Shown here piece after piece: positions 1 to 64,000 of a DNA stretch of 64,000 nucleotides. The notes under the pieces were generated by a model. That model did no database searches, was not told where the DNA came from, and was given only the letters and a program-made list of their open reading frames with translations. The stretch is taken from positions 186,001-250,000 of the forward strand of contig CACVBU010000871.1 of the NCBI GenBank assembly GCA_902728285.1, read 5' to 3'. This DNA is from Clytia hemisphaerica (taxonomy: Eukaryota > Cnidaria > Hydrozoa > Leptothecata > Clytiidae). Every line of letters begins with the position of its first letter. Position 1 is the first letter of the stretch. A program made the translations under genes and the position numbers.

Positions 1-143
1 TAAGATAGGAGATTGATTTTATGTATCTTATCCTTGTGCGAAAATGCTCACAAAACGCCCGCCTAGCTTCCAAAGAAAAGGTCATCAACAGATGGTTTTA
101 CGTTGGTTGTTTTTTCAAAGACATAATTGAGACAAGCCCTTAC

Positions 144-3100
144 CATTGATGAGTAGCCATCTTGGACTTTCAGGTAAGAAGAACATTCCAACGAACATGA
201 TGAACCCTGGGATCGCACCAACACCCAACATGAATCTAAACACAGAGAAGAGTGAAAGTTTTCTTAAGAAAAACATTCTTCATTTAATATTGTCAATCAA
301 TGTAAAAACTATATCAAACCTTATTAATAATGTTACTTTGTTTGTTATTTGAGAAATGAAAGAAGTGTTACAAATAAAGCTGAAAATCAATATTGCTTTC
401 ATAAATTTTGTGACTTTCTAAAGAATTTATCATGAATTAAGTAAAAAATTGATGTTTGGCATTATGTGTCCCCTAGTGAAAGTGGATGACATATCAATAC
501 TTTGGCATAGCCTTGTCCGCTAGAGACAGAGAAAGGGCGTTTTTTAATGCTTTTCATGAAAAAGGCTATTGTTGTCAGGATTTTTCATATTTCAGGAAAG
601 GCAGTACCCAATCGCCGGACACTAAAAAAGAAGGCATAAAAATTGTAACCAACCAACCTCCAACCGTTACTTCCAGTATAACTCAACAGACTGTTGATGA
701 GACTGGCCATGAAGATTCCAAAAGTGATCATCAGTTGGTTGGTGGTCACCAAGGTTCCTCGGATCTTTGGTGGTACTGCTTCAGCTATATAGATAGGTAC
801 TGTCATGCTTGCATATCCTAAAAGAATGAGAGCTGGGTTCAAATTATATATAGCTTTGCACTTCGCAAATTACAAAGTGATTTCAGATTTTGTTTTGATG
901 AAGAAAAATGTTTTTGAAATAAAAAAAATACAAAGCAAAATTTCAGTAATTAAAGGTCTACTTTAGGCGTACAAACTTTCGCGAGCAGAAACTTTCACGA
1001 TTTTTGCAAATTTTAGTCCTTTTCGCAAAAGTAAATGTCTTTGAAAATTCTTGAGAGGGTAATTCGCGAAAGTTTATGCTTGTGAAAATAAATCTGAAAA
1101 GAATATTTACTCAAATTTTCCTCTTCGATGATAACAAGAATAAGATTTAGTGTAGATATTTTGCAAAAGTCCATCAATTGCGGTTTGAGATCAAAAGACT
1201 GGTTTTATGCACCGAAAAATTGAATTTTCTAGTAAAAATATGCCTCATTTGCGAAAGTTTATGCTTGCGAAAATATTTTTTGTCAAATTCGCGATTTTTC
1301 GACCTCACTAAAGTTTCTGCTTGCGAAAGTTTGTAAAGTATTCAATCACACCTAATTGCAATCACATCGTAAAAGTATGAAAATGCTTAGCAAAAAAATT
1401 TTTGTCTGAATAGAATGAAAACATCAAAATGAATCTAATTTTTCATATTTTGAAGAAACTTTTTATTTGGGTCAAACAAAAAAAACTAAAGACTATTCCC
1501 TAAAACGTTCTCTTATGACTAATCAAGCTCAGTGTTTACTTAGAGTATGCCAGGGGCCGCGGCACCACTTTGAAAGTGATAGGGCCATGCCATAGTGACT
1601 AAGGAGGCGGCACCATGGTTGGCAGCAGCAGGAAAATTTTTTTAACTTTGACTCTTCTAGATCGTTAAAAACAGGTCTGTTTTAAGGATTTTCAAAACAG
1701 AATTTTGTTAGATTAGTAAATTTTCTTTTGGTTTTGAAAAAATGTGGACGGGCCAGGGTCGTGGTACCTGTATGCGTAAAATAAATGCAAATAGATTTTG
1801 ACATTCCAACTCAGATCAAGATTTTACCTATTCCCAACCCCACAATAAATCTTCCCACGATAATCAAAGAAACATCATTGACAGCTAATCCCATTGTAAT
1901 AGATCCCAAAGTAAATGAAAAAGCAGCAATAAGCAAGACGATTCTTCTTCCAAAGCGATCATTCAGATATGCTGACGACACTGCACCAATGATTGCTCCA
2001 ACAAGAGTTATTGCGACAATAATTTCTTGAGATTCATAGGACAAATGAAATTGGCGTTTGATTGGGATCATTGCACCTGATATTACTCCAGTGTCATAGC
2101 CAAATAAAAATCCCCCAATGGCTGATATGAAAACCAGAACATAAAGGTGACTGAAAAATTAGGAAAAGAGAATCATTTCAGAGTTTCATATTATTTAACC
2201 TAAAACTACCATAAGTTGGTCTAATTATGACATCCCTCATCTATATAATATTCAAACATGAGAGAATTAAGCTTGCAAGGTGTAGCACCCAACAGTTAGT
2301 CACACTAGGAAATCAAGCTTTCAGAAATAACAACATCAGTCATCTACAGGATGTATTTGAAACAACAAGGATGAGAGTTACCTGAATCAAGTTCAAGATC
2401 CCAAGACAATCAATTAAAACTTGAAAACTTAAAATGAGACAAAATGACAGATTGCGAACGTGCAGCAGCCAAATATCAACCAACCAAATTTTGTCATTCA
2501 ATTCCCGAGACAGTGCTTCGATTTTTAAGGCCCTATTTATATGCTAAAGTAAAAATAATTCCGCACATTCAAAATATATAAATAAACAACACAAAGATTT
2601 GATTTTATTCAAACAAAGCTTTTCGAGTTTTAACTGCTCATCATCAGGTTAAAAATGAAATTTCTAGGTTGAAAAATGTATCTACATATCATACAAAAAA
2701 TTGATTCTAGAATAAAAAAAAAATTCTGCACATGTAAATGGGTCATTATTTGAGGTGGGTTCCGCCTCCCCCGTAGATCTTTTTCTTGGGAAGTTGATCT
2801 TTAAATTAGTTTTCAAGGTTAGCTTGGCTCAAATTTTTTCATCTATGACTCAAATTTTAGGCAATTTCTCAAAATTTTTGAAAATGTAAATTTCATTAAA
2901 AAGCGATGGGTTATTTTTTCATGAATCTCTTTAGAAGTTTTGCGGCACATTTTTTGCTTGAGAGTCAAGTAAACAATATAGCGCTTTCGCAGCATTAATC
3001 TTTGATACGCATTTTGGAGAGACGCTAGTGTGACTAACTGCCCAAAGAACCCAGTATTTTTTAAAAACATTCAAAACAACTACATGTGAACAAAAAAGCT

Positions 3101-6100
3101 TCATAAAAAAAAATTCAACTGCCATTTATAAAAATACCGTCAACTGCTCCAACTTTGGACAGTTGGTTGAAACATGGGACTGTATGATATCTGGCCTGTA
3201 TTTTCACTTACTGTTAAATCTCTTTGACAACAAATTTGTTTTGATAACTCCACCAAGTTTATCAATTATACTTTCTGTCATAATATGTCCCGATAACCTT
3301 CACTGATAGCACACCCTTTTAACTTTTTTGTTTTCATTCAAAATGACTGACACCGATTGGAGAATTAGAGAACGCCTGTGGCCTAACCGCCTATTGCCCA
3401 ATGCCTACTCGATACAAAAGAGAAATCGTGTATTTTTTAATACGCGGTTCATTAACTCAAATCAAATGACCCTGGAGGTTTGGTGAAATGGTGGTGGAAT
3501 GGCCATCCAATGTTTTGTCAGAATAGTCCCAAGTTGGAGCAGTTGACGGTACTTGTTCATAAAGATGAGTATGTTGGAAAGCATCTCCATAAAAATCAGC
3601 CCGATAAAGTCTTTACCAGTACCTTAAGAAAAGAAATTTTTGCAGAAAGGAATTTTTGCGGAATTTAATTTTGCAGTTCACAGCTCAAAATTTGGAAGTT
3701 TCGCCCCATCTTAACAGTTAGCAATAAGCAAAAAGCTCGTCCCAGCTGTTGAAAAAACTACTTAAAGCACACTATAGCTCTCACCCAACAAAATTGTGGA
3801 TTTAAAAAATTAGATATTCAGAATCTATTAAAAATTTCGCTTTCAATGATATATAACCATGAGGGGTTTTGTGAATGTGCTAAAAAGATCAATATCTTTT
3901 TAGCTCTTGAAAGGTCAATAAATGGCCCGTTTTGACTTAAAATTTGATGAAACAATGAAAATCACAAATATGAATAATATATTATTCTCATCGTATTTCA
4001 ACATATTGCCATCAAAACAATTATTAAATATTTCCCAAGGCATGTATTTTCGAAGATCAAAAATCATATACTGAAAAATTAGCACTGTTTAAAAAATATG
4101 GACATTTTTGGAAAAAAATGAGAATGAAACATTTTTGAAAAAAAATCTGTTAGTATTTTTCCCTTGGCTATTTCTAAGGTATGACTAAGTCTAAAATTAA
4201 ATTTTAGCAGCTAAATATTACCAGATGACTTGTTTGAACATGTCATATAAACATCAAGTTGATTGATGAACAAGTTTTGAAGAAAAGCTAATTTTTAAAC
4301 GCCAACCTGGATTTCCAATACACTAAAAAATTACCTTGGTGTTTTAGAGTGAATTCTTTTAGTGATTCTCAACAGTCCTATAAGTCTAATATTTTAAACA
4401 TTTAAAAACTGAAAGAATTCTGCTTTGTTCAATTTTATTTAGAAATTATGATTTTCCCGTCATGGCACAACGGAATTTTAGACCCCCAAAAAACTCCATT
4501 GGATATCTGAAATGACTCAATTTATTCAGTAACTTCAAAATCATCAATATTTAAAAACATTTGGTAAGGTAAACTACTTTGTAGCCTTGTAGCCTTTATA
4601 TGCCCATTTTGTAAAAATCTTAATTTTTGTGAGCTTTCCAGGGATTTTAGCCCGGAAATCGGAAATCTGGTCATAACTTTTCAATGGAGCATGTTCCTGC
4701 TCTGATTTTTTCACATATTGTTCATGAAAGGATATTTTTTATGTCTATATAAAAATTTTTGACATTCTGAAAACTTCATTTTTTGCCATTTTTCAGATTT
4801 TTTGGGACAAGCTTTTTGCTTATTGCTAGTTCCAAGTTTCTAGCTCCGGTATGAAATAGCAAAGGAAATCAATGTAGTGGGGTTTGGTAGAACGTGATGG
4901 CGACAGAAGGCGAGTTAGTTGCCGCGCGAGTTACGTCATGCCTCTACCACAGCGCACAACGAAGCATGTTTAAATGAATATCATTAAGCACTCGGCTTCA
5001 TTAAAAATGAAGAAGGTAAGAAGGTAAAAAATGCGCTGGATAACTTTTATTGTAACAGTTTGGTCAATCATTGCTGAAATGAAAGTTTGAAAAAGTTTTT
5101 CCGATGCAAAAAAAAATGTCAGCCAATTAAAATCACAGTGTGCTTATACTTACTATGTTTGCTACATTGTCTAGGCTAAAAAAAGTGCAAAGAGACACGA
5201 ACGCCGTTTTTTAATGAGTGATGCTATGATTTTTTTTATTCCAGGCGTAGTTAATCGATATAATTGATAATCTTGAGTAATCGATAAGTCCGTTCGTAAA
5301 AAATTGTTTGGTTCCCGTCACCCGACCGACCGTGATTTCTACTGAAAAATTAGAGTCGGAGAGTCGGAAACCCATTTTCCTGACAGCTGAAACTCCACCA
5401 TCACCCTCCATGTTTTCTTTTTTGAGAGAAAGAGCAAATGCTAATCTCGCCCAAAAAAACAATTCGAAACCTGTTAATTCTGTTTTTTCCCGATTTTCAA
5501 GCCCGATTTTTCATTGCGGACCATATGGAAGCATCAAAACAAACCAGCGGAGCTTTTGTAAAATGAAAAAGAGGCTTAGGGCGATCAAACGTTCGTTTAC
5601 CACCCTTTTCTAAGGAAAATTCTGCCCTCTTGGACTGTTTCGTTCAAACAGAAAATATTTTTCGCCCGACCGACCGACCGACCCACTTTTTGATGACTGG
5701 AATGACGGGAACCAAGGGATTTTTTACGAACGGCCGAAATAATCGATAAGTAATCGATGGATTAGATATCGATTAACCGTTGATTGAAATGGATTTTCAA
5801 ATAAGTTTAATGTACAAGTAAAACATTTTGAATAGACCTTTTTGCCTTTCCGTCCGCCATCTTGAATTGTATGCAAAAATACAGGAACGAAAATGCTGTG
5901 GTTGGATTTAGTTGGAATGTATGCAAAACATATGCAAGTTTACACAAAGATTAAAAAGACAACAAAGCATCTTATAAATAAATATTCTAATCATTAGAAC
6001 AATAAAAGATGGAATTTCTTAATTCAAAAAGAAATATTTACCGAACAACAAAAGCCTTTTAGGAATTTGTTCTTAAAGACATTGCATATTCTGTTTTCAT

Positions 6101-6815
6101 GCCATAAAAAAATTCCACGAAGACGGAGTACACACATCAAACTTTCAAAACACGCAAACTGAAAGCAGTAATTATGACGTCACACTTTCTCAATGTTTTG
6201 ATTTGATCATTTGGCGGCTCTATTTTTCCCAGGAGAATAATTTGCCGTCAGCCGAATAAGGATTGTTTTTTACCTTTGTCTAATGTTATGGTCTTTTGAA
6301 GTGCTTGTTCTAAGAAATGAGTGAATATAATTGTTTTTAGTTTTCAAGAGAAGCAAATTTAATCTTTCTTCTACAAGATTACACTTTAATATACAATTAT
6401 GCATGTAAGTTTTTAATTCATACTTTCTTTTTACATATGTTTTGCATACTTTCTAAGGGAATTTCACCACAGCAATTCGGCCACCATGATTTTTGCATAC
6501 AATTCAATATGGCGGATGGAAAGGCGAAAAGGTCTATTTATACTGTATATAAAAAATTTTGGTCGCCATCAATTGGGCAGACAAAAAAACTTACCATGAC
6601 AATTGTACAATATTTATACTGTTATCATCAGAATTATGACTTGTACTTTTAATAAAAGGGGTCTTTTCATTCAAGCAATTATCTTCATCCTCTTCATCAT
6701 GTTGTTTTGCTGCTGCCACTTGATGTTTGCTTCCCGTTGTTGGACTGCAAAAAATTTCTTCATCTTCAGAGAATTCACTGTCCAAAGTGAAGACTGGATT
6801 CTCTTGTGTACCCAT
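144..6815 (-). CDS. SLC2A13: SLC2A13-like proton/myo-inositol cotransporter, first four coding exons (3' part off the left edge)
   Basis: Major-facilitator sugar porter, expected in the plasma membrane as an H+-coupled myo-inositol importer. Coding exons on the minus strand are 6815-6595, 2150-1828, 817-658 and 235-144; all junctions are GT-AG and phases 2, 1, 2 agree across them. Exon 1 encodes about 73 residues of acidic cytoplasmic N-terminus. Exon 2 has [16 protein letters not shown], the DRFGRR loop and [10 protein letters not shown]. Exon 3 has [14 protein letters not shown]. Exon 4 has the LPESPRWLL sugar-porter signature. These motifs and their order match human HMIT from memory. The start at 6815 is the first in-frame ATG after a stop at 6882-6884; an upstream exon is possible. 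Intron 1 is 4.4 kb and filled with inverted-repeat elements. About 265 codons are visible, roughly 40% of the usual length, and the last exon ends at a good donor. Confidence 0.88.
970..1335. mobile_element. MITE with about 26-bp TIRs ending in TA
   Basis: Left end TACAAACTTTCGCGAGCAGA and the reverse complement of the right end TACAAACTTTCGCAAGCAGA match nearly perfectly. Further degenerate copies of 'GCGAAAGTTTATGCTTG' lie inside at about 1067-1085 and 1248-1270. The TA at each tip suits a Tc1/mariner-type element. A partial copy lies at 62135-62230. It sits in intron 2 of the SLC2A13-like gene. Confidence 0.7.
2160..3130. other. Intron 1 of the SLC2A13-like gene, proximal part; no gene seen
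   Basis: AT-rich intronic sequence. Open frames here are short and show no family motif. Nothing beyond low-complexity A/T runs was recognised. Confidence 0.5.
3135..3551. repeat. 21-bp perfect inverted repeat spanning 417 bp
   Basis: 3135-3155 is TACCGTCAACTGCTCCAACTT and 3531-3551 is its exact reverse complement. No target duplication is evident, so this could be a degraded MITE or a foldback. Confidence 0.55.
3716..4836. mobile_element. Inverted-repeat transposon, about 1.1 kb, TIRs about 28 bp
   Basis: The left tip has TAGCAATAAGCAAAAAGCTC followed by GTCCCA. The right tip, read in reverse complement, has TAGCAATAAGCAAAAAGCTT followed by GTCCCA. The interior has no open frame of note, so it is non-autonomous. 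It lies in intron 1 of the SLC2A13-like gene. Confidence 0.65.
4908..5238 (+). repeat. Left arm of a long inverted pair flanking SLC2A13 exon 1
   Basis: This arm is similar over its whole length to the reverse complement of 7711-8074. Shared blocks include GGCGAGTTAGTTGCCGCG, GAGTTACGTCATG and CAGCCAATTAAAA. Together the arms enclose about 2.5 kb that contains coding exon 1 (6595-6815). They may be two oppositely oriented copies of one repeat, or the ends of one element. Confidence 0.7.
5289..5733. mobile_element. MITE with about 31-bp TIRs (CCGTTCGTAAAAAAT)
   Basis: The left tip CCGTTCGTAAAAAATTGTTT continues into GGTTCCCGTCA. The right tip at 5703-5733 is the inverted equivalent. The sequence AATCGATAAGT lies just outside both ends, so the site may itself be duplicated or be a repeat of ATCGAT. 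The 101-codon frame inside is not a recognisable protein. Confidence 0.65.
5831..6538. mobile_element. Foldback/MITE of about 0.7 kb with arms of about 110 bp
   Basis: The left arm starts AATAGACCTTTTTGCCTTTC and contains GCCATCTTGAATTGTATGC. The right arm (about 6430-6538) is the reverse complement with a few mismatches, and both arms carry TATGCAAAACATATG. The right arm ends 57 bp beyond the donor site of SLC2A13 exon 1. Confidence 0.65.
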
Positions 6816-7710
6816 CACATAATTAGTATGTTGCGTTAGTTCCAAATCCAAAAGAAGAGTACCATTTATAATTTTGATATACTAAATACTTATAGCTAGA
6901 AAAACCTTGAAAATATTAAAATTTGCAAAAACTAGAGAAAACGTGCAAGTGGCAAAATACAAAATGGTGGACTGACAAAAAGGAAATTGTTTATGAACCC
7001 ATATTGAGAAACTCAATGTTGTGCATTTAGAATAAAAATGTGGTCACATATCCTAGTCGACGTTTCGATAAATGAATGACATAACGAAAGAGTGTGTCTG
7101 ACCACAGAATTCGGCGTTAAAAGAAATCAGAGCATGATTTTGATCTTATTTTTCACTTTTTGCTTTTTGGCAGTCTTTGGTTACTTGCTTGGACTGACTT
7201 TGTGAGAACGTTTTGTCTTTTTTATGTTTGTATTTTCTGCGTGATATAGATTGTTATTTAATAAATAAATAAGGAAAAGATGCAAAAGCTGGTCGAAATA
7301 GTCAGTCCATCACAAAGTGCCACATATGAAAAAAACTCAACATCTTTTACAAAAGTTGTCTTTTTGATATCCCAAACATTTGTCTTATGCGTTCCCTTCC
7401 ACAATAATTTATGTAATTGCAATTTCCATCAGTTGGGTTCATCATATTTCTACTTCCGAAACTAGACTAAAAGACGGGAGCGTTAATGCGATTAAAATGT
7501 ATGTAATATTAATTCATCATTTTTTTATCTTTATTTTTCATAAATGCAAAGGACAGGCCCAATTGATAGTTTGGTTTGTGTCCTCCGACTGACTTTAAAT
7601 ATTTGAGAAAAAATGTTTCATTTTGAGTCGGAAAAATTAAATCCTTTTTGCCTCCTTTGATTCTTCTATAACAGTTAGGAACATTTGGCGAGTTCCTGTA
7701 CGCGGCCGCA
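6816..7710. other. Upstream region of the SLC2A13-like gene; no further coding exon seen
   Basis: This interval should hold the 5' UTR and promoter if the ATG at 6815 is the true start. No clear TATA box or upstream exon could be placed. The part from about 7325 to 7450 is a dispersed repeat, with a second copy at 59933-60055 that shares AAAAGTTGTCTTTTTGAT. Confidence 0.4.
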
Positions 7711-8074
7711 ATCAAAAAAATCATAACGTCACTCAATAAAAAATGGCGTTCGTGTCTTTTCGCACTTTTTTTAGCCTAGACGATGTAGCAAACATAGTAA
7801 GTATAAGCACACTGTGCTTTTAATTGGCTGACAATTTCTTTTGCGTCGGAAAAACTTTTTCAAACTTTGAGCGATGATTGATCAAACAGTTACAATGAAA
7901 ATTATCCAGAGCATTTTTTATCTTCTTACCTTCTTCATCTTTAATGAAGCACTCGAAGTTTACTGAAAGTAAGCACATAAGATATTCTTATAATTAATGA
8001 TGTTCATTTAAACACGCTTCGTTATGCTCTGCGGTGAAGTACATGACGTAACTCACGCGGCAACTAACTCGCCT
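7711..8074 (-). repeat. Right arm of the long inverted pair flanking SLC2A13 exon 1
   Basis: Reverse-complement partner of 4908-5238. It is about 33 bp longer, because of extra sequence around 7968-8005. The outer border is AACTAACTCGCCT. The gap from here to the LINE 3' end (8075-8365) holds no recognised feature. Confidence 0.7.
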
Positions 8075-8365
8075 CCTGTTGGAAGATCATATTGGGCGTT
8101 TTGGCGTTACCACCCTCAACGCAGCGAGCGCCTGTGTCTTTCCGCAACTCTTTCCACCATTTTAGATAGCCTTAACAATAGATCCAAAAGGGCGCCATAA
8201 TCTTGGAAGACAATTTGTTTTGGTCTCCGGCTTTGGGAAGTAGCAATGTTTTTGGTTGTTTTCGATGGAAAATGGTAAGAAACTTAAGTTCACAAGTGTC
8301 ATTTAGTTTTTGCTGGCTTATAGAATGGCAGGATCCTGGATGGTTTCCCTAACTGTATAAAGATA

Positions 8366-9395
8366 CTTACTTTTGATACTTTTGATGGGTTCTTTGAGTC
8401 TCTTAATCATCCAATTTGGAAATCCGATGATTCACCATTTCTCTCACACTGTTTGAATCCGCTCTCCTGTAGGGATAATAATTCGGGAGCAGTGGTTCGT
8501 CTGGCAGTGTGGAAAGAAAAAGGTCAAGTTGTCTTTTGAATTTAATTTTTGTGCAGTTTGTGATATTACGAATGTAGAATGGGAGAGAATTGAAAAGCTT
8601 AGGTCCTTCTTCAGATAATGAGCCTCTCCAAATGTTTTTGTGTTTAGAATTTACTTCTTTAAGGTGGCATTTTCGTCCGAGTCTCTGGTTTTCGTAGCAG
8701 GTGATACCCCCTTTGTTCTCAGAGTGGTTGAAATTTGGAGAATATTTCTCTAAGATATACCAAGTATAGATGATTTGATATCTTTCTCTACGTCTTTCCA
8801 GACTGTATAGTTTTAGAGTTTTAAGTTTTTGCCAATAGTTCAGTTTTTGTAAAGAGAATATTCCATTTAGGAATGATTTTTGAAGCTGTTCTAGTCGTTG
8901 CATTTGGTGTCTCTTGGATGGTGACCATAGCTGTGAACAGTAATCAATGTGAGGGATTGCCAATGTCTTCCATAGGGTCAGCATTACAGTAGGGTCCCTT
9001 GTTTTGAAAGTTCGATATATCCATGAACTGATACCTTTGACCTTGTCGATTACATTTTCTATATGATTGTCATATGTCGTACCCACATCTAAAGTGATCC
9101 CAAGGTCTTTGACTGTAGTCTTGGTCTCTATCACCTTTTGGGTATCAGAGAAGTATTTGGAGAGTTCTTTAAGTTCTTCATTTCTACCATAATTGAGATG
9201 TTCAAATTTAAGTCCATTCAATTTCATGTTATTCAATCCAGTCCACTCATAGACTGCGTTCATGTCATCTTGGAGCTGAATGATATCAGCATGGTTTTTG
9301 ATTTCTTTCTTTAGACGTGTATCATCAGCAAATGATGATAAGAAAGAGTGTAATATCTTTTTGTCAATGTCTTGTATCATTATCAGAAACAGTAG
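8366..9395 (-). mobile_element. CR1-like LINE-A, 3' part: end of ORF2 and 3' tail
   Basis: Reads on the minus strand as the reverse-transcriptase C-terminal half, starting LLFLIMIQD and then SFADDTRL, which carries the catalytic Asp pair (stop at 8403). The RT thumb and connection follow, with LTLWKTLAIPHIDYCSQLW and SLERRRERYQII. The 3' tail repeats ATCAAAAGT, as CR1 tails often do. The first codons continue exactly where the segment ending at 52126 stops, with 9396-52121 inserted between. There is no start codon of its own. The 325-codon frame is intact here, so decay is slight. Confidence 0.88.
9392..9395. repeat. Target-site duplication GTAG, left copy
   Basis: GTAG directly precedes the left TIR and matches GTAG at 52122-52125 directly after the right TIR. 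On the LINE strand this is CTAC within CCACTACTGTTT; a single copy is needed to restore the frame. Confidence 0.8.
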
Positions 9396-10069
9396 AACAT
9401 TATCTTATAGAGAAATAGCTACTTTTTTTCAAATATAGCTATCTATTCTAGAATTGATAGTTTCAACTTCTCAACATATCGCACTCTTTGATCTATTGTT
9501 TTTATAATTGGTTACAAAGGAGTGCCGCTCAGACATTTCTTTCCTTCATTCGTCTCTTATATCGCCATGGAAACGAACAATTAACCCAATTAGTTTTTTC
9601 TTCTCCTCTCTTATCATCACGTTAACAAAAGAGATAATTGTCTCTTTAATAGGAGAAGGATCTTTTATTTTTTAAAGAGACGACTTAATAGAATACTCTC
9701 TGTACTAGCTGGTAATTATGTCGCTCTGACAACCCCATTGTATTTTGATTTAAAAGAACGGCTTAATAAATAAGCATTCTCTGTTAATAAGAAATACATT
9801 GCTTTTAAAGAGTTATAACATTTTGATATTTTGTTTAGAATAAAAAGTTGTTTTTATAGATAACTGATACAAAGAGGGTGTGGTGGTCAACTCCGACAAC
9901 ATAAACGGGGGTGATGAGAATTACACATGACAACTTCGATACCAACAGGGAAAGTATTTTAATTACCAACAGATAAAGTAGCTCTTCGAATGTCCCTTTT
10001 TTGAATTTAACCCCCTGAAAATGGCGAATTTTCCTAGATTGCATGAATGTGTGAATTGCGAAAAAAAAC
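9396..10069 (+). repeat. Left terminal inverted repeat of the giant element (674 bp)
   Basis: Pairs with the reverse complement of 51431-52121 along its whole length with only scattered differences, by eye well above 95% identity. It contains a subterminal palindrome at 9628-9647 (AAAGAGA...TCTCTTT). Two degenerate direct copies of a CTTAATA...TTCTCTGT block (about 9682-9708 and 9762-9790) are possible transposase-binding repeats. Open frames in it are not protein-like. Confidence 0.92.
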
Positions 10070-10800
10070 CGCTTTCTTTTCGTTCAAATTTAAGTCCCAA
10101 ATCCCCTATGGTATGCTTATTAAAAAAAGACTGTATTCTTATGTAAAAATTACCTGGATCGTAAATTAATCCCTTGATCAGTATGCCAGTGATGTGTTTA
10201 AGCTAAACTTAATGAAGGTCAGCCTAAGTAAGTGTCAAAAGCGAATAGAACTGTCGTGATCGAAACGCTCTGGAAGTTAAGTAGATTAGATAGCTTTTGA
10301 TAGCTTTTTGTTTTTGATTGTTTTGAATTATACTATGTAATCAATCGGCTTGAGGAATACTAGAAACGTACATTAGACGTTCAAAAGACGTTGTTGCCTG
10401 CTGGGTGAGTGTGTTTTTTCTAAGAAGACCCTTCTCCATTGAGGCTTTCATCAAAAGAATGGTCAACGCGCAACCTTTTTGTTCTAAAAAAAGTTATACT
10501 TTCGGCACATTAACGGTTGTATGTAAATATACAAGAGACCGCCCATCATCGTTTTTAGAGGTAAACAAGTGCATGATATGCAGCAAGTAAAGATACGGGA
10601 CATAAATTCAACGGGGTCAGATGAAAAGATAACAGCGAAGAAGAGCTATTCGTAACTCAGAGTTAGACTTCATGAACAATTGGACAAAAAATGAACATTT
10701 TACGATATTTTATAAGAACATACAGTTATTTTTATACCATTACAATACCCCTCGTTTTAGTAACAGTGACTTCTTATAAAAGGGAAAATTACGTGTGAGA
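10070..10800 (+). other. Internal border region of the giant element; no clear gene
   Basis: A 43-codon frame from ATG 10458 to 10590 carries two Cys near its end (CMIC) but has no recognisable family, and I do not call it. The segment 10375-10407 resembles 11973-12004 (ACGTT spacing, then TGCCnGCTGGG). Extra TATAAAA-like strings lie near 10707 and 10775. Confidence 0.4.
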
Positions 10801-10806
10801 ACATTT

Positions 10807-10814
10807 TATAAAAG
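10807..10814 (+). promoter_or_regulatory. TATA box for the 10870 gene
   Basis: TATAAAAG lies 56 bp before the ATG at 10870, which would place the start of transcription near 10838. Similar boxes sit ahead of the genes at 12334 and 44370. Confidence 0.55.
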
Positions 10815-10869
10815 TCTCTTAACGGGTCAAAATATCTAACGAGTGTAGCAGGTGCTTAAATACACGTGG

Positions 10870-11376
10870 ATGCATTTGGGTTATTATTGTGTTTCCGTAT
10901 ATGGGAAATCATGCAAAAGTGTTTTGGCTTTTTTGGTACAAATGAAAAGAAAATCACGGTCAAAAGAAAAGACACTCCAATGGAGTGTTTTGAAAAATAC
11001 TGCAGGTAAAAAGAATTTCCAATCTAGAATCATTCGCAAAATGGATACGCTCGTGATAACATATAAGTTGCAGTATGCATACAAACATATTCCAAAGATA
11101 CAAAGGTTTCGTTCTTTTATCGAGGAAATCGTTATAGGGATCGAAAACCGTGTTTTTGAGCTACATGAGGAAAGTAAACTTTTTCCTGATGAAGCAGTGA
11201 TGAAAATTTTGGATAGCTTGTGTGTGTCTGTATATGATATCTCGGCTAATCTGAAAAGATCAAACCCCAATGAAAAATTGATAGAATTTGAGTACGAAAC
11301 GATTCTATTCTCACTGCTCAACATTCGAAAGTACTATCGAAATTTCAACTTACCTGTACCCCTTTTGGAAAATTAA
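10870..11376 (+). CDS. Hypothetical intronless protein, 168 aa
   Basis: Family not recognised. The open frame runs unbroken to TAA at 11376 and is cleanly preceded by a TATA box. An alternative start at ATG 10942 gives 144 residues beginning with a basic patch (MKRKSRSKEK), which could be a nuclear localisation signal. The remainder is predicted helical, rich in Ile, Leu, Lys and Glu, with IEEIVIGIENRVFELHEESK near the middle and YETILFSLLNIRKYYRNF near the end. No signal peptide or clear membrane segment follows the second start. Length, AT-poor codons relative to flanks and promoter position favour a real gene of the giant element; the opposite-strand frame (10884-11324) is treated as a shadow. 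Confidence 0.6.
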   Translation: MHLGYYCVSVYGKSCKSVLAFLVQMKRKSRSKEKTLQWSVLKNTAGKKNFQSRIIRKMDTLVITYKLQYAYKHIPKIQRFRSFIEEIVIGIENRVFELHEESKLFPDEAVMKILDSLCVSVYDISANLKRSNPNEKLIEFEYETILFSLLNIRKYYRNFNLPVPLLEN

Positions 11377-12277
11377 ATTGTATATAGTGTAAAAATATTC
11401 TTTTGTTTGGTTTGACTTCTGCGTTTTAGTAGAGGTCTCTATTACCTTGTGTTTGCCCAGGTTTAAGCGGTAAACAAAACTTAGCACTTATTTTTAACAA
11501 GGGTTAGTGAAAAAACTGGCCTACCTTTGTGGGCTCGTCATATGGCCTACTATGTTCACTACATGGGAACCCACTTACGATTTTTACTGAACTCGAAAGT
11601 CACCACCCTCACCTACGGATAGGCCCCGTAACGGAGTGTTGTCTCTCCACAAAGCTCGCCAGTCGGCCATAATTTATAATTTTGAAAAACGAAAATATTT
11701 TAGACTTTTTTTACTAGGGTCACGTAAATTTACGGAATTTTTAAAATTTTTAAAAGCACCACCACACAATTCTTCATGTATGTAATGCGAAGATTCTTTC
11801 TGAGTTTAGCAAAATATTTCAATATGGAAGTGTTAGTTGACTTCCAGGCTATAGCCTTTCTAATTGAATACAAAAAATCAAAAAATTAACGAAAGAAAAT
11901 ATTTTTGCGAACGACAACTGGCGTCTTTCCCTTCCCTTCTCTTCTTTTCTATTTCCGTTGAGAATGTTATTTGGACGTTGAAACAACGTTGTGTGCCAGC
12001 TGGGATACACATGAAATAACTATTGATCTTTTTGAGGGGCCAAGATTTACTAAAATAGATTTTCAGGTGTTAAAATGATAAGTTTGTTCGTTTAATCTCA
12101 CGTCACTTCCCTTTTGTATACTTTTTTTTTGGCTTACTTTGGGCATCGATAATGAATGTTTAATTTAAAATTATATTTTTCTTGACAGGTTTTGTTTAAT
12201 ATACCAATTTAGAAACAATATGTTTACTATTCATATTTTTTGTTCATTCCACCTGTTTATACACGTGACTAGAATTG
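11377..12277. other. Intergenic; GC-richer island at about 11515-11665
   Basis: The island includes CACCCTCACCTACGGATAGG and stands out in an AT-rich setting, but it does not fold into a tRNA or 5S rRNA that I recognise. 11973-12004 is a partial copy of the 10375-10407 motif and lies about 330 bp before the 12334 gene. Confidence 0.35.
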
Positions 12278-12285
12278 TATAAAAG
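12278..12285 (+). promoter_or_regulatory. TATA box for the 12334 gene
   Basis: TATAAAAG lies 49 bp before the ATG, predicting transcription start near 12308 and a 5' UTR of about 25 bases. Confidence 0.6.
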
Positions 12286-12333
12286 CTCGTTTTTTAAAAC
12301 TAATGCTTCATTATTCCGTGTTCATAAGCAAAG

Positions 12334-12555
12334 ATGGCCGAATTAATGAATCAATTCGTTTGGGATATTGGAAACGAACACGGAATACAATACTTCACAA
12401 GAATTATAGTGGAGATGACTCGCGTTGAAACCACCGTCACAGTCACAGCGTACGTCTACTTAATGCGAAGAATGCTAGATGGCGAAGTTCTATATATCAG
12501 CTGCATCGATCAATTTGATATCGAATTTGAGCAAGAAGTCGACGTTGTGAGCTGA
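12334..12555 (+). CDS. Hypothetical small intronless protein, 73 aa
   Basis: Family not recognised. It starts at ATG in AAGATGG, a good context (A at -3, G at +4), directly downstream of a strong TATA box. The protein is acidic at both ends, with a Thr/Val-rich middle (ETTVTVTAYVYLMRRML) and a tail FDIEFEQEVDVVS. ATTAAA at about 12600 could serve polyadenylation. The tight TATA-ATG-stop-polyA layout is unlike the spliced genes nearby and resembles compact viral or transposon genes. It might also be a fragment of a larger fold; the middle faintly recalls a cyclin helix, which I would not press. Confidence 0.55.
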   Translation: MAELMNQFVWDIGNEHGIQYFTRIIVEMTRVETTVTVTAYVYLMRRMLDGEVLYISCIDQFDIEFEQEVDVVS

Positions 12556-14802
12556 TTGTGAACTGGATATATAAACGGCTATTTTTATAGCCACAAATCT
12601 ATTAAAAAACAATCTGTAAAATATTTATCTTTCAAAATAGAATTGTTCTCCCTCGCTCTCCCCCTTTCACAAAACGTTTTATTGAAAGCATTTTCGTACA
12701 TTGGATCGAGAGTCCGTAATTCAGCCCTTCAGTATGATTTTTATTGACGTAGTTCCTCGTGCATTTGTGCGGTTTGTGTACTCTAAAGTACCTGTTATCA
12801 CAAGGTAATGCTAAAAATCTCCGAAAATTTATTTGTCTCGTTTTTCTCATAGTTCATTCAAAGAGAAAATGAACACAATTTTTTATAAGCAATCTCTGGC
12901 ATTGCTGAGAAGTTAAAAATCTAGTTTCTTGCTTAAAGCTTTTGAAGGAAAAAATCAAATTTTTAAAAAGTTTTGATTGTAGCTAAAAATACCTCAATTT
13001 AGCCGTTAAAACACACTTTGATACCAGCTAATCAAAAAAATATCAACTTTTTGTAAAAATTTTGAATTTATTTCTTATGAATGATTACTTAACCTCGTTG
13101 CCTTTTTGAGCCATTTCGAGGCCTTGGATCGAATTATAAAATTCCCAAAATACCTCAAAAGTCCCAAAATTTCAAGAAATCCCAATAAAACCCCAAAAAA
13201 TTCAAAAAATTCAAATAAATCCCAACGAATCCTAAAAGTCCTACCAATCCCTGAAAATCCCAAAAAAAACTCAAAAATCTTTCGCTCTTGTATACATGTT
13301 TTTTGAAGTGATTTACCTCTCAGGTGTAATTTGCTTTAATGAATGATAAATATTACAAAAATTCCAACTTCTTTCAACTTGTGGGTTTTATCTTATTCAC
13401 AACAACTGAGATCCACCCCTGGGTTTTGTTCTTCTATATGACTGCTCAGTAATAGAAAAATCATTAAATGATCGTTCTAAAAGTAATCACTCATACGACT
13501 TTTAAATTCAGATTTTTTAGAAAATTATCTTAAAAGGTTGCTGGGAGCACGAGTTTTGATGCTTTGATAAATTTAGAATCTCTTTCCGTTTTTCGAAAAA
13601 ATGGTATCCGTTAAGAATATCTATAATAGGTTTGGCAACCGAAAAGTCACTAAAAAGCTGTAGAGTATAAGAAAGATTTTCGTATTTATGCATATTCACC
13701 GGTGGGCTGAGGATAAAGCATCCCCCCCCCCAATAAAAAAGTTGGAATATTAAAGGGATTTTTTCCTACTACACTGTTCTTTTGGTCTCCATTTCAAATT
13801 TGAGTGACGTTTTCGAAATGTGCTCTGAATAATTTGCGAAATTGAACGCTTTATTTTTATCCTTTTTCTACATCATAATTTGCAATTAGTCAAATAGTTT
13901 TTGTCTCAATCAATAAAACATCGAAAACATCTGTTTAATTTTTGCTACAAAAAGAAAATGAAAAATGATAAGATTAAGTCAAAGTACTAGTTGCACCAAT
14001 TAATGCAATCCCTTATTATTCCAGCGGTTGGGAGCAGTGACTGCTGACCTATGAAACTAAGGGTCTAATTTTCGACAGTTTTAAAATAACTCTCATTTGA
14101 ATTTTTGATCAAAACACATGCTTGTTAATTTACAAAAAGATCTGAAAGTTTATATTTTCACATCTTTCAAAATTCGAAATTTCACATTGTTATAGCGCTT
14201 TTCAAAGTTCAGGAAATTTCAAATTTTTAGTCGCTAGAAAGACTAAAGATGAATTAGTTCTTAATTCTTAAAAAGATTTTTCGCTCTTAAAGGGTTGAAA
14301 TATTGAGGAAAATGCCCACTGTATGACATGTATTTTGAACTATCTTTGCTATGACGTAAATCGCTTATTAGATTTGTTTATTATTTTCAACAAAAGAGAG
14401 CGTTGTTTAAAAACGATTGGCACCTCTTTTAACACTGTGACGTCATTAGTGGATCGTGTTAAAATTAACTATTTTTGCACCTCGTGGCTCCACACCTCAG
14501 TTTCGAAATTAAAAAACAAATATCACAGCTAGTCTGGATACTAAATTGAATTTTTCTTTTGTAGGAGCCAATCAGAAGCCAGAATGAGATTATATGGACA
14601 ATACTAACAATGCTTTAAACCAAAGCCTTTTGTTTTTTACCACAGAGGTTTGGAAAGGAACTTGCTCACGTATTCAAACAAATCAAATGATATTTTTGGT
14701 CAAACACTTCTCATCATCATTGCATACGATACGATTCAAAAGCACGTACACTTTTCATTCTTCTCACACTGTCGATTCTTCATTTAATTTAATTGCTTCA
14801 TC
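12556..14802. other. Gene-free stretch upstream of the boule-like gene
   Basis: Contains a low-complexity CCCAAAA-rich tract (13140-13275), a run of ten C at about 13723-13732, and otherwise AT-rich DNA. A TGACGTCA palindrome lies near 14436. A frame at 14594-14839 was examined as an exon, but its splice phase fits nothing downstream. Confidence 0.4.
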
Positions 14803-16848
14803 ATGGAAATCGATATGGTACGTAAATTACTTTTATTAGAAATTCGACATTCGTTTTTGAGGGATTTTTTGGGTCTTTTAAGGGCTCTGACCATAGTGAA
14901 TTTTTCATAATTGCCGTGTTTAAAATGTGTTTTCTGACTGATGTAACCAACAAAACTATGACATGTTATACATTTTCAGTTAGACAAACTATTCCTGAAT
15001 CTGAAAATTCAAAAATTGCATTGAAAAAGTTTGATGAAGAAGAAAATGAAGACTTTTGCGAGGAAGAGTATTTCAACTTTGAAGAGCTTAGTTTCGGCGA
15101 TGAAAAAACATTTTGAAAAAACTTTCGTAGTAGATGGTGTATCTTTTATCGAACAATAAAAATTTTTGCGGAAAATTTTTGTAAATGCTTCTTTGTCTCG
15201 AAATCTTCAAAATAGTGGTTTTTCTTCAATTTTTCATCTTGATTATGCTTAAAAAAACAGTCATAACTGTTGACACATCTTTTTAGAAAAATTTTCCGCA
15301 AAATTTAGAAAAGTTCAATTCTTTGCGGACATTTTGAAAAGAGTTCGAAACAAAATAGTTAATTACCCATTAAAACTTAGCACTTTTTATAAAAGAAGAT
15401 GATGCAACATATTATTAACGTCTTTTTAAAGTTCATAACGTCATTTTTGCAATTAAATTCTTAATTACTCTTAAGAGATTTGATTAAAAAGCAATTTATA
15501 AACGCAATTCTTTGTTAAAAGTGTTAAAGAATCTAAAACATAACTTTTACGTTCAGATACTAAAATTAATTTTCTGACTATGGTCAGAGCCCTTAAAAGT
15601 CCTTCGAGGCGCTTCTTATTCTACACTCTTCTGCGTTGATTGCATCGAAATTTTAATGTGTGAAATTAGAGATTTTATTTGTTTTTATTCTTTTATAGGG
15701 CGAACACGCATCTATTCTTTACGGAACTCATTACCCGAATAAAATCTTTGTCGGATGCCTTCCCGCAAGAGTAAGTCAAATAATGCATATTTTTTCTTCC
15801 TCTCACATTCAGCACCAGACTACCTTATCATACTGAAACTTTTTTTATGAAATTAAAATTTGAGATACCGTTTTCTATTAGGGAAGGATAAATTTTATTT
15901 TGTGTAGCAAAACACTGTTTTTGAGCCTCTAGATGGGTTTGTTTTGAAGGCTTCGAAAGTGTTTCAATTAGTGATGTTTGTCTGGTTTGTAAACTTTTTA
16001 TTTATTCTTTAGATAACAGCTGCTTCTCTCGGCGAATATTTTGGCTCTTTTGGCGAGGTCATCGAGGCAAAGGTCGTATTAGACGATGCCAAGAAATCGA
16101 AACGTTTTGGGTTCGTGTCTTTCTCCCGTGCTACCGATGCCAAAACTGTTTTATCGGCTGGAGATTTTTACATGCTGGGAAAACGCATCGTTGTTGGACC
16201 TGCTGTAAAAAGAGAGGTTGCTATGATTTTTGCTTCGTTGATCTTTCAAATACACTTGAAAAGTCATAAGGGGTAAATTACTCTGTTAAAGGCCCTTTAC
16301 GCTATGTTATGTCAACTAGTATAGTTCTCCTCCATGTTTGCCCTTTGCATCTGAGTTTGGCTGTAACCAAAACTTCAACATCAACCGATTTTTTTATAAG
16401 AGTATCTAAAATTTCTATGACTATAATAATGATGATGACTATAATTTAAAACTTTTTCTTTTATGTTATTCAGTTCAAGGAGCGTGTAGCAGACGAGAGT
16501 GTAAAGATCGTGATGGCACAGGAAGCGGTCATCGAACACGAAATGAGAAGGAGCAATGAACACCGACAAAGCAACGACGTTTATAATCCACCAAGGCGTT
16601 TTATTTACCGCCCGTTGAAACAAGAAAAAGATGATGATAACATGGAGACCAAAACCTTGACAGACTACCAGCAAGATGACGTGAAACCACCTTGCAATTG
16701 CAATGATGCTATTGCTCTTCCAAACCCGCCTCAACAAACATCTCAACGCCCTCTCCCATCGAATTATGGTGCATTTTACTATCCACAGCAGCCACGGCAT
16801 CAACAACTATTGTATTTTGATCCAAATTCCGGATTTTTCTATCATTAA
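14803..16848 (+). CDS. boule-like: Boule/DAZL-like RNA-recognition-motif protein, 221 aa
   Basis: Boule/DAZ proteins bind 3' UTRs and promote translation in germ cells. Exons 14803-14817, 15699-15770, 16013-16216 and 16474-16848, all phase 0, give 222 codons with the stop. One RRM spans residues about 18-97: RNP2 IFVGCL (21-26), RNP1 KRFGFVSF (59-66), and the family-typical VGPAVKRE (90-97, compare IGPAIRK in Boule). The canonical RNP1 Gly is replaced by Arg (KGYGF to KRFGF). The C-terminus is Pro/Gln/Tyr-rich and ends GFFYH. No DAZ repeat is seen. The five-codon first exon is the least certain part, although its donor ATG|GTACGT and phase fit. Intron 1 holds a 725-bp inverted-repeat element. 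The gene lies wholly inside the giant element, so it is likely captured cargo or a host gene trapped in it. Confidence 0.82.
14875..15599. mobile_element. Inverted-repeat element with 23-bp TIRs in boule-like intron 1
   Basis: The left tip CTTTTAAGGGCTCTGACCAT then AGT is matched exactly in reverse complement at 15577-15599. No longer target duplication was found. The interior contains the acidic reading frame at 14959-15116. Confidence 0.7.
14959..15116 (+). CDS. Possible acidic terminal exon inside the intronic element
   Basis: After acceptor TTTTCAG the frame reads RQTIPESENSKIALKKF followed by a Glu/Asp-rich tail with FNFEELSFGDEKTF and a stop, then AATAAA at about 15155. Joined to the boule-like start exon through an alternative donor (C|GTAAAT at 14823) it would encode about 51 residues starting MEIDMV. 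Codon use looks coding-like, but no family is recognised, so this is a tentative alternative product or remnant. Confidence 0.3.
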
Positions 16849-16989
16849 AGTTGTTTTTTTATATTTTTTGTAATTTTGTTGGTTTTTTACAAGGTTTGAT
16901 GTAGTAGGTGTATTTAAAACTTGTATACGTTTTTAAGTATGTTTGTATGTATATTTTAAGAGTATTTTTATTGTCCTATAGTTCTATAT

Positions 16990-17545
16990 TGTCCTGTAAA
17001 TTGTTTAGTCTTACCACGCCCATTTATGTAAATTTACTGACTTTGTAGGAATATTTTTATTGATTGATGCAACATACACGTTTTTTACAAGAACAAATCA
17101 AACAAACACAAGGCTTCAATTGTCAAAATATTTTAATATAAGTTAAGAACATATTTTAAGGCTTCACAGAAAATTGAATAAAAATACTCAAAAAATGGTG
17201 AAAATAAGAACATCAAGGCTTCAAAAATGTAGGATGTCCTTATAAGAAAACGTGTACATTTATTGACACATTGCATATATTTTATTTTTGTTGTACTTTG
17301 TAAATTGTTTAGTCTTACCACGCCCATTTATGTAGATTTATTGATTTTATAGGAAATATATTTTTTATTGATTGATGCAACGAACATTTTATTTTTACCC
17401 ATTTATCTAGGCTTATTTTTTCAAATAAAAACGATAGATTTATTGATGTTATAGGAAATATATTTTTTATTTATTGATGCAACGAACATTTTATTTTTAC
17501 CCATTTATCTAGGTTTATTTTTTCAAATAAAAACGATATATTTCA
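16990..17545. repeat. Tandem and dispersed repeats downstream of the boule-like gene
   Basis: A block starting ATTGTTTAGTCTTACCACGC occurs at about 16999 and 17305. A unit of roughly 95 bp containing ATTGATGCAACGAACATTTT is repeated twice from about 17365 to 17540. Between them, 17085-17255 is a copy of a dispersed family marked by AAGAACA...AAGGCTTC. The rest of the interval to 18590 shows no gene. Confidence 0.6.
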
Positions 17546-17559
17546 TAAAATAATAGTGT

Positions 17560-18590
17560 CGATATGCATAATCAATTCACGGTGACCATGGCAATGTCTC
17601 CTTCTAATCAATTTGTTAAAATGCAAAATTCTCTGCAAGCAAAATTCCTTTCTTGACAGTTTCGAACGATTAAATCGTTAATCTTTCTTTAATTCGAACT
17701 TAAAAAAGCAGTCCATCTTAATACCACTCAATAAGTTATTTCTGAAAATGGTCCATAGTGAAAGGGACCACAAAATTTGATCTAATTAGAGAAAGTTTCG
17801 AATAGCGGAGTGTCGAGTTAGAGAGATTCTACTGTAATTGCAAAGAAACCTTACAACGATCAACTGTAAAGGTTTGACTTTAAAAACTAATTTTTTCAAG
17901 GCTCTTGCCGTCATTTAAAGATCCCTTACTCCCATCCCTTCCCTGGGATTGATTAAAATCTTCTTCTTTGGGGGTAAGCGAGGGGATGGAGGCACACAAT
18001 AGTTTTTAAGCTTTTCTGATCCGAAAATTTTAGCCATTTTAGCCAAACACTTATTCCTATTAATAATTCTACTATTAATTTTGACGAAGAAAACTTTCGG
18101 GATGCACTCAAATATTTTGGATCATCTCAGTAGAAATTTTGAATAGGTATTTGGTCGAAAATTTCCAAACAATCCAAAGTTCTCAAATAAAACAGGAAAT
18201 GAAATCATAGAGCTTTTCAAGAATTTCATTAAATATTTTTGCTTAAAAATCTAGACATGTAAAAAATTAGTGGCCTAATAATATTAAAGTTGTTACAATC
18301 ACTCATCTAATGGGAAATAAAAACATGTTCCTTCATTTACTTTGATTTTGAACAAACACCTAATGACGTAGTGCAAGAGATGAAATTACTAAAAAAGTAT
18401 CGTAAAACTTTCAAAAGACCCCGCAAAAAAATCAAAAGCAAAAATGGAAAACATTACAAAAAACACACTCAAAATTAGTTAACATTGGCGAGTTAGTTTA
18501 GTGGAGCAATTGTCATAGGTAAAACCTCTGGCGCAAAATTCACAAAACAAGTAATTACTTTCCCTAGAAAAACATAAAAATAAATAAAAT
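17560..18590. other. Gene-free spacer between the convergent boule-like and DUF7869-like genes
   Basis: AT-rich sequence with no open frame showing a family motif, and no inverted-repeat element recognised. Confidence 0.4.
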
Positions 18591-21500
18591 TTAAGTTTTA
18601 ACTTTTTGCTTCTTTTCCCTAGGTTTTGTTGGTGGCTTATCCCCAGTCTTTCTTCTATCAAGGTAAACCTGAAAAGAGAATAATGGAAGTTGATTAAATG
18701 TTTATTTATTTATAATCATTAATAAATTAAAGGATTTGCTCACTTTAGATTTTGTTAAATTTCTTTCATAATTCATTACCCCTTCGATTTCCTTACAAGA
18801 TTCAAGGTATATTGAACTTTTTTGCAACTTAATACTTCTCATTTTTAATTTTAAAGAAGGCAGTTCAGCATAATCAAGCCAAAAAATAAGCATGCCACCA
18901 AAAATGAAGAACATAAGTTTAATACCTTTGAAATTTTTTTGTTGTGTTTTTCCATTAATTGGCTGAATCGAGCCTCTTCATCCGAATTTCTTTTTCTCTC
19001 CTTCGGGGATTGCGTCCCAAGTTCAGACAAGCTACAGGGCCCTTTTGATTTCGATAGGTCGAGTGATGGGTGCTGGTACATTTTCTCCTTCTGAATCGAT
19101 TTCTCCACAAAGCGAGTCCATTCCTCCCGTTCTTCTTTCGTCATTACTTGCTCCGTTTTCTTACTATTCGCAACGGATTTGATCTTTGCCAGGCATATTT
19201 TGGCGAAGCTGGGCGGATTAATTTGGATGGCATTGACTACACCATCCACATCCAGCAGCTCCCCAACTTCACTCCAATCACCCGACGCAGACCATTCTTT
19301 GGAACTCATAACAACTTTTTCGTTCTTCCATTCGAACTTAAAGGCATGGGGCCCAGTGTGCCCAGAAGGTTCGAAAATGTGGGGCCCCAACATGGTCTTG
19401 TAGTCGTCCATGTGTTCGTTTACCACTACGGTGGGCTTTCTTTTGAAGGTGCCCTCGATTACCTTGACGAGCGATGACATGGTCTTTGCATCGTTCGTTT
19501 TCAGGCTGCCCGATATGTTTGAGAAGGTCTGTAATGAAAAAAAAGTAAGGTATATTATTCACAAAAACTTTTACAAAAAGACACAGAACCCTCGCGATAC
19601 GATCAACAGAGCTTGCTGCTAGAGGTTGAAAAATGGATCTTACAACAAACATACGACAAAACTTTGTTATTTTTACTTGGTTTTTAGACCCTCCCAAAAA
19701 GGAAAATTAGAAATAATCTAAAGTTCTTAGTTTAGCCTAGTTATAAACCACTTATCTTAAAAAGCTTTGAAAGGTTCGAAATTGAATGAATAAGTCATAC
19801 CTGATCGATATCTTCATGGGTATGCCCAACCATGAGGAATGATAAACGAACTTTATCGACAAGACGCCAGCCTACCAACAAGGCACAGAAGGCCATGACG
19901 AACTGGTTCTTATTTTCGGACCAGCAATTATCCAGTTGGATATAAAGAACGGGTGGCAACGTGTTCTAAATAGAATTAAAAAACATAAGAATTGAACCGT
20001 CAAAAGTTGAGTAGGTTTCTTTCAAGTTTTCAGTTACAAACCTTAGTTGCTAAATAAATTACAGTAAATACCATAGAAAAGCTGAATTAAAGCGGATTCG
20101 ATTTCGATGTCGCGAAATTTCGCGATAATTTAACGCCCTATAAGAATGAGTTCAGAGCTTTAACGTGTCCGAAGCAAATTCCGGATCTGAAAATCAGGTG
20201 AGCAATCTATAAGCAGCTTGTTAATCGTGCTGCTCTCAGCTTATTAATGCTATTTTATGGTAGTAGTCTTACCTTGTCTTTAGTCATTCTTAGTAGAACT
20301 TCTGTAATTATGTTGCATGTCAAGTTAGAATCTCCACTCCATTGACCACCGTTTAAAAACATGAAGACTTCTTGCGTCCCATGGCTTATAGCACCGGAAA
20401 CATGAACTTTGAGCAAGTCGTTTGGCATGTTCTAAATCAGAATTTTTTGGCATTATTAGCTATGTGCAAATGTCGGATACAAAAGATTCCCAAAAAAGAC
20501 TTTGACCATTTTTGTTCATATTTAGAGAATCAGCTAGCCAAATACTAAAATCAACCATTACGATTATTTAATTTCAAATTCTCTTCTCTAGTAATATTTA
20601 TTGAAGAGGACTTGATTTGAAGCTGTGCCCCTTGACAATCTATCGTCAAGAAAGTAAGTGTTGATACAGAGAGTTTTCGAAAAAAAATTAAAGTAACCCC
20701 TTAAATTCCAGCATGGATGATTATTCCACCTTTTGGCTTTATTCGCCTTTTGCATAAATAAAGAAAAAGCTTGAAGAACTTCCAAAAAATTGTACAATTG
20801 TTTTTTACCTTGAACTTCGTTTTAAAGTGAGGTAGATACGTTTTCTGTTGATCCATGCCATCAATTATGATTGATCCATACTTTTCAGGGTTTTTTCTCG
20901 CCTTTTTCCGGTGATGGTAGTACTTGCTTCTTTCAGCACTAAGAGGGAAAAAATATTGGGATAAATGAGATTGACTAAAAGCAACATCAAATAATAAACA
21001 CCAAGACTACTCATCAAATTTTATGACAAAGCTTTAATGCGGACACTACCGTGGAAAATTAAAAAAATTGTAATCCTGTAAAAATAGTACTTGGTATTTT
21101 TTCGCAAGATAGAAATTAAAAAGCCCTCTATAAGTAACCTTTACCTTTGTAATATAAAAAAGAATGACCAATGACAATACTCACTTCTGCTTTTTAGTGT
21201 GTGCAATACGTAACTCCTTGTATTTGATTTTCCAGTCTTTTTCTGATGCCTTTTGTCTCAGATCTTTAATTTTCGAGCAAAGCTCACATTTGGTAAATCT
21301 GGTATTCTGAAATCAAAAATATGAATATATGTAAGAACAACAATAGTTTTTACAAAAATTTTAAAGAAAGCCAAGCTAAAGCCAAAAAATTGATGAAATT
21401 ATCACAAAACAAGGTAGGTAATGTACTCCCCGGTACATATTTACTTAGGAAAAACTACGCCCGGAAGTATCTTTCTCCCGGGATAAAAGCACAATCTTCA

Positions 21501-23157
21501 GGAATGAAAACCTCTAATTTAGTTGCCTTTTTCACTTTAAATGATATGCTGAGGGCTTTCAGTCTCAAAGCAGAGGATGAATCTTGTTACTTATCTTAAT
21601 AAGCTTTATTGAATGAAACAAATGCAATTTTCGGGTGATTTTTTGAAAAAGTAGGATTTTACTCCCTGCAATCAAGCACGAGAGACGTATTAACCCAACT
21701 ACAGTAAAATAGAACTACTAGGACTACTCTCATGGCCTACTTCCATATGTTGAGATGCTTAAATACATTTTAGATACAGTTCAATTAACGAAAAATAAAT
21801 CGAAAACATTGAATCACATGACATAACATGATTATCTTGGGGAGGCAACGAAAACAATTGATGCAGTAAAATTGCAGTATAAAAAAGTCAAAATAAACAA
21901 CCCGGAGAAATTGGCTATCCTTATTTTGAACTGTAATTAAAATTTTGAGCTAACTATCCCTACCTCTGGTATAATGATATGTGAGCAATGATCTTTCCAT
22001 ATGCGGTAAAAGGTTGACCTATCCACTTTGAATTCACACTCTTCTAAGAAATCCTCAAACAGATGCTCTTTTGTCACACATGATGGTAGGTAATATTTAT
22101 CTGTATCGGGTGGCCTATCACCATTCAAATTGGCATACTGAATGATCCATCTTTGAACTTCAAGTCCTTTTGGAGTGATTTGCTTCCCTTGATGAAGTCC
22201 AGCACCATTTCTCCATCCCTTTGTCAACGCCCCTTTGATCATGATTGTCAATCTTTAAATACAGACAAAAATATGTTACTTTTAAAACGATGCGCCTTAA
22301 ATTTCCTAGGGGGCTCAAAATACTCTTTACAGTAGTCAAGAAATTGAAGTCAAATAAATAGGAAGAATATATTCCAACAAATTTCAATATTCTATGAAAA
22401 AATAAAATCGGTATTTTCAATTTATTTTTCGCTTTCCTAAATAATTGGGTCGCAGATGATTATCAAAAATTGAGTTTTACTCTACTTTTTTCTAACCTAT
22501 TAAAAAGCACCATTTTGACTGTTGGAAATCAAATCAAGGTTTAATAAATCGAACTATTCTCAATAAAATCATAACAAAGTACCGATATTTAAACAACACA
22601 GATTCTAAAAAACGTCTTGGGAACCTTTTGGGTGTAATTCCGCCAATCCTATTAACTCTAGGCAAAAAAAGAGAAACATAACGCGCGTGGGACAAGCAGC
22701 CATTTTTCATCTTCGCGAGTCCTTGATCTATTCTGGAAGCAAATCACCTGATATTCAGATTCAGAATTTTCTCCGACCACGCTAAAGCTCTGAAGGTCGC
22801 ATTAGTAAAGGAAACAAACAACAATAGTTACCTTGCCACCGAAGTGCCATGGGTAAAACACCAGAACTTTTTACATACAGGTGTTTGTCTGATTAGATAT
22901 ATCACTTTGTCAGGCACAAATTGGTTGATGTAGTCCAACATGAACTGACGTTGCTCGGCTTGTGTTTTATTATGGAAAACATTTCTTAGGGCTTTCGTAT
23001 CGTACGGGTTGGTTGTTTCTTTACAGTTCTTTCTGCAACACTCGAACTTGGCAAAGTTTTCATTCAATATCTTCTCATCAAGGTATTTATTTGAATGAGG
23101 TTTGTAGTTCTGAAAAGAACTGTTTGTAGTGAGAGTTGTCACATTTAATTCATCCAT
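18591..23157 (-). CDS. Putative DDE/RNase H-fold nuclease (DUF7869-like), candidate transposase, 623 aa
   Basis: Eight minus-strand exons with GT-AG junctions and consistent phase: 23157-22832, 22252-21964, 21306-21185, 20938-20809, 20431-20273, 19965-19801, 19528-18926 and 18668-18591 (1872 nt, no internal stop). N-terminal Cys cluster CCRKNC (40-45), zinc-like CELC (212-215), then IIIDGMDQ (D272), IQLDNCWSENKN (D354) and VGHTHEDIDQ (E393/D394). The order D-x81-D-x38-E fits an RNase H-fold DDE active site. The tail KPREKKQKVK is a likely nuclear localisation signal. From memory it resembles multi-copy metazoan proteins filed as DUF7869, whose function is not established. Being intact and inside the giant element makes it the best transposase candidate; it could also be an independent passenger. 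The activity is inferred; the reading frame is seen. Confidence 0.78.
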
Positions 23158-23424
23158 CGTTTTACTTTATTGCTTTTCTAAAAAGAAACAAAAAATGGTA
23201 ATATCAAAACAAATTTTTTGCGAACATCAGTTCCTTTAAGGTAGGTTTTAAAGATTAAGATGACAGCATGTGTGTATCCGAATCCAAAAAAATGGATTCT
23301 CAACCCCACTGGAAATATTAGGTCAAATATTCACACTGTATTATTTGAACCAATCGATCCAAGTACATAAAATTTGATATTCATTTGAAAATTTGATAAC
23401 ATCAAACATGATCATCCCTACTAG

Positions 23425-23873
23425 TTGAATGGAAATCAACTTGAGCACATTTTCATCGAAAAGGACCTAGGTCTCAAAACAGGTAAACAAAGCAAACTCT
23501 ATGTTTTGATCAAAAGGGGCTTTGAAAATTCAAGTCCAAACTTATTTTGTTCACTGTACACTTCATTCGTACGACTTTACTCAGAGTTTGCTCAATCAGT
23601 GGGGCAGCCAAAGCTACGATGCTCCATTTGATCGAAAGCGTAAAGAGGGAGGCAACTAGTTGGTTTTCCAATCTATTGTTTGAAGACAGACTGAGACACC
23701 TAGAGTTACCATCTCTTGAAGGCATTTTTGCAATATGGTGCACATTTTACAAGCGAAAGACTGTTCCTAACAAACTGTTTCAAAAAACACGCCCAAATAG
23801 AACACATGGCAAAGAACTGAAATTTAATTTTGCAAGTGACGGAACACTTGACCCGCCAAGCAAGTCGTTTTAA
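23425..23873 (+). pseudogene. Fossil of a LINE reverse-transcriptase C-terminus
   Basis: Two overlapping frames together read like the end of a LINE ORF2: FCSLYTSFVRLYSEFAQSV, then LIESVKREATSWFSNLLFED and RLRHLELPSLEG. A frameshift near 23620 breaks it. No 5' part is nearby. It lies head to head with the putative transposase gene, 268 bp away. Confidence 0.65.
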
Positions 23874-23959
23874 CCATTGATCAAGACCCTTGTTGAGCCT
23901 GGAACAATTATCGTTGTAATAGTTACTTTTGGCCCTTTGTTAATGGAAGAAAAGACTTT

Positions 23960-24560
23960 ACGGACAGCTTAAGAACATTTAAACCTTAAAATTTCCAAAG
24001 GTTAAGAACAACTGAGCATCAGCCAAAATTTACTAGTTCTTATAAATATGTAAACGTGTATTATTAAAAAGTCTTTTAAAAGACTCTTTTCATAAAAACC
24101 CTAAAGAGTCTTCCCATTCAAAAGACTCTTTGGGGTGCTGAGTTAGACACTTTAAAGAGTCTCTAGAAATCCTAAAGTTCAAAAATGATCCAGTAGGGCT
24201 TGAAATATAGCCTAGAAACCAATAAATCCCTCCCAGATCGAAATATCCGATGAAACCAAGTTGAAGGCCCGAAAATGACATTCTCGCTTGAACTTCAAAT
24301 TTTGAAAAATGGTAAAATAGCCAAAATTGCCAATATGTTATGGCACTGATTGTAGATATAAATACAGATATGAATCTATCTGAACCCCAGTGAAAGTGAA
24401 CCCCTTGAGGAATAAATTGTTTACTGATATTTTCAACAGAAATTTGATATATGCAACAGACTAAAGTCACGGAAGTGAATTAAAATAGTTTCTCTTTAGA
24501 ATGGTAAGAAATAAGTTTTTAAATTGTCTTGATTCGCAAATAATTTTCGTTTCTGGCCAG
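23960..24560. other. Spacer with dispersed-repeat remnants
   Basis: Holds a remnant of the AAGAACA...GGTT repeat family (about 23965-24010) and short copies of AAAAGAGTCTT (24066-24165). The minus-strand frame 24090-24470 has no family features. Confidence 0.35.
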
Positions 24561-24574
24561 ATTTGAATGAATAG

Positions 24575-25190
24575 TAGACACACACACTCTTCACCACCGC
24601 CCATCACTCCACCAACCATCCAACTATCGTCAACACACACCGCACTCCACCGTTCAACCACCCAGTTCCAACCTTCAACCTCCCTTTTACAGCAGAACCC
24701 GCCAACCACCCAACTATTGTCACCACACACCACACTCCACTTTTCAACCACCCAATTATAACATCCAACCCCCGGGGGGGGGGTACTACCCTTGTCGACT
24801 GACGGGGGTGCTCCGCTGAAGTTCGAAAAATGGACCCTACGTGGGACTCGAAATTTGCGAAAAAGTGACCCTGAATGGGACTGAAATTCCAAATTTTCTC
24901 AAATTTTCTACTTTTCCCCAAAATTTTCCAAAAATAGGCACCCTACGAGGGACTGATTTTTCTATTTTGGTGTTTTTGCGACCCTACGTGGGACTCGTGG
25001 AGGCTAAAAAAGGTACCCTGACCAGCGGAGCATCCCCGTAACCCATCTTGCCCTAGTACCCCCCCCCGGGATCCAACCTCCCTTTAACACCAGTACCCTC
25101 CACATACCCAACTGTCGTCATCATACCCCGCAATCAATAACTTTTCAACCACCTAATTGCAACATTCAACCTCCTACAGTTCTTAACAAC
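24575..25190. repeat. C-rich minisatellite, interrupted by a MITE
   Basis: Two to three degenerate units of roughly 98 bp contain CACCCAACTATTGTCACCAC and TTCAACCACCCA. They occur before 24770 and again after 25078. Long frames here (plus 24567-24761, minus 24467-24921) are products of the repeat. A similar C-rich tract recurs at 27897-28020. Confidence 0.65.
24771..25070. mobile_element. hAT-type MITE, 300 bp, perfect 8-bp TSD ATCCAACC
   Basis: The ends are CCCGGGGGGGGGGTACTA and its reverse complement. The duplication ATCCAACC is at 24763-24770 and 25071-25078. The 8-bp length indicates hAT-type transposition, and the site lies inside the minisatellite. Confidence 0.85.
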
Positions 25191-25483
25191 AGTAAGGTTT
25201 TCCAAAAATAATGTAAATAGTTATGTTACTATAAACTAAAAAACCTCGTTGACTTCAGCTCTTCTTTTCCCTCTTTCAAAATGCCTCAATTTCAATAAAT
25301 AGAATTTAAATCCTCAGTCATTAAAATTTTCCTCCGGTGAGACATGGGTGTCAAATGACTCAAATGCTAATCCTAAAGGCTGAGAATTTCTATCCCTATT
25401 TAGATTTTTTTTTAGCTTTGTCTCGAAAGATTTAAAATTATCAAATGGTTTGACCTTGATATGGTTATATTCTTCCGGGGGGA

Positions 25484-26041
25484 TATTAGGGTTGAGGGAT
25501 GACGGGTATGTGCGGCCCAGACCCCTCAACCTTGACCCTTAGAGAGACTATGTGGGGAAAAAGGGTAACCCTTAGAGAGACTAAGTGGAAAAAAAGGTAA
25601 CCCCTAGATAGACTCAAATAAATATAAGGCGCTATCCACATTAAAAATTTTGCTAAAGAAACTACAAAACGGATTTATCTAGACTAAAACTTTCCATAAA
25701 AGAAAAGCAAGCTGGCCGACCAAAACCGCCATTTGGCTAAGTCGTGCAAAGGCGAGTGCTGGCGAACCCTTAAAGAGACAATATATTTCATTTTAACCGA
25801 CCCTTAGAGAGACTGACATGTTTTTCCGACCCTTAGAGAGACACTCAAAGGTTGAAAAATTAAATTTATTTTTCATTGTCCCCAAAACACACCCTTACAG
25901 TGCAGCCAGCCAAAAGGAGACGCTTATAGTGTACTACATCAAAAGTACACCCTTACAGTGCATTTCGAGGGTCTTAAAAAACCTACCCTTCCGGACGACA
26001 CATGCCATGGGTCGGACCATATGAGTGCCCCCCCCCCCGGG
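25484..26041. mobile_element. Degenerate C/G-ended MITE with internal CCCTTAGAGAGAC repeats
   Basis: CCGGGGGGATATTAGGG at the left and a run of C followed by GGG at the right resemble the neighbouring CCCGGGGG family. The interior repeats GACCCTTAGAGAGACT at least five times. No matching target duplication was found. Confidence 0.45.
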
Positions 26042-26749
26042 TGTAGTTGACAATACCTGAATTTAAGCCTCATTTCGGAAGCCTAACAACCCCTACTAAC
26101 TAAGCTAAAATTCGTAGTACCACCAAAGCAACCACCAACAATCAAGATAATCAAATTAAACTAAGACATGAGATAAGACATTTTACTAAACAAAAAAATT
26201 AAAGAAATCAGAAAATGGGAACTAGTCAGAAGACTTTTTTGGCAGATCAATTAACAACAAACGATACAGCTATAATTTTGTAATTACTTGTAAAATTATT
26301 TGTAATTAAAACAATTTTTGTGATAAGGTGAGAAATCTTTGGGGAGGACTAATTAACTAATAGGAGCATTCCATAGTTATATGTGTAAAATCTATGTACT
26401 AATTATTCGTCAAAAACTTTCAAAAAAAGAAAGCGAAAAAGCGTTGAAAATAATTCTTAGAAATTTTTCCGGATATTGTGCTTAGCCCTAAAAAAATATT
26501 GTCAATTTATTACTTAAGATATTGTATTAATATCTTATAGACCAAAAACAACGCAGTTACGCGTTTGACTCGCACGATTGTGATCTTTTCAATTACGGTA
26601 GTGATAATCCTCCTTTCTTACAATTGAAATTACATGAAATATTTTCACCATTAACATAGAAGGATGAAAGATGAACCGTAAAAAAAGCGAAAAATAGTTT
26701 TTCAAACTTTGAAATATTTGAAAGATCTTACGGTTACATGACGTGTAAC

Positions 26750-27114
26750 CCCGGGGGGGGGGGGTACTTAGGCAAAATGGGTGTCAGGTATGTGCGAGCC
26801 ATAAGGGTACCTTTTCTCATTCCTCAAAAGTCTCTCAAAGGGGTACAAATTCAAATGTTAGTCTCTGAAAGGGTCCCAAAATCACGAAAATCAAAAATTT
26901 CTCTCTCAAAGGGTCATGATTTCCAAAAATTTTGACCAAAAATTGGTGAAAATCAAACCAAGATTTGGAAAAAATGGACCAAAATTTAGGAAAAAGTCTC
27001 TCAAAGGGTCCCAAAATCACCAAAATTTTGTCTCTCAAAGGGTCGATTTTCGATTTTCGGCTCGGACATACCCGTCACCTCGCAAACCTAGTACCCCCCC
27101 CCCCCCCCCCCGGG
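26750..27114. mobile_element. hAT-type MITE, 365 bp, perfect 8-bp TSD CGTGTAAC
   Basis: Same family as 24771-25070: tips CCCGGGGG...GTACT and inverted. CGTGTAAC lies at 26742-26749 and again at 27115-27122. The interior repeats TCTCTCAAAGGGTC. Confidence 0.82.
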
Positions 27115-27122
27115 CGTGTAAC

Positions 27123-28700
27123 CAAAAAAACAAGCGTGTGACTTTCATCGCTTTAATCAATTTTAAAATGAATACACTCCTTTTTTGCCCTGTTCGAGCT
27201 TTTTTTGCTTCACGTTAGAGGACCTGCTGGTGGAAGAAATCTTAAAAATATTTATGTTGTTTTTTTGCACGGTTTGATATTATTTTTAATTGCACGTAAA
27301 ACGAAGAAAATAATTCTCCATTACCGTGGCCATCTAGAATTTCAGCGCGCCAGGCTAACAATAAATTATGCAATTATTAGGTTTTTTAAACACTTGAAAT
27401 CCTGATTTAGATAAGGCGTTTTTACACTATTTATCAAACCAAATTTACTTGTTGTTTTGCAACAGAGAAGATTCTACAACACAAATTTTATTGATAATAC
27501 ATCCTAGATAGACTATCAAGTTCGAGTGTACCCAAGCCAAATCCTTCGCCAATAACCAAAACGTCTTAGTTTGGGATGACGTCAATGAAATTACTTCAAA
27601 ATTCTAGTCGGAGTAAATTCAATCCCAATATCCTTTAAAGCAGCTCGACGCGCTAAGCTTCTCTCTAAGCAATGAGAAGGCGTTTAAATCAACTAGATCT
27701 GAAAAAAATTCTTGGTTTATTCTTCAAATTAGAGGATTTAACCTGATCTGATCACGTTTTTAAGTATCATATTATACATATAAAGCTATAGAATAACTAT
27801 TATTTTCCAGACTAACTCTAATAAATTCCATTAGAACGGTCTTAAAAAAATTGGCGCGTCTACATAGTTTACTGTACTTTTATTTTAGTCGAAAGTCAAC
27901 CATCACCCTCATTCCTGCAACCACCTCCGCTGCAACAATCATCCTACCACTACTGTCCATCACGCCTGCACCACCCACCCTTGTTTCCACAACCTCCCCA
28001 TTAAAACCACCAATCCCTAGCCTCTAATTTCATTTCTTTTTTTCATTTTCTTTTAATTCTGATATTTTCATTTTTGTAGTATACATGCAGAGTTATTCTT
28101 TTTAGAGCTCGATTCCTTTCGAAGGAGAGAACCCTTAGTTTTTGCTCAATATGTTGGTGTCGCCTGGATAGAAAAGTCCTAGGGTGCCTCTTTTGGTTAA
28201 TCTCTCATGTACTATGATTATCTCTGCCTATTTCGACATTTTATCTCGGTGTTCTTATTTCAAGACATTCTTTGGTGATCATTTTTACTAGGTTCTCATT
28301 CTTTTAATATTGTCTTGTAATATGTGTTTATGTTTGTGAATCCACAATTCTAAATGCCACCAGCGATAAGTGAGTGAATTACCTAGAATCTGAAAAAATA
28401 TACTGTTCAAGGGTGAAAAAAATGTTTCACTAGTGGTATTGGCTTCAGTCCATGGTTTTATTTTAGAGTGCCATGTATCAGGCACGCTTTAGAGGATCAC
28501 AAACAGGTTAGATTTCTCCGAGCTCAGGACCAAACTTTGGTATTGAAATAGAATTTAATGGCGTAATCACGTAAAGCAAACTTTTCAGGCATGACGATGG
28601 CGTGAACTTTGGGTCCGCTGGAGGTCTGCTCACTCGTATGATTCGTTTAAGCTCTGCTCTAGATTTTATAGATATAAATAAATGAGAATCTTGCTTTTAT
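27123..28700. other. Gene-free stretch; C-rich tract at 27897-28020
   Basis: No open frame here carries recognisable motifs. The C-rich tract is related in style to the 24575-25190 minisatellite. Confidence 0.4.
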
Positions 28701-28997
28701 ACACCCCCTTCTCACAGCTCCAGTGGGACCCCTACCCCACTGGAAAAATAGTCCCAAAAACCGTCCTCGGTGGGAAGTAGCCCCAGAAACTTTGTCCCCA
28801 GTGGAAAATAACAAAGCTATCCCCCTCGGAAACTTTATATCTTGGTTTTGCATCCCCACTGGTTTTTTTGTAGTTAAAACAATAGAATTCAAATCCCCGG
28901 TCATAAGAAACAACGTAATTTCTATCCCCATTGAAATTTAGGTCCTTTTATCCCAACTGGTCAAAAATTTCCCACCGGGTCTGTGAGAAGGAGGTGT
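28701..28997. mobile_element. MITE of the ACACCCCC family, 297 bp
   Basis: The left tip ACACCCCCTTCTCACAG is inverted at the right as CTGTGAGAAGGAGGTGT. The flanks TTTTAT and ATTTAT are a near-match 6-bp duplication. A sister copy lies at 36304-36586; degenerate relatives lie at 48900-49195 and 49380-49685. Confidence 0.75.
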
Positions 28998-29320
28998 ATT
29001 TATTATTGAGAACGAAAACTGTAAAATACTTTATTTTGTCTATTTTTATTTAGTTTTTCATTTGTATTTTTAATTTTATTTTTGTATACAGAAATTATGC
29101 GGTTATAAAAAAGAAATAAAAAAAGTAGACAGCGGTATATTTACGATTTTATTGTTCGAATAATACCTTAAATAGAATTGGAAAAGTATCTCAGGCAAGT
29201 TACGGCACGTGCTAAAAATTATATAGAATTACCCTAACAATCTCCAAGTTGTTCCAGGGAAATCTCTTCCCATTCAACTTTTTTAAATTAACTTTGCCTC
29301 TCGTCATAGTTATTACCAGG

Positions 29321-29660
29321 GGGGGGTTTCATGGTTGGCGGAGGAGCGGAATCGGCCCTTTTTTCGGACGGTGTGGCGGAATCTGGCAAAAATTTTGACG
29401 GAATTACGGAAATTGGGTTCTCTGACGGAGACGGAAAATTAGACAATTTTAGTGCGGAAAAACGAAATTTAGCAAAAAAATTTGCGGAATTTATTCGGAA
29501 TTGGTAAAAGATATTCAAAATTTGCGGAATTTTCGACAAAAATATTGAATTTCAAAGGAATTTTCGGTGACGGAATTTTGGTTCAATTTAAGACGGTTTG
29601 ACGGAAATTGGAGAAAAAATTGGCGGAATTGCGGAATCGGGTACCCCCTGAAACCCCCCC
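29321..29660. mobile_element. hAT-type MITE, 340 bp, perfect 8-bp TSD TTACCAGG
   Basis: The tips are GGGGGGTTTCA and TGAAACCCCCCC. TTACCAGG lies at 29313-29320 and 29661-29668. The interior is a degenerate short repeat of GGCGGAATT units, which creates spurious minus-strand frames. Confidence 0.8.
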
Positions 29661-29922
29661 TTACCAGGTCCATTAGAGAAAAAGTGCTAATTTCTAAACT
29701 CAATTGGGAAATCTTTACAAAAATAAATTGAAATTAATTAAATTGAATTAAATAAAATGTCGGGAAAATTCAAAGAGAGAGGCCCAATTTTGATATTAAT
29801 TGAGATGATTTCACGCCTTTATTATTTTCAGTTCGACACATTTATCAATCATTTCAGAGCATTTCGTATCAATCTATTTATCAACCATTCCAAAGCAAGA
29901 CTACAAAAAACATCGAAAGAAA

Positions 29923-32359
29923 ATGTATGATAACATCGACTATGAAACAAGTTCGTTCTTTGATTGCATTCAGAGAATGCGAGATTTTGTTTATGATTTT
30001 TTAATACTTCCTAGACATGAGGATTTGCCAGCGATGTCAAAGCATAAAGCAAGCGAAATAAAGAATTACGTTCGAGCCCGTGTAACAAATTTGGTAAGGA
30101 CTTTTCTACTTTTTTTATTTAAAATGATTTGCAGAAATTAAAAAAAAACCACTGAAACCTTCTTTCATCTTAAGCAACATTCCCTACGTTTGTCTACTCG
30201 TCACATTTCAGCTTTAGAGAATATGATTTTGTAACAAAATTTAGGACTTTCAATCAGGATCAAAGACGGTATATGAAGGCTAAATCTAAAATAACATCTG
30301 ATACATCTCTTTACTTTATGTTGAATCGACTCTGTTACTCAGGATCGAATCAAATTTAACACTTTTTGATATTTGCTTATTGACGTTACAAATATTAGAA
30401 TACACCTCAAATAATTTTGAGGGTCTACACAGTCGATATTTTTACGTGGATAACCCAGTAATCTAGGACTTTTAGGCAGTCTTTCGATTGTTTTCACGGG
30501 GTCCACGGTCAGCCGGCTCGGCTATCTACACCCCAAAATGCACCTAAGTGAATAACTTGCCCAATTTTCAGATCTGTAGCTTGTTTGTACTACGAGATAT
30601 AAAGTCTATTAAACGTTTTGTTCATAAGAACAAATCATATAAGAACATAAGGCTTCGAGGGGAAAAATTAAGAACATTTTAAGGACATTTGAAGGCTTTA
30701 CTCCGAAATAAGCAATATTTCAAAGACTGTACAAAAACACTGGGAGACTGTTTAAGATAAGAACAATTTAAAAAAGATTATTAGGCTTAAATTCAAACAG
30801 TTAAGAACATCTGAAGGCTTTATAAATTTTGGACGTTCTTATTAAAAAAACCTGTATACCTCTACCGTCAATTTTCACCAGCATTTTAGGGTGTATTTGG
30901 ATACTTTAGCTGTTTTCTAAAAATCTAAGTCCAAAATATCGATTTGACTACTTTTTAATCTTGGTCATTCCCAAATCAAAATTTCCATTTTTCATCATAT
31001 CTTAGCTTAAGCAAAAACATTTGGAGGTTTTGTCTAGGATCACATCATAAAAGGTATTTGTTGGCCAAATATCACAAACCATGTGATAATCGCTAAATTG
31101 AATTTTTTCCAATATCTTTAGGGGGTAGAGAAATTTGCTAAATTTTAATAAGCGGGGGGGGGGGTTAATTTGAAGAAAGAATTTTTTTAAACTGATATCA
31201 ATTTCAACAAAAACAAAACTTTAACAATGAACACGTAAAATAAGAACCAATATTAACAAAAGAGAAAATTTTAACCAATGATCAAGTAAAATGAGAAAGT
31301 TTAAGGTCTATCTATACTATGATAAAATATTGATTTATTCGGATTTAATTACCAATGGAAGGGGTAGTCTTGATAAGACCGGTGGGATGGATTTTTTTCT
31401 CTGAACAATTAGTGTGGGGACGTCTATTCGGGAGACAAGAATATGTGTCGTGTTGTCAAGGCTCATAAGACTGTCAGAATTTTTGAATATTGTTGAAAAT
31501 AATGAATCCGAGTTGTTCTGCATCGTTGTCCCCAAGTAATGGCTCAGTTTAAAAGCTATATACAACATGCCTTACTGTCGATCTTGGTTTCTCTTTCATT
31601 CTTAGGACTTCTTAATCACGGTGTGTACCATCCCACTGATGTTGATGTTGTTGGAGGATCCCCATCCCCAGGTCCTATAGAGCTGTTGTAGTGTTTTGAA
31701 GTGATGATGGTGTGTTCACTGCCTGTGTCCGCAAAAAAGTGTGTGTTGTGTGCCTCCAATCTTGACGTCGACCCATTTTTTCTGTAGGACGGATCACTTT
31801 CTTGACGGAGCTGGGTGATGTAAGGCATCATTTAGGCATCTCCCTAACTGATGGTTGGTGTTACACTTGTAGGAGCCTTTGTGTTTTTTACTGTACTTCC
31901 CTCACTTCTGCTTTGCTGAGTTTCATTATTGCAGGTTTTTGATCATTTCGTCTATTTTTTTGTGCCATGTTTTCTTGATTTCTTTCGTGCTACACACGTT
32001 TGATGTTTGTTGTCTTATCGAGGTTGTGTGCATCTTCTCGACCTGTTTCTCGTGCCTGTCTTCATCTGGAAAGTTTCTCGAGGTCTGGATCCTCTGCAAG
32101 TGCCCTTTCCTTCAGACTGACATCATTCATTCCACAGCATCCTTTATGGCTTCTTCGAGTGTGGTGTATGGTTTTTTGTCGAAATTCAGAGATTTGGCCT
32201 ACTTTTCAAGATCTCTAAGAAGGTCACTCAATGTTCTTGTTTTTTGTTTGGTGCCCAGGAGCTGGTGAATCGCCATAGCTCGATTGGTGTAGCTGGGGTC
32301 ACTTCGACAGGCGTAGCTTCTTGTTGTTGTCCGTTGTTGTTGTTGTTGTTATTGTTGTT

Positions 32360-32400
<41 letters not shown>

Positions 32401-33989
32401 GTGTGTGTGTGTGTTTATCGGTGACTTGTTTACAGGTCGGCCCCGAAGTAACTCTTCGCCAGGGCGACCGACTTGCCAGGTTCCTTTGTCAACAAGTCGA
32501 TGTCCGTGATGTGTTCCCCAAAATGTTGCCTTCGGGTGGCGAGTGTTGCTGGACAATTTGTGAACCAGTGTTCGATGGTTTGGGGTTCCTCGCCACAGTC
32601 GGGACATAGAGCATCGATATTTTCGTCGATCCTGTTGGCATATGCTTTAAGGTTCTTTGAGTGTCCTGATCGTAGTTGGGCCAACATGACTTGGTCAGCT
32701 CTATTTTTGACTTCTTTCTCCTTTTCTTTCGAATACTTGCTGTAAACCTTTGCGATTCGTTGATGGGAGATTGCTTCGTCTTTGAAGGTTTTTCTAATCA
32801 TCATTGATGCGCTCCGGAACGAGTTTGGCCTTTTATCCGAATTGGACTCTGTAGCTGCCTTGGCTTGTGCGTCAGCCAACTCATTGCCTGGAATGTTGGA
32901 ATGACCAGGGACCCATTGGATGGTGATTTTACCGGGACATTCTGACGCGTCTTCTCTTATTTTTGATGTTTCTTCGTTGAAATTTGTCAGTGCCAGGCAT
33001 AGTGACTGGCTGTCTGTGCAAATCAGTGTGTGGATGTTGTCAGTGATGTTGCTTTTGATCCATGTTGTTGCCATTCTCGACTTCTTCTTCGTACGAGCAC
33101 GTATATTCGGCTCCTTTTCTTTGGATGTTTTGGAGGACAGTAGGATCCTCTGGATCACCTTGCGTAATGACCACAGCTGCTCCTCCTTTAAAGGTTCCCG
33201 CGTCTGCTGATCCATCTGTGTAGATTACCAATTGTGCATCAAGTTCGTGGATTCTTCGTATTGCAGCGGTTCTTTTCGTTTCTTCCGGGTCAGTTCTTTT
33301 GATGTCGTACAGATTGGAGAAGATCTTTAAATTTGGAGTTGTAGTCCAAGGTGGAGATTCAAAGAAGACAATCGGCTTTCTTTGTTCCATCATTTCTGGT
33401 AATTCATTCTTCAGTTCTTGACAGTATGATACCCAGCTCACTCTTTTGCTTTGTGGTTTTGGTTTAACTGCCGTTTCGTAGGCCAGTCTTCTTGGATGGT
33501 TTTCGGGTTGACGATGACATTTTTCAGCTGCAATCATTGCATTTCTCTTTACTCTAGTGTTGAGGCTCGGTTGGTTAACTTCCGCGCGTAATGCTTCAAC
33601 CGGGGTGGATGAGTATTGACCAGTGATTATTCGTAACGCTCTGTTTTGCAGTCTTTGAAGGCTGGCCAAGTGGGTGGTTGATGTTCCGGGTTGCCATGTG
33701 AACCCGGCGTAGTGGATGGCACTATCAAAGTGGGTTAGATAGATTTTCACCAAGGAATCTTTTCGCCATCCCCACTTGGAGTTTGAAACTGCTTTTAGCA
33801 TTCGTAGCTTTGGTGTCAGTTGTTTTGTGAGCTTTTCTACGTGGGGTCCAAAGTTTAGCAGGCGATCCAAATCACCCCAAGTAGGCGTGGTGTCTTTTCG
33901 TGTTTTATTGGCTTGTCGTCGATGATGATGGTTGGAGACCAATTTGCTTCTTTAGACCATGTGCTAAAAAAACTTGTTTCACTTTTCCC

Positions 33990-34071
<82 letters not shown>

Positions 34072-37000
34072 CGATGGCTATCATAACCGTGTGGAATTGT
34101 TCGGCACTGAAGTTCATCTTTGAATTGTTGAAAGGTCGAAAGACAAAAGGAGGAAAGGTCTTACCTTCGACAACCAGGGCACATCTGGTATGATGAGAGT
34201 TTCAGTAAGACAGTGCTGTCTTTCTTTTTTAACGTTTGTGTCTTGCACCTCCGTCTCCTCTGCTGTGCTGGCAGGGATTCGTTTAGATCGCCCAAGTTGA
34301 ATAAAGCAAAGTAATGTATAGTCTTACCTTGAGTGTCCAGGGCAAACCTGGTATGATTGAGCTTTGGTAAAACGTCCAAGTCTTTCTTTTGGGTCACAGT
34401 CTGTAGGTGTGATCAACCCAGGTCTTTACATGGTTGTTGATTAAATGTCTTGAGTATCTTGCGTTTCTTGTGTATCTTATTTCTGGATGAGGTTTCAGTT
34501 GTCTTGTGAGCGTGTTTGTTTACTTCAAAATATCTTCATCATCATTGTAAAAGCTAAACAAGCCCGTTTTATATCATGTATCTAAGTATTTTATTATTAG
34601 GGTCTAGCTTAAAATATGTACAAAACAAGATCGTCCTTGTTTTATGCCTTTAAGTCTTTTCTTAACGGGATATTTTTCTGCATAGAAAAAGATGATTATG
34701 ATACACTTTTAAGAGTTTGTTGAAGGTTAGTAAATAAAAGTGTTCTGCGGCTTCTTGGTCGAACTGAAAATTCATGTTGGGTTGACAAAATGCATCGAAT
34801 TTTGAAGTAAAGCCTGTACACCAAGGAAGCCTGTACACCAAGGAAGCCTGTACACCAAGGAAGCATGTTCCTTCAATTTTTTAACTCTTCAAAATGTTTT
34901 TAAAGTGGCAGAAGTGAGAATGGTTTAGGCTAAAATTAGTAGAATTTGATAAAAAAAACATTTCTGAGAATGCCAGCTTCAGCAACCATTATTTTTACAA
35001 AGTTTAATTATTTTGTCTACATGCGTCCGATGGACACATTAGATTTTCGAGTTTGCGTGTCGTTAACTTAGCTTTTTTAATCTTAACTTCCGTATTCTTT
35101 TTTGGGATTTTTTTGGTTCACTCTGCCTTCACGTTTTTGCCTTTGACGTTAGCATAAAAATTTTAAAATTTAGAATATTTACAGCGAAAATTGATTTTCT
35201 GAAATTTTTACGTTGTTACATGTTTTTAAATGAAAGTAATTTCAAACACACCCTGAAAAGCACTATCAGATAATGGTATAGTAGTCTAAGGCTTTATTTA
35301 TCAATTTAACAGTACACGGAACGAACGGAGGTGTTCAAAACGGGAAACCCTGGTTTGTGGCGCAGACTCCCTAGACTTCAGTGACACCATCGAAAAGAAA
35401 ATTTTTAAATTAATGGAAAAATGTGAAAAATTTACGTTAGAAGCGTTTTTATAAGTAAATTTAAAACTCTTACACAAATCTTACATGCCTAAAATCCAGA
35501 TTCACATCATTGCAAGCAATATTTTTCTCTTTTTCAGCCAAACGAGATGTTTGTACATTGGACTACAGCAACATGCTCCTTAATAATATGGGGTAAATTG
35601 CTTGAAATAGAGGGAAATGGCATTCCTATTGATCAAGCATTTTGCAGGAGGTTCACAAAGGAGATCAAAGATTACAGCAAGAAAATGAACTTTTTGAATC
35701 GTTGCGTGAACGAAGGCGGTAATTTGACCAAACAACGTATCAGAGAAATCATGAAGGACTTAAAGGTAAGATTGGGAAAATGGTGCGTGAAAGGTGTGAG
35801 GATTACTGCGTTTTTTTCGCACTAAACTGTTTTTTATTAAAACCTTGAAATTTGAATTGAGGTACAAACTGTTTGCACTTTAAATCTCAAACTGTTCTTA
35901 TTTTGTTATCATCTTTTGTGGCATTTTAGGTCATTTTTCCTTTCCATATGTTTCTACCTAATCGACAGAAAAAATAAACATTCCTGCCTTGGGCTTGTGC
36001 TTTAATTGTTCCTATTTTTTGGCCATTTTGAGCCTCATTGTTCTTATAAAATTGTTGTTATATAAAAAACGATTTAAGTTTGCAAGCAAGTTTTCAAAAT
36101 ATTACTATATTATTTGAAATCTGAAAAGTCAACAAATTGAACTAGACTTTTTTTAGCGGTATTGTTTTCTTTACCTGAAGGAAGAAGTTTCGGTTGACAT
36201 TGGAGAAGATGAAAATGATTTGATCAAAGAGCTTCAGCTGAAAAATAGAAAGGTAAAACTAAACTCTAAACTATATTGTAACTATACAAATTGAACCCAA
36301 TATACACCCCCTTCTCACAGACCCGGTGGAAAATTTTTGACCAGTGGGGATAAAATTAAGGAACTAAATTCCAATGGGGATAGAAATTCCTTTCTTTTTT
36401 ATGATCGGGGATTTGAATTCTATTGTTTTAACTACAAAAAAAAACAAAATTTTTCGAGGGGGATAGCATTCTTTGTTATTTTCCACCGGGGACAAAAATT
36501 CTGGGGTTATTTTCCACCGGGGACGATTTTTGGGGCTATTTTTCCAGTGGGGCGGGGGTCCCACCGGGGCTGTGAGAAGGGGGTGTCAATATGTGGTAGA
36601 TAAAACTTTTATCTTCTTTTTCTTATCATATGGAAAGTTTCATACAAGATCAAACCTAATGATATGGACAACGACAATAAAGGTCGCATTTGACAGAAGT
36701 AGGAATAGGATGAATGCAAAATTAGGAACTTACCTTTCGCTTTTGAGCAACTTCGTCACTTTGACTAAACAGTTTTTATATAAAAATCAGTTGTATCGAG
36801 AGAAACCTCGTAATTCTTTTTTTTTTTCGATTTTAGCCTTGAAATATTCATAATCCTACCTCGGCTAGGGGAGGGGGAGGGACGAAACACCCCCCTGAAA
36901 TATTTTTTGAATAACCTTTATCAAGGAATTGTTATACAGTCTTGAAACTTTAGGACAATTTCTAATCTTTTATTTTGACAAACTTTCATGGAAAAACTTA

Positions 37001-39381
37001 TTTTCGTCTGCTCGCTTACGTGAGCAGATTAAAAAAAATACTTTTTCAGTAAAATCCACTGTATTTATCGCCAGTTTTTTAATTAAAATACATTTTGATA
37101 GGATAATGCTACATAAAAATTTGACAGAAGTGGCTCGACAAAATTGAAAAAAATATATTTACTCATCAAACTCTATTTCTTTACTCTATTTCTTTTTGTT
37201 CAATTTTAGCTCCAGATAAAATTGGCTGAAGAGAAATCAAAAAATGAAAAGTTGAGAAAATGTATTGTTGCAGTAAGTCCAGTCATAACTTTTTACATTA
37301 TATTTCATTATCAATTTTAGTGCTGCTGCAAGGGAATCTGACTCAAGTTTGCTGGCTTTTCAGATTACACCAAGGCACATTTTTTATAATAAATATATGC
37401 TATGTGAAGCAACAGTGTTTTACTAGTAGTATAACAGGGTGTTAAATACTGACAGCTTCAGATAGTATATCATATATGCTATCGATCATATATGCTACTA
37501 TATCATCGAAAAACGGAGTGGTGTGGCGCCTTGAGTAAGCACTCACTGGTGCCCAGGGGCCACCTGAGTATCTCTATCATGTGGTGCATTCAAGCTTTAT
37601 GAAAATTAGTTACCGTGAAAATAAGTTTATACCCTAGGTTTCGAATTGTATTCAATCACAAACTAAAACATTTACTTGCATTTTATTTTAGCTTGAAGGA
37701 ACATGCAATAAATTGACCACCCGCATCACAAGTTTAGAAACGCTAAACAATGTACAGAAATGTCAATTGAAAAAGGTAAAAAACTTCATCCATTTTACTT
37801 TGCACAGTAACATACTCGCTGCTTTCCCATAGCTTGATGTCCATTATGGAACTATTGGTTCTGTTTTTTACAGAGATTACGAAAAGATTTGGAAATTTCT
37901 GCAATAAAAGTGGAAAGTTTTTTCTTGAAAATGCAATTATTTTGAAGATTTCTTTTAGATGTCTTTGTATGATGCTTTTTCATAAAGTCAGGCAATTTTA
38001 CCTATATAATTTTCTTTCGTGTCTTTTAGAAAAGAGACGAATATCGCAGATCAGAGCTGGCAATGCAAGAAGAAGTCACCAGACTGGCAGAACTTACTGT
38101 GAAATACGATCAAAATGAGCTCTTCTTAAGATCAAAATTAGTAAGTTTGTTTGATTTTCACCTGGCTTGTACTACATGGCATTAATTTCATTAGTAAATG
38201 ACTAAATAATACAACTTTCTTTGACCAAAGAAAACATTTTAAGCGATTTGAGAGGAGAATATTTAAATAAAGGAAAAATTGTTAATCAAAATAACTTTAT
38301 GATGAAACTCTCTAACACTATGAAAGTAGTGCATTTTATTGACTGACAAAAACTTTATTATTTACAGGTGGAAGCTGAAAAAGAAAATGTCAAGAGTTCG
38401 TGGACAATTGATGATTTAAAGAAAAAACGCAAGTCCATTGAGGTATTAGAATATAATCACATTTTTTTAGACAAAGAAAGTAGAGACTTCCATCCTATCC
38501 ATGCTAATTTCTTCACTGCGATAGTAAAAAGGTTCAGTAAAAATGGAAATGATTTATGTCGGTATTTTGAGACTTTCATCATTCTTGGAATGTCCACTAA
38601 TCAGAGGACTAAATTTTACGAAACTATATTTCCAATTACCTGTTAGTGAATTTTTCACCAAAATTAAACACTATCTAGACCTCTTGGAACTACAGTAGAG
38701 ACCAAAGAGAAAAATAATTTTTTTGGTAAAAGAATGATGCTTTGTAAACCTGCAATGTTTTTCTAACTTTTTCAGGATAAAGGGCAACCATCGCCAAAGC
38801 GGAGTACACCGCCAGCAGAATTAGTGAATGAAAGACGGTTGGCAATTATTCAAGAGTTTGAAAACGATCTGAACAACAAACTGTCTGATCACGAGGAGAT
38901 AAACGACGAGAGAGGAAATATTGTGGAGTTTGAAGTTGAAACAGGTAGTGGGCCGAGTGAAGATATGAACGAGCGGAGCGAAGATGTGAACGATGAAACC
39001 GAGCAGAGCGAAGATGTGAACGATGAAACCGAGCAGAGCGAAGAGATAATTGAACCAGAAAATGAAGAAGAGGATTTTGACTTTACCGGTCCGTATGTAG
39101 AAGGAGAGCTGCTCGCGGGAATGAACAATGGAAAAGCCGTCCTTATTGAAGTTACAAGTAGTAATAATAAGAACGTCTACGGAAAGCTGTATAGCAACAC
39201 CTTGTCAATGTTGAGCAATTTCAATTTCGAAAAATCTTGCAAGCTACCATTGGACAATATCCTAGAAACCAAACCAGCTGCAGAAAAACATTCAAGGAGA
39301 TCTACCTATAGATTGAACAATTTTGAATTGATAAAAAGCGAAATGAAAGAAAAGAAGAAAAAAAATTTTGATTTTGAATAG
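29923..39381 (+). CDS. Coiled-coil protein of unknown function, 477 aa, eight exons
   Basis: Exons 29923-30093, 35538-35765, 36157-36252, 37210-37272, 37692-37775, 38030-38140, 38368-38442 and 38776-39381; every intron is phase 0 and GT-AG, with no internal stop (1434 nt). Residues 1-133 are a helical N-terminal region (MYDNIDYETSSFFD; FVHWTTATCSLIIWGKLLE). Residues about 140-275 are heptad-rich and charged, a likely coiled coil. A Pro/Ser patch (PSPKRSTPP) follows, then an acidic segment with a ten-residue duplication (SEDVNDETEQ twice, from 344), a small possibly folded region (GPYVEGELLAGMNNGKAVL) and a basic tail ending KKKKNFDFE. The family is not recognised. The 5.4-kb first intron contains a LINE; intron 3 contains a MITE. 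It lies inside the giant element, apparently intact. Confidence 0.78.
30615..30855. repeat. Dispersed AAGAACA...AGGCTT repeat
   Basis: Several degenerate monomers with TAAGAACA followed about 10-15 bases later by AAGGCTT, ending in GTTCTTATT in inverted sense. Relatives lie at 17085-17255, 35990-36070 and 43918-44100. Confidence 0.5.
31879..32320 (-). other. 3' UTR-like region of LINE-B, no coding frame trusted
   Basis: Downstream (minus strand) of the LINE-B stop at 32430 and its CAA tract. The plus-strand frames here are not recognisable proteins. Confidence 0.35.
32325..32412 (-). repeat. (CAA)n and (CA)n tract at the LINE-B 3' side
   Basis: About 20 CAA units on the minus strand next to a short CA run, directly after the ORF2 stop codon. 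A simple-sequence tail is usual for I/Jockey-type LINEs. Confidence 0.7.
32430..33942 (-). pseudogene. LINE-B ORF2 remnant: RT C-terminus, RNase H, zinc knuckle
   Basis: The frame 33942-33040 reads the RT connection (FGPHVEKLTKQL, WRKDSLVKIYLTHFDSAIHY, LQRLQNRALRIITGQY) and the start of RNase H (LVIYTDGSADAG). After a frameshift around 33100-33040, 33100-32430 continues RNase H (ICTDSQSL, WVPGHSNIPGNELAD) and a CPDC...H...C knuckle. RNase H catalytic positions DG, DSQ and NELAD are visible, but the frameshift and the missing RT core make it dead. Confidence 0.85.
33905..34117 (-). pseudogene. LINE-B ORF1 start with poly-Asn run
   Basis: MNFSAEQFHTVMIAID is followed by about 26 Asn encoded by CAA/AAC repeats (33993-34071), then KGKVKQVFLAHGLKKQIG before the deletion joint. 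It looks like a gag-like N-terminus in which a CAA microsatellite has expanded. Confidence 0.5.
34815..34866 (+). repeat. 17-bp tandem repeat, three copies
   Basis: CCTGTACACCAAGGAAG is repeated three times. The flank GACAAAATGCATCGAAT also occurs at about 39586, marking a dispersed family. Confidence 0.8.
36304..36586. mobile_element. MITE of the ACACCCCC family with 6-bp TSD CAATAT
   Basis: The tips ACACCCCCTTCTCACAG and inverted are flanked by CAATAT on both sides (36298-36303 and 36587-36592). It is about 283 bp, in intron 3 of the coiled-coil gene, inverted relative to the 28701 copy. Confidence 0.82.
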
Positions 39382-39407
39382 ATTATTTTATATAATAGGG
39401 CATGTTA

Positions 39408-39605
39408 CGAAATTCGTTGCATTTTTGTCCATACTACATAATATTTCAGCTCGACCTAGAGACTAAGCCTTCTTTTTTCAGTATATGAATTTTACCGAGA
39501 TAGATTTCAAGGGGGAATTCAAAATAAGTAAAAATGTATTATTTCATGGCCTCTAAATCCAGCTGAAATATTATGTGTCGGATGGACAAAATGCATCGAA
39601 CTTTG
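39408..39605. repeat. Short inverted-repeat element, arms about 45 bp
   Basis: The left arm contains TGCATTTTTGTCCAT and ATAATATTTCAGC; the right arm (39560-39605) is the reverse complement. It starts 27 bp after the stop of the coiled-coil gene and may lie in its 3' UTR. Confidence 0.55.
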
Positions 39606-39609
39606 AGAT

Positions 39610-41202
39610 AAAGCTGGCACTCAAGGGAAGCTTGTTTTCTCAATTCTTAAAATTTTAGATTTTTTTAAAGAGTAACAGAAAAACGAAGGATTTTTAGGCT
39701 AGACATACCAAAACTTGGCCAAAAATGCTTCATTTTTGAGATAGCTAGCATTCTCATGGCGATGTATTTTAAAAGAACCCAAAAAGGAGAAAGAGAGAAA
39801 ATCTTCCGAAGTTTCTTTTATAGCCACTAAGGGACCTACACTCAATAATTTTTCATACCTACGTTTTATTACCTTTCTTTTCTTCCTTTTATTTGCCGAC
39901 AATAAAGCAATTTTTAACTTTAACTGTAGATTTGTGAACATCTTTTAATTTGGACTGACGTAGCCGAAAAGCTTTGACAAATAATACTTTGAGATTGCTA
40001 TTATCAAACAAACGTTTTTTTCATAATCTGTATTTTTTATCTTTATACACCAATTCGGTTTCTTTTAAAATCAATTCTTTATGTGTTCTGACCACCCTTA
40101 ACTAGTCCCAGGCTTTAATTTGCGCAATTATATTGAACAAAAAAAGTGAGATCATTAAAATGTTTCACGAATGACATTATGACCAACAATGCGTTAGTAT
40201 TCAATTTTCATTGTTACAAAACTTTAGTAAGGGATTAACATTTGCACTTAATTACACTCTCTAATTAATAAAGGAGGCTGGAACTAGTTTAGGGTGGTCA
40301 GAACTGATAAAGACGTGGGTTTTAAAAGAAACCGAATTGATGTATTGACACTTAACGTTTTAAGACCAACTTGGTATTTTTTCCTAACTTCTTACATTGC
40401 TCTAGATTCACCAAAAAAGCTATTATTATTGTCATTCAAACATTTTTTATTACTGGCTAAAGTGACGTGTCGATCTGACATAATAAGCTTGAATTTTGTA
40501 ACATACCCAATAATATATGGAATAATGATATAATATTTTTTGAAATAGATTTACTAATTAACGGCAAATCACTCGAATCTTAAATTTATTTTTGAAAAAC
40601 GCCTACCTCCCTCGAGCGCCCTATATTTTTCAACGCCCTTTCAATTTTCAACTGCAGCATACCCTTTCACACTCTGAGTAGCTTTTTGTCAATTTTTCAT
40701 TAAAATAAAAACTTCAATCGTCGGTTGTGGGTCAAAAATCACTTCTCAGCTTTCGAAAAAAAACTTTCTTCGATTTCCGGAAACTTTTTTATAAGCAAAG
40801 CTTCAAGAGTCATATAAATAGAAGCTTTGCAATTCTTTACCTTTCACTAAATGAAACTTTTAAGATAAAACGCTCAGTATCGCAAATGAATTTAATGGTT
40901 ATGCTTAATATATCACGGTTTTGAATCTTATTTAGAAAAGGATTTCCGTATAACAATGTATGCAAAAGTGTTAAGGGTTCTAGCGGAAGCAAAGATGTAT
41001 CTAGATGAAGAAGGCAGTGGGCAGGGGTCCCAGATAAGGAACAAATTAAGGAATATTCTTAAAGAGTAAGTTCTTATAAAAAAGCGTGCATGGAAAAACA
41101 GAAGTTGTCTCTTTAGGGTTATGAGGTTTATGTACATACTATTTACAGGGTATTTACAATATAAAAACAAAAGAAATCTTTAAAAAAAACAGCACTTGAT
41201 AT
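39610..41202. other. Mostly gene-free; 37-codon frame at 40957-41070
   Basis: A short frame MYAKVLRVLAEAKMYLDEEG...KNILKE-like (ATG 40957, stop 41070) reads like coding sequence but has no family and no clear promoter. The remainder is AT-rich and includes the hairpin element at 40052-40341. Confidence 0.3.
40052..40341. mobile_element. Hairpin MITE with arms of about 60 bp
   Basis: The left arm has AATTCGGTTTCTTTTAAAA and TTCTGACCACCCTTAACTAG. The right arm (40276-40338) is their reverse complement with few changes. About 290 bp, no coding capacity. Confidence 0.65.
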
Positions 41203-41436
41203 TTACAGATATTTATTAAGTTCATCTTCAAAGTATAGGTTTATGTCGTGTGGATTGTGAGCATTTTCATTTTTCTTGCTTTTATTTATAAAGTCTATTA
41301 TCTTTAGGAGCGTGTGTTTTTGTTGTTGTGGGTGTGGTGTATGTGTTGGTCGAAGTGTGAGTTGGGGAAGTGGTGTCAATTGGTATAATGGGAGTTGTAA
41401 TTGGTCTACAATGCGTTTAACTTGATCTTGGTTCAT
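41203..41436 (-). CDS. Hypothetical small protein, 77 aa
   Basis: ATG at 41436 lies 16 bases after a strong acceptor (TTTTCTCTCTTTAG), so it may be the coding exon of a gene with a 5' UTR intron. The protein starts MNQDQVKRIVDQLQLPLYQL, has a Pro/Thr/His-rich middle (RPTHTPHPQQQ) and a helical end (LLKIIDFINKSKK; LYFEDELNKYL). Composition looks protein-like rather than random. The family is not recognised; a LINE fossil lies 500 bp upstream and it could be related debris. Confidence 0.35.
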   Translation of the reverse strand: MNQDQVKRIVDQLQLPLYQLTPLPQLTLRPTHTPHPQQQKHTLLKIIDFINKSKKNENAHNPHDINLYFEDELNKYL

Positions 41437-41920
41437 TTTTGTATTATTTACCTAAAGAGAGAAAATTTTTGCGAAATTCAATTTCATGGTTTTGTGTGCG
41501 TAGGGTGTGCCTATCGTGAAATTGAATTCAGCGAATCACACTAAGCTCTAATTATTTTGAAGAACAAACCCCTTATTTTGAAGTTTTAATGATTGATTCA
41601 ATTTTAGACCGAACATGCTCTCAACCGAGAATTTAAATTCTGTCTCATTTTTAAGTGCATGATGTCCAAGATATGCAAATAAATATAGAAAATAACTTTT
41701 TTACAGCAAACCATCAACTTCTCCAGTCTGAACAATATCTTTAAATGACGAGTTATTAAGAAATTTTACTATTCCCTATTCCTAGGTCGAATAGGGTGTG
41801 ATCTGTTTTGGTGGACCGAAACATCCTCACACCGAACTCTCGTCAATAAATAGAATAAAAACCTGGGTAACCCAGTCTCTCGTAAATAATATTAAATAAT
41901 ATCAATCTATCACATTTCCA

Positions 41921-42178
41921 TTAACGTTTTCTTTGCAACGCGAGATTGCAAAATCTATCAAGAGTGACATTTTCATTTTCAATAATCAAATCAACCAACG
42001 ACTTAACGGAGCGCCCTCTCCTTGTATATATGTCATCATTGAACGTGAGCTTTTTCACATTTCTGTGAACATTCATGCGAATAACATGTGCCAAGTAACT
42101 ACGTTGCTGATTTCTAATAAAAACACTAACATCTTTCGTACCACATATTTCATGTAAACAAACATTGTTCAATACCAT
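41921..42178 (-). pseudogene. LINE ORF2 C-terminal fragment (RTE-like)
   Basis: Reads IRNQQRSYLAHVIRM, then KLTFNDDIYTRRGRSVKSL and a terminal FCNLALQRK. This matches, from memory, the extreme C-terminus of RTE-type LINE proteins. Truncated at the 5' side. Confidence 0.6.
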
Positions 42179-44310
42179 ACGAAAATCATTCTCCTTTTCG
42201 CGTTAACATGCTTCATACCATTACGAACCATACGCCTCAAAAACATGCGATAGGTATATGTAAAGAAAAGAATTATGCTGAAGGATGGGGTTCTCACTCT
42301 CTTTTCAAAATAACAACCAGTAAAATTTTGTTGAGGCTCGGCTGCTAGCCCGTGGAACGATATTCGACGTCAAGGGGGGCGAACGAAAAAAAAAAGGGGG
42401 AAGGAAAAAAAAGGGGGACGAGAAAGTTTGCACATCTATCGAGTTAAAAAAAAATGAGATAAAAATCAGCCCGTTGTCAGCTGATTTCGTGCTGATTTTT
42501 ATTGTAAAATAGACTTTTGATACCCCTGTCTCAATTTTCACTGATTTTAAGATCTTTTATGAAGAAATAGCTGTTTGGCCCATATTCAAACCTTTTAATT
42601 GAAAAAATACCTTTAAAAACGTTTGTTTGGTCAGTATCTTCGCCAAGTTTTTTTTTGTTTGATAAATGAGTGCATTTAGCATTACCCCAGACTGAGAATT
42701 GAACTCAGTTGAAACTACCAAGCTAGGGTTGTTGTTGTTGTTAAAAAATGAGTGAACAAGAACAAAAAGCGTGTAGGTCAGTGAATTTAGAGAGCTAGCC
42801 CCTTTAGACATTTCTAACTTGACAAAATGGTAATCTAGCTCTGGAAAAATAGTAACCATACACGCTTTTTTAATGAGAATGATAGAGTACTTTGTACTTC
42901 CAGGGCCGAGCTTCGTTTGTTGTCATCACTAGAAAAAAGTTTAAAATTCTTCAGTTCTCGAGCCTGTGTTTATTGCTGAACCCATTGTTGACTGGTTTTC
43001 TTACATTTGGTTAGGGTCATAGAGGTGATGCAGGTGGTACACCTAATAAACTACCTAAAATTTTGGGTCTTAAAGCTGGCGGTATAATTTGAAGCTCGTT
43101 CATAGGTTCATAGCATAGTCTTTTGGATAGCTCAGAGTCTCCTCTTCGTTCACCAAATTTAATGACTATTAGTTCACTCGTTAATAAGATAAAAAACCCG
43201 TCAATATCTCTATAATTTTGGTAGTTTTTTATCTTTAAACTCCGAATTTCGGTGAAAAGACTAATTTTTGAAATCTTTTCTATTGGATCACAAAGATAAA
43301 TACTGTTCTGGCAATTTAGACCAAAAATGAGGATTTCAAGTTCAAGCCTTACAATAGGGCTTTACCCTCTTATATAGACCTTGTCGGTATATGCCGACAT
43401 CGGTAGGTAAAGGGTTTAAGGGGGGAAATTGTAATCTTTTAAAATTCAGATTTTGAAATTTGAATTTTATTTATTTTTCAAATTTCAAAATTTTAAAAAT
43501 GTTTGGCATTTTCGTTACTTCGATTTATTTCTATGAAAATTTTCTTTCAAGAATTATTGAATAGATTTTCCGTACTATGTTTGCGAGGTGACGGGTATGT
43601 CCGAACCAAAAATCGAAAATTGACCCTTAGAGAGAAAATTCTTTGCCATTTTTGGGACCCTTTCAGAACGTAGATCGTTTTTTTGTGACCCTTAGGGAGA
43701 TTTGGTGGTCTGAAAAAGGTACCGTTATCGCGTGCACATACCTGGACCCTTATTTGCCTAAATACCCTAGCCTTTCTTGGCATTTTTAGCTACGAGTGAA
43801 CTAAAAACCACCAAATTTGGTCCTGATTTACTAAATTTTGTCATCTAGCGAGTCGATGTGAAGTTTACTACCTGACAATCCCTCCATCAATCCAGTCAGG
43901 TCAGCGCAGTCTCAATATGTTCTTATTTTATCCTTATTTTCAAGCTATTTTAGGACAATTTTTGCTTTGTATCTATTCCTAGTTTTCACAAAAAAGCAAA
44001 AAAGGCCTTCCAAATCTTGGGACTGTTCTTAACTTGTTCTTAACTTTTGGCCATTTTAAGGCCTCATTGTTCTTATAAAATCGTTCTTATATAAAAAGGA
44101 ATGTTTTCCAACCTACAGCGTTATAAACTCGTGCAGCAAGATAAATGAATTTTATCCCGAAAATGTGTATTTGAACTAGTGAACATGTGTGAAAAATGCG
44201 ACTGTTGACTTAACGTACAACTGACACGGGTTTGAAAAAGTATTTTTGGTTGGTAAACAGAGCAGGCACATTTTCCTGCTTTCTTACTCCCACTATGAAG
44301 GAGTGTCAAT
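42179..44310. other. Gene-free; repeat remnants
   Basis: Includes a partial relative of the CCCTTAGAGAGA elements (43575-43770, with ACGGGTATGTCCGAACC) and a copy of the AAGAACA/GGCCTT family (43918-44100). The minus-strand frame 42557-42859 lacks any motif and is not called. Confidence 0.4.
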
Positions 44311-44318
44311 TATAAAAC
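44311..44318 (+). promoter_or_regulatory. TATA box for the F-box gene
   Basis: TATAAAAC lies 52 bp ahead of the ATG at 44370. A second TATAAAA at 44345 is too close to serve. Two short upstream frames (ATG 44351, and ATG-TGA at 44358) precede the start and could dampen translation. Confidence 0.5.
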
Positions 44319-44369
44319 ACTCGTTCGTAGAGATAAAATGCTATTATAAAATGGCGCGATGTGAAATCA

Positions 44370-45269
44370 ATGGCTACAGTCAAAATGAACACTCTTCCGA
44401 AAAGCATTATCTTACAAATCTTTTCTTTTTGCGAACCGAAGGAGATTTTTGAGAGTATTTCTAAAGTTTGCACCAGATGGTATCATTTATCAAATGACCG
44501 TTCTTTGTTGTTAAGACTGAAAAGTCTATCTGCACTCGATGGAGACAAAGCTGTGTTCGACTTTGTTAGAAGACACGAAGGAGCGTGGATCGTTTCAATA
44601 GAAGTTGATAGTCGTAGATGCCTTGGTAAGCCTTGCACAAATCATGGTATTTCTTTTCTCTGCTCAAACTGTCCCAATCTCCGAAGGCTTATTTTGTGCG
44701 ATACACAAGTGGATGATGTTGGACTCCAAATGATTGGAAAGTTTTGTCATTCCTTAAAACATTTGAGAATTAGAGTAAAGGAACCATGTGAGACTGGTAT
44801 CAAGCTATTATTAGAAAAATGCACTAAATTACGTGAAATAATGCTCAACAAAATGAAGCTGAGAGGGATATGTTATAATACTAGGGTAACAGCTTTGTGT
44901 GTGGCACCATGTGCACGGTTTCTTCAAATTTTGTCAATCAAACGATGGAACATTGTGGACCAAGATTTAGAAAGAATCTCCGATAGTATGGATTCCTTGA
45001 GAGAACTTTGGGTGGATGGCTGTATGTACTTGACAAGCTATGGAATTTTTAAGTCAATTCCCCGTTTTAAACACTTGCATTGTTTGAACGTGGTAAACAC
45101 AAGGTGCATCCAAACGGACTCAGAGCTTGCACGTCTTGCTTTAGTTTTACCTAAAGAGTTCACGCGTCTCATGTTGAGCCCAAGACCTCGACAAATCACA
45201 GATGCTGGCAAACGCAGATTTAGAGAACTCTTACCTGAATGTGATCTTCTCTCATCTTTCATCAGTTGA
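44370..45269 (+). CDS. F-box/leucine-rich-repeat protein, 299 aa, intronless
   Basis: The expected role is substrate receptor of an SCF ubiquitin ligase: the F-box binds SKP1 and the repeats bind the target. The F-box spans residues about 7-45 (LPKSIILQIFSFCEPKEIFE; CTRWYHLS). Leucine-rich repeats follow, e.g. CPNLRRLILCDTQVDDVGL, FCHSLKHLRIRV, KCTKLREIMLNKMKL, MDSLRELWVDGCMYLTSYG. ATG 44370 (MATVKMNTLP) is chosen because it is the first ATG of the frame and leaves a short 5' UTR after the TATA box. ATTAAA at 45284 may be the polyadenylation signal. Single-exon structure differs from most animal FBXL genes and suggests retro-copy origin or adaptation to the element. The frame is fully open, so it is probably functional. 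Confidence 0.82.
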   Translation: MATVKMNTLPKSIILQIFSFCEPKEIFESISKVCTRWYHLSNDRSLLLRLKSLSALDGDKAVFDFVRRHEGAWIVSIEVDSRRCLGKPCTNHGISFLCSNCPNLRRLILCDTQVDDVGLQMIGKFCHSLKHLRIRVKEPCETGIKLLLEKCTKLREIMLNKMKLRGICYNTRVTALCVAPCARFLQILSIKRWNIVDQDLERISDSMDSLRELWVDGCMYLTSYGIFKSIPRFKHLHCLNVVNTRCIQTDSELARLALVLPKEFTRLMLSPRPRQITDAGKRRFRELLPECDLLSSFIS

Positions 45270-47105
45270 AGCAGATAGTTGGATTAAAATCAGTTATTTA
45301 TATAACAACAAATCTACAAAAAACAACAATAACTGTGTAGTATTTTCATTTCCCTTTGTGTTTTGTGTTCTTTTGATCAGCTTAAAACGTGAGTATTAAT
45401 TACTAAAATCAACGAAATATAATATACTCTTCGGTATCTAATAGACGGGGGATCTGGAATAAGCAGACACCCCCCGGCTGTGAAAAGTTATTTCAGAAAC
45501 TAATTGCCAGGGGGAGGGGGTTGGAATAAGAATGTCCCGGGTGGAAAATCACTAAATAAGGGGCCGATATACCACAATTTTAGCTAGGGCCGTAAATAGA
45601 CCCGTGAACGAAAAAAAAAAAAAAAAAAACGAAAAAAATCACATTTTGTGAAAATTAATATTTGTCATGATTTTTTGCCTTTTTCAAGAATTGAGACTAA
45701 TTTCTTTCAATCATATAATACAGGTGGATTTGAACGGTTTTGAAAAAAAACGCGAAAATTAGTACCTATAAGACCTTCTTAAGCCATTTAAGGGTTCATG
45801 CAATGACACCATAGAAATTTAAAAAGTTTTCTAAGTTTAGGCATGTTTTTTAGCCATACTATAGCCCAAATGTTCTCATAAGCTGAGAAAAAAACACACA
45901 ATCATTTATGAACGATTAGTATTAGGAAAATCAATAAACGATCGTTCTAATAGTGATTAATTCATTAATGGTAGATGGTAGGTTTATCAATGTGTCTAAA
46001 AAGATCCACTTCGAGCTTCGTTTGTCGTCATCGCTAGTTTCTCCTTAAAACGACAATTTCGATCTCTGTCTTCTGTCTTTTTTGCTGTAAAAAATGTATA
46101 ATGTTTGTGCAAAGTTTCTTATAAAAAAGCTTGGACACACAGACAAACAAACGGCCAAGAAAGCGTGTATTGCTTCACAATTAAGAGTATAATCGGTTAA
46201 TAGGTGTTCAGGCTATAGAACGTCACTTAATTAATGACAAGTTGGGTTGCAAGCTTCTCATTGGTTCTGCATTTATTTAATTTTTTTTACTTTTCTTGTG
46301 TTCTAAATTTTATACTTATTTTTATACGACGACCAATGAGGGGCTGGCTACCCTCAACCCTAACTAACAACTGAATGCCTTCTTCGAAAAAGCTCAATCA
46401 AAACAGATGTGACATTGCCAGCAAGATCCTGTTAAGGGAATCATTGTAAAAGTCTTTGAAAAATATTTTTAAGAGCAAAATCTAATTTAACTAGACGAAT
46501 TTTGCAAAGAAGTACAGTATTTATTCGAGGAACCTTAAGACTTACGTTTATTACGATTTACCAACTTGACTTTTCAGTCGAAAATTTTAAAATATTATAC
46601 TTTCGGTCAAAATTTTTTCTCCACGCCGAATCATACAGAAAGGAAGCCTCATTCCTCCGAATAGCAATAAACAATAACAAGATGTTTTCTAAAGAACATC
46701 AAAGTTTTTTAAAGCCTTGGAAAGAATGCTAATAAACTACCTTGAGCCTCGAGGTATGCTTAGAATATTCTTGATTTTTAAAGAAATTTGAGCTTCAGTA
46801 TTTATGAAAAGACTGCCACCAGTGAGCCTGTCAGTGAACCTGCCACCCAAAAATATTGATCAGCCGTAAGTCAACAAATTCTATTATAAATGACATTGAA
46901 ATATCTTTGACTATGTTCAAGTTTTGATGCACTCTTTTCCTATCAAGACTTTCTTCAGTAATGGTAACTTTTTAAATTACAATATAAACGTCGTCACTCA
47001 GCCAGGCTGGAAGTTTGTTTCTATTTTAAGCATCAAAACATTGGGAATGTAACGTCTTAAATGACTTTTTGAACGTTTTAGTGACGTTTCGAACGTTTTC
47101 ATCTC
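45270..47105. other. Gene-free spacer
   Basis: Contains a C/G-rich patch (45445-45545), a 20-bp poly-A (about 45611-45630) and short repeats shared with 13455 and 42900 (GATCGTTCTAA; GAGCTTCGTTTGT). No coding exon was convincing. Confidence 0.4.
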
Positions 47106-47111
47106 TTTTAC

Positions 47112-47297
47112 CCGGGCTGGAGCTATCATATGGGAAAAAGCCAGCCCAGCTTGCTGGGATCTCACTTCTTTTTGCCGATATGCCGTTTCTCATATGATAG
47201 GTTTTTCTTTTTACGAAGAAATTTTAAGGATGCCGAAATCCCGGCAAGGCGGGCCAGCCTGGTTTGCCGGGCTGGATTTTTCCATGTGATAGGGCAA
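47112..47297. mobile_element. Small inverted-repeat element (CCGGGCTGGA...CTATCA)
   Basis: The left end carries CTATCATATGGGAAAAAGCC and the right end its inverted equivalent, with TCATATGATAGG near the middle. About 186 bp, with several CCAGCCC/GGGCTGG blocks. Confidence 0.5.
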
Positions 47298-47513
47298 TAT
47301 TTGACAGCTCCCTGAAGTTACACCGTAGGATTAAGGTATTTTAAAACATTTCAAAAGTTTTTTACATGATAATATTCCACTCGCGATTATCTTTATAACA
47401 ACAGTACAAAATTGCAAACTTATTCGAACTTTATCAACGCAGGGTTGGTACGGCACGTCCAAAACGTAACTTAACTTTTTCCCACCAATAGCACCCATCC
47501 CTGTATAGTCACT

Positions 47514-47903
47514 TATATACCAAAAGAAGCGTATTTGGACGTAGAACATGTTCCCACCTGTGCCTAGTTAAAAAATTATCAATAAAAAAACCTTTTGTGA
47601 CGTCACAATGATGACGTACGTACTTAAAAGCTAGAGATCAAAATAATTTTTGCCAAAATTTTGATGACGTCAGCAATAAATGCAAAAACGTAAGTTTTGC
47701 AATAAAATGCTGACAAAAGCACTTTTCAAAAAATTTTCGATAGATATTTAAATAATATCTTTCCCTGGTCCAAATTTTATGGTATTCACTGCAATAGTTC
47801 TTGGTTCTTGAGATATTGCAATTTTAAGTTTACACTGAGTAAAAAATTGTAACTAGGCACAGGTGCATATGTTCTACATCCAAATACGCTTCTTTTGGTA
47901 TAT
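47514..47903. mobile_element. MITE with about 60-bp inverted ends, 390 bp
   Basis: TATACCAAAAGAAGCGTATT and CACCTGTGCCTAGTT at the left are matched in reverse complement at 47845-47903. The interior includes two TGACGTCA/GATGACGTCA motifs near 47600 and 47663. Confidence 0.7.
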
Positions 47904-48512
47904 AAACAAACGACCATACCGGGAAATCAACTTTCTTCCTTTTCGACCATTTCTGGTCAACGAGTGATCCAAGAAACATCCAAATTTGACCCTGTTCTCC
48001 TTTATTCTGTCCTCTAGTGAATTGATTTGAACGTTATTCCACTGGGTACCTTTCCGTCAATTCAGTATATGACTGCTTTGATCCTTATCACCTACCCCCT
48101 ATGCCACCGCCCACCCCACCCTTCTAAATTGCGCGGCGCCGAAGGCCCGCAAAAGAAAGAGAAGACTCTGAACTATTTCAAAACGAGCTGTGAACGAGCT
48201 TTTAACTTCTTCTAGTTCCGGAGATATAACGATTTAAAATTTGAACCATTCAATTTTCTAAAAAATCTTAGAAAAAAAGAGCTTGGCACTTAAAGGGTTA
48301 AGGGAACTAATTTTCGCAGTAACTAGTTTTCACAGGAACCAATTGTCGCGAGAACTAATATTCGCATTTTGGGTGTCTACTGGGAAAATTAGTTCCCGTA
48401 AAAATTAGTTCTCTTGGTACATAAGAAGCCTTGAACCTTGGGTTTTTGCTAAAAAAACTTGTACTTTCCTTGGACACTCATTAAAAAATTTATTTAAAAC
48501 TTTATTTTCTAG

Positions 48513-48868
48513 CCAAGGAGTTACTAACACCGTTCATTGGAAAGGGGACACCAATAACGAATATTATAGACTATTAAATTATAGTCAAGGTAAATTAAAT
48601 TTCTGATTACATTTTATGTATATACAAATTTCTGCAATTCGCACGGAAAAAGGCAGATTTCCGCCTTTGAGTGTCCACCCTCGAATTAACTCCTTTTGTT
48701 ATCGATTAAAACATGTCAATCTGTTTTTCTTTTTCAGTAATGTGCTGGCCTCGACCACTTAATCCTCCACGTCAACCTTTGTCTTATCCTTCACCACTTC
48801 GTTTACTTAATCCTCCACGTCAACCTTTGTCTTATCCTCCACCACTTCGTCACTACCCATCTAAATGA
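48513..48868 (+). CDS. Last two exons of a Pro/Tyr-rich protein (5' part not found)
   Basis: Exon 48513-48589 follows a good acceptor (TTTATTTTCTAG) and reads QGVTNTVHWKGDTNNEYYRL before donor CAAG|GTAAAT. Exon 48738-48868 continues in frame (phase 1) with VMCWPRP and two 16-residue repeats LNPPRQPLSYPxPLRxx, ending HYPSK and TGA. The DNA repeat is 48 bp. The Pro/Tyr-rich tail recalls C-termini of RNA-binding proteins but shows no domain. No upstream exon or start could be assigned between 45270 and 48512. Confidence 0.5.
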
Positions 48869-48899
48869 ATAATTGTAAATAATTTGTAAATAGTATTTC

Positions 48900-49195
48900 A
48901 ATTCTCACAACCCTTTCTAACTGACTCGCTGGGACCCTTACCCACTAACCTACTGGAAAATTGGCCTAAAAATCGTTCTTGGGGGGAAAAAATTAAAGTT
49001 TTTGCCCCAAATTTCGGGGCAATCTTATCCCTGATGTGAATTTCAGTGTAGTTTTACCATTCCGCTTAAAAAAACAATACCACAAAAATCCCCCGACATT
49101 AAAAATTGGGAAATATCAATACTTCCATTAAAATTCATTCCCTCATTTCTATCCCCACAGGCTAAAAAAAACCCCAACAGGTCTGTGAGATTATT
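48900..49195. mobile_element. Degenerate ACACCCCC-family MITE
   Basis: The left end CTCACAACCCTTTC and the right CAGGTCTGTGAGA, with CCCACT...CTGGAAAA inside, match the 28701 family in outline; tips are eroded. It starts 32 bp after the stop of the preceding gene. Confidence 0.45.
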
Positions 49196-49379
49196 ATATC
49201 ACTTTTTAAAAAACTAAAATATTGTACAAATTCCATTATATTTTTTACTTTATATCATCTTTAAAAGTTTTTTTAGCATCCTACATTTAACTTTCCGAAC
49301 ATTCTTCGCAAGACATGGTTGAGGTTATTTTTCGATGGGACCCCTTACAGTACCACAGGAAAAGTCTACCAAAATAAGT

Positions 49380-49685
49380 ACACCCCTGTGTAACAGACCC
49401 GGTGGGACCCCCGCGCCACTGAGAAAATGAGCTTAAAATTCGTCCCCGGTTGAGGAAATTTCCTCAAATTTCGTCCCCATTAGGAAAAATGGAGTATTAC
49501 TATCTCCACTGTAAAGTTTTGGTCTGAATTTGCCGTCCCCACTGGATTTTTTGGACTGAAAACAATGGAAATAAATATCCCAGTTATAAAATTGAAAGGG
49601 ATTCTTAATCCCCACTGGGATATTTGTTCTCAATTTTATTCCCGCTGACCATGAAATTTCCACCAGGTCAGTGAGACAGGGGTGT
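49380..49685. mobile_element. ACACCCC-family MITE, diverged
   Basis: Left ACACCCCTGTGTAACAGACC; right GGTCAGTGAGACAGGGGTGT. About 306 bp. A further loose right end (CAGGGGTGT, about 49790) suggests a second overlapping copy. Confidence 0.55.
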
Positions 49686-49799
49686 ATAATTTAAGATCAC
49701 TCAGCTTCATTTCTTCACTGGGGCTATTATAGAGCATATTTTTTACCGGGTTATTCACTGGGGCGTATCTGACCGGGTCACTGATTCAGGGGTGTAATA

Positions 49800-51298
49800 C
49801 ATATGAAAAAACCCGAAAGACACAAAATATCCTGGAAAACATCATATATAAATAATATTATAAATATCAATATTCTAGGTCGGTCACCTGTTTTGTTGCT
49901 ACTGTACAGACCAGAATGTCAAATTTGTTAAGATCACAAATTGGGTTATTTCGGGTTAAACTTGTTTCTGATAGCTGATTTGTCGAATAAAAACATTTAC
50001 TTACGAAAAAAGTTTGGTCCCATGGGTATTTGGTACTTTACTGACGGGTCTGTAATATACACTTTGACCCCCTTCCAGAATAAAAGAGCTACTAAAGCTT
50101 TTGACTTGAAATTTTAACCTATGATAGGTCTTGACCAGACGATATACAAAATTTCAAGCCAGTCGGTTACGTAGGCCGTATTTTATGGACCATTCAGTAT
50201 TTTACCCAAAATGCTCACTTTCTGGAAAACCACCTGTCCAATTTCACTGAGAATTTGACATTAAGCTTCTATCATCACTACTTGTCGCTGGTTTAAATTT
50301 CAAGTCAATACCTTATTTCTATCCAGAGATATAAATTTTGGGCCTAAATTTGGCAATTAGAGCATGCATTTTTGGGCCTGTAAAATACACACATATAGCA
50401 GGTCAAAAGAATTTACCTCCATCCCCAAAATTATATGTCTTCAAAATTATATCTCTTAAGGAGTAGCAACAAAAAATTTGAGTAAAAAATATGAATGTGA
50501 AAAAAGTTTGAGGGTTGTCCTATTTTCAGCCTTTTTAAAGGATGGTGACGTCCTTGTGACGCAATGACGTCATAAATGATGGCGAAATTTTGCTCAGAGT
50601 TGACGATAAATATTTTGTTCACACTGGCAAAATTGCAAGTCGTTTGAATAAGTATTTCTAAAGTTGTCAAATATAGACCCCCAAAGATGCACGAAGGGTT
50701 AATATAATAAAGAATTTATTGAGACATTTAGCTTCTTTTTAAGTTTAATACTGCTTCAGATTTGGTTTAACATTGTTTCTTCATTTTTATCACAAAAAAT
50801 CAGAAAAGCCTTTAGCCTCTAATTCCTAGATATTTTGTATTTGGTTATAAATACTGCAAAATAAACGAATCTGGCAGGTGGCAGAAAAAATTGACACATC
50901 TAAAAATCATTTATTAAGTTGAGTTTATATGCAAAATTTCAAAGAAAATTATGAAGGTGAAAAAAAGTTCGACGGGGGTCCTTTCTTGACATTTTCAAAA
51001 TTTGTTGACATCATCATGTCATGATGACGTCATTAGAAATGACAAAATTTTGTCAGAAAGTGTCAATCCACATTCCCCACACACTGGCAAAATTTCATGA
51101 CAAAATTCAAAGTCATTGAAGATTTTCGTTCAGGAACCTTACTCTGTGGGAGCTGACTACCCCCCCCCAAGAAAAAATAAAAAAAAAATACAATTTTTTG
51201 TGAATGACAAATTTCAGAAGAATCTTGAAGATCATTCTAAAATAAATCCAAAACATAAGAGTGTCTTTTCTTTAACAGGCCCCCAGTTAACCAATGTT
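49800..51298. other. Gene-free; degenerate direct repeat of about 470 bp
   Basis: Segments around 50495-50650 and 50955-51115 share the order GTTTGAnGGnGTCCT, TGACGTCA, AAATTTTG, CACACTGGCAAAATT. No coding frame with a family motif. Confidence 0.4.
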
Positions 51299-51430
51299 CA
51301 CTCATTCACGCTTTTTTTGCAATTCATGCATACACGAAATCGGGGAAAAATCGTCATTTCACGCAATCACGCCAACAATATTCGCATTTCACGCATCACG
51401 CAGAGGACCAATTTTCAGACATTCACCCTA
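51299..51430. repeat. Partial duplication of the inner end of the right TIR
   Basis: CATTCACGCTTTTTTTGCAA...ATTCATGCA...GGGAAAAATCGTCATTT parallels the TIR's own inner end (51420-51482). The inner border of the right TIR has therefore been tandemly duplicated. Confidence 0.6.
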
Positions 51431-52121
51431 GTTTTTTTTCGCGATTCAAACATTCATGCAATCTGGGAAAATTCGCCATTTTTCAGGGGGTTAAATTCAA
51501 AAAAGGGGCATTCGAAGAGCTACTTTATCTGTTGGTAAAATACTTTATCTGTTGGTAAAATACTTTACCTGTTGGTATCGAAGTTGTCATGTGTAATTCT
51601 CATCACCACCGTTTATTTTGTCGGAGTTGACCACCACACCCTCTTTGTATCAGTTATCTATAAAAACAACTTTTTATTCTAAACAAAATATCAAAATGTT
51701 ATAACTCTTTAAAAACAATGTATTTCTTATTAACAGAGAATGCTTATTTATTAAGCCGTTCTTTTAAATCAAAATACAATGGGGTTGTCAGAGCAACATA
51801 ATTACCAGCTAGTACAGAGAGTATTCTATTAAGTCGTCTCTTTAAAAAATAAAAGATCCTTCTCCTATTAAAGAGACAATTATCTCTTTTGTTAACGTGA
51901 TGATAAGAGAGGAGAAGAAAAAACTAATTGGGTTAATTGTTCGTTTCCATGGCGATATAAGAGACGAATGAAGGAAAGAAATGTCTGAGCGGCACTCCTT
52001 TGTAACCAATTATAAAAACAATAGATCAAAGAGTGCGATATGTTGAGAAGTTGAAACTATCAATTCTAGAATAGATAGCTATATTTGAAAAAAAGTAGCT
52101 ATTTCTCTATAAGATAATGTT
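51431..52121 (-). repeat. Right terminal inverted repeat of the giant element (691 bp)
   Basis: Reverse complement of 9396-10069. It is 17 bp longer mainly because ACTTTATCTGTTGGTAAAAT is tandemly duplicated at 51521-51560. Scattered single-base differences (for example CCACCGTTTATTTTG here against CCCCCGTTTATGTTG on the left) show the two ends have begun to diverge. Confidence 0.92.
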
Positions 52122-52125
52122 GTAG
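52122..52125. repeat. Target-site duplication GTAG, right copy
   Basis: Follows the right tip GATAATGTT directly and matches 9392-9395. Confidence 0.8.
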
Positions 52126-53156
52126 TGGTCCAAGCACAGATCCTTGGGGAACACCAGAGATGACTTCTGACCTTTCTGATAGTGTGTAGTCAACAGAGAC
52201 TTGTTGCGTTCTACCTGTTAGAAAGGATTTGATCCAAGCAAGCAGTTTGCCTTTGATGCCATTGGTTTTAATTTTGTTCAGAAGAATGGTATGGTTGACT
52301 CTGTCGAAAGCCTTGCTAAAGTCAAGGTAGATCACGTCCACATTATTGCCGTTTTCTCTATGGTGGATAAGTCGTTCTGTGTGAGAGAGAAGTTGGCTCA
52401 GGCAGGATCTACCAGATCTGAAACCATGTTGGTTGCAATTAAAAAGATTGTTGTCTTCAAGATGTTTTTGTATCTTACTTCTGACAATTTTTTTGAAAAT
52501 TTTTGAGACATTCGAAGTTAAAGCGACTGGTCTATAGTTTTCTGGTAAACCTTGATTGCCTTTTTTGAAGATTGGTGTGATGTAGTTTGATTTCAGTAGA
52601 TGGGGAGTTTGACTTTTGTCTAGAATATTTCTCCAGATAAGACAAAGAGGAGTTGCAAGTTGTTGTTTGGCTTTTTTGAGCAGGATGGCAGGGAAACCAT
52701 CAGGTCCAGGGGCAGAGTTTGAAGATAGGGTGTTGATTTCGTTGATAAAATCAGCTTCTGTGAGGTCTATATCACATAGTTGAGAAGTGTTGTTGTCATT
52801 TTCATTCAGGTCGTATCTCTCCAATGGTTGAGTAAAGACAGAACTGTATTGGTTCTGAAGTATGTTAGCCATACGTTTACTGTCATTTGTAAGTTCATTT
52901 GTTGACGGATCTATTAAGGGTCCAACCTTGGGTTTATGCTTTGAAAACTTCTTTGCATAGGCATAGAAATATTTAGGATTAGATTTAATTTTTGAAGTAG
53001 CATCAAGTTCTTGCTTTTGTCTTTCATTTATGTGTGACTGTTGAAGCTTGAGTTCAATATCGATAAGTTTCTGTGCGGTTTTGTTCGTTCGATGCTTTTT
53101 TTTTTAATTTTGATCTATTACGCATTAAAACACGTCTGTCTCTTGGGATTATTTTA
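52126..53156 (-). pseudogene. CR1-like LINE-A, middle part: reverse-transcriptase fingers and palm
   Basis: Minus-strand RT with SSNSAPGPDGFPAILLKKA, PIFKKGNQGLPENYRPVAL, YLDFSKAFDRVNH (first catalytic Asp) and SGVPQGSVLGPL, then cut by the giant element. The catalytic FADD follows 42.7 kb away at 9300. A one-base slip in the A-run near 53100-53110 shifts the frame. Upstream it begins KIIPRDRRVLMRN, continuous with 56200 after removal of the 53157-56199 insertion. Confidence 0.88.
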
Positions 53157-55219
53157 CTAGCAAGTAGCTGTCGCTATGAATGCCCCGCCGATAGCAGATA
53201 TTAGCCCAGAGGAACTTAGCCATGAAGAGAGCAAGGGAATCATAATCAGACTATAAATTGGTGAAGTGAGTCTTCATAAAAAGTGCTCAATGTTACTAGA
53301 GCTGTTTAAAGCTAAGAAACACGAGCCGATGCGGTTAAAATTTTCTCAGTAAGATCCATACATAACGAAAGTGTCAATCCAAAAAAAAACATGTTAAATC
53401 TACACTTTCTGATGCAAAGTGACCTAAATTAAAACCATTAAAGATTTCGCAACATGAACTAGAATGATATCAAAGTTGATTTTCTATTCAATCACCAGAT
53501 AAAAAAACACTTTTGAAAACCCAAACATAAGAATGTGTACTGTGAAACTGAAAGTGCTTCCCTCCCATAAAGAATACATAATGCAGATTAAAGGCGAATT
53601 CCATGAAATTGAATACAATTTCAGTCATTTGATTTGATATTTAAAAAGTAAGTAACTTTGGACTGGTGGGATACTGTAGATATAATTTATTTGTATCATA
53701 AAGGTTACTGAAAATTATCTGAAAAACTTTAACAATCTTTATACGTGTTTCTGCAAAAAGTTTTTAGTTAGAAAAAAAATTTCTTATTGGTTACTAAAGA
53801 TATGAATTTGCTCTAAAGATATATGCTCTCAAAATTGGCAGTTGAATCAGATACTTTTAATAAAGGTATTAATTTTCAGGGATTAAAAATTTTCCCGATT
53901 TCACAGCCTTTGTTCTTATTTACGAAAGACTATAATTAAAATAAAATCCTAAGAAAATCTGAAAAGGTGCCTTCAGCGAAAATTAGTCACCTTGAAAATA
54001 TTAAAACATCATCTAATCCGCCACTATACACAATTTTTTCTATTGCTGTAATCCACTTCCACTTCCCTGGCAAGCAAGAAAGCGGAGATTCTTCAACAAA
54101 ATGACTGTTAATACATAAAAATACCAAAACTTATTTTATCACTTTTTGAAAATAACTTAACGTGGGAAAACACGAAAATAAGTCCTTGCAAAAAGCTTAA
54201 ATTTTGTGGATAGTGGATGCCCAACCGTGAGTATAAATTAATGGTAGAATAAATTATTATGCGGAATTAATCAATGTGACTGGCTGAAAAATTGCCAAAT
54301 TCAAATAATGCGAATTAGGGCCTAATTAATTAAAAATCCTGCATTAATTTATCCTCGCATAAATTCATACTCTTAAGGTAATTCCTGCGAAATATAAATT
54401 GATCCAATTAAAGTAGTGCCAGACTTTGTATTTCAACAATGTGTTTGTTTCGCTCCCATAAAAACAGATTCATCTTGTCTTCAATCCATATGTTTTGAAA
54501 ATAAAGGCTAAGGGAATTTCAGATACCGTGTCCCGTTGTAACCACCGTCAACATGGTTAAAAACTTTTCACTTCACAAACAGGTAGGTACAACATTGTGT
54601 TTGTATTTTATTGGACGTCTGGTTCTAAAAAGTCAAAAAGTTTGTTCAGTTTTAATTTGAGCAAAGTACGCTCCTGCGTTCAACATCAACAAGGTACAGT
54701 CTGACAGTGTGCAGTGGTGATATTAGTAGAGAGTGTTCGAGTCTGTTCATAATATGAGGCTAAAAATCTTCCGCATACATACACACAAAGTAAAGTACCG
54801 TTCTGGCACACTGACATAAACAGCATTTTTAAAGTTTGCTAAAGCTTCAATATTGGCGTAAAGAATTATTCACAAAATAGCATCAAATACAGTACTCCAT
54901 ATAATCCATCGTTTTTCAGCTTTTGTTCTGCTTCTGTTTACATTTTTCTGCTCGCTGATCCCAGTGTGCTTCAAATGTCCACGAGAATGAATCAGTTCAT
55001 GTTAGTCATAGTATATTCTCATTGGCATGTCTCACTTTCACTAAACCTTCTCAATGTTTGTACCCAGTTTTTGGCACGTTTTGGCGCAAGGCTTAAAAAA
55101 TTATAAATTTAATTTCCTTCAAAATGAAGTCACTATATAGGTAAACAATATGAATTAACAGTCAATTTCCCTTTTTTCTATGCCTTTATAATATCAGTAG
55201 GGTTTCAGTAGAGCAGCGC

Positions 55220-55565
55220 AGGACCCTGCCGACGCACCGGATTGTCCGGTGTATTTGTCCGGTGGCAAAAAGTATCCTTTCGATACACCGGATGCAATAA
55301 GTCCGGTGTCAGTCCGGTGTTGCATACAGGGAATTTTAGACGCCGGACATTTACGAAACAAAAAATTAAGAAACACCGGACGCACCGGACTGGTCATGTC
55401 CGGTGTTTTGATTGTCCGGTGGAAAAAAATATCGTTCTTCAACACCGGACATCCGACTTCCTTAAGTCCGGTGTAGAGATTGTCCGGTTGTAAAAAAAAT
55501 TCTCATTTTACACCGGACTTTCGCGTGTCCGGTGTTCGTTAAGTCCGGTGCGTCGGCAGGGTCCT
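55220..55565. mobile_element. hAT-type MITE, 346 bp, 8-bp TSD AGCAGCGC
   Basis: The tips AGGACCCTGCCGACGCACCG and inverted are flanked by AGCAGCGC at 55212-55219 and 55566-55573. The body repeats CACCGGAC/GTCCGGTG many times, giving spurious frames on both strands. Confidence 0.88.
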
Positions 55566-55588
55566 AGCAGCGCATAACTGGGGTGTGT

Positions 55589-55799
55589 AGGACACTGCCA
55601 ACGCACCAGACTTAAGGAACACCGGACACGCCAAAGTCCGGTGTAAAATGAGAATTTTTTTTACCATTTTGTTTCTTAAATGTCCGGCGTCCAAAATTCC
55701 CTGTATGCAACACCGGACTTATTGCGTCCGGTGTAGCGAAAGGATACTTTTTGCCACCGGACATATACACCGGACAGTCCGGTGCGTCGGCAGGGTCCT
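55589..55799. mobile_element. hAT-type MITE, 211 bp, 8-bp TSD GGGTGTGT
   Basis: Shortened relative of the neighbouring element, in reverse order of subrepeats, flanked by GGGTGTGT at 55581-55588 and 55800-55807. Only 23 bp separate the two elements, so the family inserted twice at almost the same place. Confidence 0.85.
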
Positions 55800-56199
55800 G
55801 GGTGTGTGTAGCACACTGTCATTGATTGAAGATGTCGTCCATTCTGACAATTGTATAAGGTTTGATCCAATATCAGTAGTTTCATAGTTATTCATTTAGT
55901 AGCAAACAATGTCCCTCAAGTAAATCCAGTTGAGCAACTACGTTAAAAAGATATTAACCAAGCTGAAATCTTGTGTGCTGTTTGTTGTTTGTGAAAGGAA
56001 AGCTTAGCTGTGTGGACTGGCAGTGCAGACGGGACTTTCGATTTCTCGCTTTCACAAATGCTCTGTGTAAAATGCACGAAAGTTAAAAAAATATCACGAA
56101 AAAAATCGTACGAAACAACATGAATCATGAACATGAATATTTTTCTGGCGAGCAAGTCCGCTACGTGAAGCAACAAAAGCCCCTGCGGGGCAATAAGAA

Positions 56200-57250
56200 T
56201 GTTTTGGTTTTCGAGCTGGTACTTTGTTTGCTGAAATAACTGATATACACTTATCAATAAAAGTTTCGTATTGTTTCTCTGGGTCTGAGGTTGAGTACAA
56301 AGTCTTACGCCAGTCAATACATTGTAAATCTTTGTTTATGGCTTCCCAATTTATGTTTTTGTTAAGAAAATTAAAATTATCGAATTTGCTGTTCAAAGTC
56401 TTTTTGTTTTCAACCTTTCTTGTTTCAGTAAAAGTCAAATGTGTTAAAATGTCTATTAAGTGATGATCTGAATGAACTGTAGGAATAACATCATAATCAA
56501 ATATCATTTCATGATTGTTTGTCAATAGAAAGTCTAAAATATTTCCATCTGAATGAGTTTCTTTGTGAATGGATTGATTCAGGTTTAGGTGTATCATGAA
56601 ATCTTGTAAAGCATTTAAAAGTTGTTTATTGCAATTTTCAGTTGGGGTGTATCTGTCATTGATTAAGGTATGAGGGATGTTGAAATCACCGCAGATTACA
56701 ATGTCTGGGGTGTAATCTTGAAGTGATTCAATTTTTGATATTGTAGAAGAAATCAATTGGATAAATTCTGGGGCGTCCGATTTATGGAGTTTGTTTGTTG
56801 GTTGCCTGTAAACAATGCCAAGAACAATATTGAGTTGTTTAGAGTAGAGTAAAAGGGCTTCGTTGACTCCATTTGAGAATTCCAGTAGTGGAGTGAAAAA
56901 AGGGGCAACATCTTCACGAATGTATAATGCAACACTGCCACTGTATCTACCATGTTTGGCTTTTGGTCGATTTCGATCCTTTCTAAAAATTCTATAACCT
57001 TGTATCTCAAGCTCAGCTTTATTGTGATGTTTCGACAACCAAGTTTCAGTTATACCTAAAAATATTTGATTGTCAGTGTGTAGAATGTCACGTAGGTATG
57101 GAACTGATGACGGTTTTGTTTGTGGGCACAAGCCTTGGATATTAAGAAATGAATATTTTGTTATTGGTGTAACGTTGGATAGTGATGGTTCGGTAGATGG
57201 TTTGTTCGGTTGAAATTCAGGTTTTTGGATTGCATCAATGGTTGTGGAAG
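56200..57250 (-). pseudogene. LINE-A ORF2 N-terminus: APE-type endonuclease
   Basis: Reads NVTPITKYSFLNIQGLCP, FLGITETWLSKHHNKAEL, SVALYIREDV, VICGDFNIPHT, ILDFLLTNN and TVHSDHHLIDI, the catalytic Glu, Asp-Asn and Asp-His of apurinic-type LINE endonucleases. The frame overlaps the end of ORF1 by about 100 bases without an obvious ATG, so ORF2 may be expressed by re-initiation or frameshift. It stops at 56200, where the 3.0-kb insertion begins. Confidence 0.88.
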
Positions 57251-58612
57251 GATTGGAGGATGGAATCTTAGTTGATTGTTCTGATGATTTGGAAGTTGAG
57301 GTGGCTGTTTCATTTCGTCTCGTATCAGTGACAGCATTTCTGTTCTGAAATTGTCCAGTAGTTTCTGAAAATCCAGCTGTTGAAGGGTGTTTGGTGAGCT
57401 GATCTTTCTTTGTGTAGGGGGCTTGCGCTTGGTGCCTTTTACATGAACAAAATTACAGTTGTCATTAAAGCACTGACTTATTTTGATTGATGATGAACAC
57501 ATTCTTGGATGGAAATGAGGGCATTTTGTTCCTGCGTTGCATCCTTTAGGGCTTTTGTTGCCATGTCTCATCAGCTTCGGACAAGCTTTTGGATGTTTGT
57601 ACTTGCAGCCGTTTCCTTTAATACCATGTTTGCATTTTCCCTTTTTATAGAAAATGCAAATAAGTTCCTCGTTTTCGTTATTTTGAGAAAGGTTTTCTTT
57701 TGGAGAAAAGTCACTGCTTTTTGAAAAATTGTTATTTTGTGAATTTGTTTCTGTGATATTTTCTGAGGTAAGCATGATACTGTTTTGGATTTTTCTTTGA
57801 AATTTATTTCGCATAAACTCAGTTCTTCCTAGGTAGATATCACTGTCCTGTCTGTTGGTGACAACAATATTTGGTGATAATGGTATATGCGGAAGAGTTC
57901 TTCTTGGTGATGGAATACTAACATTTTGGTTAATATCTTTAATTGTATTAGGAGATCGTTCATGTAATATGGTTCTTTTTGGTGATGGAAGACTGGTGCG
58001 TTCAAGAATAGATTTTGTTTTAATTGCAGTAGATTCTTCTTGGAACTTGGTTGGTGGTGAAGTTTCGTGATTATCACTGGTTTGAGGTTTGGAGTTTGGA
58101 AAGTTGGCAATTTTCGTTTGGCATAATGTGCATATGTAACAGACACCTGGAATGTTGAATATGGGAAATCTCAATTCTTTGTTTTCATTCATTAAGTTCA
58201 TACTTTTGAGATGGTCAATATAGCACTGTTTGTGAACCTCTTGGCCACACACAATACAGTTAATAAATGGTTGATGATCGAGTTTGATTCTGTATGGTTC
58301 AGTGCAGATTTGACAAATGTCTTCAAAATAATTTTTTATTTTTAGGCAAAGCTTCTTGACAGCTTCATCTTTAAGTCGGATGGTGTCGACAGGAGCTTTG
58401 GATAGAAAAGATAGAGTGTCCATAATAACGTCCTTGTTGAACGACGATTTCAGAGAATTTATGTTTTTTTTCGTTGGATTTTCTGGATTGTATGATCTGA
58501 GGCAATCTCTGATTTTAGGTGTTGAAGCCTGCTCTGCAAGTTCAGCGAGGGATGTTTTCCAGCCTTGAATCACGTCCGAAGAGACACCGTTAACTTCAGT
58601 AGATTTAGACAT
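57161..58612 (-). CDS. LINE-A ORF1 protein, PHD-like plus CCCH zinc fingers, 483 aa
   Basis: Intact frame from ATG 58612 (MSKSTEVNGV) to TAA 57161. A PHD/RING-like Cys-rich domain lies at about residues 100-170 (DICQICTEPYR; CIVCGQEVHKQCY; CYICTLC). A Ser/Pro-rich linker with SLPSPKRT-type repeats follows. A row of CCCH-type fingers lies at about 320-395 (CIFYKKGKCKHG; CPHFHPRMC; CNFVHVKGTKRK). The C-terminus is Gln/His/Asn-rich. Such proteins bind the LINE RNA and chaperone it. A PHD in ORF1 is known from CR1-type elements; adding CCCH fingers is less usual. It was probably able to function until the later insertions broke ORF2. Confidence 0.82.
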   Translation of the reverse strand: MSKSTEVNGVSSDVIQGWKTSLAELAEQASTPKIRDCLRSYNPENPTKKNINSLKSSFNKDVIMDTLSFLSKAPVDTIRLKDEAVKKLCLKIKNYFEDICQICTEPYRIKLDHQPFINCIVCGQEVHKQCYIDHLKSMNLMNENKELRFPIFNIPGVCYICTLCQTKIANFPNSKPQTSDNHETSPPTKFQEESTAIKTKSILERTSLPSPKRTILHERSPNTIKDINQNVSIPSPRRTLPHIPLSPNIVVTNRQDSDIYLGRTEFMRNKFQRKIQNSIMLTSENITETNSQNNNFSKSSDFSPKENLSQNNENEELICIFYKKGKCKHGIKGNGCKYKHPKACPKLMRHGNKSPKGCNAGTKCPHFHPRMCSSSIKISQCFNDNCNFVHVKGTKRKPPTQRKISSPNTLQQLDFQKLLDNFRTEMLSLIRDEMKQPPQLPNHQNNQLRFHPPILPQPLMQSKNLNFNRTNHLPNHHYPTLHQ

Positions 58613-58900
58613 TTTAGGTAGTCTCCGCAACGAAAACCAGAGACTGGAGCACTTAACTGGTATATAATGAATGTAGTAGGAGTCAGTCTAAACCATAGAA
58701 TTGCGAAAAGATGAAAGGTTACCTGATCAGCTGCACATGGGAATATCAGATTCACTGTCATGTGCAGCTGTTCCCTCAGGATTTGGCAAAATGCCTGGGT
58801 GACCAGCCACAGGACCCTTGTTGCTGACTTGGAAGTAAAAATATAAACGTATACCTCTATGATCCAGGGCTAACCTGGTGTGTTAAAGCAATGTGGTCTT
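58613..58900 (-). promoter_or_regulatory. LINE-A 5' UTR with promoter-like motif
   Basis: Around 58858-58890 the motif CCAGGGCTAACCTGGT (quasi-palindromic) matches CCAGGGCAAACCTGGT and CCAGGGCACATCTGGT in the 5' region of LINE-B (34318-34360, 34160-34200). It is a shared internal promoter element or binding site in two otherwise unrelated LINEs. The 5' border is approximate. Confidence 0.5.
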
Positions 58901-60239
58901 TAGTAATCTTTTCTTGCAGAAAATTATGGTACCACAACTGGTCCAGTAGCGATTGATGTTAGCCAGTGATCCAATGAAATATATGGCCAATTTTTGTTAT
59001 TATTTGATTAACTTTGATATTGATCCAATTGATACAACCAATACCAAAAAATGAACTTCGCACTTCTCTAGACGAAGAGTGCCAGGTTGATCGCAACCCT
59101 GTTTAGTGCTGTATTTATCGGATCTCACAGCATCTACCGTTCTTTTTGTACTTTTTATCAATCTTATTCACTAATTCTTAATGGAGTGAATTTTTTTATC
59201 TGTCAAGAAAGAAAGAACATCCATATTGCGCACAGAAATGAAATGAAAAATAAGGCACACACACCATTGTGAGCAAGTGGCAAAAATGTCCCCGGCAGAA
59301 GTGATCTTGCTATCGCAGTGTGTACCTTTGTTTTACATTTAGGCTATTTCTTTACGTTCTAGTTGGATTGCAGGATTTCACAAATTGCTCGAAGAATAGA
59401 GGATTTCAAAAATAGAGCTAGAGGTTTTTGGTGGGAAAATTAAGAAATGTTCCAATTTCAGCTACCAACTGACCGACCCATTTTTTAAAGCTTCTAGGAG
59501 ATGAAGCAAACAATCAATTGGGCCTGGCCAAATAGGCTTTTTATATATTTGAACTAAGAAAATAAAACTTTTCGTAGACTAGTCGGAATACCTCTTTTTT
59601 ACTAGAAGGATTGATGGTAACTTTTCATCTTCGTTGTTTTTAAAATGAAGCAGAACTGAAAAGAAAACAAAACTTCATAAAGTTGCGTATTTCCAGTGAG
59701 GAAACAATTCTGAAAATTGACAAAATTGATGATGATAATTTTTTTCGGTCAGTCGAATGTCTCGTATTGGGGGTTCTAGTCTTGAGCCCTAAACTTACGT
59801 GAGATTGCAGCGTTTGGGTAGTAAACGAGACAAAACTTGAAAAAAGCTGGTGTTTTGGTGCGCTTCCGTGCAATCAAAATATTGCACTTTGTGACGCACT
59901 CATAGAATTAAACTTCAATCGTTTCTTCACTGTTCAGTCAAAAAAACTTAATATCCTTACAAAAGTTGTCTTTTTGATTTCCCAAACATTCGTTTTGAGT
60001 GTTCACTTACACAATGATTTATGTAATACACTTTCAGGCAGTCAAGTTTATCATATATACCGTTGTTTTGTATAAGTTTCCAATTTCTGCAATAAGATTC
60101 CTTTGCCATTTTTCTAGTGAAAAAAAAAACAGGAATTCGGGTAGTGGAAAATAGGCTTAAAAAAGTTCATCAGACATCTTTCTCGTACTACCTACCTCTT
60201 TGTACCTCTTTTTGGCTTTTGCTTGAACAGCTCATCCAA
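58901..60239. other. Gene-free spacer with one dispersed repeat
   Basis: 59933-60055 is the second copy of the repeat at 7325-7450. Frames in this stretch (e.g. minus 59640-59873) show no family motif. Confidence 0.4.
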
Positions 60240-61045
60240 CTCGTTGAGTCCGATGCTTCAACATTCCTTGAGGCTGTTGGAGTCAGTTTGCCTAAGGTTA
60301 AAATAGTGGGCAAGCAGAGGTTCGTCCGGAACAGTTGTGAGGAAGGTGTCTAAGTGTTTTTTGAATACTTCTTTGGGGCAGTTTGTCAAATCTCTTATTG
60401 GTCTGGGAAGGGTGTTGAATAATCGAGGGCCTTCTTGGGAAAGACTTCCCCTCCAGATAGTTTGATATTGACAGCTTCTAGATTGCAAATTCTCCCCAAT
60501 TTCTGATTTATATGGCAGGAAATGCTTCCTTTACTTTCGTCATAATCAAAATTCGGGACGTTGCCTTCAATGACATTCCAGGTATAAATTATTTGATACC
60601 GCTCTCTCCGTCTTTCAAGGCTATACAGTTTTAATGATTTGAGTTTTTCCCAATAATTGAGATGTCTGAGGGATGGAATTCCATGTAAAAATGATTTCTG
60701 AACTTCTTCCAGTTGCTGGACAAGACCATCCTTCCAGGGAGACCAGAGTTGAGAGCAGTAGTCCAAATGAGGGATGGCTAGTGCTTTCCATAAAGTTAAC
60801 ATGGTTTCAATTTCCCTTGATTTGAATGTGCAGTATATCCATGCACTTATATTTTTTACTTTTTTGATTTGTTCTTGGATATGTTTCTCATAAGTCAACT
60901 GAGTGTCTAGGGTGACTACAAGGTCTTTAACTTCGTCTTTATTTTCGATCAACGTTGCTGTGTCAGAAAAATAAAAAAACTTTGCTTCAGAGCGTCGATT
61001 TTCCCGTAGGCAAGGTGCTCAAATTAAGACCATTCAGCTGCATGT
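60240..61045 (-). pseudogene. CR1-like LINE-C, C-terminal part, frameshifted
   Basis: Minus strand: NNMQLNGL start near 61045, then KDLVVTLDTQLTYEKHI, LTLWKALAIPHLDYCSQLW, SLERRRERYQII, and after a frameshift WRGSLSQEGPRLFNTLP and LFNxLPRPIRDLTNC. Its upstream part is at 61934-62134, the two being separated by LINE-D. Confidence 0.8.
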
Positions 61046-61051
61046 TGTTGT

Positions 61052-61927
61052 CAAATGGACATCATTAAACAACATGCAGCTCAATGGCTTGAAGTTTGAA
61101 CATCTTAAATACGGAAAAAATGAAGAACTGAAAGAACACTCAAGTTACCTCTCAGACACTGGCTCTCCTATCGAAACCAAGATGGACGTGAAGGATTTAG
61201 GAGTCACTCTGGATGTTAACATGACATACAGCAAACACATCACAAACCAGATCGAGAAAGTCAAAAGTATCATTGCTTGGATTCATCGAACGTTCAAAAC
61301 AAGAGATTGTCAAGTAATGCTAACTCTTTGGAAGTCACTGGTACTACCACACATTGACTATTGCTCCCAGCTGTGGTCACCTTCAAAAAGATATCTGATC
61401 CAACAACTGGAATCACTTCAAAAATCTTACCTGAATGGAATCCCTACACTTCAACATCTCAACTATTGGGAGAAGCTCAAAGAACTTAAACTATACAGCC
61501 TGGAGCGGCGCAGAGAAAGATACAGGATTATCTTCACCTGGAGCATCCTAGAACAGCTTGTACCAAATTTTAACTATGCTGAAAACAAAGGTGGCATCTT
61601 CAGTCACGATAACCAGAGACTGGGTAGAAAATGTTATCTAAAAGAGGTGAACATAAGGCAAGAAAACATATGGAGAGACTCCCTGTCAGAAGAAGGTCCC
61701 AGACTATTTAATGCTCTCCCACAATCCATCCGTAACCTCAAAAACTGCTCCAAAACTAATTTTAAACATCAATTGGACCTTTTTCTCAATTCACTACCGG
61801 ACGAGCCACTGCTGCCGAATTACTTTCCTTTTAGGAGAGCTGATTCAAATAGCATCAAAGTCATGGTCCATCATCGGATTTCTCAAATTGGATGATTGTT
61901 GAGACGAACAAAGAAGCCTTTAAAGAA
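61052..61927 (+). mobile_element. LINE-D, 5'-truncated CR1-like copy inserted into LINE-C, 6-bp TSD GTTGTC
   Basis: A clean ORF2 C-terminus (stop at 61895) starting KWTSLNNMQLNGL and ending HHRISQIG, with a 3' tail GAAGCCTTTAAAGAA. GTTGTC flanks it at 61046-61051 and 61928-61933. The target protein sequence (KWTEDN|NMQLNGL) is homologous to the insert's own truncated 5' end, but in opposite orientation. It is the least damaged LINE fragment of the 60-62 kb cluster. Confidence 0.85.
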
Positions 61928-61933
61928 GTTGTC

Positions 61934-62134
61934 TTCTGTCCACTTATAGACATTGTCTAGATCATTTTGTAGATGATAAACATCTTCCAGTTTGGATATT
62001 TCTTTCATCAAACGGGTGTCGTCAGCAAACGATGCCAAAATAGAATGAAGTATGTAGGATGCTGTTTCGATTTCATTTCTAGCAAATTTTGTTTGAGAAA
62101 ATCTCATCTTTTGAAAAGTACAAACACCAGGCAT
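61934..62134 (-). pseudogene. CR1-like LINE-C, RT palm fragment
   Basis: Minus strand: SILASFADDTRLMKEISK with the catalytic FADD, then LDNVYKWTEDN, cut by LINE-D. Upstream RT sequence is missing. Confidence 0.8.
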
Positions 62135-64000
62135 TATAAACTTTTACGAGCAGAAACTTTGAAAGTAAATTTCTTTGAAAATTCTTGAAATGGCCATTCG
62201 CAAAAGTTTATGCTCACAAAAAATATGTTTCGTTAAATTAGCGTTAAATTTCACTAAACGTTTTAAAAAAATTTCCCAGATTCATTGTTTAGTCATATTG
62301 TTTTACCCTCATTTTTGCTATGTTTAAACATGAAGGTAATAGATAGATGGAGAGTCAATGCCCTTTGTTCTATTCTGATTTATCATCGGAAGCAAACAGC
62401 TGTTTTAGTTGCTTTGGGAATAAGATGATTAATTTTGGGTATACTCGTGGGAATATTTAAGATGAATGAAAAGACATTACATTTTTAACAAGTATATTGA
62501 AATATAATAGCCTTGTCATGAAAGATTGAAAAAAACTTCACATAGTAAGCACAATACTCGAAACTTCTAGGGGAAGCTGCCCATAAAGCCATAGATTTAA
62601 AAAATAATTACGTGTTACGATTAGGAACCTTGTATCGATCATTTTGTCAGAGTATGAAAACCGCTGCCCACTTAGACGTGAAGATTTTAAGATGATAATG
62701 TGAGGCAACTCTCAATGTTCACAAAATGCCAGCCCAAAAATATATCCTTATGAAAATAATATATTCTTTTATCCTTAAATCAGTTGAAACTATTTCGAAT
62801 CGCATTTTAACTAAGGTTTCTCGCAAAATTAAGTTTTTCAAAATCAACGGACCAGCCTCTTTCTGTTCTTATAAAGTTATAAATTGATGTTTTTTGCTTC
62901 CAATGATGGTACATTAAAGAAAAGCCGCTTTGAATAGATTTATAAAAGATTTCAACGACCATTTAGGTCATTACCGAGACGTTTTCTCTCCATCTGTATC
63001 TTTATTACCTTCATGATTTAAAGGTTGTGTTGCCCCATTATTAAATGCAGATTTTAGTTGATATAAATAGAATTGTCTTGTAATTGTAAACTTTGTTAGA
63101 AAGTTAGAGTATGTCTTGTTGTTCATTATGATCAACTTCAAATGACTTCTTGTGGTATCTTTCAAAACAAAATGCTTGTTTTTTTTTTCGACCATCTTAA
63201 TTGATAAATCATTTCTCTATGAAAGCATATTAATCAAAGGATATAATTAGGAAAAAGTATCAATTAAAAAGATTACCTTTTGTAATTAAAACATGTACTT
63301 GTTTTGTCAAAGGCATCTTTTTAAACTGGTTTCAGATATTCTCTCAAGAAGCATAGTATTGCTTCTTATTTTAGTATTGATAGTAGTATGAAATACGAGA
63401 AAGTGTGGTGATTATTGCTATTCTTATTGAATGTGAATGCAATAAAATACATAGAGATATACTGGAGATTCATACTATGATTTCTTATTTTATATACTGA
63501 TGGCAAAATATATAGCATGGTTAGGGCTGAAAGTTTGAATTTCCTAGATCCTAATGACGGTTGAAAACACAGCCAATCAAACTTTGTTATTCTTTCACTG
63601 GTCACACTTTCTTAGAGAAAACTCAAGTTCCGAAATTTGGTTTTTATTTTAGTAAGTGAAGACAGCGCTCAATTCGTTAAATCTTTTGAGGCAGAAATAT
63701 GCCTCACAGCTCGTACCCGTCCTGTCTATATCAGATTATAAAGATACAGGAAAGGTCTCTTGTCTACACAATACATGGTAATCTATATATTAATAGCCGT
63801 AGTCTGTATGTCTGTTTGTTTTTTGTTTTTTGTGTGTCACTTTCATTTTCGCAAGCAATGTTTTGTTCTCGATAAGTTTGTTTTGATTGACAGATCAGAT
63901 AGAGCACGGTTTAGACTTTATTCAGACTTTGTTTTGAAATTTAAGGCCCATCTACATTGAGTAATTAATTTCTGCCAGACAATTTGATAAATGATAAAGG
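62135..64000. other. Gene-free right end; partial MITE at 62135-62230
   Basis: 62135-62230 is a one-sided copy of the 970-1335 element (shares GAGCAGAAACTTT and AAAGTTTATGCT). The rest is AT-rich; frames at 62971-63195 and 63366-63605 have no recognisable motifs. Confidence 0.4.

Follow-up and report, generated by a model that had tools for sequence, protein, structure and literature searches.

A 42,726-bp (42.7 kb) unit of the Clytia hemisphaerica genome, lying at positions 9396-52121 (both coordinates exact) of the window, i.e. the whole 64,000-nucleotide stretch of DNA analysed here, is probably (at roughly three chances in four) a giant terminal inverted repeat (TIR) DNA transposon, which encodes a previously undescribed DDE/D transposase of the DUF7869 family and carries resident passenger genes. 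Cut-and-paste transposons are usually a few kb long and large cargo in animals is mainly credited to virus-like elements. If the reading is true, cargo the size of genes can be moved in animals by an enzyme of the ordinary DDE type, and a function can be given to Pfam DUF7869, a question that is testable in a living model, the jellyfish Clytia.

Termini and insertion site

The features that define the unit and its target site, including the target-site duplication (TSD) and the interrupted reverse transcriptase (RT), are as follows.

8403-9395, minus strand: target LINE RT, 3' part, interrupted
9392-9395: left TSD, GTAG
9396-10069, plus strand: left TIR, 674 bp, starting AACATTATCTTATAGAG
51431-52121, minus strand: right TIR, 691 bp
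52122-52125: right TSD, GTAG
52126-53103, minus strand: target LINE RT, 5' part, interrupted

The near-identical inverted ends, the GTAG flanks and the split RT described in an earlier, sequence-only reading are real. Inverted repeats are present at both ends and, compared as 9396-10069 against 52121-51431, are 96.2% identical with gaps and 98.5% over the ungapped columns. Rejoining of the flanks (300 bp per side, one GTAG removed) yields a single open RT frame of 200 aa, running through GVPQGSVLGPLLFLIMIQDID. The probability of a random match of the flanks at 4/4 bases is 0.0055 at the local base composition. When the joined 600-bp site was searched against the host genome (best 40 of 306 candidates scored), all 600 bases were spanned in 24 of the 44 rows listed, and the best two of the uninterrupted paralogues listed are 100% identical to it. 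The window's own copy of the site is split in the same search into 1-300 and 297-600; the two parts share four bases, which are the TSD. The 4-bp GTAG TSD of this one insertion is accompanied by empty sites. The TIRs, the GTAG flanks and the uninterrupted paralogous sites support what the earlier reading had proposed: the 42.7-kb unit transposed in one piece into a LINE, leaving a 4-bp TSD. The jump appears to be recent.

An assembly artefact, in which two end-bearing contigs were wrongly joined, would be in keeping with the single-ended state of the copies elsewhere; however, a precise TSD, a restored RT frame and uninterrupted paralogues would not result from a random join, and both ends lie on a single 1.08-Mb contig with no N in the window, which renders such an artefact very improbable. 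A misassembly of the deep interior would still be compatible with these observations.

Copies elsewhere and interior modules

In a search of the host genome with the ends, which the sequence-only reading had recommended, the terminal 23-mer found 8 matches in 417 Mb with at most 3 mismatches (reversed control, 0). The TIRs do not always surround a different short interior without shared genes: six other loci were compared, and 31,825 of the 42,726 bp are found again in one or more of them. Against the earlier reading, no other locus shows two ends, and about 9.5 kb, a stretch partly probed, have no match in the copies examined. Each of the six other loci shows one end, the rest being truncated, unread or off-contig (C212). 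The copies are mostly 97-99% identical, which makes their single-ended state odd. The interior is organised as follows.

10282-24578, plus strand: Module B, including the DUF7869 gene; parts common to C261, C860, C212 and C564 at 94-100%
25071-34578: interior stretch with dispersed repeats and a LINE fragment inside
32430-33951, minus strand: LINE fragment, named from its reading frame
34579-52121, plus strand: right part of the unit, made up of Module A and its neighbour X

Within Module B, window positions 22913-23758 and some short stretches have no counterpart in another copy. The search of 24.5-32.3 kb was dominated by a high-copy repeat (best 40 of 11,647 candidates scored). In the simplest reading of the loci, a tentative one, C261 and C860 would represent left ends, right ends would be seen in C97 and C564, and C212, which has a sharp junction at window position 40396, would be a recombinant. 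A model of inversion isomers was rejected; read inwards, C261, C860 and C212 have Module B opposite to the orientation expected from the right end of the window.

These copies bear on the possibility of a composite macrotransposon, i.e. two truncated inverted copies of a smaller element whose outer ends mobilise all the DNA between them, host DNA included. The window is the sole locus with two ends, its left TIR groups with the ends of C261 and C860 (tree, support 0.983), its right TIR is closest to the C212 end (99.1%), its left subterminal DNA differs from that of C261 and C860, and the approximately 9.5 kb at 25.1-34.6 kb have no match in any other copy examined, the region being partly probed; all of these would suit a composite. 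On the other hand, Modules A and B occur together in C212 and in C564, in the latter with the relative orientation seen in the window, and therefore both belong to one element, and the order of the right part (A and X) is kept in C97 where sampled and partly in C212 and C564. A composite origin is considered unlikely.

Search for viral and Polinton genes

The open reading frame (ORF) set comprised 160 ORFs of at least 58 aa, 159 of which passed the low-complexity filter; the 150 longest (at least 59 aa in the Pfam scan) were searched, a set that left out ORFs starting in 32.1-34.5 kb, and the Pfam matches considered are 25 of 28 families at E 0.1. An integrated large DNA virus or a Polinton/Teratorn-like element would account for the size of about 43 kb and the long TIRs, and one weak Herpes_UL52 row (E 0.035, one of the 150 ORFs) points the same way. 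Such a value is, however, the chance expectation because 150 ORFs were scanned, and the families listed for them (Pfam, PHROGs, NCBIfam) include no hallmark gene of Polintons or herpesviruses, as the sequence-only reading had noted for Polinton/Teratorn-type genes. PolB, packaging ATPase, protease, capsid and rve-type integrase are all missing from the matches listed for the 150 ORFs, and the TSD is GTAG and not the TTAA of piggyBac/Teratorn and Kolobok. For ORFs of at least 59 aa, a viral or Polinton-like origin is largely refuted.

Predicted transposase

18851-23157, minus strand: predicted transposase gene, DUF7869 (PF25273), 7 exons, 622 aa
23157-22832, 22252-21964, 21306-21185, 20938-20809, 20431-20273, 19965-19801 and 19528-18851, minus strand: exons of this gene

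Every intron of the gene model is GT-AG and the model has no stops. Most of exon 1, which includes a sub-threshold histone stem-loop match, falls in a stretch without a counterpart in any other copy. A DDE/D RNase H-like core, as expected of a transposase, is predicted from the DDE/D fold modelled for a relative (P0001) and from the acidic residues conserved in the window protein. Foldseek with the relative's predicted structure gave no rows at E 0.001 or better, and the rows of fold relatives, Mariner/Mos1 and retroviral integrases, have 4-14% sequence identity. A profile search of PDB sequences found no transposase, the matches being solely Nipped-B-like (1.4e-10, covering the C-terminal profile positions 574-691) and RFX5 (0.12). 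The earlier suggestion of a new class with gene cargo is supported in part, having overlooked DUF7869. Given the DDE fold predicted for the DUF7869 relatives, the likeliest mechanism is that of a cut-and-paste TIR transposon, a known kind of element, here of unusual size and with passenger genes.

DUF7869 is found in many animal phyla and, in the present genome, in two families of elements whose TIR sequences are unrelated, each of which has it within the TIRs; further matches are on C635, C142, C418, C180, C230, C827, C455 and C473. The C212 copy of the gene is broken and 5 of the 6 codon differences between the window and C212 alter the amino acid, so purifying selection on DUF7869 is not demonstrated. 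A pN/pS of 0.47 for the transposase of the second family was discarded, several of the aligned stretches crossing introns.

DUF7869 could instead be a passenger or nested DNA, the ends having been moved by another transposase, lost or trans-acting. This would fit the second family, which shows no clean TSD (flanks TTAT/GTTA in C735 and AATT/AATA in C594). Against it stand the location of DUF7869 within unrelated TIRs of two families, the predicted fold, which is that of DDE enzymes, and the lack of any other transposase family among the 25 of 28 Pfam matches listed (150 ORFs), and it is judged quite improbable.

Comparison with known elements

Mariner has a TA target and short TIRs, Sola a DDD transposase, P-type elements TSDs of 7-8 bp and Polintons a TSD of 6 bp. 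Teratorn, a fusion of piggyBac and a herpesvirus, is a very large cut-and-paste animal element with a TTAA target and herpesvirus genes; the unit is alike in its large size, but this target and such genes were not found in it. Fungal Starships are giant single cargo-carrying units that have a tyrosine recombinase, in contrast to the predicted DDE enzyme and the TIRs of the unit.

Polintons/Mavericks, for which sizes of 15-25 kb and up to 40 kb are given (PMC6431247), share the size class and the TIRs with the unit, whereas the latter has no PolB, ATPase, protease or capsid among the matches listed and a TSD of 4 bp. Sola2 is described with a 4-bp TSD, as in the one insertion of the unit (PMC3627910). 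The amoebozoan Sola2 elements in that description have TIRs of 12-21 bp and AT-rich, AWWT-type TSDs, unlike the 674/691-bp TIRs and GTAG of the unit, a difference that may not apply to all Sola (PMC3627910). Galileo/Foldback elements of the P superfamily are reported to have long TIRs like the unit (PMC3688188), in which, however, the 25 of 28 listed families (ORFs of at least 59 aa) include neither a P-type transposase nor a THAP domain. KolobokP composite-like elements have terminal repeats of about 660 bp around a DDE transposase, in likeness to the unit, but these repeats are direct and the Kolobok target is TTAA, the unit having inverted repeats and GTAG (PMC9587614).

Proposed mechanism

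The DUF7869 transposase (RNase H-fold, DDE/D-type) would most likely bind the inverted ends of about 0.7 kb, excise the element and paste it at a 4-bp staggered cut, generating the GTAG duplication; it would presumably be this enzyme that acts on these TIRs, by a cut-and-paste mechanism. The passengers, with the F-box/LRR gene foremost, would be resident in the element, and the window-specific interior stretch with its nested repeats may have been gained by accumulation.

Passenger genes

44370-45269, plus strand: passenger gene of F-box/LRR type with one exon, 299 aa
10939-11376, plus strand: conserved ORF, function not assigned, 145 aa
16013-16276, plus strand: RRM exon
12334-12555, plus strand: 73-aa ORF

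The F-box/LRR gene matches F-box-like (2.6e-8) and LRR_4 (2.4e-7) in Pfam and is free of stops in the matched part in all 5 of 5 genomic copies. Its protein may aid the element, e.g. by altering ubiquitination in the host, and would then be more than an inert passenger. A wider and tentative possibility, which is rather doubtful at present, is that DUF7869 represents an undescribed animal-wide DDE/D superfamily with long-TIR elements, the giant member of which keeps a long-resident F-box gene under selection, possibly degrading host or transposase proteins; were it true, the unit would be an animal counterpart of the Starships, based on a cut-and-paste enzyme.

The 145-aa ORF has identical copies in C261 and C860; in C212 it is disturbed and in C564 partly covered, and DNA matches of 69-77% near its end occur at six further loci. 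C261 has the segment with the RRM exon, which is presumably the ORF matching PABP-type families; C212 and C860 lack this segment at the corresponding position. The 73-aa ORF is complete in C860 only: its start is altered in C261, and in C212 it is broken. It has a faint likeness to H2B (z 5.1 by shuffling, 8 comparisons); the histone reading was rejected because the likeness did not hold against the control, 3 other ORFs of 648 scoring equal or higher, no histone match was found in Pfam or PDB, and the single-sequence structure model is all-beta (five models, the top one with a pLDDT of 84 and the others with 73-43). Starting 16 nt past the stop of this ORF is a match to the histone 3' stem-loop RF00032, which scores 34.4 bits (cut-off 34) and is identical across C261, C860 and C212.

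Insertion of the unit into a LINE

The window corresponds to positions 186001-250000 of contig C599 in an assembly of 417 Mb and 951 contigs. The inverted ends of the 42,726-bp unit (window 9396-10069 and 51431-52121), both of which start with AACATTATCTTATAGAG, are 96.2% identical with gaps and 98.5% over ungapped columns, and GTAG is present on either outer side. When 300 bp of each flank were joined and one GTAG removed, a single open reverse-transcriptase frame was obtained. The joined 600-bp site was also found uninterrupted in the genome, all 600 bases being covered in 24 of the 44 matches listed (best 40 of 306 candidates scored); the best two matches listed, and each of the window's own halves, are 100% identical. 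The sequence-only reading, that the unit splits a LINE reverse transcriptase at a 4-bp duplication, is thus upheld, and the open frame together with the uninterrupted sites shows that the whole unit was inserted in one piece into a LINE that was young and intact. The flanks show no visible decay against other copies of the LINE, which marks the insertion as recent. The two ends differ by 1.5%, a divergence that probably predates the insertion.

Other copies of the family

A search with the terminal 23-mer, allowing up to 3 mismatches, gave 8 matches in the genome (control, 0): two of them in the window and a single one in each of contigs C9, C212, C261, C564, C860 and C97. The C9 locus retains 109 bp of one end only, without interior, while in the other five the modules of the unit recur inside the end and the outer flanks differ from one another and from those of the window.

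Window segments shared by the five copies
C261: 10426-14179 and 14331-19336
C860: 10282-13758 and 17716-18307
C212: 52121 to 40396, then 10282 to 24578, gapped, reaching the contig end
C97: 52120-49929, 46650-44150 and 40400-34579 (sampled stretches)
C564: 52121-51013, 47756-47312, 46650-44150 and 43086-41032 (stretches read), joined to a short piece of the left module, 13758 to 11081

Altogether, 31,825 of the 42,726 bp (74%) have a counterpart of at least 94% identity in one or more of the other copies. Window 25,071-34,578 was not found in any other copy examined, and a probe from 29.7-31.2 kb recovered, apart from the window's own sequence, just a dispersed repeat (best 40 of 3,467 candidates scored). 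A high-copy dispersed repeat lies at window 26749-27105; a 7.8-kb query containing it gave 11,647 first-look candidates.

Among the end-bearing loci, as far as read, both ends were seen only in the window's copy. The C212 copy stops at the contig edge, and the remaining one-ended copies appear, over the parts read, to be truncated. The single-element reading is weakest here; the one-ended state may reflect deletion, abortive transposition or assembly trouble, with no preference among the three.

Passenger genes

Genes and exons carried by the unit
44370-45269: F-box/LRR gene, single exon (Pfam F-box-like, 2.6e-8)
10939-11376: 145-aa ORF, identical in C261 and C860
16013-16276: RRM exon, its segment missing at that place in C212 and C860

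Five genomic copies of the F-box/LRR gene, 98-100% identical and without stops across the matched part, were identified (complete in C599, C564 and C97; in C140 residues 1-296, and in C212 residues 7-299, without the first residues). Since the next-best genome match is only 33% identical and the protein has two weak relatives among 842 database candidates, the gene has probably belonged to the family for a long time rather than being captured recently from the host. The C140 copy (26220-28011) lies on a contig without a terminal 23-mer match.

DNA 69-77% identical to window 11008-11478 occurs at six loci (C558, C899, C74, C898, C622 and C515), at some of which the likeness extends about 100 bp past the stop of the 145-aa ORF; these are possibly related elements.

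The predicted DUF7869 transposase and a second element family

The best database relative of the predicted transposase (DUF7869; seven exons, minus strand) is P0001, a protein with a predicted DDE-type fold from Clytia hemisphaerica, a hydrozoan. The DUF7869 search of the genome returned 34 rows. Contig C735 encodes P0001 residues 281-429 at 99.3%, and a DUF7869 locus on this contig is about 97% alike to one on C342 across about 13 kb. The similarity on C735 is bounded by inverted repeats that are about 465-487 bp long and 90-92% alike (2210564-2223700), with termini AACTCTTTTTCAGATTAAATGGG, the left end being one T shorter; the C342 copy lacks the outermost right end, and C594 carries a 326-bp derivative with both termini. 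The terminal repeats of this second family are unrelated in sequence to those of the unit, with termini of both families beginning AAC and DUF7869 lying within the element in both. A clean target-site duplication was not found for the second family (flanks TTAT/GTTA on C735 and AATT/AATA on C594).

Two DUF7869 exon matches (49-50%) at C635:553550-561276, in the same orientation and 7.3 kb apart, may be two tandem copies of a further element of this kind.

Nature of the element and its probable mode of movement

The unit combines a one-piece insertion, terminal inverted repeats, a 4-bp target-site duplication, an interior shared with other copies and a spliced open transposase frame. We consider a giant DNA transposon encoding a DDE/D-type DUF7869 transposase, with resident passenger genes, to be the best explanation, at a probability of roughly three in four; the interior-less C9 locus and the shortened C212 F-box copy lower this confidence slightly. 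The DUF7869 protein would excise the unit, the 0.7-kb ends would pair and insertion would follow at a 4-bp stagger, with the F-box gene perhaps benefiting the element. Speculatively, so large a unit may be tolerated since its ends hold the entire recognition signal, and inefficient movement of long DNA would fit with most copies having lost an end.

Among the named superfamilies, the 4-bp duplication points to Sola as a possible affiliation, judged from published features. Sola2 (PMC3627910) shares the 4-bp length, but its duplication is AT-rich and its inverted repeats span 12-21 bp, in contrast to GTAG and ends of about 0.7 kb. Polintons (PMC6431247) differ in target-site duplication and, on the matches listed for the 150 ORFs scanned, in gene content, and KolobokP (PMC9587614) has direct instead of inverted terminal repeats. 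Among the papers listed in the literature searches, which excluded most subscription papers and Repbase, none was found to describe a giant DNA transposon of this type in a cnidarian.

Embedded and neighbouring features

12572-12617 (+): histone 3' stem-loop match, just over the Rfam cut-off
23126-23080 (-): second such match, under the cut-off, within the first exon of the modelled transposase gene
4903-8079: two pairs of inverted arms, 87-89% (4903-4987/7994-8079; 4995-5240/7710-7950)
55219-55800: large near-palindrome

The first stem-loop lies 16 nt past an ORF of 73 aa that belongs to no recognisable family, and the stem-loop shows no difference in three other copies. The paired arms at 4903-8079 look like a separate TIR element of about 3.2 kb adjoining the target LINE. 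The segment 55490-55664 of the near-palindrome matches its own inverse at 88%, and additional inverted arms lie at 55219-55363 and 55667-55800.
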